Assembly: GCA_028283825.1 (NCBI GenBank)
Contig: JAPWJW010000003.1
Span: forward strand, 186,001-250,000
Source of the DNA: Azospirillaceae bacterium
GTDB taxonomy: Bacteria; Pseudomonadota; Alphaproteobacteria; Azospirillales; Azospirillaceae
Length of the DNA: 64,000 nt
Direction of reading: 5' to 3'
Under the pieces are notes generated by a model. It saw only the letters and a list, made by a program, of their open reading frames with translations. It was not told the DNA's origin and searched no databases. Positions 1-64,000 of the stretch are shown piece after piece. Position 1 is the stretch's first letter. Each line of letters starts with the position of its first letter. Made by a program: the position numbers and the translations under genes.

Positions 1-893
1 ACCGCATCGAACTGGTGCTGAACGCCATCAACCTTTACGTAGGCAAGCTGGGCAAGGTCGACGGCGGCGGGCAGCCGCCGGGCCTGGTCACCCTGTCGGA
101 GCTGCTGGCCCAGGGCGTGCTGCCGCGCACGCTGGCGGAATTGCGCCTGGGCCTGTTGCGCCACCTGCACGCCCGCCTGCCGTTTTATGGCGAGCGCAAC
201 ATCCAGGATGAGATGCGGGCCCTGGTCCGCATCCTGGATCATCTCAAGGTCACCGCCCCGACCCTGGTGAATGATGAGGAGATCCAGGAGGCCATCGCCA
301 TCCGGGCCGACAAGCTGATCCAGCCCGAGGCCATGTCCGACCTGATGGGACAGGCGCGCGGCATCTACGCCAAGATCAACCTGGTGCTGGGCCTGGTGAA
401 CATGGCGCCCGGCCGCCATGCCAAGGCCCGGCTGGCGCCTTACCTGCGGTCCCTGATCGTGCCCGACGACATCGTCTGGGACATGGGCTGCCAGGGGCGG
501 CGCATGGACATCATCCGGCCTTTGAGCGAACTGTCCGACCGCATCCAGAACGCCGGCGTGCCGGAGGCGGCCAAGCGCGACATGCTGGACATCCTGGACA
601 GCGCCCTGTTCGAGACGGTGCGGACGGAGATCGTCGGCAACCAGGCCATGGGGTTCGCCGACCGCATGCTGGCCATCATCACCACCTGCGGCAACCTGCC
701 GGAAGGCGGCCGCGCCCGTGCCTTCGCGGGTGAGACGCTGGCCACCGCCCTGCGCCGGCCGGAATTCATCCTCAACTACCTGGAACGCTTTGAAAGTTCG
801 GCGGAACGGCGGGACAGCTACTTCCGCCTGTGCCAGGCGCTGGCCGACAGCAAGCTGGTGCCGGCGGCCCTGATACCCAACGCGGCGGCCTGA
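1..893 (+). CDS. Unknown protein, C-terminal part (5' end outside window)
   Basis: The reading frame is open from base 3 through a possible GTG at 15 to the stop at 893, so the window probably holds only the C-terminal part (about 296 residues) of a longer protein. The visible part is Leu/Ala/Arg-rich, looks alpha-helical and soluble, and has no membrane segment, signal peptide or catalytic motif that I recognise. There are scattered acidic-basic heptad-like stretches but no clear coiled coil. It is followed by a structured repeat 12 bases after the stop. I do not recognise the family and assign no function. Confidence 0.6.
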   Translation, partial: RIELVLNAINLYVGKLGKVDGGGQPPGLVTLSELLAQGVLPRTLAELRLGLLRHLHARLPFYGERNIQDEMRALVRILDHLKVTAPTLVNDEEIQEAIAIRADKLIQPEAMSDLMGQARGIYAKINLVLGLVNMAPGRHAKARLAPYLRSLIVPDDIVWDMGCQGRRMDIIRPLSELSDRIQNAGVPEAAKRDMLDILDSALFETVRTEIVGNQAMGFADRMLAIITTCGNLPEGGRARAFAGETLATALRRPEFILNYLERFESSAERRDSYFRLCQALADSKLVPAALIPNAAA

Positions 894-904
894 CGTTTTG
901 GGTT

Positions 905-1003
905 CCCTCAGGCGCCGGGCGTGGCCATCCGGCCACTTGGCTTCCTCGGTTTCCAGTCCGCTGACGCTCCCCTGAAACCTGCGGCGGCCGCGGTCGCGGC
1001 CTA
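905..1003 (-). repeat. Structured dispersed repeat, copy A
   Basis: This is one of six related elements of about 100 bp in the window. Read on the minus strand it starts TAGGCCGCGACCGCGGCC (hairpin 1, GACC loop), continues with a long hairpin whose arms are GGTTTC and GAAACC, then a hairpin GTGGCC-GGAT-GGCCAC, and ends GCCCGGCGCCTGAGGG. It begins 12 bases after the stop of the preceding gene, in antisense orientation to it. The rest of the 286-base gap up to serC shows nothing else I can assign apart from the serC ribosome binding site. Confidence 0.85.
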
Positions 1004-1178
1004 TGGCGTCGCCAAGGCCGGGCGCCTATCCGTAAGGATGTTACGTACGGCATTCCGACATGGCAGCAATGTATCGCGCCCGCATCGACATGATTGACGT
1101 TCTTGCGTGAGGCCCATAAGTTCGGCGGCGGGACACGCCCCCCCAACGGGGCGCAACTATTCTGCAAGGAATAGCATC

Positions 1179-2348
1179 ATGACCGTACCGCCGAAGCCCG
1201 AGAGCCGGCCGTCGAATCCTAATTTTTCTTCTGGTCCCTGCGCCAAGCGTCCCGGATGGACGCTGGATGCCTTGAAGGGCGCCCTGGTGGGCCGCTCGCA
1301 CCGGTCCAAGCCCGGCAAGGCCAAGCTGCAAGAGGTCATTGATCGCAGCCGCGCCCTTCTGAACATCCCGGCCGACTACCGCATCGGCATCGTCCCCGCT
1401 TCCGACACCGGTGCCGTTGAAATGGCCCTGTGGTCGCTGCTGGGCGCCCGCGGTGTCGACATGGTCGCCTGGGAAAGCTTCGGCAAGGATTGGGTGACCG
1501 ACGTCGTGAAGCAGCTGAAGCTGGCCGACGCCCGCACCTTCACCGCCGGCTACGGCAAGCTGCCGGACCTGGCGCAGGTCGATTTCAAGAACGACGTGGT
1601 CTTCACCTGGAACGGCACCACCTCCGGTGTGCGCGTGCCCAACGGTGACTGGATCGCGGATGATCGCGAAGGCCTGACCATCTGCGACGCCACCTCCGCT
1701 GCGTTCGCCATGGACCTGCCGTGGGACAAGCTGGATGTGGTCACCTGGTCCTGGCAGAAGGTGCTGGGCGGTGAGGCCGCGCACGGCATGCTGGTGCTCA
1801 GCCCCCGCGCCGTCGCCCGCCTGGAAAGCTACAAGCCGGCCTGGCCGCTGCCCAAGATTTTCCGCATGACCAAGGACGGCAAGATCGTCGAAGGCATCTT
1901 CAAGGGTGAGACCATCAACACCCCGTCGATGCTGGCGGTCGAGGACGCCCTGGACGGCCTGCGCTGGGCCGAATCCGTGGGCGGCCTGAAGGGCCTGATC
2001 GAACGGTCCGAGGCCAACCTGGCGGCCGTGGCCGACTGGGCGGATGCCGGCACCACCGCGGCCTTCCTGGCCGACGTGCCCGCCACCCGGTCCTGCACCT
2101 CCATCTGCCTGAAGTTCGCCGATCCCAAGTTGGCGACCCAGACGCCGGAAGTGCAGGCGGAAGTGGCCAAGAAGGTCGCTTCCCTGCTGGAAAAGGAAGG
2201 CGTGGCGCTGGACGCCGGCGCCTACCGCGACGCCCCCCCGGGCCTGCGTATCTGGGGCGGCGCCACGATCGAGCGGTCCGACATCCAGGCGCTGCTGCCC
2301 TGGATCGACTGGGCCTACGCCACGGTCGCGGCCGAACTGGTCGCCTGA
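1179..2348 (+). CDS. serC: Phosphoserine aminotransferase
   Basis: SerC is a PLP-dependent, cytosolic transaminase that converts 3-phosphohydroxypyruvate and glutamate to phosphoserine and 2-oxoglutarate, the second step of serine synthesis. The protein is 389 residues, the length of the alphaproteobacterial/archaeal SerC branch. An N-terminal [15 protein letters not shown] motif and the segment [13 protein letters not shown], with Lys194 as the expected PLP Schiff-base lysine, support the call. The ATG at 1179 is chosen because AAGGA lies 8 bases upstream; the frame is open further upstream, but without a good ribosome site or family similarity. serA follows 116 bases downstream in the same direction, so the two probably form a serine-synthesis unit. 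Confidence 0.93.
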
Positions 2349-2464
2349 TCCACGGCTTCGCGTCTTAGTTACGCCTATTCCTGACATACGGCCTGGCGCC
2401 GCCCCCTACCCGGAAACCATCCGGACGGGCGGCGCCGGCCCATCCTTTCAAAGGATCCAGAGCC

Positions 2465-4048
2465 ATGCCCAAGGTTCTCATTTCGGACAGCCTGAGCCCC
2501 CGCGCCGTCGAAATCTTCAAGGAACGCGGCGTCGAGGTCGATGTGATCACCGGCCTGAAGCCGGATGAGCTGAAGGCCATCATCGGCAAGTACGATGGCT
2601 TGGCCATCCGCTCGTCCACCAAGGTCACCAAGGAAGTGCTGGCGGTCGCCACCAACCTGAAGGTGGTCGGCCGCGCCGGCATCGGCGTCGACAACGTGGA
2701 CGTGCCCGCCGCCACCGCCAGCGGCGTGGTGGTCATGAACACCCCCTTCGGCAACTCCATCACCACCGCCGAACACGCCATCGCCATGATGTTCGCGCTG
2801 GCCCGTGAAATCCCGGCCGCCAACACCTCCACCCACGCCGGCAAGTGGGAAAAGAACCGCTTCATGGGTGTGGAGCTGTACGGCAAGGTCCTGGGCGTCA
2901 TCGGCTGCGGCAACATCGGTTCCATCGTCGCCGACCGCGCCTTGGGCCTGAAGATGCGCGTCGTCGCCTTCGATCCCTTCCTCTCGGCCGAACGCGCCCA
3001 GGATCTGGGCGTGGAGAAGGTGGAACTGGACGAGCTGCTGCGCCGCGCCGACTTCATCACTCTGCACACGCCGCTGACCGACGCCACCCGCAACGTGCTG
3101 GACGCCAAGGCGCTGGCCAAGACCAAGCCAGGCGTGCGCATCATCAACTGCGCCCGCGGCGGCCTGATCGTCGAGGCCGACCTGAAGGCGGCCCTGGACA
3201 GCGGCCATGTCGCCGGTGCCGCCCTGGACGTGTTCGCGGAAGAGCCGGCTAAGGAAAGCATCCTGTTCGGTAACGAGAAGGTCATCTGCACCCCGCACCT
3301 GGGCGCCTCCACCACGGAAGCGCAGGAGAACGTGGCCCTGCAGGTGGCCGAGCAGATGTCCGACTTCCTGGTCACCGGCGCCGTGGTCAATGCCCTGAAC
3401 ATGCCGTCGGTCTCGGCCGAAGACGCGCCCAAGCTGAAGCCCTACATGAAGCTGGCCGAACAGCTGGGCGGCTTCGCCGGCCAGATCACCGAGACGGGCC
3501 TGAAGTCCGTGACGGTGGAGTATGAGGGCCAGGTCGCCGACCTGAACACCCGTCCGCTGACCGCCATTGTCCTGATGGGTCTGCTGTCGCCCCTGCTGGC
3601 CTCGGTCAACATGGTCAACGCCCCCGTCATCGCCCGCGAGCGGGACATCAAGGTGGCGGAGACCAAGCGCGACGATGCCGCCGACTACCAGACCCTGATC
3701 CGCGTCGTGGTGCAGACGGAGCGGGCCACCCGCACCGTGGCCGGCACCCTGTTCGGCGGTGAGAAGCCCCGTATCGTCCAGATCGAGGAAGTGCCGATCG
3801 AAGCGGAACTGAGCCAGCACATGCTGTTCATCCGCAACGAGGACAAGCCCGGCTTCATCGGCAAGCTGGGCACCACCCTGGGCGATGCCGGCGTGAACAT
3901 CGCCACCTTCCACCTGGGTCGCACCGAGGCCGGCGCCAACGCCATCGCGCTGGTGTCCGTGGACCTGGAGGTGGGCGAGGGCCTGCTGGAACGCATCCAG
4001 GGCCTGCCCAGCGTGGTCCGCGCCAAGGCGCTGCGCTTCTCCGCCTGA
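2465..4048 (+). CDS. serA: D-3-phosphoglycerate dehydrogenase
   Basis: SerA oxidises 3-phosphoglycerate to 3-phosphohydroxypyruvate with NAD, the committed step of serine synthesis. The 527-residue length is that of the long SerA form: substrate and nucleotide domains, an intervening domain, and a C-terminal ACT domain from about residue 455 ([15 protein letters not shown]) that is expected to bind serine. The NAD motif IGCGNIG lies at 146-152. The catalytic set of the D-isomer dehydrogenases is visible: Arg231 in NCARGG, Glu259/Glu260 in AEEPA and His278 in TPHLG. AAGGA stands 9 bases before the ATG. A strong terminator follows the stop. Confidence 0.96.
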
Positions 4049-4074
4049 TCGTTGCGGTTTGTTTGAATGCCAAG

Positions 4075-4106
4075 GGCCGTCCCGGAGGAATCCGGGGCGG
4101 CCTTTT
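4075..4106 (+). terminator. Rho-independent terminator after serA
   Basis: A 12-bp stem GGCCGTCCCGGA / TCCGGGGCGGCC (one G-U pair) with loop GGAA is followed at once by TTTT. It begins 26 bases after the serA stop. Confidence 0.85.
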
Positions 4107-4299
4107 GCATGGCGCACGGCTGGCACGCTTGATCGTTGCGAGAGCGAACCAAATAAAACAACGTCGGATCGCAAGACCTGAATTTGGGCGTAAACCCGCC
4201 TGTCCTTATGTGGTATTAAGGGGCGCCGGCTGGGCCGTCCCGGCAGGGGACGCCCGGGCCGCTGATCCAGCGACACCATTCAACCGTCAGGTGCCATCG

Positions 4300-4644
4300 A
4301 TGAGCTCCACCTCCTCCCCGTTGAAGACCGAGTTGTCCGCCGCCCTCCAGGAAATCATCCAGGAGCTGGAGCTCCTGCGCACCGAGGTCGAGAAGGTCGG
4401 CACCGTCGCTCAGCAGATTGACGCCATCGCCAAGCAGACCAACCTGCTGGCCCTGAACGCCACCATCGAAGCCGCCCGCGCGGGTGAGGCCGGCAAGGGC
4501 TTCGCCGTCGTCGCCGGTGAAGTGAAGAACCTGTCGGGCCAGACCGCCGCCGCCACCGCCGAAATCTCCTCGGTGACGCAGAGCCTGACCAAGCGTACCC
4601 AGCACCTGCACCACCTGGTTGGCAAGGCGACGCAGCACACCTGA
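4300..4644 (+). CDS. Stand-alone chemoreceptor signalling-tip protein
   Basis: This small soluble protein of 114 residues consists almost entirely of the hairpin tip of a methyl-accepting chemotaxis protein. The highly conserved tip segment runs from about residue 40 to 80 and includes [20 protein letters not shown] and [18 protein letters not shown], the region that in chemoreceptors contacts CheA and CheW. There is no membrane segment, no HAMP domain and no ligand domain, and the flanking coiled coil is far shorter than in a full receptor (roughly 100 residues against 250 or more). The ATG at 4300 is preferred over an in-frame GTG at 4291; both lie in a context without a strong ribosome site. 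Role unknown; it could seed or titrate signalling arrays, or be a receptor remnant. Confidence 0.7.
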
Positions 4645-4664
4645 CGCCGCCGCCGGTCGCAAGG

Positions 4665-4707
4665 GGCCCGCGCCGGGGTATGCCCATCGGCGCGGGCCTG
4701 TTCTTTT
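4665..4707 (+). terminator. Rho-independent terminator
   Basis: An 11-bp perfect stem GGCCCGCGCCG / CGGCGCGGGCC is followed by TGTTCTTTT, 21 bases after the stop of the small chemoreceptor-tip gene. That gene therefore has its own transcription stop, which supports it being a real gene. Confidence 0.85.
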
Positions 4708-4854
4708 GACCCGGAAGTCGCGCAACCAGAAATTTCGGATAGGCAGGGCCGGTCCGGGTTCCACGACGGTTCCGCGCGCATCGCTTTCTGACTTAGTCTT
4801 GCTATCGACAGGGGCGCCCGGTCGGCGGACACGCCGGTCCGGAAGGCTGTCCCC

Positions 4855-5940
4855 ATGGCCCAGGGTGTGGGAGGGTGCGTGCTGTTCGCTGAGGGACCCG
4901 AGATGGCCGGCCATCTCGCCGCGCGGGCGATGGACCGCATGGCGGCGGAGCAGGTCGCGCCGCATCCCCACAACTTCACCGTCTGGTACGCCTATGTCAG
5001 CGGGCGTTATCCTGACCTGGTGCGGGCGGTGGACATCATCGCCAGCAACGGCCTGCCCTTCACGGAGGAGCGTTGCGCCGAGCTGTACCACAAGTTCTTC
5101 GCCGTCGATGACGAGTTGGCGGCCATCCAGCAGATCGGCGCCAAGCTGACCGAGGCGCTGGCCGGTGTCGCCACCACCGTGGTCACGGCCGGCGGCGACG
5201 CTGATCGTTTCGGCGCGGCGCTGAACGCCTTCCAGGGCCAGGTCGGCCTGGCCGGTACCCTGGAACAGCTGCGCGGCGTGGTCACCGCCATGACGGAGCA
5301 CGCGCGACGCGTGGCGGCGCGCAACCAGTTCCTGCAAACGCAGTTGAGCAACAGCACGCGCGAGATTGAGACCATGCGCCGTGACCTGGACACGGTGCGG
5401 CGTGAGGCCATGACCGACGCGCTGACGGAACTCGCCAACCGCAAGCAGTTCGACCAGGCCCTGCGTGAGGCGGCGGCCAATGCCATGGAACATGGCCAGC
5501 CGATGTGCCTGGCCATGATCGACATCGATTTCTTCAAGAAATTCAATGACGAGCATGGGCACGTGGTGGGTGACCAGGTGCTGAAGCTGGTGGCCCGCAC
5601 CCTGAAGGACACGGTGCGGGGCCGCGATACCGCCGCCCGCTTCGGGGGTGAGGAATTCGCCATCATCCTGCCCGATACCGGGCTGGAGGAGGCGCTGGTC
5701 TTCGCCGAGCGCACGCGTGTCACCATCGCTAACCGGCGCATCGTCAAGCGCACCACCGGCACGGCCATCGGCAACATCACCCTGTCGGTGGGGGTGGCCC
5801 GGTACGAGCCGGGCGAATCACTGGTCCGCCTTATCCAGCGCGCGGATGAGGCGCTGTACAGGGCCAAGCATGAGGGGCGCAACCAGGTGCGCGCCCATGT
5901 GGGCAGCGCCGGGGCGGCGGCGGAGCCCGCTCTGACTTAG
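4855..5940 (+). CDS. Diguanylate cyclase (GGDEF protein)
   Basis: The protein makes cyclic di-GMP from two GTP. It has 361 residues with an N-terminal helical region (about 1-185) that I cannot name, then a GGDEF domain to about residue 350. The active-site loop reads RFGGEEF with GGEEF at 264-268, an accepted catalytic variant. The I-site RGRD (255-258) lies exactly five residues before it, so product inhibition by c-di-GMP is expected. DIDFFKKFND, the metal/nucleotide segment, is intact. No membrane segment is seen. The ATG at 4855 is the furthest upstream start; a later ATG at 4903 is possible. A structured repeat follows 22 bases after the stop. Confidence 0.88.
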   Translation: MAQGVGGCVLFAEGPEMAGHLAARAMDRMAAEQVAPHPHNFTVWYAYVSGRYPDLVRAVDIIASNGLPFTEERCAELYHKFFAVDDELAAIQQIGAKLTEALAGVATTVVTAGGDADRFGAALNAFQGQVGLAGTLEQLRGVVTAMTEHARRVAARNQFLQTQLSNSTREIETMRRDLDTVRREAMTDALTELANRKQFDQALREAAANAMEHGQPMCLAMIDIDFFKKFNDEHGHVVGDQVLKLVARTLKDTVRGRDTAARFGGEEFAIILPDTGLEEALVFAERTRVTIANRRIVKRTTGTAIGNITLSVGVARYEPGESLVRLIQRADEALYRAKHEGRNQVRAHVGSAGAAAEPALT

Positions 5941-5961
5941 GTATTTGAGTGCTGACTGAAT

Positions 5962-6062
5962 TAGGCCCCGACGGGGCCGCCGCAGTTTTCCGGGGAGCCG
6001 TAGGCGGACTGGAAAGCGAGGACAAGCCAAGCCCGCGGATGCGGGCGCCCGGCGCCTGAGGG
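5962..6062 (+). repeat. Structured dispersed repeat, copy B
   Basis: This is the same element as copy A, on the plus strand. Hairpin 1 is GGCCCC-GAC-GGGGCC. Hairpin 2 has arms GTTTTCC and GGAAAGC around an inner GCC-GTA-GGC. Hairpin 3 is CCCGC-GGAT-GCGGG. It ends GCGCCTGAGGG. It sits between two convergent genes, 22 bases after one stop and 20 bases before the end of the other gene. Confidence 0.85.
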
Positions 6063-6082
6063 AAAACGACGGCTAACCCCCA

Positions 6083-6433
6083 TTACCACTTACGTTCCGT
6101 CTTCATGTTGCCGCCATTGATGGCGTCCAGGAAAGCGCTGCCGCTGGATTTGCGGGGGGCGCGCAAGCCGCCCTGGGCGCGGGTGGTGGCCACCACCTTG
6201 ATGGCGGCGTCGGTGGCGTCGGTCTGGATTTGGCGGCGCACGTCCGGCTCCAGCGATTCGAAGGCCTCACGCGCGAAAACCAGGGCGTTTTCCGAGCGGG
6301 TTTCCAGAACCTGGCGCAAGGCGTTGGCCGCCATCAGGCATTCCAGGCGTTCCGGTCCGGACAGGTCGTCCAGCACGTCCGCCAGGATGCCGATCGCTTG
6401 CAGCGTCTTCGTATCGTTCAAGCGCAGGTTCAT
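6083..6433 (-). CDS. Small hypothetical protein
   Basis: This 116-residue protein starts MNLRLNDTKTLQAIGILADV. It is predicted soluble and helical, with an acidic centre and a basic C-terminal end (MKTERKW). No known motif is recognised. The ATG at 6433 is preferred over an upstream in-frame ATG at 6448 because GGGGAG stands about 7 bases before it on the minus strand. It is transcribed towards the diguanylate cyclase gene, with repeat copy B between them, and away from the helicase gene. Codon use resembles that of its neighbours, which supports it being real. Confidence 0.6.
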   Translation of the reverse strand: MNLRLNDTKTLQAIGILADVLDDLSGPERLECLMAANALRQVLETRSENALVFAREAFESLEPDVRRQIQTDATDAAIKVVATTRAQGGLRAPRKSSGSAFLDAINGGNMKTERKW

Positions 6434-6636
6434 CGGTTCGCTCCCCACCCCGCCGATGGTTCCCGAGGTCGGGTCTTTCGGTCGGGGGGCATCAACATGT
6501 CGGGTTCATCTTTCCATCATATGAACCACCAGTGCAACGGGATAGGTGGTTTCACCTTCTTGCGTGCCGCGCCCGTTCGGAATGGGCCGGATGGCGGGGC
6601 TGACGGCCGCGGACTTGTGCTGTATATGTTCCCCTC

Positions 6637-9034
6637 ATGACCGACTTGTTCTCCCGCCTGGACCCGCCCGCCCCGCCCAAGCCCGACTCCAAGGCCGAGC
6701 CGGAAAAGGCGCCGCCCATTGCCGCCGCGCGCCCGGCGCCGGCTCCCCCGCCGCCGCTTCCGGCCGGCTGGTCCCCCGCCTATCTCGACGCCCTGAATCC
6801 GGCACAGCGTGAGGCGGTGGAGGCCTTGGACGGTCCCGTCCTGGTGCTGGCCGGTGCCGGCACCGGCAAGACCCGGGCGCTGACCACGCGTCTGGCGCAC
6901 CTGCTGATGACCCGGCGGGTCAGCCCCTGGAACATCCTGGCGGTCACCTTCACCAACAAGGCGGCGCGCGAGATGCGCGACCGTGTCGGCGCGCTGATCG
7001 GCGGCGACACCGAAGGCTGGTGGATGGGCACCTTCCATGCGCTGGCCGCCCGCATCCTGCGCCGCCATGCCGAACTGGTGGGCCTGACGTCCAGCTTCAC
7101 CATCCTGGACACCGACGACCAGCTGCGCCTGCTGAAGCAGCTGATGGAGGCGGAGGGGGTGGACGGCAAGAAATGGCCGGCCCGCGTGCTGCTGTCGGTG
7201 ATCGAGCGCTGGAAGGACCGCGCCCTGCCGCCGGACCGCCTGCGGCCCGAGGACGCGGGGGAGGCTGCGGGCGGCAAGGTGCTGACCCTTTACCGCCAAT
7301 ACCAGGAGCGCCTGCGCACCCTGAACGCCTGCGACTTCGGCGACCTGCTGATGCACAACATCACCCTGTTCCAGGCCCACGCCGACGTGCTGGCCGATTA
7401 CCAGCGGCGCTTCCGCTACATCCTGGTGGACGAATACCAGGACACCAACGTGGCGCAGTACCTGTGGCTGCGCCTGTTGGCTCAGGGGCATCAGAACATC
7501 TGTTGCGTCGGCGACGACGACCAGTCGATCTATGGCTGGCGCGGGGCGGAGGTGGGCAACATCCTGCGGTTCGAGCAGGACTTCCCCGGCGCCAAGGTCA
7601 TCCGCCTGGAACAGAACTATCGCTCCACCGGCCACATCCTGGGGGCGGCGGCCGGTGTCATCGCCCACAACCAGGGCCGCCTGGGCAAGACCCTGTGGAC
7701 CGAGGCCGAGGGCGGCGAGAAGGTGGTGCTGCGCGGCCTGTGGGATGCGGAGGCCGAGGCCCGCTGGGTGGGCGATGAGGTCGAGGCGCTGCAACGCAAG
7801 GGCACCGGCCTGGACCACATGGCGGTGCTGGTGCGCGCCGGTTTCCAGACGCGTGAGTTCGAGGAGCGCTTCATCACCCTGGGCCTGCCCTATCGCGTGG
7901 TCGGCGGTCAGCGCTTCTATGAGCGGCTGGAGATTCGCGACGCCATGGCCTACCTGCGGGTGGTGGCCCAGCCGGCGGACGATCTGGCGTTCGAGCGCAT
8001 CATCAACACGCCCAAGCGCGGCATCGGCCCCGCCACCATCCAGCAGCTGTACCAGACCAGCCGGGTGCTGGGCGTGCCGTTGCTGGAGGCGACGTTGCGC
8101 CTGACCGAGACGGATGAGCTGAAGCCCAAGGTGCGCGCCACCTTGCGCGCCCTGGTGCAGGATTTCGCCCGCTGGCGCAGCCAGATCGATACCGTGCGCC
8201 ACACCGACCTGGCCCAATCCATCCTGGATGAAAGCGGCTATACCCGCATGTGGCAGGAGGACAAGACGCCGGAGGCGCCGGGCCGCCTGGAAAACCTGAA
8301 GGAACTCGTCAACGCCATGGGCGAGTTCGAGAACCTGCTGGGCTTCCTGGAGCATGTCAGCCTGGTGATGGAGAATGCGGAGACCGTGGGCTCCGCCCAG
8401 GTGTCGCTGATGACCCTGCACGGCGCCAAGGGCCTGGAGTTCGACGTCGTCTTCCTGCCAGGGTGGGAGGAGGGCGTGTTCCCCAGCCAGCGCACCCTGG
8501 ATGAGAACGGCCATCGCCGGGCTGGAGGAGGAACGCCGCCTGGCCTATGTCGGCATCACCCGTGGCCGCAAGCGCGTGCTGATCAGCCACGCCGCCAACC
8601 GCCGCATCCACGGCACCTGGTCCACCAGCCTGCCGTCGCGCTTCATCGGCGAACTGCCGGACGACCATATCGCGGTGGAGAACGACCCCGGCCTGACCTC
8701 CGGCCATTGGGGCCAGGGCATGCGGGGCGGTTACGGCGATGGCGGCTATAGCGGTGGCCCGTCCGACAGCTTCAATGAAAGCTTCAACCGCATGGGCCGC
8801 CAGGCCCCCGTGGGCAACCGCACCGGCCGCCTGATCGAAGGCACGGCCGTCGACGTCACCCCCCGCGCCCGGCCCAACGCGCCCTTCCGCCCCGGCGCCC
8901 GCGTCTTCCACCAGAAATTCGGCTACGGCATCGTCAAGCATGTCGAAAACGACAAGCTGGAGATCTTCTTCGAGCATTCCGGCACGAAGAAGGTGATGGA
9001 CAGCTTCGTGGTGCCGGCGGAGCAGGCAGGTTAA
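6637..9034 (+). pseudogene. UvrD/PcrA-type DNA helicase, frameshifted
   Basis: This is a superfamily 1A 3'-5' DNA helicase, used in excision repair and in clearing RecA or stalled complexes. The first frame carries Walker A GAGTGKT (73-79), LVDEYQDTN (motif II), DDDQSIYGWRGAE (III), LEQNYRST (IV) and LMTLHGAKGLEFDVVFLPGW (V). Motif VI (RRLAYVGITRGRKR, with its arginines) continues in the other frame. The two halves join if one base is removed at about 8510-8512 (ENGG/CCATCG reads as Asn-Gly-Ile-Ala-Gly-Leu-Glu). Restored, the product is 798 residues, normal for the family. As written, the first frame runs on to 8751 and lacks motif VI, so it should be inactive. The extra C may be a sequencing error because such genes are rarely dispensable. 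The stop overlaps the convergent PEBP gene. Confidence 0.85.
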
Positions 9035-9675
9035 ACCCGCTCGTACGTCCCTATCAGCGTCCCCCAGGCCAGCACGGTCTGGGGTGTCAGCGCCGCCAGC
9101 AGGTCGCGCAAGCTTGGGGTGTCCGGCAGGGCCAGCGGGTGTTCCAGGGCCAGCAGCTGGAAGACGTAGCGGTGGGTCCCATGGCCGCGCACCGGCCGGG
9201 GGCCGGCGTAACCGATCCGGCCGAACAGGCCCCGGCCCAGGGTCAGGCCGTTGCCCACCTGGGGGCACAGCGCCCCTTCATCCACGCCCTTGCGGCCCGG
9301 CGCGATGCTGGTGGCCAGCAGGTGCAGCACCGGCCGGGGCAGGGGCGCGTCCGGATCCTGCATCACCAAGGCCAGTGCCCCGGTGCCGGCAGGGACGCCC
9401 GTCCAGCTGAGCGCAGGCGACAGGTTGTCGCCCACGCCGCTGCCGGCATGGCGCCGGGGAATGGCGCCGCCGTCGGCGAAGGCCGGGCTGGTGAGGCGCA
9501 GGCTGGCCGGCGCGTCCTTCACCAACGGGTGGTTGATGACCAGCCGGGCGTCGCCGGCGCGGAAGCCCCGCAGCATCCGGCCCAGCCAGTGGCCGGCCGG
9601 GCGTTCCCGCGGAGCGGAGGCGGCGATGCGCAATTGCAAGGGGTCGTTCAGGCCGATGTCCAGGGTGGTCCTCAT
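9031..9675 (-). CDS. PEBP (YbhB/YbcL) family protein
   Basis: This 214-residue protein belongs to the phosphatidylethanolamine-binding / Raf-kinase-inhibitor-like family. Visible family signatures are DNLSPALSWTGVP, the DPDAP anion-site segment and GTHRYVFQLLAL. The bacterial function of the family is poorly defined. The start MRTTLDIGLND at 9675 overlaps the stop of the upstream membrane-protein gene by ATGA, so translation is likely coupled and the two form an operon. A longer frame reaching 10014 exists but its extra part is the shadow of the upstream gene. The N-terminal 90 residues before the PEBP core are not assigned. Confidence 0.82.
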   Translation of the reverse strand: MRTTLDIGLNDPLQLRIAASAPRERPAGHWLGRMLRGFRAGDARLVINHPLVKDAPASLRLTSPAFADGGAIPRRHAGSGVGDNLSPALSWTGVPAGTGALALVMQDPDAPLPRPVLHLLATSIAPGRKGVDEGALCPQVGNGLTLGRGLFGRIGYAGPRPVRGHGTHRYVFQLLALEHPLALPDTPSLRDLLAALTPQTVLAWGTLIGTYERV

Positions 9676-10859
9676 GCGGTTCCTCCCATAGCGGGCGTGG
9701 CGCCCAGGCGTTTGGCGACGAAACGGGACAGGCGTGCGCCGGTGGCCAGCACCAGCAGGAAGCGCGCGGTCTGCATGGCCATGACGAAGGACACGTCCAC
9801 CGGCGTGCTGGCCGCGATGATGGCGACGGAATCGGCGCCACCCGGGCTGGTGGCCAGATAGGCCGTCAGCGGGTCGAGATGGGCCACGCGCGTGAGCACA
9901 AAGGCGCTGAGGCCGCACAGCAGGATCAGCGCCAGGGTGGACGCCGCCACCCGGGGCAGGGCGCGCAGGGTGTGGACCAGGATGGGCCGGGTGAACCGCA
10001 AACCCACGCTCCACCCCACCAGGGCATAGCTGGCGGCCAGCAGCCAGGGCGGCAGGGTGGGCGTGAACAGGCCGGTGTCACGGGCGGCGATGGCCAGCAC
10101 CATGGGGATCAGCAGCGGGCCGACGCCCAGGCGCAGCAATCGGGCGATGACGACACCCCCCACCACCAGGGCCAGGGTGGCGGTGAACGGTCCCCCGGCC
10201 AAGGCCGGGAACCAATCCACCTTGGGCAGGACGACACCGCTGGGCACGCCCCACAGCCGCGCCACGATGGAGGCGACCACCGCCACCATCACCACCCGCA
10301 GATATTGCATGAAGGCGACCAGGCGGATGTCGGCGCCGTAGCTTTCCGCCATCAGCACCATGACGGTGGCCGCCCCGGGGGAAGAGCCCCAGATGGCGGC
10401 GGTGCCGGGCAGGACCTGGCGCTTGGCCAGCCACCAGCCCAGGCCGGTGCTGGCCAGCAGCACCCACAGCACGCCGCCCAGGAAGATGGGCCAATGGGCC
10501 ACCATCTCCCGCGCCATGTCCGGCGTCAGCGCGCGCGCGATCATGCAGCCCACCACCCCCTGCGCCAGCAGGAAGGGCGGGCGCGGCACCCGCACCGTGC
10601 CCTCGAACGCCGCCAGCAGGATGGCCGCCGCCATGGGCCCCAGCAGCAATGCCGCCGGCAGCCCGACCAGTTCCAGCACCCCCACGAACACCACCGACAA
10701 ACCCAGCAGCAGGCCCCATTGCAGCGGCACGGGATGGTGGCTCAGCGTCGTCAGCGACCGGGGCCGGTCACCGGGGGCGGGCAGGGGATCTCTGGGCAAG
10801 GGCGGCGGTCCGGGCGTGACGTTGGCGGGGCGCTGTGTTATGCGAGGGTGGACTCGCAT
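9672..10859 (-). CDS. AbrB-type integral membrane protein (putative transporter)
   Basis: This protein of about 395 residues has some ten hydrophobic segments and belongs to the duplicated 'AbrB / putative ammonia monooxygenase' membrane family (Pfam AbrB, unrelated to the Bacillus regulator of that name). The repeat units show GLPAALLLGPMAAAILLA and WGSSPGAATVMVLMAESYGAD in the first half and YLATSPGGADSVAIIAA in the second. Substrate unknown. The start is uncertain: the ATG at 10859 lies inside a palindrome, and an in-frame ATG at 10886 lies even further upstream. It is divergent from a TetR gene and followed by the PEBP gene with a 4-base overlap. Confidence 0.78.
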   Translation of the reverse strand: MRVHPRITQRPANVTPGPPPLPRDPLPAPGDRPRSLTTLSHHPVPLQWGLLLGLSVVFVGVLELVGLPAALLLGPMAAAILLAAFEGTVRVPRPPFLLAQGVVGCMIARALTPDMAREMVAHWPIFLGGVLWVLLASTGLGWWLAKRQVLPGTAAIWGSSPGAATVMVLMAESYGADIRLVAFMQYLRVVMVAVVASIVARLWGVPSGVVLPKVDWFPALAGGPFTATLALVVGGVVIARLLRLGVGPLLIPMVLAIAARDTGLFTPTLPPWLLAASYALVGWSVGLRFTRPILVHTLRALPRVAASTLALILLCGLSAFVLTRVAHLDPLTAYLATSPGGADSVAIIAASTPVDVSFVMAMQTARFLLVLATGARLSRFVAKRLGATPAMGGTA

Positions 10860-10862
10860 AAC
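10837..10862. promoter_or_regulatory. Candidate TetR operator palindrome
   Basis: Perfect 9-bp arms GTTATGCGA and TCGCATAAC are separated by 8 bases, between the divergent AbrB-type gene and the TetR gene. The site covers the annotated ATG of the membrane-protein gene and ends 12 bases before the regulator's ATG, so a bound repressor could silence both. Size and symmetry suit a TetR dimer; binding is inferred. Confidence 0.65.
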
Positions 10863-10874
10863 GGATAGTTGAGG

Positions 10875-11552
10875 ATGGCCTCGCAAAAGTCAACGGCGGC
10901 CACAGCGGCCCTGCCGTCGCCCCCGGCACCATCGCAGGACGCCGGCCCGGCCAAAGGGGCGGCACCGAAGCGCGCGCGCGGCCGGCAGACGGTGGCGGCC
11001 CTGATGGACGCCGCCACGCAAGTGTTCGCGGAGAAGGGCTACGACGCCACGACGATGACGGAGATCGCCGCCCGGTCCGGCACCGCCATCGGGTCGCTTT
11101 ACCGCTTTTTCCCGTCCAAGGACGCCATGGCGGAGGCTGTGCTGCTGCGGTACGGCCAGCGCACCGGGGCGGCCCTGGATGGGCTGGTGGTCCGGGCCGC
11201 CAGCCTGGCGACGGCCACCGCCCGGGCCGACGCCTTGGTGGATTTGATGCTGGGGCTGCGCGGCGAACGGGCCGTGGTCAAGGTGCTGATGGACAGCCGG
11301 CCGGATGCCGCCGCCAAGCGCGGCTACATGCGGAGCGAGGTGTCCACCCGCATCGCCCGGCTGTTGATCGCCTGGGCACCGGCGTTGCCGCCCGATCGGG
11401 CGTCGGTGCTGGCGCTGATGGTGCTGTTCCTGATGAAGACGGTGCCCGAACTGATGGAAACGGATGAGGCGGACGCCCTGCTGGGGGAGGTGCGGGTGGT
11501 TCTGCGGGCCTATCTGGCCGCCGCCTTGCACGATCCGGCCTCGGCCGAATGA
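10875..11552 (+). CDS. TetR family transcriptional regulator
   Basis: This 225-residue regulator has an N-terminal TetR helix-turn-helix (about 40-85): AATQVFAEKGYDATTMTEIA, then GTAIGSLYRFFPSKDAMAEAV. The C-terminal ligand domain is not assignable. The first about 35 residues are Ala/Pro-rich and low complexity. The ATG at 10875 is taken; a TTG at 10869 is also in frame. It stands divergent from the AbrB-type membrane protein and PEBP genes across a 26-bp palindrome, so it probably represses that operon and itself. Confidence 0.85.
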   Translation: MASQKSTAATAALPSPPAPSQDAGPAKGAAPKRARGRQTVAALMDAATQVFAEKGYDATTMTEIAARSGTAIGSLYRFFPSKDAMAEAVLLRYGQRTGAALDGLVVRAASLATATARADALVDLMLGLRGERAVVKVLMDSRPDAAAKRGYMRSEVSTRIARLLIAWAPALPPDRASVLALMVLFLMKTVPELMETDEADALLGEVRVVLRAYLAAALHDPASAE

Positions 11553-11632
11553 CCTAGCCCTTGCGGCATAGCGCGCCATGGTGTTGCGCGCGCATGTCGT
11601 TATGATCCCCATCTGACTTCAGGATGGGATTG

Positions 11633-12760
11633 ATGGACGGTTTGTCGACGCCGACACCTTGGGAACGGTTTGTGTGCGGCGAAGCTGCACCCGGGTTCAC
11701 CGGCCGCACCGCGGAAAACCCCAAGCTGACCCTGGACAGTTTCGCCGGCCGCCACCTGCTGCTGGGTTTCTTCCGTTCCGCCGCCGATGGGGACGGGGCG
11801 GCCATGCTGGCCGCCGTGGCGCGGCATCGCGCCCTGTTCGACGATGATCGGGTTAGCTTTTTCGGGGTGACGACGGATGCGGAGGATGCGCCCGCCGGCC
11901 GCATTCCGACGCAAGTGCCGGGCATCCGCCATTTTCTGGATCCTGATCGCGCGGTCAGCCGCCTTTACGGTGCGGCGGGTGGGGAAGAGGCCCATACCGC
12001 CTTCTGGTTGCTGCTGGATCCCACCTTGCGGGTGCTGACGGCGGGGCCGGTGGCGGAGACGGACCGCATCATGGCCGTGGTGGCCGGCTTGCCGCCGTCC
12101 GACCTGCACGCCGGGATGGAGATTCAGGCGCCGGTGCTGATCGTGCCCCGCGTGTTCGAGCCGGATTTCTGCCGCCTGCTGGTGGCCCTGCATCGCTTTC
12201 ACGGCGGCCTGGATTCCGGCGTGATGGATGAGGTCGACGGCAAGATGGTCGGCGTCTACGACTACAGCCGCAAGCGCCGCCGCGACTACATCTTGCAGGA
12301 TCAGGCGCTGTGCCTGGCGGCGGCGGATCGTATCGGCCGACGCCTGGTGCCCCAGGTCCGCCGCGCCCTGGCCTTCGACGCCACCCGTCTGGAACGGCAC
12401 ATCGTCGCCTGTTACGACGCGGAGGAAGGAGGGCATTTCAAGCCCCACCGCGACAACACGGCCGGTGGCACGGCCCATCGCCGCTTCGCCGTCACCGTGA
12501 ATTTGAATGCCGAGGATTATGAGGGCGGCGACCTGCGTTTCCCCGAATTCGGCCCCCGTACCTACCGCGCGCCCACCGGCGGCGCCGTGGTCTTCGCCTG
12601 CGGCCTGCTGCATGAGGCGACACCGGTGACGCGGGGCCAGCGCTACGCCTATCTACCCTTCCTGTATGACGAGGCGGGGGAAAAGCAGCGCCTGGCCTAT
12701 CTGGAAACGATGCCCCGTCGTGATGCGACCCACTCGGGCACGGGTGGCGGCGGGCTTTAA
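11633..12760 (+). CDS. Redoxin-like / 2-oxoglutarate-Fe(II) oxygenase fusion protein
   Basis: The 375-residue protein has two parts. Residues about 10-165 resemble a peroxiredoxin/redoxin fold (GEAAPGFTGRT, HLLLGFFRSA at the usual Cys position) but have no peroxidatic Cys in the expected TxxC place. Residues about 170-360 form a prolyl-4-hydroxylase-type 2OG-Fe(II) oxygenase: HxD iron ligands His272 and Asp274 in HFKPHRD, a distal His327 in LLHEATPV, and Arg337 in QRYAYLPF as a likely 2-oxoglutarate contact. The iron site is therefore complete. The ATG at 11633 has AGGA 8 bases upstream; an ATG at 11624 is also possible. It follows the TetR gene by 80 bases in the same direction. Substrate unknown. 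Confidence 0.75.
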   Translation: MDGLSTPTPWERFVCGEAAPGFTGRTAENPKLTLDSFAGRHLLLGFFRSAADGDGAAMLAAVARHRALFDDDRVSFFGVTTDAEDAPAGRIPTQVPGIRHFLDPDRAVSRLYGAAGGEEAHTAFWLLLDPTLRVLTAGPVAETDRIMAVVAGLPPSDLHAGMEIQAPVLIVPRVFEPDFCRLLVALHRFHGGLDSGVMDEVDGKMVGVYDYSRKRRRDYILQDQALCLAAADRIGRRLVPQVRRALAFDATRLERHIVACYDAEEGGHFKPHRDNTAGGTAHRRFAVTVNLNAEDYEGGDLRFPEFGPRTYRAPTGGAVVFACGLLHEATPVTRGQRYAYLPFLYDEAGEKQRLAYLETMPRRDATHSGTGGGGL

Positions 12761-12881
12761 GAAACACCGGCGTTACAAAGCGCGGGGCGCCAAGTCCCCC
12801 AAGTCCCTGATATAAATGCGGCCAAGCTGCGGGGGGCCGCTGTCGGCCGCCCCGCCCACCAATCAAGGGGGCTTACGCTTC

Positions 12882-14774
12882 ATGTCGGGCAAGAACACAC
12901 TACGTCGCGCCGTGCTGGCGGCCGCGTCCGCTGTTTCGCTGATGGCGCTGACCGTGCCGGCGCGCGCGGAGGACGATCCCAAGGTCGATGCCAAGTACCT
13001 GTGGGACATGACGGACTATTACAAGACGCCGGCGGATTGGGACGCGGCGCGGGCCAGGATCAAGGCCGCCCTGCCCGGGCTGGAAAAGTACAAGGGCACG
13101 CTGGGCAAGAGCCCGGCCGCCATGCTGACGGCGCTGGAGGGCATCTACGCCGTCTATCATGATCTGGAACAGGTGGGGACCTACGCCAGCACCATCGCCT
13201 CCACCGACACCCGCGACGCGCCGGCGCAGGAACGCGACGGCCTGGCCCAGGATCTGTCGGGCGAAGTGTCGGCCGCCACCGCCTGGCTGTCGCCGGAAAT
13301 CCAGGCCCTGGGTGCGGCCAAGGTCGATGGTTTCCTGAAGGCGGAGCCCAAGCTGGCCAAGTACGGCTTCGCCCTGCATGACGCCCTGCGCCTGAAGCCG
13401 CATACCCTGGGCGGCGAGGCCGAGGGCGTGCTGGCGGCGTTGAGCCCGGCGCTGGGCGGCAGCGGCAACACCTATAACCTGCTGTCCAACGCCGACATCG
13501 ATTGGCCCACCATCACCCTGCCCAACGGCCAGTCGGTGAAGATCACCCAGGCCAATTACCAGAAGTACCGCGAGGATCCGGACCGCGCCGTGCGCAAGGC
13601 GGTGTTCGACGCCTTCTGGACCAAGTTCGGCCAGTACAACAACACCATGGGCTCCACCCTGGGCAACACGGTGCAGGCCGACGTCATCCAGTCCAAGCTG
13701 CGCCACTATCCGTCGGCGGTGGCGGCGTCGCTGTCCAGCAATGACATCCCCGAGGGCGTCTACCGGACCCTGGTGGCGGAGGCCAACAAGGGCCTGCCGA
13801 CGCTGCACCGTTACTTCAAGCTGCGGCAGCGCATGCTGAACCTGCCCGACCTGCACTATTACGACATCTACCCGCCGCTGGTGTCGTCGGACGCCAAGTT
13901 CCCCATCGCCGAGGGCGAGAAGCTGGTGCTGGCCGCTGTGCAGCCCGCCCTGGGCGACGATTATGAGAAGGCGCTGGCCGATGGCTTCAGCCACCGCTGG
14001 ATGCACGCCTATCCGCAGGAGGGCAAGCAGTCCGGCGCCTATCAGACCGGCGTCTACGGCCTGCACCCGGTGGTCTTCCTGAACTATCAGGACAATTACG
14101 AATCCGTGTCCACCCTGGCCCATGAATGGGGCCACGCCATGCACACCACCCTGGCCAACCGTACCCAGCCCTATGAACTGGCGGGATACTCCCTGTTCAT
14201 GGCGGAGATCGCGTCCACGGCGAACGAGTTCATCCTGTCCGACTACATGCTGGCTCACGCCAAGACCAGGCAGGAGAAGCTGCTGTACCTGGGCAATGAG
14301 CTGGAGACCATCCGCGGCACCTTCTTCCGCCAGACCATGTTCGCCGAATTCGAACTGCAGGTGCACGACGCGGTGGAAAAGGGTGAGCCCATGTCGGGCA
14401 AGCGCATGACGGAGATCTATCTGGGCCTGCTGCGCAAGTACCACGGCGCCGACCAGGGCGTGATGCAGATCGATCCGGTGTACGCGGCGGAATGGGCCTA
14501 CATCCCCCACTTCTACCGGCCGTTCTACGTCTACCAGTACGCGACCTCCATCTCCGCCTCCGCCTACTTCACGGAGAAGCTGCGCGACGGCGGCACGGCC
14601 GCGCGCGACAATTATCTGTCGGTGCTGAAGGCCGGTGGTTCGGATTATCCCGTGAACGTGCTGAAGAAGGCCGGCCTGGACATGACCTCGCCCGCCCCCT
14701 ACCAGGCGCTGGTGCGGCGCATGGACACCGTCATCACCGAGATGGAACAGTTGCTGGATCAGAAAGACAACTGA
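12882..14774 (+). CDS. Exported oligoendopeptidase F (M3 metallopeptidase)
   Basis: This is an M3-family zinc oligopeptidase of 630 residues. The active-site HEWGH is at 414-418 (LAHEWGHAMHTTLAN), with the second-zinc-ligand region MAEIASTANEF about 30 residues later. Unlike the usual cytosolic PepF, it starts with a clear signal peptide (basic KNTLRR, hydrophobic core, cleavage probably after VPARA), so it should act in the periplasm. The ATG at 12882 is set by the signal peptide and follows AAGGGGG at a distance of 12; an earlier in-frame start at 12816 would spoil the signal peptide. Two hairpins follow the stop. Confidence 0.88.
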   Translation: MSGKNTLRRAVLAAASAVSLMALTVPARAEDDPKVDAKYLWDMTDYYKTPADWDAARARIKAALPGLEKYKGTLGKSPAAMLTALEGIYAVYHDLEQVGTYASTIASTDTRDAPAQERDGLAQDLSGEVSAATAWLSPEIQALGAAKVDGFLKAEPKLAKYGFALHDALRLKPHTLGGEAEGVLAALSPALGGSGNTYNLLSNADIDWPTITLPNGQSVKITQANYQKYREDPDRAVRKAVFDAFWTKFGQYNNTMGSTLGNTVQADVIQSKLRHYPSAVAASLSSNDIPEGVYRTLVAEANKGLPTLHRYFKLRQRMLNLPDLHYYDIYPPLVSSDAKFPIAEGEKLVLAAVQPALGDDYEKALADGFSHRWMHAYPQEGKQSGAYQTGVYGLHPVVFLNYQDNYESVSTLAHEWGHAMHTTLANRTQPYELAGYSLFMAEIASTANEFILSDYMLAHAKTRQEKLLYLGNELETIRGTFFRQTMFAEFELQVHDAVEKGEPMSGKRMTEIYLGLLRKYHGADQGVMQIDPVYAAEWAYIPHFYRPFYVYQYATSISASAYFTEKLRDGGTAARDNYLSVLKAGGSDYPVNVLKKAGLDMTSPAPYQALVRRMDTVITEMEQLLDQKDN

Positions 14775-14786
14775 GACGCGTTCGGA

Positions 14787-14816
14787 ACATATCCCGGCTG
14801 TCGGGCCGGGATATGT
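14787..14816 (+). other. Perfect hairpin without T-tract after the M3 peptidase gene
   Basis: A 12-bp perfect stem ACATATCCCGGC / GCCGGGATATGT with a 6-base loop lies 13 bases after the stop. There is no T run, so it is more likely an mRNA 3'-end stabiliser or binding site than a simple terminator. Confidence 0.5.
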
Positions 14817-14861
14817 ATGGCCCTTCACAGCGAATTCCAGCGAGTCTATAGAGGAACAGCA

Positions 14862-14891
14862 GGTTCCGGCGGGCATCCGCCGGAACCTTTT
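14862..14891 (+). terminator. Rho-independent terminator
   Basis: An 11-bp perfect stem GGTTCCGGCGG / CCGCCGGAACC with loop GCAT is followed by TTTT. It ends the M3 peptidase transcript before prmA. Confidence 0.85.
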
Positions 14892-14920
14892 GTCATGAGC
14901 GCTTTCTTGGGAGTTGGGTG

Positions 14921-15790
14921 ATGTCGGGCATGTGGCGGGTCGCACTGACGGTGCATGAGGACGTGGTGCAGGCCTTCGCCCAGGTGCTGGAGGCGCATGT
15001 CGATGCCGTTTCCACCTTCGAGTTGGAAGAGGGCGGCAACTGGCTGATCGAGGGCACCAGCCACGGTGAGCCCGACCAGTCCCGCCTGGTGGCCCGCGTC
15101 ACCGTTCTCGCCATGGCGCTGGGCGTGGGCCAGCCCACCATCGAGGTGGAGCCGCTGGCCCCCATCGATTGGGTGACCCAGACCTATCTCAGCTTCCCGC
15201 CCATCCGCGCCGGCCGTTTCTTCGTTCACGGCAGCCACCACAAGAAGCCGGTGCCGGCCGGCTGCATCGGTTTGCTGATCGAGGCCGCGATGGCCTTCGG
15301 TTCCGGTGAGCACGCCACCACCCAGGGCTGCCTACGGGCCCTGAGCGACCTGCGTAAGTCCATGCCCGTCACCCGGGCGCTGGACATGGGCTGCGGCTCC
15401 GGCATCCTGGCCTTCGCCATCGCCAAGCTGTGGCGGGCGCCGGTGGCGGCGGTGGACATCGATGCCCTGTCCATCATGATCGCGGGCGAGAACGCGCGCC
15501 TGAACAAGGTGAACAAGCTGGTCACCTGCCGCCATGGCGACGGCTACCGCACCCCCATCGTGGCCAAGCAGGGCCCCTATGACCTGATCGTCGCCAACAT
15601 CCTGGCGCGGCCGCTGGCCCGCATGGCGCCGCGCCTGCGCCAGAACCTGCGGCCCGGCGGCATCGCCGTCCTGTCCGGCCTGCTGGCCCGTCAGGAAAAG
15701 CTGGTGATCGCCGCCCACCGCCGCCAGGGCCTGAAGCTGGTCCGCCGCTACAAGATCGGTGAGTGGAACACGCTTGTCATGAAGGGCTGA
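14921..15790 (+). CDS. prmA: Ribosomal protein L11 methyltransferase
   Basis: PrmA trimethylates lysines and the N-terminus of ribosomal protein L11 using SAM, in the cytoplasm. The 289-residue protein has the family layout: an N-terminal L11-recognition domain of about 100 residues, a linker, and a Rossmann methyltransferase domain. FGSGEHATTQGCL, DMGCGSG (155-161, SAM motif I) and DLIVANILARPL (the N-[IL]-L motif of this family) are all present. The ATG at 14921 has GGGAG 7 bases before it. It is preceded by a terminator, so it probably has its own promoter. Confidence 0.93.
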   Translation: MSGMWRVALTVHEDVVQAFAQVLEAHVDAVSTFELEEGGNWLIEGTSHGEPDQSRLVARVTVLAMALGVGQPTIEVEPLAPIDWVTQTYLSFPPIRAGRFFVHGSHHKKPVPAGCIGLLIEAAMAFGSGEHATTQGCLRALSDLRKSMPVTRALDMGCGSGILAFAIAKLWRAPVAAVDIDALSIMIAGENARLNKVNKLVTCRHGDGYRTPIVAKQGPYDLIVANILARPLARMAPRLRQNLRPGGIAVLSGLLARQEKLVIAAHRRQGLKLVRRYKIGEWNTLVMKG

Positions 15791-15961
15791 TGTCCTAAGC
15801 AGGAAAGGGGGCTCCTTTTCCCGCCTGTAAATTCATGTAACACGACGGTAACGCCGGCAGACAGCCCCACAGGCGGCGGCGTATCAAAAGGGCCTGCGTG
15901 GATTGCCGGCCCTTCATGGGATGGCGTCCGCGCACACGGGCATCGGGCGACCGACGCCGGT

Positions 15962-16004
15962 GTCGCGGCGGGGGTCTTCTCCCCGCGTTGGTCCCCGCCG
16001 CGAC
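15962..16004. other. Strong hairpin in the prmA / M24 peptidase gap
   Basis: Perfect 12-bp arms GTCGCGGCGGGG and CCCCGCCGCGAC flank a 19-base loop, in the 387-base gap 15791-16177. No T-tract is present. The rest of the gap holds the promoter listed next and otherwise nothing I can assign. Confidence 0.45.
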
Positions 16005-16040
16005 GCTTATCCGGCCTGTGAACGCCGATCCACCAAAAAT

Positions 16041-16069
16041 TTGATGCCATCAAAAACCTGGCCTACACT
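16041..16069 (+). promoter_or_regulatory. Candidate sigma-70 promoter for the M24 peptidase gene
   Basis: TTGATG (16041-16046) and TACACT (16064-16069) are separated by 17 bases, about 109 bases before the GTG start. This is the best -35/-10 pair in the gap. Confidence 0.5.
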
Positions 16070-16177
16070 GGCTGGAAGGGGCGGACTTGTGCGCGCCGCC
16101 AGGCCAGGCATTGTGGCCCCGCGCGGGCCCACCGGCCGCCCCCGAGAATAAGCATCGTTGGAAAGAGGCGTTTTCCC

Positions 16178-18220
16178 GTGGACAGCACCCATCATACCCA
16201 GACCCCGGCCCAGATTTATCGTGGGGATGCCGAACTGGCCCGCCTGTTGAAGGCCGCCGGCATCGACCGTGACGTTGCCGGGGTGCGGGATCTGCTGCGC
16301 GGCGTGCGCGCCGCCCCGGACGATGTCGATCCCGCCCATTTCCTGACCCTGTTCGGCCCAGACCTGCCGGAGGAACTGGCGGCACAGCTGACGGCGCTGA
16401 AGTCCCTGATCGCCGCCCCGCCCCCGCCGGAGGCCGGCGACATCGCCGCCCGCGTGGCCGCCTTGCGCGCCGAACTGGTGCGCATGAACCTGGACGGCTT
16501 CGTCATTCCGCGCGCCGATGAGTTCCAGGGCGAATACGTGCCGGCCCGTTCCGAACGCCTGGCCTGGATCACCGGCTTCACCGGATCGGCCGGCGTGGCG
16601 GTGGTGCTGCGCGATCGCGCGGCCTTGTTCATCGACGGCCGTTATACGCTTCAGGCGGAGGCCCAGGTGTCGGCCGCCCTGTATGAGCGCCACCACCTGA
16701 TCGAAACCTTCCATGGCGATTGGATCGCCAGCGCCGTCGCCAAGGGCGGGCGCATCGGTTACGACCCGTGGCTGCACACCGTCGGCTGGATCGACCGCAT
16801 GCGCGCCGCATTGGGCCGCGCCGGGGCTGAACTGGTGGCGATGGACACCAACCCGCTGGACGCGGTGTGGCACGACCGGCCGGCCGCCCCGCTGGGGCCT
16901 GTGGTGGCGCAGTTGCTGGCCAACGCCGGCCAGTCCTCCGCCGACAAGCGGTCGGAGATCGCGGCTGAACTGAAGCGCAATGGCGAGCTGGCGGCGGTGC
17001 TGACCCAACCGGACGGCATCGCCTGGCTGCTGAACATTCGCGGCGGCGACGTGCCCAACACGCCCCTGCCGCTTTCTTACGCCCTGTTGACCAACGACGG
17101 CGACGTCGACCTGTTCATCGACCAGCGCAAGCTGGTGCCGGGGCTGGAGGTCCATCTGGGCAACCAGGTCTCCGTCCGCAAGCCGGAGGAATTGCGCGGC
17201 GCGCTGGAGGCCCTGGGCGCCACCGGTGGCAAGGTACGGGTCGACCCCATCTGGACGGCGTCCTGGGTGTTCGACCGGCTGACCCAGGCGGGTGCCAAGG
17301 TGGTGAAGGACCGCGACCCCGTCGTCTTCCGCAAGGCCGCCAAGAATCCGACGGAAATCGCCGGCAGCCGGGCGGCGCATGCCCGCGACGGCGTCGCCGT
17401 CACCCGCTTCCTGCACTGGCTGAGCGGGGCCGCCGCCGCTGGCACCCTGAGCGAGATCGAGGCGTCGGACCGGCTGTTCGCCTTCCGCCAGGAACAGGCG
17501 ATGTTCCGGGGCACCAGCTTCGACAGCATCTCCGGCGCCGGTCCCAACGGCGCCATCGTCCATTACCGCGCCAGTCCCGAGACCAACCGGGTGCTGGAAA
17601 AGGACAGCGTCTACCTGATCGACAGCGGCGGGCAGTACCTGGACGGCACCACCGACATCACCCGCACGGTGGCCGTCGGCACCCCGCCGGATGAGGCCAG
17701 GCGCCACTTCACCCTGGTGCTGAAGGGGCACATCGCCCTGGCCACCCTGCGCTTCCCCAAGGGCACGACGGGCTCGCAGATCGACATCCTGGCCCGCCAG
17801 TTCCTGTGGGCGCAGGGCCTGGACTACGACCACGGCACCGGGCACGGTGTCGGCAGCTTCCTGTCGGTGCATGAGGAATCGGCCCGCATCGCCAAGGCGC
17901 CCAACGCGGTGGCCCTGGTGCCCGGCATGATCGTGTCGAACGAGCCCGGCTACTACCGCACCGGCGCTTACGGTATCCGCATCGAGAACCTGGTGCTGGT
18001 CAACCCGCCGGCTGATTTGGCCGGCGGCGAGGTGCCGATGCTGAGCTTCGAGACCCTGACCCTGGCGCCCATCGACCGCGCCCTGATCGAGCCCTCGCTG
18101 CTGACGGATGCGGAGAAGGACTGGCTGAACGCCTATCACGCCCGGGTGCGCGCCTCGGTCACGCCGCACCTGGACGCGGATGCGGCGGCTTGGTTGGCCA
18201 CGGCGACGGCCCCCGTCTAG
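16178..18220 (+). CDS. M24B aminopeptidase P family (Xaa-Pro peptidase)
   Basis: This metallo-aminopeptidase is predicted to release N-terminal residues before proline. The C-terminal pita-bread domain holds all five metal ligands: Asp482 (LIDSGG), Asp493 (TTDITRT), His556 (GTGHGVG), Glu589 (SNEPGYY) and Glu603 (RIENL). Two creatinase-like N-terminal domains precede it (about 90-470). The total of 680 residues exceeds the roughly 600 usual for the long eukaryote-like form because of about 85 extra N-terminal residues (helical, no known motif). The GTG at 16178 has GAGG 9 bases upstream. No signal peptide, so likely cytosolic. A terminator follows the stop. Confidence 0.9.
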   Translation: MDSTHHTQTPAQIYRGDAELARLLKAAGIDRDVAGVRDLLRGVRAAPDDVDPAHFLTLFGPDLPEELAAQLTALKSLIAAPPPPEAGDIAARVAALRAELVRMNLDGFVIPRADEFQGEYVPARSERLAWITGFTGSAGVAVVLRDRAALFIDGRYTLQAEAQVSAALYERHHLIETFHGDWIASAVAKGGRIGYDPWLHTVGWIDRMRAALGRAGAELVAMDTNPLDAVWHDRPAAPLGPVVAQLLANAGQSSADKRSEIAAELKRNGELAAVLTQPDGIAWLLNIRGGDVPNTPLPLSYALLTNDGDVDLFIDQRKLVPGLEVHLGNQVSVRKPEELRGALEALGATGGKVRVDPIWTASWVFDRLTQAGAKVVKDRDPVVFRKAAKNPTEIAGSRAAHARDGVAVTRFLHWLSGAAAAGTLSEIEASDRLFAFRQEQAMFRGTSFDSISGAGPNGAIVHYRASPETNRVLEKDSVYLIDSGGQYLDGTTDITRTVAVGTPPDEARRHFTLVLKGHIALATLRFPKGTTGSQIDILARQFLWAQGLDYDHGTGHGVGSFLSVHEESARIAKAPNAVALVPGMIVSNEPGYYRTGAYGIRIENLVLVNPPADLAGGEVPMLSFETLTLAPIDRALIEPSLLTDAEKDWLNAYHARVRASVTPHLDADAAAWLATATAPV

Positions 18221-18267
18221 GCGTTTTGCCTGTCTGGGCGTTTTGAAAGAATAGAAGCCTGCACGAA

Positions 18268-18312
18268 GGCCCCGGTGGACGACGATGTGCGTCCACCGGG
18301 GCCTTTTCTTTT
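18268..18312 (+). terminator. Rho-independent terminator after the M24 peptidase gene
   Basis: A 13-bp perfect stem GGCCCCGGTGGAC / GTCCACCGGGGCC with a 10-base loop is followed by TTTTCTTTT. Confidence 0.9.
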
Positions 18313-18544
18313 CCGGTCGCGTTGATCGCGCCCCGTCCCGTTTCGCGCCTTGTCGCGACCCGCCGTTTTTGTGCCGGTAGGGAATAAACACCGCCTTCCA
18401 TCCGTCCTTGGGACATGAACTTCCTTGCGCCCCGGGCGCCGGGTGCCTGGCCGCAGTTGTCGCGCCGGGTTATTGGTGTTCGTTATAGTAAATGTCGTAA
18501 GATTATAAATAAAAATGAGCCAATTAAGCTTCTATGCTCCATAT

Positions 18545-18569
18545 GATAATGACTTGCATCTTCATTATC
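18545..18569. promoter_or_regulatory. Candidate Fur-type iron box
   Basis: Perfect inverted arms GATAATGA (18545-18552) and TCATTATC (18562-18569) are spaced by 9 bases, with a further ATTGCCATAATG downstream. The arms match both halves of the classical Fur box, but the spacing is longer. It lies in an unusually AT-rich stretch (about 18480-18590) upstream of a siderophore receptor gene, where iron control is expected. The rest of the 18221-18676 gap holds only the preceding terminator. Confidence 0.55.
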
Positions 18570-19431
18570 ATTGCCATAATGTCCGCGAAGACGCCGCATG
18601 GATTTGTTGTCTATTGAGGATGGCAGGGGTGAGTACTCCGCCATGACGGTGTCATATGGCTTGGGAGTTGGGTTCTATGCGCAATTTTGTGGGTGGGGTC
18701 GGCCGGGCCAGGGCCGTTTCCTGGCGGGCCGCGCTGTTGTGCGGCGTGATGGTTGTGTTGCCGGCGGCCGGTTGGGCGGCGGGGCCGGGGGAGGGGAACC
18801 CCGATGGGGGCGCCGCCACGGTGGCGTCCGACCCGGCGCTGGCGGAGGTCACGGTGGAGGGGCGTCGCCTTGACCCGCAACGTCCCGCCGTGGGCAAGAC
18901 CGGCACCAAGCTGGAGGATCTGCCCAATAGCGTGCAGGTGGTGACGCGCGACTTGGTGGACGAGCAGGGTGGCGTCTCGGTCAAGGACGCCATCCGCAAC
19001 GCCAGCGGCATCGGCCAGGGCGGCGCCGACGGCTTCGGCTTCGGCGACCGCTTCCTGGTACGGGGGCTGGACGCGCGCCTCTATAACGACGGCTTTTCCG
19101 ATGGCGACCAGCGCAACGGCATCCCGCATTCGCTGAACGGGGTGGCGCAGGTGGAGATCATGAAGGGGCCCGGCTCCGCCTTGTTCGGCAGCGGCCCGCC
19201 CGGCGGCACCATCAACATCGTGCACTATCTGCCCTCCGGCACCTTTGATTTCGGTGGCGGTGTGCAGGGCGCCTCCTTCGGCAGCGTCACCGCCAACGCC
19301 TTTGTCACCGGTCCCACGGAACTGCCCGGCCTGGCTTATCGTGTGGACACCCTGGTCCAGCATGGTGACGGCTTCCGTGGCTTGGGCAGTGATGATGAGG
19401 AAGTCCGGCCGGAGATCAGTTGGTCGGGTGG

Positions 19432-20936
19432 GGGCTGTTGAAGAAGCCCGATGGAGCCGCGATCTGAGGATCAAGCAGGCCAAGGCGGTTGGTTTTGAGG
19501 TCGCATTGTCGGGCTGGCGGTCGGAGACAGGCCGGCCCGGATGCTTGAGAGGGCCAGAATAAGGGCTGCCGCCAGCCGCTTGAGGTTGACGGCGGCAGCG
19601 GCGAGATAGGCTTGTATCTGCATGTTGGCGAGCCCGCGTCGGACGGCGCGTCTCATGCCGTGCCAGGATTTGGCCTCGCCATGATAGCCTTCGACGCGGA
19701 TGCGGTGGCTGCGGTAGAGGGCTCGTTCGCGGTCGGCCCATCGGGCGTATTTTCGCCGTGCCCGGAGTAGGGCGTCGTGATTTTTGTGCAGTAGGATGGC
19801 GCGGCGTTTCATGTTTTCGCTGAAACACCCCGTCCGCCGCCGGCAGGCTTGGCAATCGGAAGGCCGGGCCCTGTAGTGCTGGAAACTATCGCTGTCCGGC
19901 TTGCCGTGCGGGCGAAGCAACTTGCCGGCGGGGCAGCGGACCACTCGGTTCCTGGCGTCCAGTTTGAAGCGCCGAACCGGGATGACGCCCTTCTTCGGCG
20001 GCCGTTCGGGCTTGGCTGGAATGACCCCTTCGATACCCAGCGCCTCCAGAACCGCGAAGATGTAGGTGGTGGCGTAACTGGCGTCCATGGTGGATGCCTG
20101 AATGGCGACACCGGTTGTCGCTGTGATGGCATCAAGTTGGGCCTCGACTGCCTTGGTATCGTGGACGGCACCCGTGGTGATCGCCACGTCCAGGACGACA
20201 CCCCGTTCGGCATCAACGGCGGTATGGTGCTTGTAGGCGGGCTCGCTGCGACGGCCGGTCTTGTTGGTGGCCAGGGTCGCATCGGGATCGCTGGTGCAGA
20301 CATACTCCGTCTTCGTTTTCTTTGTGGCGGGAGGGCCTGCGCCTGGACCGTCCGCTTCCTCGGGATGATTAGCGGTCTCCACGGCATCAACGTGACGGCG
20401 AGCGATGGCCTCCCAACTCACATTCGCGCGGATCAACGAACTGTCGATGTGAACAACCTCACCCTTGGCGATCTTGGCTGCGATACACGCCTGAACCGTA
20501 CGGGTGAAAATCTTGCGGAACCGCTCGCCGCCCCAGCGCTGACGAATGCGGGTCAGGCTGGAATGGTCGGGAACCGCCTCGTGCAGGCCATAGCCGATGA
20601 ACCATCGGATCGCCAGATTGACCTGCGCCTCACGCACCAGGCGCCGGTCATGCACGATCCCCAGCAGCATTCCCGCCAACATCAGCCGGACCGCAACCTC
20701 CGGCGCAATGCCAGGGCGTCCCGCTGTCGCGCTGTAGAGGTCGCCAACCTCTCCTTCAAGCCAGCCAAGGTCGAGGACTTTGTCCACCCGGACCAGGACG
20801 TGCTCTTCAGGCAGCAAATCCCTCAGTGACCCTGCAACAAAAAGCTCAGGCTGACGGCGATCCTTCTGGCCCAACATGGCGATGCCTCCCTCAACACCAC
20901 CAGAGAATCAGCCATTCACGACTTTTTCAACAGCCC
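19432..20936 (-). mobile_element. Insertion sequence copy 1 (IS1182-like), 1505 bp
   Basis: The element is bounded by imperfect terminal inverted repeats: GGGCTGTTGAAGAAGCCC at the left edge and, read inward from the right edge, GGGCTGTTGAAAAAGTC. It is flanked by a 7-bp target duplication CGGGTGG (19425-19431 and 20937-20943). It holds one transposase gene on the minus strand and splits a TonB receptor gene. It matches copy 2 in length and nearly in sequence; I saw two single-base differences in the coding part, one silent. Confidence 0.92.
19471..20877 (-). CDS. IS1182-like transposase, copy 1
   Basis: This 468-residue DDE transposase cuts and inserts the surrounding element. The N-terminal domain (about 1-130: FVAGSLRDLLPEEHVLVRV, PDHSSLTRIRQR) is typical of the IS1182/IS5-like group. 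The catalytic core contains HIDSSLIRANVSW with the first Asp and HHTAVDAERGVVLDVAITTG with the second; the Glu is likely in RVEGYHGEAKSWHG. A Cys cluster (CQACRRRTGC, with a Cys in VVRCPAGK) suggests a zinc-binding insert. It differs from copy 2 by Ala for Val in the DVAITTG segment. The ATG is at 20877; the frame is intact, so it is probably active. Confidence 0.9.
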   Translation of the reverse strand: MLGQKDRRQPELFVAGSLRDLLPEEHVLVRVDKVLDLGWLEGEVGDLYSATAGRPGIAPEVAVRLMLAGMLLGIVHDRRLVREAQVNLAIRWFIGYGLHEAVPDHSSLTRIRQRWGGERFRKIFTRTVQACIAAKIAKGEVVHIDSSLIRANVSWEAIARRHVDAVETANHPEEADGPGAGPPATKKTKTEYVCTSDPDATLATNKTGRRSEPAYKHHTAVDAERGVVLDVAITTGAVHDTKAVEAQLDAITATTGVAIQASTMDASYATTYIFAVLEALGIEGVIPAKPERPPKKGVIPVRRFKLDARNRVVRCPAGKLLRPHGKPDSDSFQHYRARPSDCQACRRRTGCFSENMKRRAILLHKNHDALLRARRKYARWADRERALYRSHRIRVEGYHGEAKSWHGMRRAVRRGLANMQIQAYLAAAAVNLKRLAAALILALSSIRAGLSPTASPTMRPQNQPPWPA

Positions 20937-22414
20937 CGGGTGGCGGGCATGAGGTGGTGCTGGCGGTCGACGCCCGCCACATCCAGGCCACGCCCGATCC
21001 CACGGGCCTGGTTTATGTCAACGGCGCGCCCATCACCGGCGTGTCGCGCGACACCCACTATTCCACGCCCTTCGGCCACGCGGAGCAGACGCTGCTGCGT
21101 ATCACCGCGTCTGATGCCTGGATGGTGTCTCCCATCCTGACGGTGAACAACCACTTCTCGTTCATGAACCGTGATCTCGACATCCTGCGCAACGGCGATG
21201 GCGGCGGGGTCAGCGCCAACGGCAGCCTCAGCGGGCGGCAATTGCGCCGGCAGCACGACGCCCTGAACGACTACACCTATGAGTTGGAGCCGGTCTGGAC
21301 CTTCCATACCGGTGGCATCGGCCACACCCTGTTGACCGGCCTGTCGGTCGAGCACCAGGATCTGCACGCCAACCGCGCCACCGCCGACTTGCCGGCCATC
21401 GTCAACGTCTTCGACCCGGTGATCCTGGAAACGCCGTCCACCCCCCCTGGCGTTCAAGCGTGATGCCAGTCATTCCGGTTTCATCGATAATCTGGGGGCC
21501 ACTTACGTCGGCGCCTATGCCACCGATCAGATCGACCTGACCGACCGGCTGAAGGTGCGCGTGGGCGCGCGGCAGGATTGGTGGGACACCAGCCTGTTGC
21601 CGGAAATCTTCGTCCCGGGCCGCCTGCAGCCCACCGGCCAGCCCTTTCTGTCCAATGCCGCGGTGGGCAGGAACGACGCGCCCATCAGCTGGAACGCGGG
21701 TGTGCTGTATAAGCTGACGCCCGCCGTCTCCCCCTTTTTCGGGGTGGCCCGCAGCCATCTGGTGAACTTCTCCTCCGAAGCCACGCAGAACGGCCTGGCG
21801 GCACCGGAATCCGCCTTGCAGTACGAGGGCGGGGTCAAGGCCAACGCCTTTGACGACCGGTTGACCGTCACTGCCGCCGGTTTCGCGGTGACCCGCAACA
21901 ACGTCTTCGCCCTGGTCGGCGACGTGCCGGTGTTCAACGCCCAGCGCACCTATGGCGGGGAGATCGATGTGGACGCCCGGCCCACGCCGCGGTGGCGCAT
22001 CACCGCCAACGCCACGCTGCAGCACGCCACGCTGACGGCGAACCCGTCCAACCCCGCGGCCACCGGCAATTGGTCGCAAGGCGTGCCGGCCACCATGGCG
22101 CACCTGTGGACCAGCTACGATTTCGCCGTCGCGGGTGTTGAGGGCTTTCGTATCGGCGCCGGGCTGAACTACCGCGACAAGATGTACGGCAATCTGCTGA
22201 ACACCACGGCCATTCCCAGCTATGTCACCGCCGACGCCGACATCTCCTACACCCAGGGACGGTGGACGGTGACCGTGGGCGCCAAGAACCTGTCCGACAC
22301 CACCTACTATGTGGCCGCCAACGGCGTCGGCGCCTTCGTTGGCGATCCGTTCACCGTTTTCGGCAGCGTCCGGTTCAACCTCGGCGGCTGACCCCGGAAC
22401 CGCCCCAAGGAAAA

Positions 22415-22447
22415 GGGCCCGGCGGATCGCTCCACCGGGCCCTTTCA
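22415..22447. terminator. Terminator between receptor gene and pnt operon
   Basis: The stem GGGCCCGG(C)GGA / TCC(A)CCGGGCCC (one mismatch) with loop TCGC is followed by TTTCATT on the plus strand, with AAAA before it giving a short T run on the minus strand. It could serve both convergent genes. Confidence 0.75.
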
Positions 22448-22469
22448 TTGTCGGGTGGTGACGAAAGGC

Positions 22470-23879
22470 TCAATGCCCGCCGGCCATCGCCTTCACGATC
22501 TCTTCGGTGACCTTCTTGGCGTCGCCCAGCAGCATCATGGTGTTGGGGCGGAAGAACAGTTCATTTTCCACGCCGGCGTAGCCCGCCCCCATGGACCGCT
22601 TGATGAACAGCACGGTCTTGGCCTTTTCCACGTCCAGGATGGGCATGCCATAGATCGGGCTGCTGGGATCGGTCTTGGCGGCCGGGTTGGTCACGTCGTT
22701 GGCGCCGATGACGTAGGCGACGTCCGCCTGGGCGAAGTCGCGGTTGATCTCGTCCAGCTCGAACACCTCGTCATACGGCACGTTGGCCTCGGCCAGCAGG
22801 ACGTTCATGTGGCCGGGCATGCGGCCGGCCACCGGATGGATGGCGTATTTGACCGAGACGCCTTCCTTTTTCAGGATGTCTGCCATTTCCCGCAGCGCGT
22901 GCTGGGCCTGGGCCACCGCCATGCCGTAGCCGGGTACGATGATGACGCTGGACGCGTTCTTCATGATGAAGGCGGCGTCATCGGCCGAACCCGACTTGAA
23001 GCTGCGATCGACCGCCGGGCCGGACGCGCCCGCCGCCGCCGCGTCACCGCCGAAGCCGCCCAGGATGACGTTGAAGATCGACCGGTTCATCCCCTTGCAC
23101 ATGATGTAGCTGAGGATGGCGCCGGAGGAGCCGACCAGCGCGCCGGTGATGATCAGCAAGGGGTTCTGCAGGGTGAAGCCGATGCCGCAGGCCGCCCAGC
23201 CGGAATAGCTGTTCAGCATGGACACGACCACGGGCATGTCGGCCCCGCCGATGGGCAGGATCAGCAGGAAGCCCAGGGCCAGGGACACCAGGATGATCAG
23301 CCAGAAGAAGAAGGCGGCCTGTGTCGCGCACAGCAGGATGATCAGCAGCACCAGGGCCGCCGCCAGGGCGGCGTTCAGCGGATGCTGCATGGGGAAGACC
23401 AGCGGCTTGCCGGTCATGCGCCCGTCCAGCTTCAGGAAGGCGACCAGCGATCCGGTGAAGGTGATGGCGCCGATGGCGATGCCCAGGCTCATCTCCACCA
23501 GCGATCCGACGTGGATGTCGCCGTCGGTGCCGATGCGGTATTCCTCCGGCGCGTAGAAGGCGGCGGCGGCGATGAACACGGCGGCCAGGCCCACCAGGCT
23601 GTGGAAGGCCGCCACCAGCTGGGGCAGCGAGGTCATCTTGATGGTGCGGGCGATGTAGGCGCCCGCCGTACCGCCGATGGCGATGCCGACGATGATGAGG
23701 ACCGCCGCCAGGAAGGAGAACTGGGGCAGCACGAACAGGCTGGTGATGATGGCGATGGCCATGCCGGCGATGCCATAGGTGTTGCCGGTCCGGGCCGTTT
23801 CAGGGCTGGAAAGGCCGCGCAGCGCCATGATGAAACACACGGCGGCCGCGAGGTAGGCGAGCGAAGTCGCGATCAGCAT
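22470..23879 (-). CDS. pntB: NAD(P) transhydrogenase subunit beta
   Basis: PntB is the inner-membrane subunit carrying the NADP(H)-binding domain III of proton-translocating transhydrogenase, which reduces NADP with NADH using the proton gradient. The 469 residues comprise eight or nine membrane helices (about 1-260), then the NADP domain with VIIVPGYGMAVAQAQHALRE, AIHPVAGRMPGHMNVLLAEA, VIGANDVTNPAA and FIKRSMGAGYAGVEN. All segments are complete. It is the last gene of a three-gene operon; its ATG lies 15 bases after the pntAB stop. Confidence 0.95.
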   Translation of the reverse strand: MLIATSLAYLAAAVCFIMALRGLSSPETARTGNTYGIAGMAIAIITSLFVLPQFSFLAAVLIIVGIAIGGTAGAYIARTIKMTSLPQLVAAFHSLVGLAAVFIAAAAFYAPEEYRIGTDGDIHVGSLVEMSLGIAIGAITFTGSLVAFLKLDGRMTGKPLVFPMQHPLNAALAAALVLLIILLCATQAAFFFWLIILVSLALGFLLILPIGGADMPVVVSMLNSYSGWAACGIGFTLQNPLLIITGALVGSSGAILSYIMCKGMNRSIFNVILGGFGGDAAAAGASGPAVDRSFKSGSADDAAFIMKNASSVIIVPGYGMAVAQAQHALREMADILKKEGVSVKYAIHPVAGRMPGHMNVLLAEANVPYDEVFELDEINRDFAQADVAYVIGANDVTNPAAKTDPSSPIYGMPILDVEKAKTVLFIKRSMGAGYAGVENELFFRPNTMMLLGDAKKVTEEIVKAMAGGH

Positions 23880-23894
23880 GATGGTCCGGCCCCC

Positions 23895-24323
23895 TTACTT
23901 CTTGGCGCCTTGGGCAGGCGCCTTTTTCTTGTACATGGACAGCATGCGCTGCGTGACCATGAAGCCGCCGAAGATGTTCACCGACGCCAGGATGACGGCC
24001 AGGAAGCCCATCACCATGGAGAAGCCGAAATGGTGGGCGCCGGTGGCGATCAGCGCGCCGACGATGATGACCGACGACACGGCGTTGGTGACGCTCATCA
24101 GCGGGCTGTGCAGGGCCGGCGTGACCCGCCAGACCACGTAATAGCCGACGAACACGGCCAGCACGAAGACGGTCAGGCCGGTGACGATGAAGGGCGTGCC
24201 CTGCTGGGCCTGGTCCATGGCGATCTGGGTCGCCTGGTTGGCGACGGTGGCCGCCTGTTCCGCCAGCTTCTGGGCGTTGGTGGCGAGGTCGGCCGCGCCC
24301 TTGGCGTAGTTTTGCGCATCCAT
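23895..24323 (-). CDS. pntAB: NAD(P) transhydrogenase subunit alpha 2
   Basis: This small membrane subunit of the three-component transhydrogenase corresponds to the C-terminal membrane part (domain II) of E. coli PntA. It has 142 residues with three or four hydrophobic segments ([60 protein letters not shown]) and the conserved [13 protein letters not shown] and [13 protein letters not shown]. The N-terminal about 50 residues are Ala/Gln-rich and helical. It starts 6 bases after the pntAA stop. The split arrangement is that of Rhodospirillum rubrum. Confidence 0.93.
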
Positions 24324-24329
24324 GGAGGC

Positions 24330-25526
24330 TTACTCCGCTTTCTCAGGGGCGGCCACGGGGGCCGGTTCCGGGGTGGACACCGGGGCCGGGGCGGGGGCTG
24401 CGGCGAAGGTGGGGTGGACCACCGCGCCGTCGCGGGTCAGTGCCGCACCTTTGATGATGTCATCGTTCCAGTCGATGGCCAGGGCCTTGGTTTCCTTGTC
24501 CACCAGCGGCGTGATGAAGTTCAGCAGGTTCTTGGCGTACAAGGCGCTGCTGTCCACGGCGATGCGGCTGGGCACGTTGAGATGGCCCACGATCTTCAGG
24601 CCGTACTTCTCGACGATCTTACCGGGCTCGCTGCCCTCGACATTGCCGCCCTGTTCCACCGCCAGGTCGATGAGGACCGCACCGGGCTTCATGGTGCGCA
24701 GCATGTCGTCCGTCACCAGCACCGGGGCCTTGCGGCCGGGGATCAGCGCCGTGGTGATGACGATGTCCTGCTTCTTGATGGTCTCCGCCACCAGGGCCGC
24801 CTGCTTGGCGCGGTACTCCGCACTCATCTCCTTGGCGTAGCCGCCGGCGGTCTGCGCCTGCTGGAACTCCTCATCCTCCACCGCCACGAAGGTGGCGCCC
24901 AGCGACTGCACCTGTTCCTTGGTGGCCGGGCGCACGTCGGTGGCGGAGACGATGGCGCCCAGGCGGCGGGCGGTGGCGATGGCCTGCAGGCCGGCCACGC
25001 CCACGCCCATGATGAAGGCGCGGGCCGGCGGTACGGTGCCGGCGGCCGTCATCATCATGGGGAAGGCGCGTCCGAATTCATAGGCGGCGTCCAGTACGGC
25101 GCGATAACCCGCCAGGTTGGCCTGGCTGGACAGCACGTCCATGCTCTGCGCCCGGGTGATGCGGGGAATGAATTCCATGGCGAAGGCGTCGATGCCGGCG
25201 TCGGCATAGCTTTTCACCCGCTCGGCGTCGCCATAGGGGCTGAGGATGGCGGCCAGCTTGGCGCCGCGCTTGATCAGCGCCAGTTCCTCCGGCTCCGGAC
25301 GCTGCACCTTCAGCACCACGTCGGCGTCGGCCAGGGCGGCGGCCTCGTCCGGGGCGATGGTGGCGCCGGCGGCGCTGAAGGCCTCATCCGGGATGGAGGC
25401 CCCGGCGCCGGCGCCGGTCTCCACGGTGACATCGAAGCCCAGGGCGATGAATTTCCGTACCGTTTCGGGCGATGCGGCGACGCGCAACTCCCCCGGTCGA
25501 CGTTCTTTGGGTACGCCGATTTTCAT
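24330..25526 (-). CDS. pntAA: NAD(P) transhydrogenase subunit alpha 1
   Basis: This soluble NAD(H)-binding domain I of transhydrogenase acts at the cytosolic face. The 398 residues start MKIGVPKERRPGELRVAASP, a family hallmark shared with alanine dehydrogenase. The nucleotide motif is GVGVAGLQAIATARRLGAIV, followed by TDVRPATKEQVQSLGA, and the mobile-loop region has QAALVAETIKKQDIVITTAL. The C-terminal about 22 residues form an Ala/Pro linker (PAPAPVSTPEPAPV). GGGGAG lies about 7 bases before the ATG. It is the first gene of the pnt operon. Confidence 0.95.
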   Translation of the reverse strand: MKIGVPKERRPGELRVAASPETVRKFIALGFDVTVETGAGAGASIPDEAFSAAGATIAPDEAAALADADVVLKVQRPEPEELALIKRGAKLAAILSPYGDAERVKSYADAGIDAFAMEFIPRITRAQSMDVLSSQANLAGYRAVLDAAYEFGRAFPMMMTAAGTVPPARAFIMGVGVAGLQAIATARRLGAIVSATDVRPATKEQVQSLGATFVAVEDEEFQQAQTAGGYAKEMSAEYRAKQAALVAETIKKQDIVITTALIPGRKAPVLVTDDMLRTMKPGAVLIDLAVEQGGNVEGSEPGKIVEKYGLKIVGHLNVPSRIAVDSSALYAKNLLNFITPLVDKETKALAIDWNDDIIKGAALTRDGAVVHPTFAAAPAPAPVSTPEPAPVAAPEKAE

Positions 25527-25992
25527 TGGTTACGCTCCCCAAGATCGCTGGCGCTGCCGCCAGCCCGATTCAATTTAACCGCGAATTGTTGTGGCCGCGC
25601 GGGGCGGGTGACGCGGGGTTAACCATGACCGATCCGGTAATCTTTGTGAAGAAGCGGCGGTGTCCACACATGGAACCGTCACGCTGGACGCAACGCTCGG
25701 CAGCAAAAGTGATTAATCGGCCGTCTCCCCATTCGGCGACCGCAAGATGCACAGGCGTAAGTGGTATTGTCCACCGGTTACCATAAAGCGCCAGCCATGC
25801 GTTCGACCAGCGCGGTGGGGGCGGGGAAAAGGGCGCCGTCCGGTATGCGGGATGGCCTAAGGACCAATGGGGGGTGGCGCGTCCACCCCGGCCTGTAGTT
25901 AAACTGCGCCCGGTGTTTCGCATTTCTGCGTTCAACCGTCATCTAGCCTTCAATGGTGCCGGTGACGGCAAGCACGAGATGGGGACCGCCCG
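25527..25992. other. Intergenic region upstream of pntAA
   Basis: This 466-base gap lies between divergently oriented genes. It should hold the pnt promoter on the minus strand, but I see no convincing -35/-10 pair, no strong hairpin and no repeat. A 121-codon minus-strand frame (25570-25935) has no ribosome site or family features and is not accepted as a gene. Confidence 0.4.
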
Positions 25993-26214
25993 ATGTGGAC
26001 GAGAGAATATACCATGACCGATTCCCATGCGCTGGCCGCGGCCGGTCGCGCCCTTTTCAAGGAACTGACGGCGGCCGGGCGTCCCGTCGTCGGCGTCGGC
26101 ATCGGTGAAGGGCTGATCTATCTGCGCGTGACGGCGCCGGACCACGGCGCGCCCGAGAACTACAACGGCTATCCCGTCGTGGTGTTCGGTGAGGACGGCG
26201 CCCGCCGCCACTAA
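25993..26214 (+). CDS. Small hypothetical protein
   Basis: The frame encodes 73 residues from ATG 25993 (GGGGA about 8 bases upstream) or 66 residues from ATG 26014 (GAGAG upstream, start MTDSHALAAAGR). The segment AAGRPVVGVGIGEGLIYLRV suggests a small alpha-beta fold. No family recognised. It is followed 57 bases later by an HNH protein gene in the same direction. A ribosome site before either start and neighbour-like codon use give moderate support. Confidence 0.5.
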   Translation: MWTREYTMTDSHALAAAGRALFKELTAAGRPVVGVGIGEGLIYLRVTAPDHGAPENYNGYPVVVFGEDGARRH

Positions 26215-26271
26215 GAACGGTTTCCCGTTCCGGCGCGCGCCCGTAAAGACGGGGGTGGGGGCCGGGACGGT

Positions 26272-26634
26272 ATGGGTAAGGCATCCAGACGCCATCGGGG
26301 CCGCCCTGAGTCCGCATTGTCGGACAATGGGCCGCTTCCCCCCGGTCGCCACGAAGAAAGCGGCATTTGCGCCTTGTGCGGCCGGCCCCTGGTGGCGGGC
26401 CCCTCGGTGGAACAGCACCATCTGATTCCCCGCAGCGCCGGCGGCCGCGTGACGGTGCCGCTGCACCGCGTTTGCCACCGCAAAATCCACGCTGAACTGT
26501 CGGAACGGGAACTGGCCGTGGGCTACGCCACGGTCGAGGCCCTGCGCGCCCATCCCGCCATCGCCGCCTTCCTCCGCTGGGTGGCCGGCAAGCCACCCGA
26601 ATTCGTCAGCCGCACGGAACCCCGGCGGCGCTGA
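26272..26634 (+). CDS. HNH endonuclease domain protein
   Basis: This 120-residue protein is built around one HNH nuclease motif. CALC (33-36) and a later CHRKIH (68-73) supply zinc-binding Cys/His, and EQHHLIPRS (48-55) holds the catalytic His. The layout is that of small stand-alone HNH proteins that nick or cut DNA, or are co-opted in phage or housekeeping roles. The first 28 residues are basic and polar. No phage or restriction genes are adjacent, so a role is not inferred from context. The start at 26272 is the only early ATG. Confidence 0.75.
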   Translation: MGKASRRHRGRPESALSDNGPLPPGRHEESGICALCGRPLVAGPSVEQHHLIPRSAGGRVTVPLHRVCHRKIHAELSERELAVGYATVEALRAHPAIAAFLRWVAGKPPEFVSRTEPRRR

Positions 26635-26727
26635 GCGGCATCCCCACGCCCATGGATCGGACGGCTGCCCGCCAGGCGAGACCTGCGCTGCAATCGCGGC
26701 GCAGCCGTGTCCGAAGGATATATCGGA

Positions 26728-26751
26728 TAAATAGGCCGAATGGACTATTTA
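26728..26751. promoter_or_regulatory. AT-rich inverted repeat upstream of chemoreceptor gene
   Basis: Arms TAAATAG and CTATTTA are separated by 10 bases, about 74 bases before the likely TTG start of the chemoreceptor gene. Just upstream, CCGAAGGATATATCGG is also partly symmetrical. In this GC-rich context an AT-rich symmetric site suggests a promoter or operator; the regulator is unknown. Confidence 0.35.
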
Positions 26752-26824
26752 GAACGGGTGTATCGACCGCGCCGCGCCCGTGGCGGCGGCCCCTTTGCCC
26801 GCCTTTCATGATGGGAGAGTTTCG

Positions 26825-28534
26825 TTGAAGGCCTTCGCCAATCTGAAGATCACGTTCAAGATCCTGACCATGTCGGGTCTGGTGGGTGTCGTGGCCCTGC
26901 TGGCCACTGCGTTCTCCAGTGAACGGATGTCCGCCATCGGTGACAGCTATGCGGCGTTGGTGGACGGTCCATCCAAGGCCGGGGCGCTGCTGGCCCGGGG
27001 AAACCGGACGCTGGCCCAGATGGGGCGTTATGTCTTCGAAGGGTTGGCCGTGACCACGGATGCCGACAACGCCCGTGTGCGGCAGGGGTTTGACAAGGCC
27101 CTGGGCAGCTATCGGACCTTCATGGCGGATGCCAGGGCCGCCGTGCCGGGCCACGCGGCCGAGTTCGATGCCCAGCTTGCCGTCATGGAGGCGGCCATGG
27201 CGCCGGCCGGGGATTGCGGGGGCGCCATCGCGGCGGCCGTGAAGGCCACGGACGCGGTGGAGAACGCCCGTATCTACCAGACGATGGTGCAGAAGAAGTG
27301 TGAGCCGGCGCTGGCGGCCCTGTCCGACCGGCAGACCAAGATGGTGGACGAGATGCTGGCCCAGGCCGAGCAGACGCGGGACCGCAACCAGGCGGCGACG
27401 TCCCAGACCATCCTGTTGACCTTCGCCGTCATCGTCGCCGGTATCGCCGCCGCCTTCGGCCTGTCCACCTATGTGGCGGTGACGGGCATCGGCCGGCCGC
27501 TGGCCCGGGTCGCCGGCGGACTGACGGCCCTGGGGCGGGGCGATTACGGCATCGACGTGCCGGGCGCCGATCGCCGGGACGAGGTCGGCCAGATGGCCCA
27601 GGCCTTCACCGAGATGAAGGCCGGCCTGATCCATGCGCGCGAACTTGAGGACGCGCAGCGGGCGGATCAGGCTGACAAGGCCCGCCGGGCGGAACGCGCG
27701 GCCGCCATCACGCGGGAATTTGAGGCGCGGATCGCCGAACTGGCCGGCAGCCTGTCCGCCGCCGCCACTGAGATGGACGCCACCGCCCAGGCCATGTCGG
27801 AGAATGCGGAGGCGACCAGCCGCCAGTCCATGACCGTGTCGTCCGCCGCCGAGCAGACCTCCGCCAATGTGCAGACGGTGGCCGCCGCGGCCGAGGAACT
27901 GTCCGCCTCGATCCAGGAGATCGGGCGCCAGATGGGCTGTACCATGGAAACGGTGGGCGAGGCGGTGGCCGAGGCGCGCAACACCGACCGCGTGGTCCAG
28001 ACCCTGTCGTCGGGCGCCGACCGTATCGGGCAGGTGGTGACCTTGATCGCCGACATCGCCGGGCAGACCAATCTGCTGGCCCTGAACGCCACCATCGAGG
28101 CGGCGCGGGCGGGTGAGGCCGGCAAGGGATTCGCCGTGGTGGCCAGCGAGGTGAAAAGCCTGGCCTCGCAGACGGCGAAGGCGACCGACGACATCGGCGC
28201 CCAGGTGACCGACATCCGCGATGCCGCAACCGCCGCCGTGGCCGCCATCCAGGCCATCGCCAACCGGATCGAGGAGATCAACGGCATCGCCGCCGCCATC
28301 GCCGCGGCGGTGGAGGAGCAGGAGGCCTCCACCCATGAGATCGCCCGCAACGTGCAGGAGGCGGCGCGGGGGACGGAGACCGTCACCTCCAACATCGGCG
28401 GGGTGACGGAGGCCGCGTCCAGTACGGGCACCGCCGCCGGCCAGGTGCAAAGCTCCGCCGCCTTGCTGGCGCACGATTCGGATGCCCTGAAGCAGGCGGT
28501 GGGGGCCTTCACCACCGCGCTCAGCGCCGCCTGA
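26825..28534 (+). CDS. Methyl-accepting chemotaxis protein
   Basis: This transmembrane chemoreceptor of about 569 residues has a first membrane helix (about 13-32), a periplasmic helical sensor (33-195) with two Cys, a second helix ([20 protein letters not shown]), a HAMP domain (about 225-280) and a signalling domain. The tip reads [20 protein letters not shown], then [20 protein letters not shown], and methylation-helix residues flank it. The TTG at 26825 is chosen because GGGAGAG lies 5-8 bases before it; an in-frame GTG at 26780 has no ribosome site. It ends at a terminator. Ligand unknown. Confidence 0.9.
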
Positions 28535-28542
28535 CCGGGGAA

Positions 28543-28571
28543 GGGCGGGCCGGTTGCCGGTCCGCCCTTTT
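28543..28571 (+). terminator. Rho-independent terminator after chemoreceptor gene
   Basis: The stem GGGCGGGCCGG / CCGGTCCGCCC (one G-U pair) with loop TTG is followed by TTTTG, a few bases after the stop. Confidence 0.8.
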
Positions 28572-28585
28572 GCTTGATCCCAAAC

Positions 28586-28620
28586 GCGAACGGCCCGGAC
28601 ATCGAGTCCGGGCCGTTCGC
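28586..28620. other. Perfect 15-bp hairpin before IS copy 2
   Basis: Arms GCGAACGGCCCGGAC and GTCCGGGCCGTTCGC match perfectly around the loop ATCGA. There is no long T-tract on either strand. It lies 32 bases before the insertion sequence. It resembles a terminator stem and may be the far side of a bidirectional stop. Confidence 0.5.
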
Positions 28621-28652
28621 ATGTGGGCTTTGAGAATCATACCAGCGGCACG

Positions 28653-30157
28653 GTGCTGTTGAAAAAGTCGTGAATGGCTGATTCTCTGGTGGTGTTGAGG
28701 GAGGCATCGCCATGTTGGGCCAGAAGGATCGCCGTCAGCCTGAGCTTTTTGTTGCAGGGTCACTGAGGGATTTGCTGCCTGAAGAGCACGTCCTGGTCCG
28801 GGTGGACAAAGTCCTCGACCTTGGCTGGCTTGAAGGAGAGGTTGGCGACCTCTACAGCGCGACAGCGGGACGCCCTGGCATTGCGCCGGAGGTTGCGGTC
28901 CGGCTGATGTTGGCGGGAATGCTGCTGGGGATCGTGCATGACCGGCGCCTGGTGCGTGAGGCGCAGGTCAATCTGGCGATCCGATGGTTCATCGGCTATG
29001 GCCTGCACGAGGCGGTTCCCGACCATTCCAGCCTGACCCGCATTCGTCAGCGCTGGGGCGGCGAGCGGTTTCGCAAGATTTTCACCCGTACGGTTCAGGC
29101 GTGTATCGCAGCCAAGATCGCCAAGGGTGAGGTTGTTCACATCGACAGTTCGTTGATCCGCGCGAATGTGAGTTGGGAGGCCATCGCTCGCCGTCACGTT
29201 GATGCCGTGGAGACCGCTAATCATCCCGAGGAAGCGGACGGTCCAGGCGCAGGCCCTCCCGCCACAAAGAAAACGAAGACGGAGTATGTCTGCACCAGCG
29301 ATCCCGATGCGACCCTGGCCACCAACAAGACCGGCCGTCGCAGCGAGCCCGCCTACAAGCACCATACCGCCGTTGATGCCGAACGGGGTGTCGTCCTGGA
29401 CGTGGTGATCACCACGGGTGCCGTCCACGATACCAAGGCAGTCGAGGCCCAACTTGATGCCATCACAGCGACAACCGGTGTCGCCATTCAGGCATCCACC
29501 ATGGACGCCAGTTACGCCACCACCTACATCTTCGCGGTTCTGGAGGCGCTGGGTATCGAAGGGGTCATTCCAGCCAAGCCCGAACGGCCGCCGAAGAAGG
29601 GCGTCATCCCGGTTCGGCGCTTCAAACTGGACGCCAGGAACCGAGTGGTCCGCTGCCCCGCCGGCAAGTTGCTTCGCCCGCACGGCAAGCCGGACAGCGA
29701 TAGTTTCCAGCACTACAGGGCCCGGCCTTCCGATTGCCAAGCCTGCCGGCGGCGGACGGGGTGTTTCAGCGAAAACATGAAACGCCGCGCCATCCTACTG
29801 CACAAAAATCACGACGCCCTACTCCGGGCACGGCGAAAATACGCCCGATGGGCCGACCGCGAACGAGCCCTCTACCGCAGCCACCGCATCCGCGTCGAAG
29901 GCTATCATGGCGAGGCCAAATCCTGGCACGGCATGAGACGCGCCGTCCGACGCGGGCTCGCCAACATGCAGATACAAGCCTATCTCGCCGCTGCCGCCGT
30001 CAACCTCAAGCGGCTGGCGGCAGCCCTTATTCTGGCCCTCTCAAGCATCCGGGCCGGCCTGTCTCCGACCGCCAGCCCGACAATGCGACCTCAAAACCAA
30101 CCGCCTTGGCCTGCTTGATCCTCAGATCGCGGCTCCATCGGGCTTCTTCAACAGCCC
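28653..30157 (+). mobile_element. Insertion sequence copy 2 (IS1182-like), 1505 bp
   Basis: This has the same length as copy 1 and is inverted relative to it. The ends are GTGCTGTTGAAAAAGTC (left) and, read inward, GGGCTGTTGAAGAAGCCC (right). A 7-bp target duplication CGGCACG flanks it (28646-28652 and 30158-30164). It sits in intergenic DNA between a hairpin and repeat copy C. A different duplication from copy 1 shows that the two inserted independently. Confidence 0.92.
28712..30118 (+). CDS. IS1182-like transposase, copy 2
   Basis: This 468-residue DDE transposase is intact and differs from copy 1 at a single residue that I could see (Val in place of Ala within DVVITTG) plus one silent base. 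It has the same N-terminal IS1182/IS5-like domain, catalytic Asp in HIDSSL and HTAVDAERG, the likely Glu in YHGEAK, and the Cys-rich insert. The near identity implies recent spread of the element in this genome. ATG 28712 starts about 60 bases inside the left end. Confidence 0.9.
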   Translation: MLGQKDRRQPELFVAGSLRDLLPEEHVLVRVDKVLDLGWLEGEVGDLYSATAGRPGIAPEVAVRLMLAGMLLGIVHDRRLVREAQVNLAIRWFIGYGLHEAVPDHSSLTRIRQRWGGERFRKIFTRTVQACIAAKIAKGEVVHIDSSLIRANVSWEAIARRHVDAVETANHPEEADGPGAGPPATKKTKTEYVCTSDPDATLATNKTGRRSEPAYKHHTAVDAERGVVLDVVITTGAVHDTKAVEAQLDAITATTGVAIQASTMDASYATTYIFAVLEALGIEGVIPAKPERPPKKGVIPVRRFKLDARNRVVRCPAGKLLRPHGKPDSDSFQHYRARPSDCQACRRRTGCFSENMKRRAILLHKNHDALLRARRKYARWADRERALYRSHRIRVEGYHGEAKSWHGMRRAVRRGLANMQIQAYLAAAAVNLKRLAAALILALSSIRAGLSPTASPTMRPQNQPPWPA

Positions 30158-30181
30158 CGGCACGAGTGACTCGTGCCGCTG

Positions 30182-30279
30182 TAGGACGCGACCGCGTCCG
30201 CCGGAAGTTTCTGGGGAACGAAGTGGACCAGAAACTGAGGAAGCCAAGCGACCGGATGGTCGCGCCCGGCGCTTGAGGG
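30182..30279 (+). repeat. Structured dispersed repeat, copy C
   Basis: Hairpin 1 is GGACGC-GACC-GCGTCC. Hairpin 2 has perfect 9-bp arms AGTTTCTGG and CCAGAAACT enclosing AC-GAA-GT. Hairpin 3 is GCGACC-GGAT-GGTCGC. It ends GCGCTTGAGGG. It starts 17 bases after the target duplication of IS copy 2 and lies downstream of rpsU, which is transcribed towards it. Confidence 0.85.
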
Positions 30280-30365
30280 GCGGCATTTGAGCGGTCACGT
30301 TCAAATGCCGCGCGTATCAGCGCGCGCTTGTCCGGCGGGGCTGCCCGCCAAATTGCAGGCATGAC

Positions 30366-30397
30366 AAAAGCCGCCCGCTGAGCTTCAGGGGCGGCTT
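30366..30397 (-). terminator. Rho-independent terminator after rpsU
   Basis: On the minus strand, GCCGCCC / GGGCGGC arms enclose a 12-base loop and are followed by TTTTG. It begins about 30 bases past the rpsU stop. Confidence 0.75.
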
Positions 30398-30427
30398 CGT
30401 CCGTGCGTCTAACAGCGCGTGAGAGGC

Positions 30428-30631
30428 TTAGTAGCCCTCGCGCTCCAGACGCTTGCGCAGCAGCTTGCGGGCGCGGCGGATAGCCTCGGCCTTTTCGCGG
30501 GCGCGCTTTTCCGAGGGCTTCTCGTAGTTGCGACGCAGCTTCATCTCGCGGAAAATGCCTTCGCGCTGCATCTTCTTCTTGAGAGCGCGGAGGGCCTGAT
30601 CGACGTTGTTGTCACGAACCAGCACTTGCAC
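30428..30631 (-). CDS. rpsU: 30S ribosomal protein S21
   Basis: S21 is a small, very basic 30S protein that binds near the platform and helps initiation. The 67 residues start (GTG) [20 protein letters not shown] and end in an Arg/Lys-rich tail ([12 protein letters not shown]), matching the alphaproteobacterial form in full length. The GTG at 30631 is fixed by the family N-terminus. It is a single gene with its own terminator, divergent from the peptide deformylase gene. Confidence 0.95.
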
Positions 30632-30717
30632 GGGACGTCACCACTCCAAACAGAGAAATAAGTAAACGGGTAAAGCCAAGACGCACGGTCGCGCAGGCAG
30701 CCCGATCGGAGGCCGGT

Positions 30718-30746
30718 GGTATAACACAGCCCCCCCACCCTGTGAA
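30718..30746 (-). promoter_or_regulatory. Candidate promoter for rpsU
   Basis: On the minus strand TTCACA and TATACC are separated by 17 bases, about 87 bases before the rpsU start. Apart from this, the 312-base gap between rpsU and def shows only a C-rich tract and the def start region. Confidence 0.45.
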
Positions 30747-30943
30747 GCCCTTCCGGCCGAGGGGACGCGGGGCTCCCATGCGCCAGGCGGGCGGGGGGGC
30801 GACGGGGCCCCAGGCCACCGGGGATGACAGGGGGCGGCGGCCGCTGGAAACTGGCCGCTCGCCGCCTATATCCCATGCAGGGGGACGCCCGTTCCGGCGC
30901 GGCCGATGTCCCATATATAAAGCGACAGCGCGAAGGGGGAAGT

Positions 30944-31483
30944 TTGGCCATCCTGAAGATAGCCCGCATGGGCCACCCGGTGTTGCGACGCCCCGCCGTG
31001 GCGGTGGAGGAACCGATTCCCGCCGTGGTGCGCCAGTTGGCCCAGGACATGATCGAAACCATGATTGATGCCTCGGGCGTGGGCCTGGCCGCCCCCCAGG
31101 TGCATATCGGCTGGCGGGTCATCGTCTTTCGCGTGCCGGCCGACCGCGCCGCCGGCGAAAACGTGGACTCACAGGTCCTGATCAATCCGGTGATCGAGCC
31201 GCTGTCGGATGAGATGCAGTTCGGCTGGGAGGGATGCCTGTCCATCCCCGGCCTGCGCGGCGCCGTGCCCCGCCACAACCGCATCCGCTATCGCGGCCTG
31301 GCGCTGGATGGCACGGTGGTGGAGCGGGAGGCCAGCGGCTTCCACGCCCGGGTGGTGCAGCATGAGTGCGATCACCTGGACGGCGTGCTGTATCTGGACC
31401 GGATGGACGACATGCGTTTCCTCAGCTTCGCCGAGGAATTGAAATATTTCGGCACCGATTCGGTGCCCCGCCTGCCGGGCTGA
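30944..31483 (+). CDS. def: Peptide deformylase
   Basis: The enzyme removes the N-formyl group from new proteins. All three motifs are present in 179 residues: GVGLAAPQ (about 45-52), EGCLS (96-100, metal ligand Cys98) and HECDH (140-144, metal ligands His140 and His144, catalytic Glu141). I choose the TTG at 30944 (AILKIARMGHPVL), preceded by GGGGGA, because homologues begin here; an ORF start at 30824 would add 40 residues without family similarity. The C-terminal KYFGTDSVPRLPG is a little unusual. It may be a second deformylase paralogue, since a def-fmt pair is not present here. Confidence 0.9.
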   Translation: MAILKIARMGHPVLRRPAVAVEEPIPAVVRQLAQDMIETMIDASGVGLAAPQVHIGWRVIVFRVPADRAAGENVDSQVLINPVIEPLSDEMQFGWEGCLSIPGLRGAVPRHNRIRYRGLALDGTVVEREASGFHARVVQHECDHLDGVLYLDRMDDMRFLSFAEELKYFGTDSVPRLPG

Positions 31484-31588
31484 TCTTATCCGGGGCGGTG
31501 GCATCTGCCCGCGGGGCGGGCCTATACTGTGCTCCAGCGCTGCCGGTCCGCCGGCCCTCGTCCGTCTTCCTTCAGGGAAAGCCAGCCC

Positions 31589-32335
31589 ATGGTCCCCGCC
31601 GATCATCCGCCCGTTGATCATTCGACTGAGTCTGTCGTCGAGCCCGCTGCCGCTTCGGCCGGGGCGCCGCCCGATGAACGGCAGGCGCTGCGTGACCGGG
31701 TGTTGCTGGCCGTGCTGCCCAACGTGGCGTTCGATGGCTGGTCGGACGCGGCCCTGCGCCAGGGTGCGAGGGATGCGGAGGTGCCGCCGGCCCAGATCGC
31801 TGCCCTTTTCCCCGGCGGCGTCGCCGACCTGGTGGCGCAGTTCAGCGATTGGGCCGACCGCGCCATGCTGGCCCGCCTGGCCGGCCAGGACCTCTCATCC
31901 TTGAAGGTGCGGGCGCGGGTGGCGCTGGCTGTGCGCACCCGGCTGGAGATCCTGGCGCCGTGGGCGGAGGCGGTGCAGCGCGCCAGCTCTTTCCTGGCCA
32001 TGCCCACCCACGCCGCCCTGGCCGCCCGCCTGCTATACCGCACGGTCGATGCCGTGTGGTACGCCGCCGGCGACACCTCGGTGGACTTCAACTATTACAC
32101 CAAGCGGGCGCTGCTGGCCGGCGTGCAGACGGCCACCGTGCTGTACTGGCTGGGCGACCGGTCGGAGGATCACGCCGACAGCTGGGCCTTCCTGGACCGG
32201 CGGATCGGCAACGTGCTGGCCCTGGGCAAGGGGCTGTCCAGCCTGTCGCTGCCTAAGCTGTCCGCGTTGAAAAGCCTGGGCGGCATCGTCCCGTCGCCCT
32301 TCCGCTTCGCGCGCCATCTGCGGCAAAGGGCTTAA
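31589..32335 (+). CDS. COQ9 family ubiquinone biosynthesis protein
   Basis: This 248-residue protein matches the COQ9 family, a TetR-fold lipid-binding helper of ubiquinone hydroxylation known from mitochondria and alphaproteobacteria. The N-terminal helix-turn-helix-like part (ALRQGARDAEVPPAQIAALF) and the conserved C-terminal DTSVDFNYYTKRALLAGVQ, YWLGDRSEDHADSWAFLDRR are clear. The ATG at 31589 is chosen with AGGGAA 9 bases before it. It lies 106 bases after def in the same direction. A structured repeat (copy D) follows 30 bases after the stop. Confidence 0.9.
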   Translation: MVPADHPPVDHSTESVVEPAAASAGAPPDERQALRDRVLLAVLPNVAFDGWSDAALRQGARDAEVPPAQIAALFPGGVADLVAQFSDWADRAMLARLAGQDLSSLKVRARVALAVRTRLEILAPWAEAVQRASSFLAMPTHAALAARLLYRTVDAVWYAAGDTSVDFNYYTKRALLAGVQTATVLYWLGDRSEDHADSWAFLDRRIGNVLALGKGLSSLSLPKLSALKSLGGIVPSPFRFARHLRQRA

Positions 32336-32364
32336 GCCTGAGCGGGGACGCAGCTCTCTTTCTA

Positions 32365-32465
32365 TAGGCTGCGACCGCAGCCGCCGCAGGTTTCCGGGGA
32401 GCGTTAGCGGACTGGAAACCGAGGATCAGCCAAGGCCACGGATGTGGCCGCCCGGCATCTGAGGG
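32365..32465 (+). repeat. Structured dispersed repeat, copy D
   Basis: Hairpin 1 is GGCTGC-GACC-GCAGCC. Hairpin 2 has arms GGTTTCC and GGAAACC with an inner GC-GTTA-GC. Hairpin 3 is GGCCAC-GGAT-GTGGCC. It ends GCATCTGAGGG, 30 bases after the COQ9 gene stop and just before a bidirectional terminator. Confidence 0.85.
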
Positions 32466-32469
32466 CAGG

Positions 32470-32507
32470 AAAAAAGAAGGGCCCGGACATCACCGTCCGG
32501 GCCCTTT
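32470..32507. terminator. Bidirectional terminator, now separated from the MFS gene by an intron
   Basis: A 10-bp perfect stem GGGCCCGGAC / GTCCGGGCCC with loop ATCACC. The minus-strand side is followed by TTCTTTTTT, the better T-tract, and the plus side by TTTCC. The orientation of the T-tract suggests that it served the minus-strand MFS gene, which now ends 1.9 kb away because of the group II intron. Confidence 0.8.
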
Positions 32508-32512
32508 CCATG

Positions 32513-34353
32513 GTGCGCCCAGCATGGGCGCGTTCTTGAGGGTGGAAGTCCCTCCGTAAGCTGATCACGGTGAACGAAGCGAAACGCAACTGCGAGAGGG
32601 CGACTGATCGTGGGGAGGAAGCGTGGAGCGAAACCACGAGCCGATGAACAAGAACCGGATAGAAGGCGGTGCCGAGCAGGGCGAGCGGGCCATGAACCGC
32701 GAAGCTCTCGTGATCAAGGGTCGGCGCCGTAGATCCGGCGGTTGTGTGGTGAAGGAGCGCGCTCTTACCTGGGGAGATCCCGCCTTATGCCTGAAAGGGT
32801 GACGGTGTCGAGCCGGAGCGGGAAGTCAGCAGAGGTCATAGTAGGGGCCGGTTCAACTGGTGCCGAAGGACCGAACGAGGAGGAGTGTTGATCCACCGTG
32901 GCGATGCGGAAGGCAGAGCGTCAGATGTCCGCGCAAGCGGGGCGGTCGGGAGGGGGGCGAGGTGAAGCCTTGCCCGGGCCCGGCAGCGACGAAGCCTTGC
33001 GCCCGCGCCCGGAAATGGAAAACACGGGGTCAGGGCTGCTGCTGGCGGCCCTGACGCGAGAGAACCTGCAACGGGCTTGGCGACGGGTGCGGTCCAACAA
33101 GGGCGCGGCGGGGGTTGACGGTCTGGACATTGACCAGACGGCGGCCCATCTGCGCACGGTGTGGCCCGCGATCCGGAGCCAGGTGTTGTCGGGGACGTAC
33201 CGGCCTTGGCCGGTACGACGGGTGGCGATCCCGAAGCCGGACGGTGGCGAGCGTGAACTCGGCATCCCGACGGTGACGGATCGCCTGATCCAGCAGGCGC
33301 TGCTGCAGGTGTTGCAGCCGCTCCTTGATCCGAGCTTCAGCGAGTACAGCTACGGCTTCCGTCCGGGGCGAGGGGCGCACGACGCGGTGCTGAAGGCACA
33401 GTCGTACGTCCAGTCGGGCCGGCGGGTTGTGGTTGACGTGGACCTGGAGAAGTTCTTCGACCGGGTGAACCACGACATCCTGATCGACCGTCTCTGGAAG
33501 CGCATTGGGGATGCCGGCATCGTCCGGCTGATCCGGTCGTACCTGGACAGCGGGATCATGGTGGGGGGCGTGGTCCAGGCACGGGAGAGGGGGACGCCGC
33601 AGGGCGGCCCGCTGTCGCCGCTGCTGGCCAACGTCTTGCTCGACGAGGTGGACCGGGAACTGGAGCGCCGGGGTCATCGCTTCGTGCGCTACGCTGACGA
33701 TGCGAACGTTTACGTTCGCAGCCGGAAGGCGGGTGAACGGGTGATGGCGCTGTTGCGGCGGCTCTACGGCCGACTGCGTCTCTCGGTCAACGAGACCAAG
33801 AGCGCGGTGACCAGCGTGTTCGGCCGCAAGTTCCTGGGCTACGGCTTCTGGGTGGCGCCCGGTGGCGTCATCAAGCGGCGGGTTGCCGACAAGCCGCTGG
33901 CGACCTTCAAGCATCGCATCCGGCAGCTGACCCGCCGTTCCGGCGGGAACAGTGTGCAGGAGGTGGTGATGCGCCTGCGTTCCTATGTTCTGGGATGGAA
34001 GGCCTACTTCCGCCTGGCGCAGACACCCCGGGTCTGGAACGACCTGGACAAGTGGATGCGCCATCGGCTGCGGGCCATCCAGCTCAAGCATTGGAAACGG
34101 GGCACGACCATCTACAGGGAACTGAAAGCACTCGGGGCCAAACCCAAGGTGCTCCATCAGGTGGCGGCCAATAGCCGCCGCTGGTGGCGCAACAGCGGGA
34201 TGGCCCTCAATGCCGTCCTCTCCCTGCAATGGGCGGACGCCCTGGGAATGCCCCGTCTCTCTTGACCTCAACTCCTCGAACCGCCCGGTGCGGACCCGCA
34301 TGCCGGGTGGTGTGGGAGGGGAGCGGTCCTCAAGGATCGCCCCCTATCCCGAT
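32513..34353 (+). mobile_element. Group II intron with maturase gene
   Basis: The 5' end has the consensus GTGCG (32513-32517) followed by a GC-rich structured leader of nearly 400 bases. The reverse transcriptase gene sits in the domain IV position. Near the 3' end, ACCGCCCGGTGCGGACCC then GCATGCCGGGTGGTGTGGGA forms a domain V-like hairpin, and the expected end is CCCTATCCCGAT at 34353. Total about 1.84 kb. It is inserted 8 bases beyond a terminator stem, as described for introns of the C group, but I cannot fix the class by eye. The exact 3' boundary is inferred. Confidence 0.82.
32904..34265 (+). CDS. ltrA: Group II intron reverse transcriptase/maturase
   Basis: This intron-encoded protein of 453 residues assists splicing and reverse-transcribes the intron at its target. 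RT motifs run in order: RRVAIPKPDGGERELGIPT, EYSYGFRPGRGAHDAV, VVDVDLEKFFDRVNHD, GTPQGGPLSPLLANV and the active site YADD in FVRYADDANVYVRS, then KFLGYGFW. The maturase domain X follows (YVLGWKAYFRLAQTPRVWND). The protein ends soon after, so there is no HNH endonuclease domain. The ATG at 32904 or a GTG at 32898 may be used; the RT core starts at about residue 35. The frame is intact. Confidence 0.93.
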   Translation: MRKAERQMSAQAGRSGGGRGEALPGPGSDEALRPRPEMENTGSGLLLAALTRENLQRAWRRVRSNKGAAGVDGLDIDQTAAHLRTVWPAIRSQVLSGTYRPWPVRRVAIPKPDGGERELGIPTVTDRLIQQALLQVLQPLLDPSFSEYSYGFRPGRGAHDAVLKAQSYVQSGRRVVVDVDLEKFFDRVNHDILIDRLWKRIGDAGIVRLIRSYLDSGIMVGGVVQARERGTPQGGPLSPLLANVLLDEVDRELERRGHRFVRYADDANVYVRSRKAGERVMALLRRLYGRLRLSVNETKSAVTSVFGRKFLGYGFWVAPGGVIKRRVADKPLATFKHRIRQLTRRSGGNSVQEVVMRLRSYVLGWKAYFRLAQTPRVWNDLDKWMRHRLRAIQLKHWKRGTTIYRELKALGAKPKVLHQVAANSRRWWRNSGMALNAVLSLQWADALGMPRLS

Positions 34354-34379
34354 TGCCGATTCCTTCGCGGGGAAGCGGC

Positions 34380-36050
34380 CTACTTGTCGTGGCTGACTTC
34401 CACGTCCTTGGTTTCCTTCACGAACAGCGTGCCGATCACCAGGGTGATGGCGGCGATGATGATCGGGTACCACAGGCCGGCGTACATCTGGCCGGTGGTG
34501 ACCACGATGGCCAGCGAGATGGCGGGCAGGAAGCCGCCGAACCAGCCGTTGCCGATGTGGTAGGGCAAGGACATGGACGTGTAGCGGATGCGCGACGGGA
34601 ACATCTCCACCAGCATGGCGGCGATGGGGCCGTAGACCAGGGTGACATAGATGACCAGCACCCACAGCAGCAGGGTTAGCATCGGCTTGTTGATGGCGGC
34701 GTCGTCGGCCTTGGCGGGATAGCCCGCAGCCTTCACGGCGTCCGCCACCGCCTTGTCGAAGGCGGCCTTCTTGTCCTTGGCGTCGGGTGCCAGGCCGTCA
34801 TAGGCGGCGATGGTCGTGTCGCCGATCTTGATCTCGGCGGGGGCGCCCGGGGTGCCATCGACCGCGGTGTAGGGCACGCTCTTGCCCACCAGCGCCGCCT
34901 TGGCCACGTCGCAGCTGGACGTGAACTTGGAGGTGCCGGTGACGTTCAGCTGCCAGGTGCATTCCGCCGGGTCGGCCGTCACCGTGGCCGGGCTGGCGGC
35001 CATGGCGGCTTCCAGTGCCGGGTTGCCGAAATGGGTGATGCCCCGGAAGATGGGGAAGTAGGTGATGATGGCCAGGGCCAGGCCGGCCAGGATCACCTTC
35101 TTGCGGCCGATGCGGTCGGACAGCGCCCCGAAGACGACGAAGAAGGGGGTCGCGAACAGCAGGGCGATGGCGGCCAGCGTGTCGGCGGTGTTGGGGTCGA
35201 TCTTCAGTGTGCTCTTCAGGAAGATCTGGGCATAGAACTGGCCGCAGTACCAGACCACCGCCTGGCCGGCGACGACGCCGAACAGGGCCAGCAGCACGAA
35301 CTTCAGGTTATAGAGGTTGCCGAAGCTTTCCAGGATGGGGGACTTGGATGTCTTGCCCTCCTCCTTCATCTTCTTGAACAGCGGCGATTCGTCCAATTGC
35401 AGGCGGATCCACAGGGAAACGGCCAGCAGCAGCAGCGACATCAGGAAGGGGATGCGCCAGCCCCAGGACTCATAGTCCGCCTTGTCCAGGCTGGTGCGGC
35501 AGGCCAGGATGACCAGCAGCGACAAGAACAGGCCGCCGGTGGCGGTGATCTGGATCCAGGCGGTGTAGGCGCCGCGCTTGCCGTGGGGGGCGTGTTCGGC
35601 CACGTAGGTGGCGGCACCGCCATATTCGCCGCCCAGGGCCAGGCCCTGCAGCAGGCGCAAGCTGATCAGCAGGATGGGCGACAGCACGCCCACCGCTTCA
35701 TAGCTGGGCAGGAAGCCGATCAGGGCCGTCGAACCGCCCATGATGACGATGGTGACCAGGAAGGTGTACTTGCGGCCCACCAGGTCGCCCAACCGGCCGA
35801 AGATCAGGGCGCCAAAGGGGCGGACGAAGAAGCCGGCGGCGAAGCCCAGCAGCGTGAACACGTCCTTGGCGCCCTGCGTCGGCAGCCCGGAGAAGAAGCG
35901 GGCGCTGATGATGGCGGCAAGGGAACCGTACAGATAGAAATCATACCACTCGAACACCGTGCCCAGGGACGAGGCGAAGATGACCTTGCGCTCCTCCTTG
36001 GTCATGCGGGTCGAGGCCCCACTGGCACTGCTGCTGGCGATGTTCGCCAT
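34380..36050 (-). CDS. MFS transporter of the metabolite:H+ symporter type
   Basis: This inner-membrane transporter of 556 residues belongs to the major facilitator superfamily, close to the ShiA/ProP-like symporters. The start segment FASSLGTVFEWYDFYLYGSL and the loop motifs GRLGDLVGRKYTF and ALSDRIGRKKVI are typical. Between helices of the second half is a hydrophilic insert of about 115 residues with two Cys (AECTWQLNV, FTSSCDVAK), absent from classical members and expected in the periplasm. GGAGGAA lies 6 bases before the ATG at 36050. The gene's terminator is displaced by the intron. Substrate unknown, probably an organic acid or similar. Confidence 0.87.
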   Translation of the reverse strand: MANIASSSASGASTRMTKEERKVIFASSLGTVFEWYDFYLYGSLAAIISARFFSGLPTQGAKDVFTLLGFAAGFFVRPFGALIFGRLGDLVGRKYTFLVTIVIMGGSTALIGFLPSYEAVGVLSPILLISLRLLQGLALGGEYGGAATYVAEHAPHGKRGAYTAWIQITATGGLFLSLLVILACRTSLDKADYESWGWRIPFLMSLLLLAVSLWIRLQLDESPLFKKMKEEGKTSKSPILESFGNLYNLKFVLLALFGVVAGQAVVWYCGQFYAQIFLKSTLKIDPNTADTLAAIALLFATPFFVVFGALSDRIGRKKVILAGLALAIITYFPIFRGITHFGNPALEAAMAASPATVTADPAECTWQLNVTGTSKFTSSCDVAKAALVGKSVPYTAVDGTPGAPAEIKIGDTTIAAYDGLAPDAKDKKAAFDKAVADAVKAAGYPAKADDAAINKPMLTLLLWVLVIYVTLVYGPIAAMLVEMFPSRIRYTSMSLPYHIGNGWFGGFLPAISLAIVVTTGQMYAGLWYPIIIAAITLVIGTLFVKETKDVEVSHDK

Positions 36051-36110
36051 CGTGACTTCCTCCCATGGATGTCTTCGCTCATTGCGTATTTTAAAATCGC
36101 CGGCGGGCAC

Positions 36111-36606
36111 GAACCACGGACCGGGGCCCTCGTTGGGGCGGCGCCATCATCCCATCGACCGGCCGCTGGGAACGGTCGTTCCCCCGGCAGGGCTCTCACG
36201 GCTATGGCGCTATGGCGTGGAATCGTGCTGTCGGCTGGCCCCCCTTACGCGTCCGTACCCATGACCACGGGGAAACCAACCCCGGGGCCAGACACTCAAC
36301 CGCTTGGCGGGCCCCGTTGGCCGGAGCCTCACGCGGGTGGCGCTGTGCCGCCCCCGCTTCGCTTCAGGTGCCCATCCATTCCCTGCCCGACGCGGCGATT
36401 TGCCGCCTGGACAGAAGGGGATGCGTATTCCCTAAGCCCTGCAAAGGTAGCACCTCAGTCTTGAGGTGACAACATAGCATTATAGCGCCAACGCCCATGG
36501 AATCAGGGGGATAGCCCATCGCCGTCCGGCCCGGGCGCGCATGTCGTAAAAATTTGATGAAGCCTGTTGCAACCGGCGGCGGCACTGGGCAAAGTGCCGC
36601 CCGCGT
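36111..36606. other. Intergenic region between MFS gene and tRNA
   Basis: About 500 bases without an acceptable gene. The only structure I see is a 7-bp hairpin CACCTCA-GTCT-TGAGGTG at 36451-36468, possibly an operator. Codon-like frames here have no ribosome site or family similarity. Confidence 0.4.
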
Positions 36607-36682
36607 GGGCCTGTAGCTCAACGGTTAGAGCCGGCCGCTCATAACGGTCTGGTTGCAGGTTCGAGTCCTGCCGGGCCCACCA
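36607..36682 (+). tRNA. tRNA with anticodon CAU, probably tRNA-Ile2 (lysidine type)
   Basis: The full cloverleaf has 76 bases including encoded CCA. The acceptor GGGCCTG pairs with CGGGCCC; D arm GCTC/GAGC; anticodon stem GGCCG/CGGTC with loop CTCATAA; T arm GCAGG-TTCGAGT-CCTGC. The anticodon is CAU. The acceptor stem and opening GGGCCTGTAGCTCA resemble bacterial tRNA-Ile rather than elongator Met, so it probably reads AUA after lysidine modification by TilS. It is not initiator tRNA because the first base pair is G-C and the three G-C pairs of the initiator anticodon stem are absent. Confidence 0.88.
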
Positions 36683-36699
36683 TTCCCCATATTATCCGC

Positions 36700-37398
36700 T
36701 CAGCGCCTTCCCGCCCCCGTCGTGTCCCGCAGCAGGGCCAGGAAATCGCCGAAGCCGTGGCTTTGCACCTGGACGTGGTCGCGGGCGATGGCGGCCGCGC
36801 GCTCGCCTTCGTGGGCGAAGATCGCCTCCAGCAGGGCGCCGTGTTCGGCGCGTGACGACTTGACGCGGTTGGGCAGGCGCAGTTGCAGCCGGCGGTAGGG
36901 GCGCAGGCGGCGTAGCAGGGCGGTGGTCTGCTCTTCCAGGAAGCGGTTGTGGCTGGCGCGGTAGAGCGCCAGGTGGAAGGATTCGTTGCGCCGGTAGTAC
37001 TCGTCCGGGTCGGCCGCCTTCTCGCCGCAGCACAGGCTGTGGGCGGTGGTCAGGGCCGCCTTGTCCTCCGCCGTCAGGCGGCGGGCGGCCAGGGCGGCGC
37101 ACACGCCCTCCATCTCCGCCATTGTCTCGAACATCTCAAGGATCACATGGGGATCGGGCTGCGGCACGATGGCGCCGCGCCGGGGCCGAATCTCCACCAT
37201 TCCCGCCGCCGCCAGCTGTTGCAGGGCCTCGCGCACCGGGGTGCGCGAGGCGCCGAAGCGGGCCGCCAGTTCGGTCTCATCCAGGTGGGACCCGGGCATG
37301 ATCACGCCGGTGGCGATCTCCTCCTCCAGGGTCTCATGAATGACCGCCGAGCGCCGGCGCGTGCCCGCCCCGGCCTCATCCTCTTGCACCGTGTCCAT
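36700..37398 (-). CDS. GntR family regulator (FCD type), probable malonate operon regulator
   Basis: This 232-residue regulator has an N-terminal winged helix (GSHLDETELAARFGASRTPV, REALQQLAAAGMVEI) and a C-terminal all-helical FCD ligand domain (EMFETMAEMEGVCAALAARR, NESFHLALYRASHNR with the His/Glu metal positions). It is divergent from mdcA across 333 bases, so control of malonate use, as for MdcY-type regulators, is the likely role (inference). The ATG at 37398 is preceded by GGAAAG; an earlier ATG at 37431 lacks a ribosome site. Confidence 0.85.
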   Translation of the reverse strand: MDTVQEDEAGAGTRRRSAVIHETLEEEIATGVIMPGSHLDETELAARFGASRTPVREALQQLAAAGMVEIRPRRGAIVPQPDPHVILEMFETMAEMEGVCAALAARRLTAEDKAALTTAHSLCCGEKAADPDEYYRRNESFHLALYRASHNRFLEEQTTALLRRLRPYRRLQLRLPNRVKSSRAEHGALLEAIFAHEGERAAAIARDHVQVQSHGFGDFLALLRDTTGAGRR

Positions 37399-37507
37399 GC
37401 CACTTTCCGTGTTCGTGCGGCCCCTGCCCATTAAACCAATGCGGGTGGGGTGGGGCTACCTCAAGATTCGTGCCCCCTTGCGTTATGTCAAGGAACACGG
37501 TTTGCTG

Positions 37508-37543
37508 TCGTGTATACATAACAGCGCATCTTGAATACACATT
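37508..37543. promoter_or_regulatory. Candidate GntR operator region upstream of mdcA
   Basis: The perfect palindrome TGTATACA (37511-37518) matches the GTATAC core common in operators of the FCD branch of GntR. A second part GAATACAC follows, giving GTGTAT (37510-37515) and ATACAC (37535-37540) as inverted arms. It lies between the regulator and mdcA in the 333-base divergent gap; the rest of that gap contains no other clear site. Confidence 0.5.
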
Positions 37544-37731
37544 GGGCGTAAGCCCATCTGGGGAGGCAGCGCCGGCCCCGTTGTGACAGGCAAAAAGTTT
37601 CAAAACGCCGCCCCGGGAGGGGGCGACGGTGTTCAAAGGGCGGAGTGAGGGGCCCGGTTCCTGACGCCAGGGCCCATGCCCGCCCGTTCTTCAGGCCAGT
37701 GCGTAGCCTGGCCGAACCCGAGGATGCTGAC

Positions 37732-39387
37732 ATGAGCCAAGAGGCTGCCGCGCACGCCGTGCGCCAGTGGAACACCAAGCGGGACGAGAAGAAGCGCCGA
37801 CTATCGGCCGTGGGGCAGTACGCCAGCGGCAAGGTGCTGGACGGGCGCCAGATCGTCGCCGCCCTGGAAACCCTGATAAAGCCGGGCGACCGCGTGGCGC
37901 TGGAGGGTAACAACCAGAAGCAGGCGGACTTCCTGTCCCGTTCCCTGGTGCAGGCTGATCCCAAGCGCCTGCACGACATCCACCTGCTGATCTCCACCCT
38001 CAGCCGGCGCGAACACCTGGATTTGTTCGAGCGTGGCATCGCCCGCAAGGTGGACTTCTCCTTCGCCGGCCCGCAGAGCCTGCGCGTGGCGCAGCTGCTG
38101 GAAGACGGCAAGCTGGAGATCGGCGCCATCTACACCTATGTCGAGCTGTACGCCCGCATGTTCGTGGACCTGACGCCCCAGGTGGCGCTGGTCTGCGGCG
38201 TCCAGGCCGACCGGCACGGCAACATCTACACCGGCCCGAACACCGAGGACACGCCCGCCATCGTGGAGGCCACGGCCTTCCGCCACGGCATCGTCATCTG
38301 CCAGGTGAACGAGATCGTGGATGAGCTGCCGCGCGTGGACATCCCCGGTTCCTGGGTGGATTTCGTGGTGGAGGCGGACAAGCCCTTCGCGGTGGAGCCG
38401 CTGTTCACCCGCGACCCGCGCCATATCGGCGAGTTGCAGGTGCTGATGGGCATGATGATCATCCGCGGCATCTATGAACGCCACGAGGTGACGGCGCTCA
38501 ACCACGGCATCGGCTTCGACACCGCGGCCGTCGAGTTGTTGCTGCCCACCTACGGTGAGTCGCTGGGCCTGAAGGGCAAGATCTGCCGCAACTGGACGCT
38601 CAACCCCCATCCCACGCTGATCCCCGCCATCGAAAGCGGCTGGGTGGACAGCGTCCACTGCTTCGGCAGCGAGGTGGGGATGGAGGAATACATCCGCGCC
38701 CGGTCCGACGTGTTCTTCGTCGGCCATGACGGCAGCCTGCGCTCCAACCGCGTCTTCTGCCAGTTGGCCGGCCAGTACGGCGTGGATCTGTTCATCGGTT
38801 CCACCCTGCAGATGGACCAGGAGGGCAACTCCTCCACCGTCACGCTGGGCCGCCTGGCCGGCTTCGGCGGCGCCCCCAACATGGGCCACGACCCCCACGG
38901 CCGCCGCCACAGCAGTGCCGCCTGGTTGAGCCTGATCACGGAGCAGAAGCCCGTCACCCGCGGCAAGAAGCTGGTGGTGCAGACGCTGGAGACCTTCAAG
39001 GCGGGTGGTGAGCCGGCCTTCGTCGACAGCCTGGACGCGGTCGAGGTCGGCAAGAAAAGCGGCATGGCCATCGCCCCGGTCATGATCTACGGCGACGATG
39101 TCACCCACGTGGTGACGGAGGAGGGCATCGCCTACCTCTACAAGGTGGATGGGGAGGAGCGGCGCGCCGCCATCGCCGCCATCGCCGGCGCCACCGACAT
39201 CGGCCGCCGCGCCAAGCCGGCGCAGACCGCCGACCTGCGGGCCCGTGGCATCGTGGCCCTGCCGGAGGATCTGGGCGTCAGCCGCAACCAGGCCAACCGT
39301 TCCCTGCTGGCCGCGCGCAGCATCGACGACATCGTGGCTTGGTCCGGCGGCCTCTACAGCCCGCCGCCGCAGTTCCGCAGCTGGTAA
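37732..39387 (+). CDS. mdcA: Malonate decarboxylase alpha subunit (acetyl-S-ACP:malonate ACP transferase)
   Basis: MdcA moves the acyl carrier protein thioester from acetate to malonate, the first partial reaction of biotin-independent malonate decarboxylase in the cytoplasm. The 551-residue length is typical. Conserved blocks seen include QWNTKRDEKKRRL, VALEGNNQKQADFLSRSL, ALNHGIGFDTAAVELLLPTY, WTLNPHPTLIPAIESGW, FIGSTLQMDQEGNSSTVT and GFGGAPNMGHDPHGRRHSS. The ATG at 37732 is chosen (GAGGA 8 bases before; homologues begin near here). It heads the mdc operon. Confidence 0.95.
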   Translation: MSQEAAAHAVRQWNTKRDEKKRRLSAVGQYASGKVLDGRQIVAALETLIKPGDRVALEGNNQKQADFLSRSLVQADPKRLHDIHLLISTLSRREHLDLFERGIARKVDFSFAGPQSLRVAQLLEDGKLEIGAIYTYVELYARMFVDLTPQVALVCGVQADRHGNIYTGPNTEDTPAIVEATAFRHGIVICQVNEIVDELPRVDIPGSWVDFVVEADKPFAVEPLFTRDPRHIGELQVLMGMMIIRGIYERHEVTALNHGIGFDTAAVELLLPTYGESLGLKGKICRNWTLNPHPTLIPAIESGWVDSVHCFGSEVGMEEYIRARSDVFFVGHDGSLRSNRVFCQLAGQYGVDLFIGSTLQMDQEGNSSTVTLGRLAGFGGAPNMGHDPHGRRHSSAAWLSLITEQKPVTRGKKLVVQTLETFKAGGEPAFVDSLDAVEVGKKSGMAIAPVMIYGDDVTHVVTEEGIAYLYKVDGEERRAAIAAIAGATDIGRRAKPAQTADLRARGIVALPEDLGVSRNQANRSLLAARSIDDIVAWSGGLYSPPPQFRSW

Positions 39388-39399
39388 GGGGGTGATCCC

Positions 39400-40278
39400 A
39401 TGTTGAACCCCTTGCCTTTGAGGGCGCGACAACCGGATGGCCAGGCCGAACACCTGGCCGACCTGGCGGTCTGGGCCCTGGTCGAAGAGGCGGAACTGAC
39501 GCCCAAGCCCGCCCTGGTGGACGGGCGCGGCAACGGTGTCCACCCCGACCTCAGCCTGGTCGCCATGCGCCGGTCCGCCGATGCCTTGCGTCCCACCTTC
39601 CTGGCCATGGCGCGCGCCGCGACCGGCCAGCCGGCCTCCCGCACCCTGCGCGAGGAACTGGCGGCCATCGGCCGGGCGGGTGAGCCCGCCATGATGGCGG
39701 CCACCGGCGGCAGCAATGCCCACCGGGGTGCCATCTGGGCCTTGGGCCTGCTGATCGCCGGTGTGGCGCAAGGACCGGCGGCGAGTGCCGAGGAAATTGG
39801 CATGCGGGCCGCCCGCATCGTCGAGTTCCCCGACCGCTTCATCCCCGCCGCCCCGTCGCACGGGCAAAGCGCCGCCGCCCGGTTCGGCGTCCCCGGCGCC
39901 AGGGGGGAAGCCAAGGCCGGTTTCCCCCACGCCGTGCGCGTGGCCCTGCCGGTGTTGCGCCAAGCGCGGGCCGCTGGCCTTTCCGAAACCCATGCCCGCC
40001 TGGACGCGCTGATGGCGGTCGTGGCGGTGATGGACGACACCTGCCTGCTGCACCGGGGCGGCCTGCCCGCCCTGCACGCGGCGCAAGCCGGTGCCGGCGA
40101 CGTGCTGGCGGCCGGCGGCAGCGCCACGACGGCCGGCTGGGCGGCCCTGGGTGCCCTGCACGATATGCTGATGGCGCTGAACGCCTCCCCCGGCGGGGCG
40201 GCCGACATGCTGGCGGCGGCCCTGTTCCTGGATCGGGCCCTCACAGACGCCGCCCCCGCTTTTGACGGAGACCAATGA
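39400..40278 (+). CDS. mdcB: Triphosphoribosyl-dephospho-CoA synthase
   Basis: MdcB makes 2'-(5''-triphosphoribosyl)-3'-dephospho-CoA from ATP and dephospho-CoA, the prosthetic-group precursor of the MdcC carrier protein. 292 residues with family blocks TPKPALVDGRGNGVHPDL, MMAATGGSNAHRGAIWALGL, GARGEAKAGFPHA and VMDDTCLLHRGG. Start ATG 39400, 12 bases after mdcA. Its stop overlaps the mdcC start (ATGA), which suggests coupled translation. Confidence 0.93.
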   Translation: MLNPLPLRARQPDGQAEHLADLAVWALVEEAELTPKPALVDGRGNGVHPDLSLVAMRRSADALRPTFLAMARAATGQPASRTLREELAAIGRAGEPAMMAATGGSNAHRGAIWALGLLIAGVAQGPAASAEEIGMRAARIVEFPDRFIPAAPSHGQSAAARFGVPGARGEAKAGFPHAVRVALPVLRQARAAGLSETHARLDALMAVVAVMDDTCLLHRGGLPALHAAQAGAGDVLAAGGSATTAGWAALGALHDMLMALNASPGGAADMLAAALFLDRALTDAAPAFDGDQ

Positions 40279-40571
40279 TGGAAGTCCTGAAGTACGATTA
40301 TCCGCAGGCCACGGCAGCGCTGACCAAGCGGGTGCATGTGGGTGTGGTCGGGTCGGGGGACCTGGAGGTCCTGATGGAGCCGTCGGCGGACGGCCAGGCC
40401 CACGTGGTGGTGAACACCAGCGTCAACGGCTACGGCCAAATCTGGAAAAGCGTCATCGACCGCTTCTTCACCCGGTTCGACCGCGCCGCCGCCATTGAGA
40501 TCAACGACTTCGGCGCCACGCCCGGCATGGTGGCGTTGCGCCTGGAGCAAGCCGTGGAGGTCAGCAAATGA
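40275..40571 (+). CDS. mdcC: Malonate decarboxylase acyl carrier protein (delta subunit)
   Basis: This small carrier protein of 98 residues holds the phosphoribosyl-dephospho-CoA group. The attachment serine is expected at Ser27 in GVVGSGDLEVLME (Ser26 if the second Met starts; Ser25 in characterised enzymes). FFTRFDRAAAIEINDFGATP is the conserved C-terminal block. It overlaps mdcB and mdcD by 4 bases on each side. Confidence 0.93.
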   Translation: MMEVLKYDYPQATAALTKRVHVGVVGSGDLEVLMEPSADGQAHVVVNTSVNGYGQIWKSVIDRFFTRFDRAAAIEINDFGATPGMVALRLEQAVEVSK

Positions 40572-41452
40572 GCGGCCCGACGCACGTGCATACCCCGCAG
40601 GAATGGGAAACGTTCCTGGCCCGCAAGAGCTTCATCGAACTGGGTGCGGCCGACCGCGCCGTGGCCCTGCTGGATGCCGGCAGCGCCCGGGTGATCCTGG
40701 GCCCGTTCGACCGGCTGAAATCCCCCTGGCTGCCGCAGCAGGGCATCGTCGCCCAGGCGGATGACGGCGTGGTGCTGACGCGCGGCACCATCGACGGCCA
40801 GCCGGCCGTGGTCGCCGCCATCGAAAGCGCCTTCCAGGGTGGCAGCATGGGCGAGGTCGCGGGCGCCAAGATCGCCGGCGCCCTGGAACTGACCCTGGCC
40901 GACCATGAGAAGGGTGTGCCCACCCGCCCCGTCATCCTGTTCGAGACCGGCGGCGTGCGCCTGCAGGAGGCCAACCTGGGTCTGGCGGTGATCGCCGAGA
41001 TCCACGCCGCCATCGTGGCCCTGCGCCCCCACACCCCGGTGGTGGGCGTGGTGGCCGGCATGGTCGGCTGTTTCGGCGGCATGTCGCTGGCCGCCACCCT
41101 GTGCAGTCACCTGATCGTGACACCCCAGGCCCGCCTGGGCATGAACGGCCCCGAGGTGATTGAGCAGGAGGCCGGCATCCAGGAACTGGACGCGTCGGAC
41201 AAGCGCCTGATCTGGAGCCTGATCGGCGGCGAACAGCGCTACGCCACCGGCCTGGTGGACACGCTGGTGGATGATGACGCCGACGCCATTGCGGCGGCGG
41301 TGCGCGCCGCCTTCAAGGCGGGCGTGCCGGCCCAGCCGCGCAGCACCCGGGTGGACACGTTCCTGGAACGGCTGGCGGCCTACGACACCGCCGCCAAGCC
41401 CGACCCGGTGGCCCTGCGCGCCGCCTGGAAGACGGAAGGAGCAAGCAAATGA
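40568..41452 (+). CDS. mdcD: Malonate decarboxylase beta subunit
   Basis: With MdcE it forms the carboxyltransferase-like decarboxylase that releases CO2 from malonyl-S-ACP. 294 residues in the crotonase-related carboxyltransferase fold. PVILFETGGVRLQEANLGL, VGMVAG-like MVGCFGGMSLAATLCSHLI and RLGMNGPEVIEQEAG are the conserved blocks (oxyanion-hole glycines in GCFGGM). The 4-base overlaps with mdcC and mdcE indicate coupled translation. Confidence 0.94.
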   Translation: MSGPTHVHTPQEWETFLARKSFIELGAADRAVALLDAGSARVILGPFDRLKSPWLPQQGIVAQADDGVVLTRGTIDGQPAVVAAIESAFQGGSMGEVAGAKIAGALELTLADHEKGVPTRPVILFETGGVRLQEANLGLAVIAEIHAAIVALRPHTPVVGVVAGMVGCFGGMSLAATLCSHLIVTPQARLGMNGPEVIEQEAGIQELDASDKRLIWSLIGGEQRYATGLVDTLVDDDADAIAAAVRAAFKAGVPAQPRSTRVDTFLERLAAYDTAAKPDPVALRAAWKTEGASK

Positions 41453-42276
41453 GCGTCACCGAAAGCCGTGGGCGCACCTGGCTGGCCGCCCTGACGGGCG
41501 CTGAAGCCAAGGCCGCCTCGGGCAAGAATTCCGTCCTCTACGCCGATGCCACGCTGGGCGCCGACACCGCGCGTTTCATCGCCGTGGTGCCCGATGCCGA
41601 CAGCCGCTTCCCCCGTGCCCGCACGGGTGAGGTGGGGCTGGAGCAGGGCTGGGCATTGGCCAAGCTGGTGCGCGACACCATCGCCGCCGACACGGATGGC
41701 GCCCGCCGTCCCATCGTGGCCGTGGTGGACGTGACCAGCCAGGCCTATGGCCGGCGGGAGGAGATGCTGGGCATCCATCTCGCCTGTGCCGCTGCGGCCG
41801 ATGCCTATGCCGAGGCGCGCCTGGCCGGGCACCCGGTGGTGGCCCTGCTGGTGGGCAAGGCCATGTCGGGCGCCTTCCTGGCCCACGGCTACCAGGCCAA
41901 CCGCCTGGTGGCGCTGGACGATACCGGCGTGCTGGTCCATGCCATGGGCAAGCAGGCCGCCGCCCGCATCACCCGCCGCCCGGTGAGTGAGCTGGACGCC
42001 CTGGGCGACAAGATCCCGCCCATGTCCTACGACATCAAGAACTACGCCAAGCTGGGGTTGCTGCACGCCCTGATCGACGGCGTCAACGCGGGGGCGCCCG
42101 CGGCCGACGATGTGGCCAAGGTGACCAAGGTGCTGGTGGAGGCCGTGGCCGACATCCGCAGCAGCGGCCGCCGGGATCTCGCCAACCGCCTCACCTCGCC
42201 GGCGGCCAGGCAGTTGCGCGCCGCTTCGATCGAGGTGCGCCGCCGCCTGGCCCAGCAGTGGGACCAGACGGTCTGA
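41449..42276 (+). CDS. mdcE: Malonate decarboxylase gamma subunit
   Basis: This is the second half of the heterodimeric decarboxylase. 275 residues; conserved blocks include SFLYADATLG-type NSVLYADATLGADTARF, VVDVTSQAYGRREEMLGIH, GKAMSGAFLAHGYQANRL, HAMGKQAAARITRR and SYDIKNYAKLG. A GC-rich hairpin follows the stop at 42292. Confidence 0.93.
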   Translation: MSVTESRGRTWLAALTGAEAKAASGKNSVLYADATLGADTARFIAVVPDADSRFPRARTGEVGLEQGWALAKLVRDTIAADTDGARRPIVAVVDVTSQAYGRREEMLGIHLACAAAADAYAEARLAGHPVVALLVGKAMSGAFLAHGYQANRLVALDDTGVLVHAMGKQAAARITRRPVSELDALGDKIPPMSYDIKNYAKLGLLHALIDGVNAGAPAADDVAKVTKVLVEAVADIRSSGRRDLANRLTSPAARQLRAASIEVRRRLAQQWDQTV

Positions 42277-42291
42277 GGTCCCTTGTGAAAC

Positions 42292-42325
42292 ACCGCCCGT
42301 GCCGCGTGACATCGGCGCGGGCGGT
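42292..42325 (+). other. Strong hairpin between mdcE and mdcF
   Basis: Arms ACCGCCCGTGCCG and CGGCGCGGGCGGT pair over 13 bp (one T-G pair) around an 8-base loop, 15 bases after the mdcE stop. The following CTTCAC is not a T-tract. It may slow transcription or protect the upstream mRNA, so lowering mdcFGH relative to mdcABCDE. Confidence 0.5.
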
Positions 42326-42480
42326 CTTCACAGACAAGTGAACTTGACATGATGGTCCGGGATGGCGATCCGCGTTCCCGGAACGGGTGAACTCACCCAA
42401 TCGGAATAAGAAAAGCGAACAATAACAATCAGGTCTTCGCCGGTTGGCCGGCGAAGCCACGCAGTAGGGATGATCTGACC

Positions 42481-43425
42481 ATGTACATGATGATCGCGTC
42501 CGCCTTGGTACCGGTATTCTTTGTCATGCTGCTGGGCTATTTCGCCGGCAAGCGCGGCATCGTGGACAACGGCAATATCAAGTCGTTGAACATGTTCCTG
42601 ATGATGTTCACCTTGCCGGCCGCCCTGTTCACGGCCATCGCCCGCACGCACCGCGACGTCATCATCCAGAACGCCCCGCTGATGGCCGTGCTGGCCATCT
42701 CGCTGCTGGTCGTGTTCGGCGTCATGGCCGTCCTGCAGTACAAGGCGTTCAAGCTCAGCCGGGCGGATGGCGCGGTGCAGATGCTGACCGTGTCCTTCCC
42801 CAACTTCGCCTCCATCGGCCTGCCGCTGCTGTCGGGCATCTATGGCGCCCAAGCCGCCCTGCCGGTGGCCATCGCCATTGCCACCGGCTCCGTCACCATC
42901 TCGCCCCTGACCCTGACCCTGCTGGAACTGTCCAAGCAGCCGGAGGGGGCGGGCGGCGGCTTCGGCCAGTTCCTGGGCGCGCTGCGCAAGTCGGTCAGCA
43001 AACCCATCTTCATCGCCCCCATGCTGGGTGTGATCCTGGCGCTGGCGGGGGTGGAGATGCCGCCGCTGGTGGACAAGTCCCTGAGCCTGATCGGTGCGGC
43101 CACTGCCGGCGCCGGCCTGTTCCTGACCGGCCTGATCCTGTCGGCCCAGCCCATCCGCATCAACGGCAACGTCGTGGTCGGCGTGCTGCTGAAGAACGTG
43201 CTTCAGCCCCTGCTGGCCGCCCTGGTGGTGCGCCTGCTGGACGTGCCGCAGCCGCTGGCTGGTGAGGTCGTGCTGCTGATCGCCATCCCGGCCGGCTTCT
43301 TCGGCCTGGTGTTCGGTGCCGGTTATGGCGCCCGGCCGGCGGTGGCCGGTTCCACCCTGGTGGCGTCCTCGCTGGCCAGTATAGTGACCCTGGCGGTGGC
43401 CATCGCCCTGGTGGCGCCGCACTGA
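42481..43425 (+). CDS. mdcF: Malonate transporter, auxin efflux carrier family
   Basis: This inner-membrane carrier of 314 residues has about ten helices and belongs to the AEC family, where MdcF of malonate loci falls. The start MYMMIASALVPVFFVMLLGY and the central SFPNFASIGLPLLSGIYG (the unwound-helix Asn/Pro motif of the family) are clear. It lies 204 bases after mdcE and before mdcG, the position mdcF holds in known malonate operons. Import of malonate is inferred from this context. A repeat (copy E) starts 10 bases after the stop. Confidence 0.88.
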   Translation: MYMMIASALVPVFFVMLLGYFAGKRGIVDNGNIKSLNMFLMMFTLPAALFTAIARTHRDVIIQNAPLMAVLAISLLVVFGVMAVLQYKAFKLSRADGAVQMLTVSFPNFASIGLPLLSGIYGAQAALPVAIAIATGSVTISPLTLTLLELSKQPEGAGGGFGQFLGALRKSVSKPIFIAPMLGVILALAGVEMPPLVDKSLSLIGAATAGAGLFLTGLILSAQPIRINGNVVVGVLLKNVLQPLLAALVVRLLDVPQPLAGEVVLLIAIPAGFFGLVFGAGYGARPAVAGSTLVASSLASIVTLAVAIALVAPH

Positions 43426-43434
43426 TGAAGAGTG

Positions 43435-43532
43435 CCCTCAAGCGCCGGGCGCCGGCATCCGCCGGCTTGGCTTCCTCGGTTTCCAGTACACTTCGTTTCC
43501 CAGAAACCCGCGGCGGCCGCAGTCGCGGCCTA
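43435..43532 (-). repeat. Structured dispersed repeat, copy E (inside the mdc operon)
   Basis: On the minus strand hairpin 1 is GGCCGC-GACT-GCGGCC, hairpin 2 has arms GGTTTC and GAAACC with an inner AC-GAA-GT, hairpin 3 is GCCGGC-GGAT-GCCGGC, and it ends GCGCTTGAGGG. It fills the space between the mdcF stop and the mdcG start, ending 11 bases before the mdcG ATG, so it would be transcribed in antisense form within the mdc mRNA. Confidence 0.87.
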
Positions 43533-43543
43533 TCTTGGGTTTG

Positions 43544-44194
43544 ATGCCAATGTCCTTCTTCCTGCCGCACGATCTGCTGAAGCTTGAGACCCTCAATGAT
43601 CTTGAGGGTGACACGCCCGCCCCGGATTGGGTGGCGGACAGCTTGGCCACCGCTCCCTGGGTGGTGGTCCGGCGGGCGATGGCGCCCACCGGCCAAGTTG
43701 CGGTGGGCGTGCGGGGACGGGAGCGTCATCAGCGCTGGGGTGCCCGCCTTCCCATCAAGGCCGTGGCGGAATGCTGGCGGCCGGAGGCGGTGGTGGAGCG
43801 TTTGGCCATGCTGCCCCCGGCAAGGGCGGCGGTAGTACCGGCCCTGGCCGCCATCCCGGACTTGATGGCGGCGCTGGCGGCGCGGGGCCTGGTGGGTGGC
43901 CCCACCGGCAGCACGGGTTTCGAGCTTGCCAGCGGTAGGCCCACGGCCACGGCCGCCAGCGACCTGGACGCCATGGTGCGGGCCCCAAAATTGCTGGAAC
44001 GGGCGCTGGCGGTCGATCTGGTTCAGGCGCTGGCCGTCTTGGCCGTCCGCTGCGACGTCGTGCTGGAAACCCCGGCCGGGGCCATCGCCCTGGCGGAATA
44101 TGCGCGCGCGCCCGGCCCCGTCGCCGCCCGTGGACCTCACGGCCCCCGGCTGGTGGCGGATCCCTGGGCCAAAGACGAGGAGTTAGGCGCATGA
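43544..44194 (+). CDS. mdcG: Phosphoribosyl-dephospho-CoA transferase (malonate decarboxylase holo-ACP synthase)
   Basis: MdcG attaches the prosthetic group made by MdcB to MdcC. 216 residues from ATG 43544 (MPMSFFLPHDLLKLE). Family blocks: PHDLLKL, APWVVVRRA, GVRGRERHQRWGA, GPTGSTGFELASGRPTATAASDLDAMVR (Asp-x-Asp in SDLD, nucleotidyltransferase-like) and CDVVLETPAGAIALAEYA. Starts at 43535 (TTG) or 43550 are possible; none has a clear ribosome site because repeat E lies directly upstream. The stop overlaps the mdcH ATG. Confidence 0.9.
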   Translation: MPMSFFLPHDLLKLETLNDLEGDTPAPDWVADSLATAPWVVVRRAMAPTGQVAVGVRGRERHQRWGARLPIKAVAECWRPEAVVERLAMLPPARAAVVPALAAIPDLMAALAARGLVGGPTGSTGFELASGRPTATAASDLDAMVRAPKLLERALAVDLVQALAVLAVRCDVVLETPAGAIALAEYARAPGPVAARGPHGPRLVADPWAKDEELGA

Positions 44195-45120
44195 CCACTT
44201 TTCTCTGCCCCGGGCAGGGGGCGCAAACCCCCGGCTTCATGCATGAACTGCCCGACACGCCGGAGGTGGCGGCGACCTTGGCGGAGGCCAGCCGCGCGCT
44301 GGGCCACGACGTGTTGGACCTCGATACGGCGGAGCACCTGGAATCCACCGTCGCCGTGCAACTGACGGCCCTGGTGGCTGGTGTCGCCATGAGCCGGGCG
44401 CTGATCACCCGCGACGTGCGGCCTGATTCTGTCGCGGGATTGTCGGTCGGGTCCTTCACCGCCGCCGTTATCGCCGGCGCCTTGGACTTCACCGACGCCG
44501 TGCCGCTGGTACGCCTGCGCGCCTCCCTGATGGAACAGGCTTATCCCACCGGCTACGGCATGGCGGCCTTCGGCGGCTTCAACCAGCGCCGGCTGGCGCA
44601 GTTGGCCGAGGCACAGGCGACGGCGGAGGAGCCGCTGTACCTGGCCAACTTCAACGCCCCGACGGAGATCGTGGTGACCGGCGCCGTGGCGGCGCTGGAA
44701 CGCCTGGTGACATCGGCGCAAGAGGCCGGCGCGCGCCGGGCCCAGCGCCTGGCCGTCAGCGTGCCGTCGCACTGCCCCTTGCTGGCGGATGTTTCCACCA
44801 AGCTGGCGGCGGCGTTGGAGAGCATTCCCATTCAGGCGCCGCGCCTGACCTATGTTGGCAACCGCCGTGCCCGCATCCTGCGCGATGCGGCGGCGGTGGT
44901 GGAGGAACTGGCCACCAATGTCTGCAATCCCGTGCTATGGCACGACAGCACGACCCTGCTGTTCGAATTGGGTGAGCGTTTCTTCATCGAGATGCCGCCC
45001 GGCACCACCCTGACCGGTCTGGCCGGCGACGCCTTCCCCGACGCTGACGCCCGCTGTTCCAGCCGCACGCCCTTGGACACCTTGGTCTACCTGGCCGCCC
45101 GCGCCGCCCGTGAGGGGTGA
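44191..45120 (+). CDS. mdcH: Malonate decarboxylase epsilon subunit (malonyl-CoA:ACP transacylase)
   Basis: MdcH primes the carrier protein by transferring malonyl from malonyl-CoA to MdcC. 309 residues with the acyltransferase fold: PGQGAQTPGFM near the N-terminus, nucleophile Ser85 in GLSVGSF, and His in SVPSHCPLL as its partner. It overlaps mdcG by 4 bases and is the last gene of mdcABCDEFGH. A convergent gene ends 9 bases downstream; no terminator is seen between them. Confidence 0.92.
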   Translation: MTTFLCPGQGAQTPGFMHELPDTPEVAATLAEASRALGHDVLDLDTAEHLESTVAVQLTALVAGVAMSRALITRDVRPDSVAGLSVGSFTAAVIAGALDFTDAVPLVRLRASLMEQAYPTGYGMAAFGGFNQRRLAQLAEAQATAEEPLYLANFNAPTEIVVTGAVAALERLVTSAQEAGARRAQRLAVSVPSHCPLLADVSTKLAAALESIPIQAPRLTYVGNRRARILRDAAAVVEELATNVCNPVLWHDSTTLLFELGERFFIEMPPGTTLTGLAGDAFPDADARCSSRTPLDTLVYLAARAAREG

Positions 45121-45129
45121 GCGGCGGCG

Positions 45130-45846
45130 TCAGTCGAAATCGAACAGGTTGGTCTTCTTCAGGGCGTTGCCCAAGGCGGCGATGTTCTCCGGTGTCGGCT
45201 CTATGTAGCCGGCATTGGCGATCGACAGCTTGTCGTCCGTTTCTCGCAGGGCATTGAAGAAGACGGCCCGATACCGCAGGCTCGTCAACAGATAGGCCCC
45301 TTGCTGCACGGTCAGCGGTTTGCCGCCGTTGGCGACCTGGGCCGCGTCCACCATGTCGTTCCAGCCCGCGATGTCCGCTGTCGCCTCGTCCACCATCTTC
45401 ATCTGGATGAAGGTCTTCAGATCGTTGGCGGTCGGGCCGTTGGGCATGGGGCTGGGCGTCCTGATGTGTGCCGCCAGGTGTCCCAGCACGAAGGTCATGG
45501 TGTTGGGCGGAATAGAATCGGTCTGGCGCGCGTCGAAGGGCTGGGCCTGGGCCACGTTCACCAGGAAGACCGGCATGAAGATGATCTTGCCGTCGCGGGC
45601 CATGGCGGCGAAGGGGTTGGGCTTGCCGGTGGCGTCGATCTCGAACCCCTTCAGGGTGCCGGCTTCCGCCAGGGCGTTCAATTCGGCGGTCAGGGCGGGT
45701 GATCCCGTGATGGCGTCGGCCACCTGCCTGTACTGGGTGGCATCGGCGTGCGCCGCAAAGTCATCAAGTTCCTCCTGCAACGGCGCGCTCAAGGAAACGG
45801 CCAGCGCGGCCGTTGCGACAGTCAGGCCCATTCCCATCTTCCCCAT
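45130..45846 (-). CDS. Hypothetical protein with signal-like N-terminus
   Basis: This 238-residue protein (or 233 from the Met at 45831, which has GGGGAAG before it) has an N-terminal hydrophobic stretch MGLTVATAALAVSLSAP, probably a signal peptide. The centre contains TFVLGHLAAHI, which looks like an HxxxH zinc motif but has Leu where the catalytic Glu should be, and later VDEATADIAGWNDMV. This recalls a metallopeptidase fold without the catalytic residue, but the resemblance is weak. It is convergent with mdcH. Function unknown. Confidence 0.65.
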   Translation of the reverse strand: MGKMGMGLTVATAALAVSLSAPLQEELDDFAAHADATQYRQVADAITGSPALTAELNALAEAGTLKGFEIDATGKPNPFAAMARDGKIIFMPVFLVNVAQAQPFDARQTDSIPPNTMTFVLGHLAAHIRTPSPMPNGPTANDLKTFIQMKMVDEATADIAGWNDMVDAAQVANGGKPLTVQQGAYLLTSLRYRAVFFNALRETDDKLSIANAGYIEPTPENIAALGNALKKTNLFDFD

Positions 45847-45998
45847 CCCGTTGCGGCCCCTTGGTGGGATCGCGCTTCACAAATTGCCTTAATGCGACCA
45901 TTCCCGCCATAGGTGTGATGATCCGGTCAGTCTCTTGGTTTCACGGCACAATTTTTTATCTTATCGTGCGACCGGCAACCAATGATGGGGATGGGACG

Positions 45999-47195
45999 AT
46001 GCGGGATAGCCGGCGCGTGGGTGTGATGGGGCGGCGCGATCTGCTGGCCGGGGCGGGTGCCGCCTTCGCGCTGGCCGGCTGTGCCGTCAACGGCGGTGGG
46101 CGTTTGCCGGGAACCGCGCCGGGCCTGGTCCTGCCGCCCATCCGTGCCAGCGTGGACCGCATCACCCGCATCACCGTCTGTACCCGGCCCTTCCGTGCCC
46201 AGGGCCCGCGGCTGGAGGTGGAGCGTATCGGCCAGAAGCTGGTGGTGCACCAGTACGGCCACGGCGGTAGCGGCTGGTCGCTGTCCTGGGGCTCCGGCAC
46301 CATCGCCACCGACATGGCGATGCGGACGGGGGAGCGGGACATCGCGGTCATCGGCTGTGGCGCCATCGGCCTGACCACTGCCATCCTGCTGCAACGTGCT
46401 GGCGCCAAGGTCACCATCTACGCCAAGGATTTGCCGCCCAACACCCGCTCCACCTTCGCCACCGGGTCGTGGACGCCCGATTCCCGCATCTGCCTGGAAC
46501 AGTACGCGACGCCGGAGTTCAAGGCGCTGTGGACGCGGATGTGCCGCACTTCCTTCCAGACCTACCAGACCCTGCTGGGCCTGCCGGCCAACCCCATCGA
46601 ATGGGTGGACAACTACTTCGTCGCCGACCAAGCCAACCGCGACCGGCATGAGGCGGTTACGGATAGCCGCCCGCCCTTCGCCGACGATCTGCGCCATGAA
46701 CTGACGCCGGAGCAGCAGCCCCATGCCGTGGAGATCCCGGTGGGACAACACCCCTTCGGCCAGCGCTATGTCCGGCGCAGCGCCAACATGGTGTTCAACG
46801 TGGCACCTTATAGCCACCTGCTGCTGTCGGATTTCCTGGCTGACGGCGGCCGCATCGAGGTGCGGGAGTTCCACACGCCGGCCGACTTCGCCAGCCTGCC
46901 GCAGAAGACCTTGGTCAACTGCACCGGCTATGGCGCCCGCGCCCTGATGGGCGATGAGTCCGTCATCCCCGTGCGCGGTCAGCTGGCCCGTGTCATCCCG
47001 CAGGATGAGGTGCGCTACGGCCTGTTCTACAACGGGGTGTCCTTCGTGCCGCGCCGTGACGGCTTCGTTTTCCAGGCGGTGGGGCCGGACGATTATTACG
47101 GCTACAACGACGACACGCTGGAACCGGACCGCGCGGTGGCGGAGGACTCGATACGCACCATCGCCAGCCTGTTCCCGCCACCCACCTTCGGCTGA
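45999..47195 (+). CDS. FAD-dependent oxidoreductase (D-amino-acid-oxidase-like), exported
   Basis: 398 residues. The N-terminus MGRRDLLAGAGAAFALAGC has a twin-arginine-like RRDLL and a lipobox LAGC, suggesting Tat export as a lipoprotein. After a region of about 100 residues comes an FAD Rossmann motif IAVIGCGAIGLTTAILLQRA with AKVTIYAKDL. TLVNCTGYGARAL and PVRGQLARVIP match the D-amino-acid oxidase/DadA group. The ATG at 45999 follows a GGGGATGGGA stretch; the upstream frame to 45813 has no support. Substrate unknown. The adjacent LysR gene is convergent. Confidence 0.8.
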   Translation: MRDSRRVGVMGRRDLLAGAGAAFALAGCAVNGGGRLPGTAPGLVLPPIRASVDRITRITVCTRPFRAQGPRLEVERIGQKLVVHQYGHGGSGWSLSWGSGTIATDMAMRTGERDIAVIGCGAIGLTTAILLQRAGAKVTIYAKDLPPNTRSTFATGSWTPDSRICLEQYATPEFKALWTRMCRTSFQTYQTLLGLPANPIEWVDNYFVADQANRDRHEAVTDSRPPFADDLRHELTPEQQPHAVEIPVGQHPFGQRYVRRSANMVFNVAPYSHLLLSDFLADGGRIEVREFHTPADFASLPQKTLVNCTGYGARALMGDESVIPVRGQLARVIPQDEVRYGLFYNGVSFVPRRDGFVFQAVGPDDYYGYNDDTLEPDRAVAEDSIRTIASLFPPPTFG

Positions 47196-47198
47196 GCG

Positions 47199-48119
47199 TC
47201 AGCCCGGCCCCTCATCCAGCATCATGATCTGGCCGCGCAGCCATTCATGCCCCGGGTCGGCCTGGTGGCGGGGATGCCAGGCGGCGTAGAAATCGTAGCT
47301 GTGGGTCGCCGGCAGGGGCAGGTCGAACAGGTCCAGCACGTCGGCATAGCGGCGGACCAGCCGCGCCGGCAGCACGCAGACATAGTCCGTGGCCAGCAGG
47401 ATGGGCACCGCCAGCATGAACTGGTGGATGGACAGCGCCACCCGGCGCCGGCGGCCCAGCCTCTCCAGATCCTCATCCACGAAACCGTGGAAGCTGCCGC
47501 CGCTGGTCGACACCAGGATGTGTTCCAGGGCGCAGTAGGTGTCCAGATCCAGCGGCCCGATGCCGCGCGGGTGGCCCTTGCGCTGGGCCACGCGGTAATG
47601 CTCCGTCCCCAGCCGGCGGGCGATCATGGTGGGCAGGATGGTACTGGGCGACCCGATGATCAGGTCGACCTCCCCCCGTTCCATCTGCCCTTGGATATGG
47701 ATCCGGTCGGGGGTGTGGAACGACAGGCGGATCCCGGGACCCGCCACGGCGCGCAACCGTTCCATCAGGGCCAGGCCCACTACCACCGTGCCGTTGTCGC
47801 TGGCGGCGATGGCGTAGTCGCGCACCGCCGTCATGGGGTCAAACACCGGTTGCTGCCGCACCACCCGTTCCAGGGTGCATAGGGCGGCGCGCAACGGCCC
47901 CTGCATCTCCAGCGCGCGGGCGGTGGCGACCATGCCGCGTCCGGTCTCCGACGGCACCAGCAGGGGGTCGTGGAACAGATCGCGCAGGCGGGCCAATTGC
48001 GCCGACAGCGCCGGTTGGCTGATGCCCAGCCGGGCGGCGGCGCGGGTGACGTTCGCCGTCTCCAGCAACGCGTCCAGCGAGGCCAGCAGGTTCAGGTCGA
48101 TGCCACGCAAATCGATCAT
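47199..48119 (-). CDS. LysR family transcriptional regulator
   Basis: 306 residues with the N-terminal LysR winged helix (LNLLASLDALLETANVTRAA, LGISQPALSAQLARLRDLF) and a periplasmic-binding-protein-like effector domain. The NodD/SyrM-like opening MIDLRGIDLNLL is used to set the start at 48119; an upstream ATG at 48152 is also in frame. It stands 96 bases from, and divergent to, an MFS transporter gene that it probably controls. The effector is not known. Confidence 0.87.
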   Translation of the reverse strand: MIDLRGIDLNLLASLDALLETANVTRAAARLGISQPALSAQLARLRDLFHDPLLVPSETGRGMVATARALEMQGPLRAALCTLERVVRQQPVFDPMTAVRDYAIAASDNGTVVVGLALMERLRAVAGPGIRLSFHTPDRIHIQGQMERGEVDLIIGSPSTILPTMIARRLGTEHYRVAQRKGHPRGIGPLDLDTYCALEHILVSTSGGSFHGFVDEDLERLGRRRRVALSIHQFMLAVPILLATDYVCVLPARLVRRYADVLDLFDLPLPATHSYDFYAAWHPRHQADPGHEWLRGQIMMLDEGPG

Positions 48120-48215
48120 GTTTATACGTCCGATACAAATGATCGATTTCAATTATAGCCTCGGGTGGGGCTATCAAACCAGGGCATCCACCGTTCCGCT
48201 CATGTGAGGTTCGCC

Positions 48216-49439
48216 ATGGCACCGCCGCCCGATCCCGGTTCCGCTGGCCCGGCCATCCCGGTTTGGCCCTTGCGCCTGCTCAGCCTGGCCTATTTCACCA
48301 TGGGCACCGGGTCGCTGGCGGTGGTGGGGGCGCTGCCGGCCATCGCCACGTCGATGAACCTGACGCGCGGCGCGGTGGCCCTGCTGATGTCCGCCTTTGC
48401 TGTCGCCTTCGCCATCGGTGCGCCGGTGGTGCAGATGGTGGCGGGTCATCTGCCGCGCCGCACCCTGCTGCTGGCCGGCCTGACGGTGCTGGGGGCCGCG
48501 GCCGGATTGTCGGCGATGGCCGACAGCTATCCCACATTGCTGGCGGCGCGCCTGTTGGGGGCGCTGGGCGGCTGCGCCGTCAGCCCGGTGGTCTCCGCCC
48601 TGGGCAGCACGTTGGTGCCGACGCGGTTCCAGGGGCGGGCGCTGGCCATCGTTTTCAGCGGCATGACCATGGCGTCGGTGATCGGCGTGCCCTTGTCTGC
48701 CTGGGTGGCCGACCGTATCGGCTGGCGCCCGCTGTTCCTGGGCATCGGCGTGTGGACCTGGGCCGTGGCGCTGGCGCTGGCCTGGGGCATCCGCGACCGG
48801 GGCCGGGGGCATGCGGTGCGTCCGCGCCAGTTGCTGGCCGTGCTGCGGCACCCCGGGGTGGGCGGGGGCATCCTGATCATGGTCGCGGAGATGGCGGGCC
48901 TGTTCACGACATACACCCTGGTCACCCCGCTGCTGCGCGACCGTTTCGGTGCCGATGCCGACCAGACCTCCCTGGCGCTGATGGCGCTGGGTGTGGCGGG
49001 ACTGGGCGGCAATTACCTGGCCCGCTGGCTGGCGGATTTGTGGTCGGCCGACCGGTCGGTGGCCGTGGCCCTGGCCGTGCTGGCCGCCACCTTCCTGGGT
49101 CTGGCCGGGGCACCGCCGCGCCTGTGGGCGGCCGTGGCCGGGCTGGTGGCCTGGGCCCTGGCCAACGATCTGTTCATGCCGGCGCAGCAGCGCCGCATGG
49201 TGGAACTGGCGCCCGACATGCGTGGCCTGGTGCTGGCGCTGAACGCCTCGGCCATCTATGCCGGCATGGCCGTGGGTTCCTTCACCGGCGGCACGCTTTA
49301 TCCCCTGACGGGCGTGGGTGTGCTGCCGCTGGCCTCCGCCGGGTTCATGGCGGTGGCCTTGGGGCTGCTGGCACTGACGCGCCGCCGGCGGACGCGGGCG
49401 ATCACCGGCTTGGCCACCGTCTGCCCAAATGCGGGTTGA
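48216..49439 (+). CDS. MFS transporter (AraJ/drug-efflux-like)
   Basis: 407 residues with 12 predicted helices. Features of the DHA1 efflux group: TMGTGSLAVVGALPAIATSM in helix 1, the loop-2 region AGHLPRRTLLLAG and GRALAIVFSGMTMASVIGVPLSAWV in helix 5. GAGG lies 6 bases before ATG 48216. It is divergent from a LysR gene, so inducible efflux or uptake under LysR control is likely. Substrate unknown. Confidence 0.85.
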   Translation: MAPPPDPGSAGPAIPVWPLRLLSLAYFTMGTGSLAVVGALPAIATSMNLTRGAVALLMSAFAVAFAIGAPVVQMVAGHLPRRTLLLAGLTVLGAAAGLSAMADSYPTLLAARLLGALGGCAVSPVVSALGSTLVPTRFQGRALAIVFSGMTMASVIGVPLSAWVADRIGWRPLFLGIGVWTWAVALALAWGIRDRGRGHAVRPRQLLAVLRHPGVGGGILIMVAEMAGLFTTYTLVTPLLRDRFGADADQTSLALMALGVAGLGGNYLARWLADLWSADRSVAVALAVLAATFLGLAGAPPRLWAAVAGLVAWALANDLFMPAQQRRMVELAPDMRGLVLALNASAIYAGMAVGSFTGGTLYPLTGVGVLPLASAGFMAVALGLLALTRRRRTRAITGLATVCPNAG

Positions 49440-49569
49440 GAATGGGATTCCACTGAATTTTCCGGACGGTGGGATTGATTTCCGCCCGGCACTCCGCACC
49501 TTCTACCTGCCAGTGGGGCGCCTGCTCAGGACGGCCCGGCTAAAATCCCGCAGGGAGAGAGGGGAACCC

Positions 49570-50340
49570 ATGATGTCGCGCGCATCCGTCTTCGTGCTGG
49601 CCTTCGGGCTGGCCACGTCCAGCCTGGCGCTGGCCGCCCATGCCGCACCCGCGCCGTCGGCGGCCATCACCGCGGCGGTTGAGGACACCCACCGTCCCCA
49701 GGCCGACCGTGACCGCGACGCCGACCGCAAGCCCGCCGACATGCTGGCTTTCGCCGGGGTGAAGCCGGGCGACAAGGTGGTGGATTTCATTGGTGGCAGC
49801 GGCTATTTCACCCGCCTGTTCGCCAAGGCGGTGGGCCCCAAGGGTCGCGTCTACAACGTGCTGCCGGGTGAGATCGCCACCAGGTCGCCCAAGGCGGTGG
49901 ATGGCCAGAAGGCCCTGGCCGAAGACAAGAGCTACGGCAACATCGTGCCGCTGATCCAGCCGGTCGACTCGCCCGTCATCCCAGAAAAGGTGGATGTGGT
50001 CTGGACCTCCCAGAACTATCACGACCTGCACGACGCCTTCCTGGGCCCGGCGGACGTGGCCAAGGTGAACAAGGCTATCTTCGACGCGCTCAAGCCCGGC
50101 GGCGTCTACATCGTGCTGGACCACGCGGCGGAGGCCGGTTCGGCCTTGCGCGACACCGACACCCTGCACCGCATCGATCCGGAAACGGTGAAGAAGGAGG
50201 TGCTGGCCGCCGGCTTCGTGCTGGAGGGCGAGGACACGTCCTTGCGCAACCCGTCCGACAACCACACCCTGAAGGTCTTCGACCCCAGCCTGCGCGGCCA
50301 CACCGACCAGTTCATCTTCAAGTTCCGCAAGCCGAAGTAA
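49570..50340 (+). CDS. Exported class I SAM-dependent methyltransferase-like protein
   Basis: 256 residues. A signal peptide (MMSRASVFVLAFGLATSSLA, cut probably after AAHA) precedes a methyltransferase fold: KVVDFIGGSGYFTRLFAKAV is motif I, GPKGRVYNVLPGE follows, and LKPGGVYIVLDHAA is the late strand. This exported type is recognised in proteobacteria but its substrate is unknown, and SAM is not expected in the periplasm. The ATG at 49570 is chosen by the signal peptide and the purine-rich GGAGAGAGGGGAA before it. A terminator follows. Confidence 0.8.
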   Translation: MMSRASVFVLAFGLATSSLALAAHAAPAPSAAITAAVEDTHRPQADRDRDADRKPADMLAFAGVKPGDKVVDFIGGSGYFTRLFAKAVGPKGRVYNVLPGEIATRSPKAVDGQKALAEDKSYGNIVPLIQPVDSPVIPEKVDVVWTSQNYHDLHDAFLGPADVAKVNKAIFDALKPGGVYIVLDHAAEAGSALRDTDTLHRIDPETVKKEVLAAGFVLEGEDTSLRNPSDNHTLKVFDPSLRGHTDQFIFKFRKPK

Positions 50341-50360
50341 GCAGTACCCATGTTTCGAAA

Positions 50361-50405
50361 GGGCTGCGCCATGGTCAATGGACCATTGCGCAGCCCTTTG
50401 TTTTT
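50361..50405 (+). terminator. Rho-independent terminator
   Basis: A 15-bp stem with one mismatch (arms start GGGCTGCGC and end GCGCAGCCC, inner ATGGTC/GACCAT) is followed by TTTGTTTTT. Confidence 0.88.
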
Positions 50406-50449
50406 GCGGACACTTTCCTCCAGAGTTCAAGAAAACGGGGGACGGGGCG

Positions 50450-51361
50450 ATGGGGATGACGGGGCGGTTGGCGCGCACGGCGGTTTTGGGGATGCTGCTC
50501 CTGGTGATGGGAACGGCACGGGCGGCTGATGTGCCCTATTCGGTGCTGGACGGTTACGCCCATCATGGCCATGGGGAGCGGCTGAACACCCCGCAGGATG
50601 AGGTCGCGTGGCTGAAGAAGAACCGCTTCGTCCATGGCGAACTGGACGACTTCCCCACCGACGCCATCGTGCTGCACCGGGTGGACGTGGCGGCCTATTT
50701 GGACGCGTCGGGTTTCGCCGGCCAGTACACCCAGCTGTCCTACGGTTTCACCGACCCGTCCGACGTCTGGATCGTGCGCAAGCCGGGGACGGCGCCGTTC
50801 GCCGTGGTGCGCGGGTTGCCGGGGGCGGGCGGCATCACCACCCAGGTGGCGGAGCTTCAGGCCATGGGGGCCCGCCGGATCATCCATGTCGGCACCGCCG
50901 GCCTGCTGTCGCCCGAGGTGCCCTACGGCCAGATCATCGTTTCCGACGGGTCGTACCGCGATGGCGGCGCCTTCCTGCTGGCGCCGGATGCCAAGGAACA
51001 GGTGGCGCGGCCCGACGCCGACCTGACGGCGCGCCTGCGGGCGGTGGCGGCCGGGTCCGGCGTGCCCAGCGCCCGGGGCGTCGGCTACACCATGCCCATC
51101 TATTATTTCCAGCCGGGCAGCATCCTGCGCGACCTGCTGGCCATCCGGGGGCCCGACAAACCCACCTTCGTGGAGATGGAGGAGGGGCCGTTCTTCACCC
51201 TGGCCCATCTCATGGGCCTGAAGGCCGCCAGCGTGGTCGTCGGCTCCGACCGCCTGGTCAACACGGACGGCCACCTGGCGCAATCCCTGTGGGACGGCGA
51301 CCTGGACGCCCTGGAACTGGCGGCTTTCAAGGTGGCGGTGCGGGCGCTTGAGGCCCCATGA
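50450..51361 (+). CDS. Exported nucleoside-phosphorylase-like protein
   Basis: 303 residues. A signal peptide (LARTAVLGMLLLVMGTARA) precedes a domain of the PNP/UDP phosphorylase family: GLPGAGGITTQVAEL, RIIHVGTAGLLSPEVPYGQI, SDGSYRDGGA and FVEMEEGPFFTLAHLMG, where the Met-Glu pair is the ribose-binding signature. The family cleaves nucleosides with phosphate; an exported version could salvage nucleosides outside the cytoplasm (inference). ATG 50450 is set by the signal peptide; an upstream start at 50378 falls within the terminator. Confidence 0.8.
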   Translation: MGMTGRLARTAVLGMLLLVMGTARAADVPYSVLDGYAHHGHGERLNTPQDEVAWLKKNRFVHGELDDFPTDAIVLHRVDVAAYLDASGFAGQYTQLSYGFTDPSDVWIVRKPGTAPFAVVRGLPGAGGITTQVAELQAMGARRIIHVGTAGLLSPEVPYGQIIVSDGSYRDGGAFLLAPDAKEQVARPDADLTARLRAVAAGSGVPSARGVGYTMPIYYFQPGSILRDLLAIRGPDKPTFVEMEEGPFFTLAHLMGLKAASVVVGSDRLVNTDGHLAQSLWDGDLDALELAAFKVAVRALEAP

Positions 51362-51473
51362 CCCGCGAGGAGGATGATTGCATTGACCCTTCCGTAATTG
51401 CATATGATGGGCGCGCTGGGTGTTTGGTGTTGGGGGCGTGTTGGGACGGGATTCATTGAGCGGGGCGATCCTT

Positions 51474-52985
51474 ATGGGGAAGGACACCCGGCACGAGGCC
51501 ATGTGCCGGGTATTGGGACTGGTTCTGCCGCGCCGCGGATTGATGGTGGCGGCGCTTTACCTCCTGGTGGCGTTGGCGTCCGTCCTGATCCTGGCTTATG
51601 CCGTTCCGCCGCTGGAGACACCGGACGAGGTCAGCCATTTGCTGCGGACCGTCATGATCTCGGAAGGCCACGTTCGGCCCGTCCGCATCGATCACGACCT
51701 GGGGGGGCGGATCGATAACGCGGTCATCTCTTATTGGCAGGCCTACAGCGCCCATATCGGCAAGGCCGCGCCGGTTTCCCCCGACATGGCCGCCGCCGGT
51801 GCTGCGGTGCGCTGGGCGAACGCCGAGGTGCTGTTCCCCTTTTCCAATTCCGCCCAGTACGGCCCCTTTTTCTACTTGCCCCAGGCGGTGGCCCTTGGCT
51901 TGGGGCGGCGGATCGACCTGTCGTTTGAGGAGTCGTACCGCGTTGCCCGGTTGGCGTCGGCCTTGAGCAGCATCCTCGTGGCCGCTGCCGCCATTGCCCT
52001 GACCCGCTGGGGCAGGCCGCTGATGACCGTCATGCTGCTGACACCCATGTTCCTGTTCCTGACGGTCTCGGTATCGCAGGACGGCCTGGTCATCGCCATG
52101 GCGGCGCTGTATGGCGCGCTGCTGACACGGCTGTGGTCGCGGGCGGCGCCCACGGATCGGGATGAAGGATGGCTGACCGCGAACCGGACCTTCCTGGCGG
52201 CGCTGGCCTGCGTGCTGCTGCTCAGCCTGGCGCGGATGCCGTATGTGCTGCTGTCGTTCCTGCTGGTTCATCCCGATGGCCCGGGCATCGGCGCCCTGGC
52301 GCGGCGGCGCGGGTTCCTGGCGGGGCTCGCCACCCCTTTGCTGGCACCGGCCGTCGCCGTTGTTGGTGTCGTCGCCTGGGCGCTGCTGGCGCATATTCCT
52401 GGAACCATGGTCACACATGATCCAAGCATCAACGCCGGCGCGCAGCTGGCGCCGCTGCTGACCCATCCCTGGCGCATTCCGTTGGTCATCGCCGCCAGCT
52501 GGCCCGGCATCTCTGATACAGACGTCCAGATCATCGGCGTGCTGGGCTGGCTCAGCATCGGGCTGCAGCCGTGGGCCTATATGATGGGGTGGTCCGCCGT
52601 GAAGGCGGCCATTGTCGCTACCTTGCTGCAGCGCTCCGGACCGGCCCTTGCCTCCGCACTGCTCGCCTGGGCGGTGTTGCTGGCGGTGATGTGCGGCATC
52701 GTCATCGCCCTTTACGCGACCTGGACCCCGGTGGGGGCCGCCGCTGCCGTGGGTATGCAGGGCCGTTATTTCATCCCGTTGATCTGCCTTGGGGCCTTGG
52801 CGCTGCCGTCGCTCCGGTCCTTGGTTCCGGCTTCCCTGCGCAGTCAGCCATGGTGGGGGATTGGGAAGGTGGACCACGGGCTGGACTGGGTGCGCACGGC
52901 CCTGGCCGTAGTCGCTTGCGCCTATATGCTGCAGGTCCTGGCGCATGGCTTGGTGCAGGTGCGGCATGCGTATCTGGGCGTCTGA
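51474..52985 (+). CDS. DUF2142-like polytopic membrane protein, copy 1
   Basis: About 503 residues with ten or more hydrophobic segments. After the first helix comes ETPDEVSHLLRTVMISEGH, matching the PDExxH motif of DUF2142 proteins, which resemble GT-C-fold glycosyltransferases; TMVTHDPSINAGAQL and VGMQGRYFIPLI are shared with the next gene. An enzymatic role in transferring sugars to lipid-linked or surface glycans is possible but unproven. The start at 51474 (GGGG upstream) is uncertain; 51420 is also open. It is the first of a tandem pair. Confidence 0.75.
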   Translation: MGKDTRHEAMCRVLGLVLPRRGLMVAALYLLVALASVLILAYAVPPLETPDEVSHLLRTVMISEGHVRPVRIDHDLGGRIDNAVISYWQAYSAHIGKAAPVSPDMAAAGAAVRWANAEVLFPFSNSAQYGPFFYLPQAVALGLGRRIDLSFEESYRVARLASALSSILVAAAAIALTRWGRPLMTVMLLTPMFLFLTVSVSQDGLVIAMAALYGALLTRLWSRAAPTDRDEGWLTANRTFLAALACVLLLSLARMPYVLLSFLLVHPDGPGIGALARRRGFLAGLATPLLAPAVAVVGVVAWALLAHIPGTMVTHDPSINAGAQLAPLLTHPWRIPLVIAASWPGISDTDVQIIGVLGWLSIGLQPWAYMMGWSAVKAAIVATLLQRSGPALASALLAWAVLLAVMCGIVIALYATWTPVGAAAAVGMQGRYFIPLICLGALALPSLRSLVPASLRSQPWWGIGKVDHGLDWVRTALAVVACAYMLQVLAHGLVQVRHAYLGV

Positions 52986-53070
52986 GGCGCGATCCGACCC
53001 CGTCGTTGCAATGCCCTGTCGTTGATTGCATATGTTGCGCATTGTTCGGGGGCGTTACTGTGGGGGACGG

Positions 53071-54507
53071 GTGGAACAGGGGCTGCGCTGGGAAGGCATC
53101 TTTCCCCACAAGCCATCCATGCGCCGTTTCGGCGATTGGGCGTTTCCCCGGCGCGGCTGGCTGGCGGTGGCGCTCTATCTGCTGGTGGCGCTGACGGCGG
53201 TGGTGGTGATGGCGCGCATCGTGCCGCCCTTCGCCGCGCCGGATGAAGGCAGCCATTTGTTGCGGGCAGCCTCCATCGTTGCCGGGCACATTGGGGGCCG
53301 GCGGGTGGACGACGGCATCCAGGGAGAGGTTGACGAAGGTGTCGTCGCCTTCCTGCGTGCCTACGAGAGCCATTTCACCCAACCCAGTCCGGTTCCCCCG
53401 GCCATGGCCGCCGCCGGCGCCGCGGTGCGCTGGTCCCATCGCGATGCGGTGATGCCCTTTCCTAACACCGGGCAGTACGGGCCGTTCCTTTACCTTCCCC
53501 AAGCAGCCACCTTGGCCGTGGCGCGGGCGCTGGACCTGCCGGTGGAAACCTCATACCGCGCCGCCCGGTTGGCGGGCGCCCTGGCCAGCATCCTGGTGGC
53601 CGCCGCCGCCATCGGTCTGGCTCGGTGGGGGCGAGTCCTGCTCATGACGCTGTTGCTGACGCCCATGTTCCTGTTCCTGGCGGTGTCGGTGTCGCAGGAT
53701 GGGCTGGTCATCGCGGTGGCGGCGCTTTATGCCGCCCTGCTGTCCCGCCTGTGGTCGGATGGGGTGCCGGCGGGCGTGGGGACGGTGTTGGTCGCCTTGT
53801 TATGCGTGCTGCTGCTCAGCCTGGCGCGGCCGCCCTACGTGCTGCTGGCCCTGCTGCTGGTCGATCCACGGCCGGGTCGCTTCGCGTCGCTGTTCCGTCG
53901 CTTGGCCATGCCGCTGGCGGCGGCGGGACTGGCGGTCCTGCTTTGCCTGTCCTGGATGGCCTGGGGGCACCTGTTCGGGGTCAAGGTCGCGGTGGACCCC
54001 GCCGTCGATGCGTCCGCCCAGGCGCGCTTGCTGCTGGCCCAGCCCTGGCGCGTTCCCCTGATCGCCCTGAATTCCTGGCGGGCGGCTTACATCTCCGCGG
54101 CCCATGTCATCGGTGTCCTGGGCTGGCTGCGGATCGGCCTGGCGCCCTGGGCCTACATCGTGGGGTGGGGTTGCCTGTGCTGCGCCGGGCTGGCGGCCTT
54201 GCTGCGGCCGACGGGGCCGGCGCCATGGCCGGCGTGCCTGGTCTGGCTGGTCGTGCTGGCGCTGACGGCGGCCCTGGCCCTGGCCCAGTACCTGACATGG
54301 ACACCCGTGGGCGCCCCGGCGGTGGAGGGGCTGCAGGGGCGTTATTTCATGCCGCTGATCTGCGCCGGCGGCCTGGCCCTGCCGCCGTTGCGCCGGCAGG
54401 GGTTCGGGCGCGCCCGGCGGGTGTTGGCCGGGGTGGCCTGCGGTGGCATGGGGCTGGTCCTCATCCACGGCATCCTTGTCCTGCGCCGGACGTATCTGGG
54501 GGTGTGA
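53071..54507 (+). CDS. DUF2142-like polytopic membrane protein, copy 2
   Basis: About 478 residues, clearly paralogous to the preceding gene along its whole length. Shared blocks are PRRG..VALYLLVAL, APDEGSHLLRAASIVAGH, NTGQYGPFLYLPQAA, LLTPMFLFLAVSVSQDGLVI and EGLQGRYFMPLICAGGLALP. The acidic PDE pair and the His are kept. The start is uncertain (GTG 53071 with GGGGGA just upstream; ATG 53119 is possible). The gene and about 70 bases of upstream sequence look duplicated together. Confidence 0.74.
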   Translation: MEQGLRWEGIFPHKPSMRRFGDWAFPRRGWLAVALYLLVALTAVVVMARIVPPFAAPDEGSHLLRAASIVAGHIGGRRVDDGIQGEVDEGVVAFLRAYESHFTQPSPVPPAMAAAGAAVRWSHRDAVMPFPNTGQYGPFLYLPQAATLAVARALDLPVETSYRAARLAGALASILVAAAAIGLARWGRVLLMTLLLTPMFLFLAVSVSQDGLVIAVAALYAALLSRLWSDGVPAGVGTVLVALLCVLLLSLARPPYVLLALLLVDPRPGRFASLFRRLAMPLAAAGLAVLLCLSWMAWGHLFGVKVAVDPAVDASAQARLLLAQPWRVPLIALNSWRAAYISAAHVIGVLGWLRIGLAPWAYIVGWGCLCCAGLAALLRPTGPAPWPACLVWLVVLALTAALALAQYLTWTPVGAPAVEGLQGRYFMPLICAGGLALPPLRRQGFGRARRVLAGVACGGMGLVLIHGILVLRRTYLGV

Positions 54508-54596
54508 CCGGTCTCACCTCGCAATGCCGAGGGGGCGTGCTTAGTTAACGAACAGCAATTCCGTGCGTGCGTCAGCCAAGAAAGGCCGGTCCCCCC

Positions 54597-55598
54597 GTGT
54601 CGCTTTCCATTCCCCTTTCCGTCCTGGACCTGGCCCCGATTGTCGAGGGCGGCACGCCCGCCCAGGCGCTGGCCAACAGCCTGACCCTGGCCCAGCATGC
54701 CGAGGCGCTGGGGTATCGCCGCTTCTGGCTGGCCGAGCATCACAACATGACGGGCATCGCCAGTGCCGCCACGGCCGTGGTCATCGCCCACGTCGCTGGC
54801 GGCACCAGGCGCATCCGGGTGGGGGCCGGCGGCATCATGCTGCCCAACCACGCGCCACTGGTGATCGCGGAACAGTTCGGCACCCTGGAATCGCTGTTCC
54901 CCGGCCGTATCGATTTGGGCCTGGGCCGGGCGCCCGGCAGCGACCAGCGCACCGCCTGGGCCCTGCGCCGCGACCGCACGGACAATGGCGACAACTTCCC
55001 CCGCGATGTGCAGGAGCTTCAGGCCTATTTCCGCCCGGCCCAGCCGGGGCAGGCGGTGCGCGCCGTGCCCGGCGCCGGCCTGGACGTGCCCCTCTGGATC
55101 CTGGGTTCCAGCACCTTCGGTGCCCGACTGGCGGCGGAACTGGGCCTGCCCTACGCCTTCGCCAGCCATTTCGCGCCCGACCAGCTGATGGAGGCGCTGC
55201 ACGTCTACCGCCAGTACTACAAGCCCAACGCCGCCAACCCCAAGCCCCATGCCATGGTGGGTGTGAACGTCTTCGCCGCCGACACGGATGATGAGGCGGA
55301 GGTGCTGTTCACCTCCCTCCAGGATCGTTTCGTGGCGCTGGCCCGCGGCAACCCCGGCCCCCTGCGTCCGCCGCAGCCGGGTGTGCAGTGGAGCATGGAG
55401 GAACGCGCCTGGGCTGATCGGGCCTTGCGCTATTCCGTCGTTGGCTCGCCCGAAACGGTGCGTCGTGGCCTGGCCGCCATAGCGGAACAGACCCAGGCGG
55501 ATGAGATCATGGTGACCGCCGCCATCCATGACCAGGCCGCCCGCCTGCATTCCTTCCAGATCACCGCCGAGGTCGCCGGGCTGACGCCCGGCGCCTGA
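54597..55598 (+). CDS. LLM class flavin-dependent oxidoreductase
   Basis: 333 residues of the bacterial luciferase-like monooxygenase fold (the 'luciferase family oxidoreductase, group 1' type), which uses reduced FMN and oxygen or acts as an F420/FMN oxidoreductase. Blocks are [62 protein letters not shown] and a C-terminal [12 protein letters not shown]. The GTG at 54597 ([13 protein letters not shown]) fits homologues; a GTG at 54567 is an alternative. Substrate unknown. It ends 10 bases before the convergent M28 gene. Confidence 0.87.
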
Positions 55599-55608
55599 CG
55601 GTTCCCCA

Positions 55609-57258
55609 TTACTTCTGCGACTGTTCCCGTACCGCGCGGAACTCCGCCTTCTCGTACCATTTGGGCCAGGCGTCGCTGGTCGCCAGGCCGCGGCTGAGGT
55701 CGTAGAGCATGTTCACGTCGGCGGCACCGCCGGTGAAGTCCATGTCCGCCGACCACTCGTCGGAGGGCTGGTGGTAGTGCAGGCGGGTGAACTCGTCCTG
55801 CTTGGCGCGGCCCCAGTCGGCGCCGTTGGCCACGCTGTCGATGCCGCTCTTGGCATAGACGACGGGGATGCCGATCTTGGCCAGGCTGAAATGGTCGGAC
55901 CGGTAGTAGGAACCGCGCTCGGGGAACGGCTCCCCGTTCACCACCTTGCTGTGGGTCTTGGCCCAGTCGCGCAAGCTGTCCTCCAGGTCCGACTTGCCGC
56001 CGCCCACCAGCACCACGTCGCGCACGGGGCCCAGCACCCCCAGGCCGTCCATGTTGAAGCCGGCCACCGTCTTGCCCGGGGCGAACAACGGGTGCTGGGA
56101 ATAGTATTCCGATCCCAGCAGGCCCTGTTCCTCCGCCGTGTAGGCGATGAACAGGACGGACCGCTCCGGCTTCGGCGCCTTGGCGTAGCGCTTGGCCATC
56201 TCGATCAGGCCGGCGATGCCCGACGCGTTGTCCAGCGCGCCGTTGTAGATGGTGTCGCCGTTGACCGCCGGGCCGATGCCCAGATGGTCCCAATGCGCGC
56301 CCACCATCACCACCTCATCCGGGTGCTTGGTGCCGGGAATCAGGCCGACCACGTTGTGGGACACGATGTCCCGCTCCGCCGGGGTGATGCCGACGCTGAC
56401 CTTCACGGGCAGGGGCATGGCCTTGAAGCCGCGCCGGGCGGCGCTGTCCTTGATCGCGCCATAGTCCAGGCCGGCCGCCTGGAACATCTCCTTCGCCACG
56501 TCCAGCTGCACCCAGCCCTCGATGGCGCTGCGGCTGCCCAGGCCGCCGTCGGCCGGCATCAGGGTCAGCTTCGGGATGGCGTTGCTGCTGGCGACCACGC
56601 CCCAGGGGTAACCGGCCGCACGGGTCTCATGCACGATGATGGCGGCGGCCGCACCGTGGCGGGCGGCCTCCTCATATTTATAGGGCCAGCGGCCGTACCA
56701 GGTCATGGCGCCGCCGCCGAACAGCTTGGGGTCGCCGGTGGCGAATCCGGGATCGTTGACCAGGATCAGGACGGTCTTGCCCTTCACGTCCACGCCGGCA
56801 TAGTCGTCCCAGCCGAATTCCGGCGCTGTGATGCCATAGCCGACGAACACCACCTCGCTGTCGGTCACCGCCGCGTGGTCGGTGCGCTGGCGGGTCCACA
56901 GCATCATCTGGCTGTAGTAGTCGTAGGTGTGCGACTGCACGCCGCCGTCCTTGGCCGTGATCGCCACCGCCAGCGGGCCATCGACTTTGCTGGTGATCTC
57001 TGTCATCGGCACGTCCTGGAGGTAACGGCCGGCCACCGGCTTCAGGCCGATCTTCTGGAACTGGTCCTCGATATAGGCGACGGCCTTGTTCTCGCCTTCC
57101 GTCCCCGGCTTGCGGCCCTGGAAGTCGTCCGACGCCAGGATCTTCACATGTGCCGACAGCGCCGTGGCCGTCACCGGCGGGCTGTCCTTGGGCGCCGCCA
57201 GCGCCGTCGTCGCCAACAGCGACACCACCAGCGTCGCGCCCAGAATGTTGCGTGCCAT
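55609..57258 (-). CDS. Exported M28 family metallopeptidase (third in tandem)
   Basis: 549 residues with a signal peptide (ARNILGATLVVSLLATTALA). A PA domain is inserted at about 150-290, and the M28 peptidase core contains the di-zinc ligands: His and Asp in VMVGAHWDHLG, bridging Asp in DNASGIAGLIEMA, the Glu pair in AYTAEEQGLLGSEYY, Asp in FNMDGLG and His in YRSDHFSLAKIGIP. All are present. The Met at 57258 has GGGGGAG 5 bases before it. It is the last of three tandem paralogues, with a terminator just upstream, so it may have its own promoter. It probably trims peptides in the periplasm. Confidence 0.9.
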   Translation of the reverse strand: MARNILGATLVVSLLATTALAAPKDSPPVTATALSAHVKILASDDFQGRKPGTEGENKAVAYIEDQFQKIGLKPVAGRYLQDVPMTEITSKVDGPLAVAITAKDGGVQSHTYDYYSQMMLWTRQRTDHAAVTDSEVVFVGYGITAPEFGWDDYAGVDVKGKTVLILVNDPGFATGDPKLFGGGAMTWYGRWPYKYEEAARHGAAAAIIVHETRAAGYPWGVVASSNAIPKLTLMPADGGLGSRSAIEGWVQLDVAKEMFQAAGLDYGAIKDSAARRGFKAMPLPVKVSVGITPAERDIVSHNVVGLIPGTKHPDEVVMVGAHWDHLGIGPAVNGDTIYNGALDNASGIAGLIEMAKRYAKAPKPERSVLFIAYTAEEQGLLGSEYYSQHPLFAPGKTVAGFNMDGLGVLGPVRDVVLVGGGKSDLEDSLRDWAKTHSKVVNGEPFPERGSYYRSDHFSLAKIGIPVVYAKSGIDSVANGADWGRAKQDEFTRLHYHQPSDEWSADMDFTGGAADVNMLYDLSRGLATSDAWPKWYEKAEFRAVREQSQK

Positions 57259-57274
57259 CTGCTCCCCCATTCCT

Positions 57275-57314
57275 GAAAAAGCGAGGGCCGCATCCCCTTC
57301 CGGAAATGCGGCCC
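57275..57314 (-). terminator. Terminator between second and third M28 genes
   Basis: On the minus strand the arms GGGCCGCAT / ATGCGGCCC are followed by TCGCTTTTTC. It lies between the stop of the second and the start of the third M28 gene. Confidence 0.78.
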
Positions 57315-57325
57315 ATCACCTGTTC

Positions 57326-59002
57326 TTACTTGCCCTGGGACTTGTCCCGCGCGGCCTTGAACTCGGCCTTGTCGTACCATTTCGGCCAGTCGGTGCCGAA
57401 GGCCAGCGGGTGGCTGAGGTCATAGATCATGTTGACCTCCATGGCCCCGCCGGACAGGTCCAGGTCGGGCGACCATTTGTCGGCCGGCTGGTGGTACTGG
57501 GTGCGGGTGAAGTTGTCCTCGTGCTGCTTGCCCCACTCGGCCCCGTGCTCGATGCTGTCGATGCCGGCATGGGCGTAGATCACCGGGATGCCGACCTTGG
57601 CGAGGCTGAAGTGATCGGACCGGTAGTAATAGCCGCGCTCGGGGAAGGGCTCCTGGTTCAGCGCCATCATGTGGGCGTCGGTCCAGGTCTTCAGCCGGTC
57701 TTCCAGGTCGGACTTCTTGCCGCCCACCAGCACGATGTCGTGGGTCAGGCCGCCGCTGCTCAGCATGTCCATGTTGAAGCCGGCGACCGTCTTGGCCGGG
57801 GCGAACAGCGGATGCTGGGCGTAGTATTCCGACCCCAGCAGGCCGGCTTCTTCCGCCGTGTAGGCGATGAACATCAGCGTGCGCTCGGGCTTGGGGCCCT
57901 TCTCGTAGCGCTTGGCCAATTCGATCAGGCCGCCGACGCCCGACGCGTTGTCCATGGCGCCGTGGTAGATGGTCTCGCCGTTGATGGCGGGGCCGATGCC
58001 CAGATGGTCCCAGTGCGCGCCGATCAGCACCATCTCATCCGGGTGCTTGGTGCCCGGAATGGTGCCGATGACGTTGTGGGAGATGATCTCGCGTTCCGTG
58101 GGCGTGATGCCGACGGACATCTTCAGGGGCAGCGGCACCGCCTTGAAGCCGCGCCGGGCGGCGCTGTCCTTCAGGGTGTTGTAGTCCAGGCCGGCCTCCT
58201 GGAACATCTCCTTGGCCTTGTCCAGCTGCACCCAGCCTTCGACGGCACTGCGGCTCTTCAGTCCGCCGTCCTCCGGCATCAGGGTCAGCTTCGGAATGCT
58301 GCCGCCGTTGGCGACCACGCCCCAGGGGTAACCGGCGGCACGGGTCTCATGCACGATGATGGCGGCGGCGGCCCCGTGGCGGGCGGCCTCCTCGTACTTG
58401 TAGACCCAGCGGCCGTACCAGGTCATGGCGCCGCCGCCGAACAGGGTGGCGTCGCCGGTGGCGTAGCCGGGGTCGTTGACCAGGATGACGACGGTCTTGC
58501 CGCGCACGTCCACGCCGGCGTAGTCGTCCCAGCCGAACTCCGGCGCCGTGATGCCGTAGCCCACGAACACCATGTCGCTGTCCTTGACCGACACGTGCGG
58601 GATCTTCTGGCGGGTCCAGATCATCATGTCGCTGAAGTATTCCAGTGACAGCGCCTGGGCCTTGGGGCCGGAGACGATCATGGGGCCATCGGCCTTGCTG
58701 GAAATCTCCGTCAGCGGCACGTTCTGGAGATAGCTGCCGTCGACGGCGGGCTTCAGGCCGGCCTTTTTGAACTGCGCCTCAATGTAGGCGACCGACTTGG
58801 TCTCGCCTTCCGTGCCGGGCTTGCGGCCCTGGAACTCGTCAGACGCCAGGATCTTGATGTGGTCGGATAGCGCCTGGGCCGTCACCGGGGCCACGTCCTT
58901 GGTCGCCGCCGTGGCGATACCGGCGGGCGCGGCCAAGGCCGCTACCAGCGCCAGTGCGGCCGTGCCTTTCAGCAGGGACGCCCGGGTAATCTGGGTTCGC
59001 AT
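57326..59002 (-). CDS. Exported M28 family metallopeptidase (second in tandem)
   Basis: 558 residues with a signal peptide (MRTQITRASLLKGTAALALV, cut probably after IATAA), a PA domain and an intact M28 zinc core: LIGAHWDHLG, DNASGVGGLIELA, AYTAEEAGLLGSEYY, FNMDMLS and YRSDHFSLAKVGIPV. One residue of the metal-ligand segment context differs (MDMLSSGG where the others have MDGLGV). AAGGAA lies 9 bases before the ATG. Closely paralogous to both neighbours. Confidence 0.9.
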   Translation of the reverse strand: MRTQITRASLLKGTAALALVAALAAPAGIATAATKDVAPVTAQALSDHIKILASDEFQGRKPGTEGETKSVAYIEAQFKKAGLKPAVDGSYLQNVPLTEISSKADGPMIVSGPKAQALSLEYFSDMMIWTRQKIPHVSVKDSDMVFVGYGITAPEFGWDDYAGVDVRGKTVVILVNDPGYATGDATLFGGGAMTWYGRWVYKYEEAARHGAAAAIIVHETRAAGYPWGVVANGGSIPKLTLMPEDGGLKSRSAVEGWVQLDKAKEMFQEAGLDYNTLKDSAARRGFKAVPLPLKMSVGITPTEREIISHNVIGTIPGTKHPDEMVLIGAHWDHLGIGPAINGETIYHGAMDNASGVGGLIELAKRYEKGPKPERTLMFIAYTAEEAGLLGSEYYAQHPLFAPAKTVAGFNMDMLSSGGLTHDIVLVGGKKSDLEDRLKTWTDAHMMALNQEPFPERGYYYRSDHFSLAKVGIPVIYAHAGIDSIEHGAEWGKQHEDNFTRTQYHQPADKWSPDLDLSGGAMEVNMIYDLSHPLAFGTDWPKWYDKAEFKAARDKSQGK

Positions 59003-59025
59003 CAGTGCTGCGTTCCTTCTTGTTT

Positions 59026-59076
59026 AAAGAAAATGGCCGCAGGAGATACCGCCCAAAGGCGGGCGCCTGCGGCCAT
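59026..59076 (-). terminator. Terminator between first and second M28 genes
   Basis: On the minus strand an 11-bp perfect stem ATGGCCGCAGG / CCTGCGGCCAT with an inner GCCC/GGGC stem is followed by TTTCTTT. Confidence 0.72.
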
Positions 59077-59081
59077 CCTGC

Positions 59082-60741
59082 TCACTTGCCCTGGGACTTG
59101 TCCCGGGCGGCCTTGAACTCGGCCTTGTCATACCATTTGGGCCAAACGTCGCCGAAGGCCAGGTCGTGGCTGATGTCGTACCACATGTTGACCTCGATGG
59201 CCCCGCCGCGCAGGTCCATGGCCGGCGACCATTCGTCGGACGGCTGGTGGTAGTGCAGGCGGGTGTACTCTTCTTCCTTCGCCTTGCCCCACTCGGCGCC
59301 ATGCTCGACGCTGTCGATGCCCATGCCGGCATCGATCACCGGGATGCCGACCTTGGCCAGGTTGAAGTGGTCGGACCGGTAGTAGTAGCCGCGCTCGGGG
59401 AAGGGCTCCGGGTTCAGCGCCATCTGGTGGGCGTCGGTCCAGGCCTTCAGGCGATCTTCCAGGTCGGACTTCTTGCCGCCAACCAGCACGACATCGCGCA
59501 CCGGGCCCATCACGCCCAGGCCGTCCATGTTGAAGCCGGCCACCGTCTTGCCCGCCGGGTACAGCGGATGCTGGGCGTAGTATTCCGACCCCAGCAGGCC
59601 CTGTTCCTCCGCCGTGTAGGCGATGAACAGGACGCTGCGGTCGGGCTTGGGCCCATGGGTGTAGCGCTTGGCCATCTCGATCAGGCCGGCGATGCCGGTG
59701 GCATTGTCCAGGGCGCCGTTATAGATGGTGTCGCCGTTGACCGCCGGGCCGACGCCCAGGTGATCCCAATGCGCGCCCACCAGCACCACCTCATCCGGAT
59801 GCTTGGCGCCCGGCACGACGCCGACGACGTTGTGCGAGATGACGTCGCGTTCCGTGGGCGTGATGCCGACGGACATCTTGGCGTTCATGGGCACGGCCTT
59901 GAAGCCGCGCCGGGCGGCGCTGTCCTTCAAGGTGCCGTAGTCCAGGCCGGATGCCGCGAACAGCTCCTTGGCCACGTCCAGTTGGACCCAGCCTTCCACG
60001 GCGCTGCGGCTGCCACAGGCCGCCGTCGGCCGGCATCAGGGTCAGCTTGGGCACGCCGTTGCTGTTGGCGACCACGCCCCAGGGGTAACCGGCGGCGCGC
60101 GTCTCATGCACGATGATGGCGGCGGCGGCCCCGTGGCGCGCGGCTTCCTCGTACTTGTAGGGCCAGCGGCCGTACCAGGTCATGGCGCCACCACCGAACA
60201 GGGCGGGGTCGCCGGTGGCGAATCCGGGATCGTTGACCAGGATGACGACCGTCTTGCCCTTCACGTCCACGCCGGCATAGTCGTCCCAGCCGAACTCGGG
60301 GGCGGTGATGCCATAGCCGACGAACACCAGGTCGCTGTCCTTGACCTCGGCATGCGCGGTGCGCTGCCGGGTCCAGATCATCATCTGGGTGAAGTATTCA
60401 TAGGGCAGGGCCTTGGTGGCGCCGTCCTTGCCCGTCGCCGTGAACACCAGGGGGCCATCGGCCTTGCTGGTGATCTCCGTCATCGGCACATCCTGCAGAT
60501 AGCCGCCATTCACGGCGGGCTTCAGGCCGGCCTTTTTGAACTGGGCCTGGATGTAGGCGACGGTCTTTTCCTCACCCACGGTGCCCGGCTTGCGGCCCTG
60601 GAAATCGTCGGAGGCGAGGATTTTCACGTGCGCGGACAGCGCGTCCGCCGTCACCGGGGCGGCGTCTTTCGCCTGGCCCGCGGCGGCGGCCCCGAGAACG
60701 ATCGCGATCAGCGCCGTCCCCGTGCGTAGTCTGGCTCCCAT
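59082..60741 (-). pseudogene. M28 family metallopeptidase (first in tandem), frameshifted
   Basis: The gene begins MGARLRTGTALIAIVLGAAA (signal peptide) and encodes the N-terminal and PA domains, then shifts frame at about 60015, where one extra A (plus strand) follows CTGCC. The sister genes read GGLGSRSAIEGW or similar; here it reads GGLWQPQRRGRL and then runs out of frame. The other frame (59082-59999) encodes the complete zinc core (LVGAHWDHLG, DNATGIAGLIEMA, AYTAEEQGLLGSEYY, FNMDGLG, SDHFNLAKVGIP). Repaired, it is 552 residues, equal to its paralogues. Either a real recent loss or a sequencing error. Confidence 0.87.
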
Positions 60742-60819
60742 AGGATGCTGGTCCCCATACTGGTCATTCTGGTCGTCGGTCGCCGCCCCCGCGCCGTCGC
60801 CGACAACCCACCATACGGG

Positions 60820-60843
60820 GGTATTGATACCGATTCCAATACC
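60820..60843. promoter_or_regulatory. Candidate operator upstream of the M28 cluster
   Basis: Inverted arms GGTATTG and CAATACC are separated by 10 bases, 79 bases upstream of the first M28 gene. A related GATATTGGATACC occurs at 60871-60883. The clustered, symmetric TATTG/ATACC elements suggest a regulator binding site near the promoter. The regulator is unknown. Confidence 0.45.
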
Positions 60844-61019
60844 GGAAGGACCGGATTGTGACAAAATCGGGATATTGGATACCGTCAAAAAGATCGAAAG
60901 CGTCAAATATCCCCGAAACACGGGGACTTACGCGCGTGACGGTTGGGGCGACTCAAAGGACATGCGTGAAGGCGGCCCGTGCGCCAAACAAACGGGGCGC
61001 GAGTCGAAACGCGCGCCGC

Positions 61020-61116
61020 TAGGCCGCGACCGCGGCCGCCGGACCTTTGTGGGGAACGTAGTGGACCGGAAAGGGAGGATAGCCAAAGGCCCGGACGGGC
61101 CTGCCGGCGCTTGAGG
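61020..61116 (+). repeat. Structured dispersed repeat, copy F
   Basis: Hairpin 1 is GGCCGC-GACC-GCGGCC. Hairpin 2 has arms CCTTT and AAAGG with an inner AC-GTA-GT. Hairpin 3 is AGGCCC-GGAC-GGGCCT. It ends GGCGCTTGAGG. It lies 6 bases beyond the rimO stop, antisense to rimO. The rest of the 60742-61122 gap holds the inverted repeat listed above and nothing else clear. Confidence 0.85.
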
Positions 61117-61122
61117 AACGGG

Positions 61123-62475
61123 TTAAGACTCCACCCGGGTGCCCCAGAGGTCGTATTCCTCGGCATGCTCCACCGTCACCTGGACGATGTCGCCCACGGC
61201 CACGCTGGTGTCGCCGTTCAGGAAGACGCTGCCGTCGATCTCCGGCGCGTCGGCCGCCGACCGGCCGATGGCGCCTTCCTCATCCACCTCGTCGATGATG
61301 ACGTCGATGGTGCGGCCGACCTTGGCCTGCATGCGCTCCTCGCTGATGGCCTGCTGATGGGCCATCAGGCGGTTCCAGCGTTCTTCCTTCACCTCTTCCG
61401 GCACGGCGCCGGGGATGGCGTTGGCGGGGGCGCCGTCCACCGCCTCATACTTGAAGCAGCCCAGCCGGTCGATCTTGGCTTCGGTCAGCCAATCCAGCAG
61501 GAACTGGAAGTCCTGCTCCGTCTCGCCGGGGAAGCCGACGATGAAGGTGGAGCGGATGGTCAGGTCGGGGCAGATGTCGCGCCACTGGTGGATTCGGTTC
61601 AGCACCTTTTCCTGGTTGCCGGGGCGCTTCATGGCCTTCAGCACGTTAGGGCTGGCGTGCTGGAAGGGGATGTCCAGGTAGGGCAGGATCAGGCCTTCCG
61701 CCATCAGCGGGATGACCTCGTCCACGTGCGGGTAGGGATAGACATAGTGCAGGCGCACCCAGGCGCCCAAGCCGCCCAGCTCGCGGGCCAGGTCGGTCAT
61801 GTGGGCGCGGACCTTGCGGCCCTGGAAATCGCTTTCGGCGTGGCGCAGGTCCAGGCCGTAGGCGCTGGTGTCCTGCGAGATCACCATCAGCTCGCGCACG
61901 CCGGCCTTCACCAGGCGCTCGGCCTCGCGCAGGACGTTGCCGGCCGGACGGCTGGCCAGGTCGCCGCGCAGCGAGGGGATGATGCAGAAGCTGCAGCGAT
62001 GGTTGCAGCCCTCGGAAATCTTCAGGTAGGCGTAGTGGCGCGGCGTCAGGCGCAGGCCCTCGGGGGGCACCAGGTCGGTGTAGGGGTTGTGCGCCGGGGG
62101 CAGGTGGTCATGCACCGCCGACACCACCTGTTCGTACTGGTGGGGGCCGGTGACGGCCAGCACGTTGGGGTACAGCTCGCGGATGCGGCCTTCCTCCACG
62201 CCCATGCAGCCGGTGACGATGACGCGGCCGTTCTCACGCATGGCCTCGCCGATGGCGTCCAGGCTTTCCTGCTTGGCGCTGTCCAGGAAGCCGCAGGTGT
62301 TGACCAGCACGACGTCGGCGTCGTCATAGCTGGGCGACACCTCATACCCTTCCGCGCGCAGCTTGGTCAGGATGCGTTCGCTGTCCACCAGGGCCTTGGG
62401 GCAACCCAGGCTGACGATGCCGACCTTGGGGGCGGCGCTGGACGTGGTGGCGGTGGTGAGGCTGGACTTGGTCAT
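61123..62475 (-). CDS. rimO: Ribosomal protein S12 methylthiotransferase
   Basis: RimO is a radical-SAM enzyme with two 4Fe-4S clusters that methylthiolates a conserved aspartate of S12. 450 residues: the N-terminal UPF0004 domain has Cys25, Cys61 and Cys90 for the auxiliary cluster; the radical-SAM motif GCNHRCSFC has Cys157, Cys161 and Cys164; a C-terminal TRAM domain (about 385-450) ends RVES. The ATG at 62475 is chosen (MTKSSLTT); the frame extends to 62538 without a good start. The S12 gene that encodes its substrate lies about 0.5 kb away, divergent. Confidence 0.95.
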
Positions 62476-62748
62476 GGGCGGCGCTCGGGAATCCAAAGGG
62501 GCGCCGGCCCGTGGCGCCCGGTGCCGATGCGGCGGCATTGGGGGCTCGCCCGGGGGCGCGACACTATACTATAAGGTGAGCGGTGGCGCCCATGGCGCTC
62601 CCGCCCTCGCAAGCCCGCGTATATAGCGATCCCGGGGGGCTTTGCCCATCCCCCATGGTGGGCAGGGGGTGGGGAAGGGGGCCGCAAATGTGGGATCGGC
62701 CCCTGACTCAAACGCACGGCTTACCCTGGATTTTTCTACGCGCGGCGC

Positions 62749-62777
62749 TTGACGGCAGGTGCCCCTGTCCATATAGT
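62749..62777 (+). promoter_or_regulatory. Strong sigma-70 promoter of the str operon
   Basis: TTGACG (62749-62754) and TATAGT (62772-62777) are spaced by exactly 17 bases, about 225 bases before rpsL. It is the best promoter match in the window and suits a ribosomal-protein operon. Confidence 0.8.
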
Positions 62778-62788
62778 CCGCCCACATT

Positions 62789-62856
62789 TTTCGAGGGGCA
62801 GGCTGTAGGCCGCCCTTGCGGGCTAGACGCTGTCTCTCAAAAAGACCCCCTCGAAA
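62789..62856 (+). promoter_or_regulatory. Structured leader of the str operon
   Basis: Perfect 10-bp arms TTTCGAGGGG (62789-62798) and CCCCTCGAAA (62847-62856) enclose a region with an inner GGCCGCCC/GGGC pairing. It starts about 5 bases downstream of the expected transcription start, so it would form the 5' end of the rpsL-rpsG-fusA mRNA. It could be a regulatory or stabilising structure. The remainder of the 62476-63002 gap shows no gene. Confidence 0.6.
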
Positions 62857-63002
62857 TTCTGTATAGCCGCACCCGAGTCCTTGTTCGGACGGCGTTTGCA
62901 AGGCCCGCGCGGAGCCGTTTAGAGCTTCGTGACGGGACTTTCGTCGTTCGGGGCATGCGTTTTGGGTGCCTTGTTGTTGGAACTGTGAACCGAGAGCGGT
63001 AG

Positions 63003-63374
63003 ATGCCGACGATCAACCAGTTGATCCGCAAGTCCCGTGAGGGCGTGCCGGAGCGGGACAAGGTCCCGGCGTTGCAGGAATGCCCCCAGAAGCGCGGTGT
63101 CTGCACGCGCGTCTACACGACCACCCCGAAGAAGCCGAACTCGGCGCTGCGTAAGGTCGCCCGCGTGCGGCTGACCAACGGCCACGAGGTCATCAGCTAC
63201 ATCCCCGGCGAGGGTCACAACCTGCAGGAACACTCCGTGGTGATGATCCGCGGCGGCCGTGTGAAGGATCTTCCCGGCGTGCGCTACCACATCATCCGCG
63301 GTTCGTTGGATACCCAGGGCGTGAAGGACCGTCGCCAGCGTCGGTCCAAGTACGGCGCCAAGCGTCCGAAGTGA
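63003..63374 (+). CDS. rpsL: 30S ribosomal protein S12
   Basis: S12 lies at the decoding centre. 123 residues, full length: [40 protein letters not shown] and [12 protein letters not shown]. The lysines of TPKKPNSA and GRVKDLPG, whose replacement gives streptomycin resistance, are wild type. The Asp in VKDLPG is the methylthiolation target of RimO. A purine-rich GAGAGCGGTAG precedes the ATG. First gene of the str operon. Confidence 0.97.
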
Positions 63375-63382
63375 GGAGTTAG

Positions 63383-63856
<474 letters not shown>

Positions 63857-63886
63857 GTGCGGCTTTGGCTTAGGCCTTAAGGAATC

Positions 63887-64000
63887 ATGGCGCGCTCCCA
63901 TCCTCTTGATCGTTACCGGAATATCGGCATCTGTGCCCACATCGATGCCGGCAAGACGACGGCGACCGAGCGGATCCTGTACTACACCGGAAAATCCTAT
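63887..64000 (+). CDS. fusA: Elongation factor G, N-terminal fragment (runs off window)
   Basis: The last 114 bases encode 38 residues: [20 protein letters not shown], then [18 protein letters not shown]. The P-loop AHIDAGKTT is the G1 motif of EF-G, the translocation GTPase. AAGGA lies 3 bases before the ATG. It is 30 bases after rpsG, the standard str operon order. The rest lies beyond the window. Confidence 0.95.

What the first reader, a model, noticed from the sequence alone, without database searches (positions are those of the whole stretch)
905..61116. Six-copy structured repeat whose hairpins covary
Copies at 905-1003(-), 5962-6062(+), 30182-30279(+), 32365-32465(+), 43435-43532(-) and 61020-61116(+). 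Seen directly: hairpin 3 is GTGGCC/GGCCAC, CCCGC/GCGGG, GCGACC/GGTCGC, GGCCAC/GTGGCC, GCCGGC/GCCGGC and AGGCCC/GGGCCT in the six copies. The stems differ in sequence yet remain fully paired, around a nearly invariant GGAT loop (GGAC in F). Hairpin 1 covaries too (GGACGC/GCGTCC, GGCTGC/GCAGCC, GGCCCC/GGGGCC) around GAC(C/T), and hairpin 2 changes from GGTTTC/GAAACC to AGTTTC/GAAACT and CCTTT/AAAGG, with a covarying inner GC/GC or AC/GT. A CGCCG...CGGCG pair may close the outside. Compensatory change in every stem implies selection on the fold. I recognise no named family. Possible roles: small RNA, mRNA 3'-end element, nucleoid or integration site, or a mobile REP-like element.
Basis: seen in the sequence. 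Interest (0 to 1): 0.85.

Follow-up and report, generated by a model that had tools for sequence, protein, structure and literature searches.

The report
Folded hopping element at gene ends
A short mobile DNA element, estimated at several hundred copies in this bacterium and also found in many other Alphaproteobacteria, carries a 100-letter stretch that keeps a precise RNA-like fold even where its letters change, and here it sits mostly just behind the ends of genes.

Summary
In detail: six real copies, covarying stems. On a sequence-only alignment of 40 copies 95.2% of pair cells are paired, 81.9±0.7% when partners are dealt anew. The genome is a Nitrospirillum with about 500 copies by extrapolation. 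The 100-nt module is the core of a mobile unit, mostly 156-174 bp: 5' hairpin, module, 3' hairpin, ends TACC...(G/C)GTA. Of 33 complete units 19 have identical 3-bp flanks, 18 of them TNA. Empty orthologous sites exist. Window copy C is a complete unit split by an IS. Module matches occur in 32 of 385 class genomes, 18 families, some weak. New here is a predicted H-type pseudoknot joining the C-run before GGCG to the G-run of TGAGGG. In Nitrospirillum, copies lie between convergent genes (46 of 65), rarely between divergent ones (1 of 65); orthologous copies stay 98% paired. Best reading: a MITE whose folded core persists as a REP-like 3'-UTR element; function is inferred. No RAYT in seven genomes, no Rfam family. 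CIR/RIME repeats are closest; their sequences could not be compared.

The parts
904..1003 (-). copy A, module; antisense to both flanking genes, 10 nt behind the stop codon of the left gene; filled in G003, empty in G002, G005, G006
5962..6063 (+). copy B, module between convergent genes (GGDEF gene 4855-5940 and a called ORF on - at 6083-6433); G001, G002, G003 and G006 carry a copy in the opposite orientation
28637..28639 (.). left target duplication TCA of unit C
28640..28650 (+). left end of unit C (TACCAGCGGCA), cut off from the rest by an IS
28651..30158 (+). 1508-bp IS (DUF772 + DDE_Tnp_1_6 transposase) inserted in the 5' hairpin of unit C, with GGCA on both sides; a second copy (99.8%) lies at 19431-20938
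30159..30181 (+). rest of the 5' hairpin of unit C (contains GACTC, a GANTC site)
30182..30280 (+). copy C, module
30281..30316 (+). 3' hairpin and right end of unit C (...GCCGCGCGTA)
30317..30319 (.). right target duplication TCA of unit C
32365..32466 (+). copy D, module, between the stop codon of a COQ9-family gene and a terminator hairpin that all six relatives also have; the copy itself is absent from all six
32476..32507 (+). intrinsic terminator of the host gene (shared with relatives), behind copy D
43434..43532 (-). copy E, module, antisense between two + strand genes, 8 nt behind the left stop codon
61020..61118 (+). copy F, module of the GCC/GAGGA type, between convergent genes, 4 nt from the opposing stop codon

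Best explanation
It is a miniature transposable element of Alphaproteobacteria. Shown from sequence: the complete unit is 5' hairpin + about 100-nt module + 3' hairpin, with ends TACC...(G/C)GTA; it sits in TNA targets that are duplicated, and is amplified in Nitrospirillum. The module has three covarying hairpins (loops GACC/T, a variable inner loop, GGAT), a closing GCC/GGC helix, and a predicted H-type pseudoknot in which the C-run just before GGC pairs with the G-run of TGAGGG. Inferred: a transposase supplied in trans (not identified) moves it. Copies that land behind stop codons survive and are transcribed as part of 3' UTRs or between operon genes. There the compact fold protects or separates the upstream message, in the manner of REP elements, by blocking 3'-to-5' exonucleases. 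That use keeps the module folded after the terminal hairpins have decayed.
For: Mobility: empty orthologous sites; 33 complete units, 19 with identical 3-bp flanks (TAA 7, TGA 6, TCA 3, TTA 2, TAG 1) against 0-2 of 33 in shifted controls; exact TACC/GGTA ends with identical 3-bp flanks also in 3 of 27 other-family copies looked at (L174, L160, L152, no control run); window unit C with TCA/TCA. Fold. Strand sense: G.U 159 against A.C 11 cells over 124 copies, though 134 of the 159 lie in two adjacent pairs of HP2. Pseudoknot: linker GCCC or GCC against G or not-G after GAGG: 73/3/3/25 in Nitrospirillum and 37/2/0/10 elsewhere; 16 changes on the same branch against about 2 expected. Place: convergent 46 of 65 copies against 11% of intergenic length, divergent 1 of 65 against 31%; tandem sense:antisense 70:16 in the pattern-selected loci. 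Retention: 31 orthologous copies are 98% paired in HP1 and HP3 (183/186, 153/155), although only 10 of them have a strong 5' hairpin and none the 3' hairpin, against 18 and 8 of the 35 other copies (my tally of the rows).
Against: No transcript data. The orientation bias is 13:5 (p=0.10) in the syntenic stretches and absent in other families (sense 12, antisense 17). Antisense copies exist (A and E in the window). No transposase with these ends was found: 20 DDE_Tnp_1 loci tested, none fits. About half of the GCC-type copies have A after GAGG (12 of 27), which leaves that pair unformed; at this pair 7 of 38 cells on A2 are unpaired. HP3 differences between orthologues lack intermediates, which also fits exchange between copies. 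Two of 12 orthologous sites carry copies in opposite orientations, so some 'orthologues' may be separate insertions. The pairing count picks the best register for each copy and so is somewhat generous.
Confidence: 0.5

Rival explanations
1. The fold serves the element, not the host: the module is the RNA or single-strand DNA that a mobilising enzyme must recognise, so it is kept at each round of transposition, and copies are merely tolerated at gene ends.
For: The core is conserved over many families while the stems drift; units with the same ends occur in several families; orientation is unbiased outside Nitrospirillum; avoidance of promoters and genes alone would give the convergent excess.
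Against: Old orthologous copies mostly without a strong 5' hairpin keep HP1 and HP3 98% paired; the sense bias in tandem genes, 70:16, needs some effect in place; ends and duplication look like a cut-and-paste transposon that needs only its ends.
Confidence: 0.25
2. Two-sided changes come from mutation, not selection: hairpin-templated copying or gene conversion between hundreds of copies keeps arms complementary.
For: HP3 differences between same-orientation orthologues are 26 two-sided, 5 one-sided (all broken), 0 one-sided paired; HP3 has 4 G.U and 1 A.C in 505 cells.
Against: HP1 shows one-sided but paired changes (10 of 28 differences); the pseudoknot partners are not arms of one hairpin and still change together; HP2 keeps a G.U pair (GU 32 of 40).
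Confidence: 0.12
3. DNA-level element of the CIR type: hairpins present GANTC sites to the CcrM methylase or to nucleoid proteins.
For: GANTC lies in the first 36 nt (5' hairpin) of 26 of 33 complete Nitrospirillum units, against 3.1% of random 36-nt stretches of the window.
Against: The module, which is the conserved part, has GANTC in only 4 of 123 copies; a strong 5' hairpin is present in only 28 of 66 copies; a pseudoknot makes no sense in duplex DNA.
Confidence: 0.08
4. Translational switch: the terminal GAGGG is a Shine-Dalgarno sequence sequestered by the pseudoknot.
For: Some copies have ATG 8-11 nt behind GAGG (L056, L158, L159).
Against: Without a gene caller the excess of starts at 5-12 nt is weak: 20 of 143 copies, 2.5 per nt against 1.5-2.0 at 13-52 nt; most copies in the syntenic stretches lie between convergent genes.
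Confidence: 0.05

Closest known systems
CIR elements (Caulobacter CcrM-associated intergenic repeats; Chen and Shapiro 2003) and RIME (Osteras 1995)
   Same: For CIR: alphaproteobacterial, about 110 bp, intergenic, two arms of inverted repeats joined by a linker, GANTC at or in a loop of one arm, TA at the termini (as described in passages of PMC2229807). RIME: I saw only the citation.
   Different: PMC2229807 lists CIR without terminal inverted repeat and with unknown target duplication; here there are terminal inverted repeats, a 3-bp duplication, five hairpins, and a predicted pseudoknot. Chen and Shapiro 2003 is not held and Osteras 1995 was not looked up, so sequence identity with CIR or RIME is neither shown nor excluded.
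REP/BIME/REPIN elements with RAYT (TnpA-REP)
   Same: Hundreds of extragenic folded copies at gene 3' ends, possible mRNA stabilisation (recalled, and stated for E. coli REPs in passages of PMC5082802).
   Different: No Y1_Tnp/RAYT match in seven Nitrospirillum genomes; 3-bp target duplication; 100-nt multi-hairpin core in place of a short palindrome (its usual size is recalled).
Br-REP1 of Bradyrhizobium (PMC5082802)
   Same: Repetitive element with three stem-loops in overlapping 3' UTRs of convergent genes.
   Different: The printed consensus of its central stem-loop (CCGGAATCTCGAGATTCCGG) shares no motif that I can see with this module; passages read only, its alignment was not seen.
MITEs such as QMITE2 of Coxiella (PMC10969869 passages)
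   Same: Small, terminal inverted repeats, target duplication, mostly in 3' untranslated regions, transcripts predicted to fold.
   Different: QMITE2 is given 7-9 bp duplications and 23-29 bp inverted repeats; here a folded core conserved over many families.

Membership tests
MITE (miniature inverted-repeat transposable element) | short non-autonomous unit | tested here: met
   33 complete units, 99-174 bp, 30 of them 156-174 bp
MITE (miniature inverted-repeat transposable element) | terminal inverted repeats | tested here: met
   TACCRGCGGC at the left, GCC(G/A)nn(G/C)GTA at the right; TACC/GGTA in some other-family copies
MITE (miniature inverted-repeat transposable element) | target-site duplication | tested here: met
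   19 of 33 identical 3-bp flanks, shifted controls 0-2 of 33
MITE (miniature inverted-repeat transposable element) | empty orthologous sites | tested here: met
   two clean comparisons show the whole unit missing (copies 64 and 42)
MITE (miniature inverted-repeat transposable element) | autonomous parent IS with the same ends | tested here: inconclusive
   none among 20 DDE_Tnp_1 loci of G000 and G005; other transposase families not tested
REP/REPIN with RAYT | RAYT (Y1_Tnp) gene in the genome | tested here: not met
   0 of 7 Nitrospirillum genomes at E<=0.001; the control search rings in 5 of 14 named genomes
CIR/RIME | sequence homology with CIR1-4 or RIME | not tested
CIR/RIME | conserved GANTC in an arm | tested here: inconclusive
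   26 of 33 complete Nitrospirillum units, but of four slices of other-family loci scanned only L166 has one (the slices do not cover each unit fully)
Rfam families (release 15) | match to any covariance model | tested here: not met
   none at gathering score on a copy in the window; for copy B at E<=5 only two matches far below gathering; in five other-family loci one match over modules, MIR9486, E 0.16, 26.2 bits against 100

The most novel reading that the evidence does not exclude
A transposable element whose only product is a pseudoknotted RNA needed for its own movement: a bacterial, class-wide, RNA-only mobile element, comparable in logic to a SINE or to an IS110 bridge RNA, in which the ends define the DNA substrate and the folded core is the trans- or cis-acting RNA.
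Probability: 0.12. Interest if true: 0.88.

Novelty: new variant of a known kind. Interest (0 to 1): 0.6.

Why it matters
It turns an unexplained intergenic repeat into a defined mobile unit with ends, target duplication and a testable RNA fold, with module matches in 18 families of Alphaproteobacteria (some weak). It bears on a question left open for CIR repeats, how they move (PMC2229807). If the fold is kept in place for the host, several hundred gene ends in one genome share a transposon-derived structure. If it is kept for movement, it is a transposon that needs a structured RNA.

Tried and rejected
RAYT/REPIN membership: tested and not met; the three Y1_Tnp loci found in two other genera carry no copy within the fetched flanks (R1 at E<=1; R3 at E<=0.01). 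Autonomous partner: the 3' hairpin pattern has 79 matches in three genomes, 30 of which came as loci; 29 of 30 are attached to a module, and the 30th (L285) has an IS110/IS1111-type gene (named by me from the translation, not by a family search) between the place of a module and the 3' hairpin. 20 DDE_Tnp_1 loci had no ends of the kind TNA-TACC[AG]...[CT]GGTA-TNA at 900-2300 bp. Shine-Dalgarno switch: looked attractive with my gene caller, but that caller rewards SD-like motifs; the caller-free count shows only a weak excess. Link of copy D with the nearby group II intron: the intron follows the host terminator, not the element. CsrA-type GGA loops were considered and not tested.

Own errors. 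I noticed it, counted the correct structure on the sequence-only alignment and built R3. Searches used R1 or R2, so their hits rest on sequence and HP1. R3 recovers 16 of the 20 rows, all at higher scores (+1.2 to +13.4 bits, which had the stricter limit E<=0.01); the effective sequence numbers of the two models differ, so this is only a rough control. (2) crashed and was repaired; one search printed nothing because of a file-name clash and was redone. (3) One search's alignment of HP3 is poor; one search replaces it for HP3. (4) The gene caller is home-made, trained on Nitrospirillum, and was used for other families too.

Dropped rows; hits under 45 bits, of other families, incomplete at either end or duplicate were left out (124 kept of 171 hits); hits under 45 bits, other families, locus L001 and duplicates left out; 143 kept, 4 of them at contig edges; 66 copies, one without a left gene; 18 of 119 copies not parsed for HP3; 54 copies, 8 at edges, 4 without a parsed linker; 153 unique parsed of 177; 143 of 148 with GAGG.
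Full report
WHAT IS THERE. All six copies are at the stated coordinates and fold as three hairpins. The window is part of a 7.16-Mb genome in five contigs. Five of its six same-genus relatives have contigs of exactly the length of named Nitrospirillum contigs (for example G006:C1 and NZ_CP022110.1, 2945703 bases), so the genus is Nitrospirillum, Azospirillaceae. Each of the six relatives has 40-45 BLAST matches to copy B (40 candidates scored per genome); the other six genera of the family sampled have 0, 0, 0, 2, 5 and 8. In 450 kb of contig C3 there are 32 CM hits, two of them weak at E about 0.01, which extrapolates to about 510 in the genome; this is an estimate, not a count.

THE FOLD. 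On the sequence-only alignment A2 of 40 copies with the structure in correct register, 95.2% of pair cells are standard pairs against 81.9±0.7% when partners are re-dealt. 154 cells have two-sided changes against 49.7, and the covariation score is 0.342 against 0.121±0.008, with none of 500 shuffles reaching any of the five observed values; slid structures give 35-46%. Related sequences can exceed such shuffles without structure, as the tool warns; the slid controls do not have that weakness. Every helix except the short CC/GG one has at least one pair with two-sided changes. HP3 has 26 different 5' arms among 101 parsed copies and is 98.4% paired against 60.5% re-dealt. Of the 159, 110 and 24 lie in two neighbouring pairs of HP2; without them the ratio is 25 to 11. 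Strand-specific DNA folding would leave the same trace, so this alone does not prove RNA.

A PSEUDOKNOT. The letters before GGC are GCCC or GCC, and the letter after GAGG follows them: GCCC with G, GCC with C or A. Counts (GCCC-G, GCCC-other, GCC-G, GCC-other) are 73, 3, 3, 25 in Nitrospirillum (Fisher p=1.3e-17) and 37, 2, 0, 10 in other genera (p=8e-9). On a tree of 153 unique copies built without these letters there are 23 and 27 changes, 16 of them on the same branch, against about 2 expected (trees of 100-nt repeats are weak). Mixed types occur in Nitrospirillum, in other Azospirillaceae, in f13 and in the Erythrobacteraceae/Sphingomonadaceae set. The simplest reading is CCC:GGG or GCC:GGC pairing across the GCC/GGC helix, an H-type pseudoknot. 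Of its three pairs on A2, two have two-sided changes and 94.1% of cells are paired. Against it: where A follows GAGG (12 of 27 GCC copies) the outer pair is not formed, and at that pair 7 of 38 cells on A2 are unpaired.

IT IS A MOBILE UNIT. Orthologous sites of relatives lack individual copies. Two clean comparisons (copies 64 and 42) and a less clean third (copy 46) show that what was inserted is larger than the module: a 5' hairpin beginning TACCRGCGGC and a 3' hairpin ending (G/C)GTA come and go with it. Of 33 complete units found in the fetched loci, 19 have identical 3-bp flanks (TAA 7, TGA 6, TCA 3, TTA 2, TAG 1, so 18 fit TNA); shifted controls give 0 to 2. One of the 33 begins at the edge of its locus and could not be judged. 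In the window, copy C is such a unit: TCA-TACCAGCGGCA, then a 1508-bp IS with GGCA on both sides, then the rest of the hairpin, module, 3' hairpin...GTA-TCA. In other families some copies show the same plan with quite different stems; of 27 copies looked at, 3 have exact TACC and GGTA ends with identical 3-bp flanks: L174 TCA, L160 TAA, L152 TTA (no chance control). The 3' hairpin pattern (up to 2 mismatches) occurs 45, 27 and 7 times in G000, G005 and G006, reversed control 0; thus only a minority of the copies is complete. The moving enzyme is unknown: no Y1_Tnp in seven genomes, no fitting ends at 20 DDE_Tnp_1 loci.

DISTRIBUTION. With the correct model R3, 32 of 385 sampled genomes of the class have a match at E<=1e-3, in 18 families; by the E-values about 0.4 genomes would match by chance, and f2 and f34 rest on single matches weaker than 1e-4. 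With R2 (faulty helices), 14 of 289 in the class and 8 of 249 in the phylum sample at E<=1e-4, all eight in this class (the share of other classes in that sample is not shown). Only 10 to 17 candidates are scored per genome, so these are lower bounds. Named hosts outside the genus from the pattern scan include Aurantiacibacter, Pontixanthobacter and Erythrobacter.

WHERE COPIES SIT. With a home-made gene caller, 46 of 65 copies in 1.66 Mb of Nitrospirillum sequence lie between convergent genes (11% of intergenic length) and 1 of 65 between divergent genes (31%); 13 are tandem sense, 5 antisense. In the pattern-selected loci: 70 tandem sense, 16 tandem antisense, 51 convergent, 2 divergent, 4 at edges, of 143. 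Outside the genus: 12 sense, 17 antisense, 13 convergent, 4 divergent, 8 at edges, of 54. So the end-of-gene placement is strong in Nitrospirillum; the orientation bias is significant only in its pattern-selected loci. Copy D sits between a stop codon and a terminator shared with all six relatives, so it would be transcribed.

IS THE FOLD KEPT IN PLACE? Twelve sites carry copies in two or more species (31 copies). Their HP1 and HP3 are 98.4% and 98.7% paired, as good as the 35 other copies (97.1%, 98.1%, which takes the best register for each copy). Yet a strong 5' hairpin remains in only 10 of these 31 and the 3' hairpin in none, against 18 and 8 of the 35 others (my tally from the rows; 28 and 8 of 66 in all). 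Differences between same-orientation orthologues: HP3 26 two-sided and 5 broken; HP1 12 two-sided, 10 one-sided but paired, 6 broken. This favours retention in place, but HP3's lack of intermediates, and two sites with opposite orientations, leave room for exchange between copies or repeated insertion.

COMPARISON WITH THE KNOWN. The nearest described elements are CIR and RIME of Alphaproteobacteria. I saw passages about CIR in PMC2229807 and PMC10969869 and citations of both in PMC1273637; the CIR paper is not held and the RIME paper was not looked up. In PMC2229807 CIR is said to be about 110 bp, two arms and a linker, GANTC at a terminal loop, no terminal inverted repeat, duplication unknown. 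Here GANTC lies in the 5' hairpin of 26 of 33 complete units. Whether these are one family is open. Br-REP1 (passages of PMC5082802) is similar in place and shape, not in the printed sequence. Searches whose listings (capped at 10-20 rows where many papers matched) showed no description of this element; the library holds open-licence papers only. RepRanger (passages of PMC12306157) does not mention Nitrospirillum or Azospirillum. Rfam has no family.

VERDICT. Observation confirmed. A MITE of Alphaproteobacteria with a folded, predicted pseudoknotted core conserved over many families; new variant of a known kind. That it acts as a REP-like 3'-UTR RNA is inference.

Noticed in passing
window, about 32513-34340 (borders not determined): A group II intron (Rfam D1D4-3 and D1D4-1 hits at 32594-32871, RVT_1 + maturase ORF 32898-34265) lies behind the intrinsic terminator that follows copy D; the six relatives have terminator and downstream gene without it. 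This fits the terminator preference of class C introns (recalled).
   Followed up: partly
window 28651-30158 and 19431-20938: Two 99.8% identical copies of a 1508-bp IS (DUF772 + DDE_Tnp_1_6), one of them splitting the 5' hairpin of unit C with GGCA on both sides.
   Followed up: yes
L285 125-1309 (G005:C31): An IS110/IS1111-type transposase gene (named from its translation) directly before a 3' hairpin that lacks its module, as if the element were its attachment site.
   Followed up: partly
L071, L027, L019, L093, L120, L011, L158, L163: Tandem arrays of two to four modules, roughly 55-120 bp apart, several with differing HP3 stems.
   Followed up: no
L041 111-349, L101 4335-4582, L130 1169-1413: Erythrobacteraceae/Sphingomonadaceae loci where a short-HP2 and a long-HP2 copy stand head to head 73-79 bp apart, most with A-rich tails (such as CTAAACAAACAAA) outside.
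   Followed up: no
L130 3626-3788: Sub-threshold match to Rfam CC2171 (Caulobacter sRNA; 47.3 bits, E 3e-7, gathering 75) about 80 nt from a module copy.
   Followed up: no
window 1126-1179: serC leader RNA (RF00517) upstream of the gene called at 1272; copy A lies between it and the upstream gene, on the other strand.
   Followed up: no
window, about 36690-45130: Block including copy E for which the (capped) list shows no match in the syntenic stretches of the relatives, beside a tRNA gene at 36607-36679: possibly an island.
   Followed up: no
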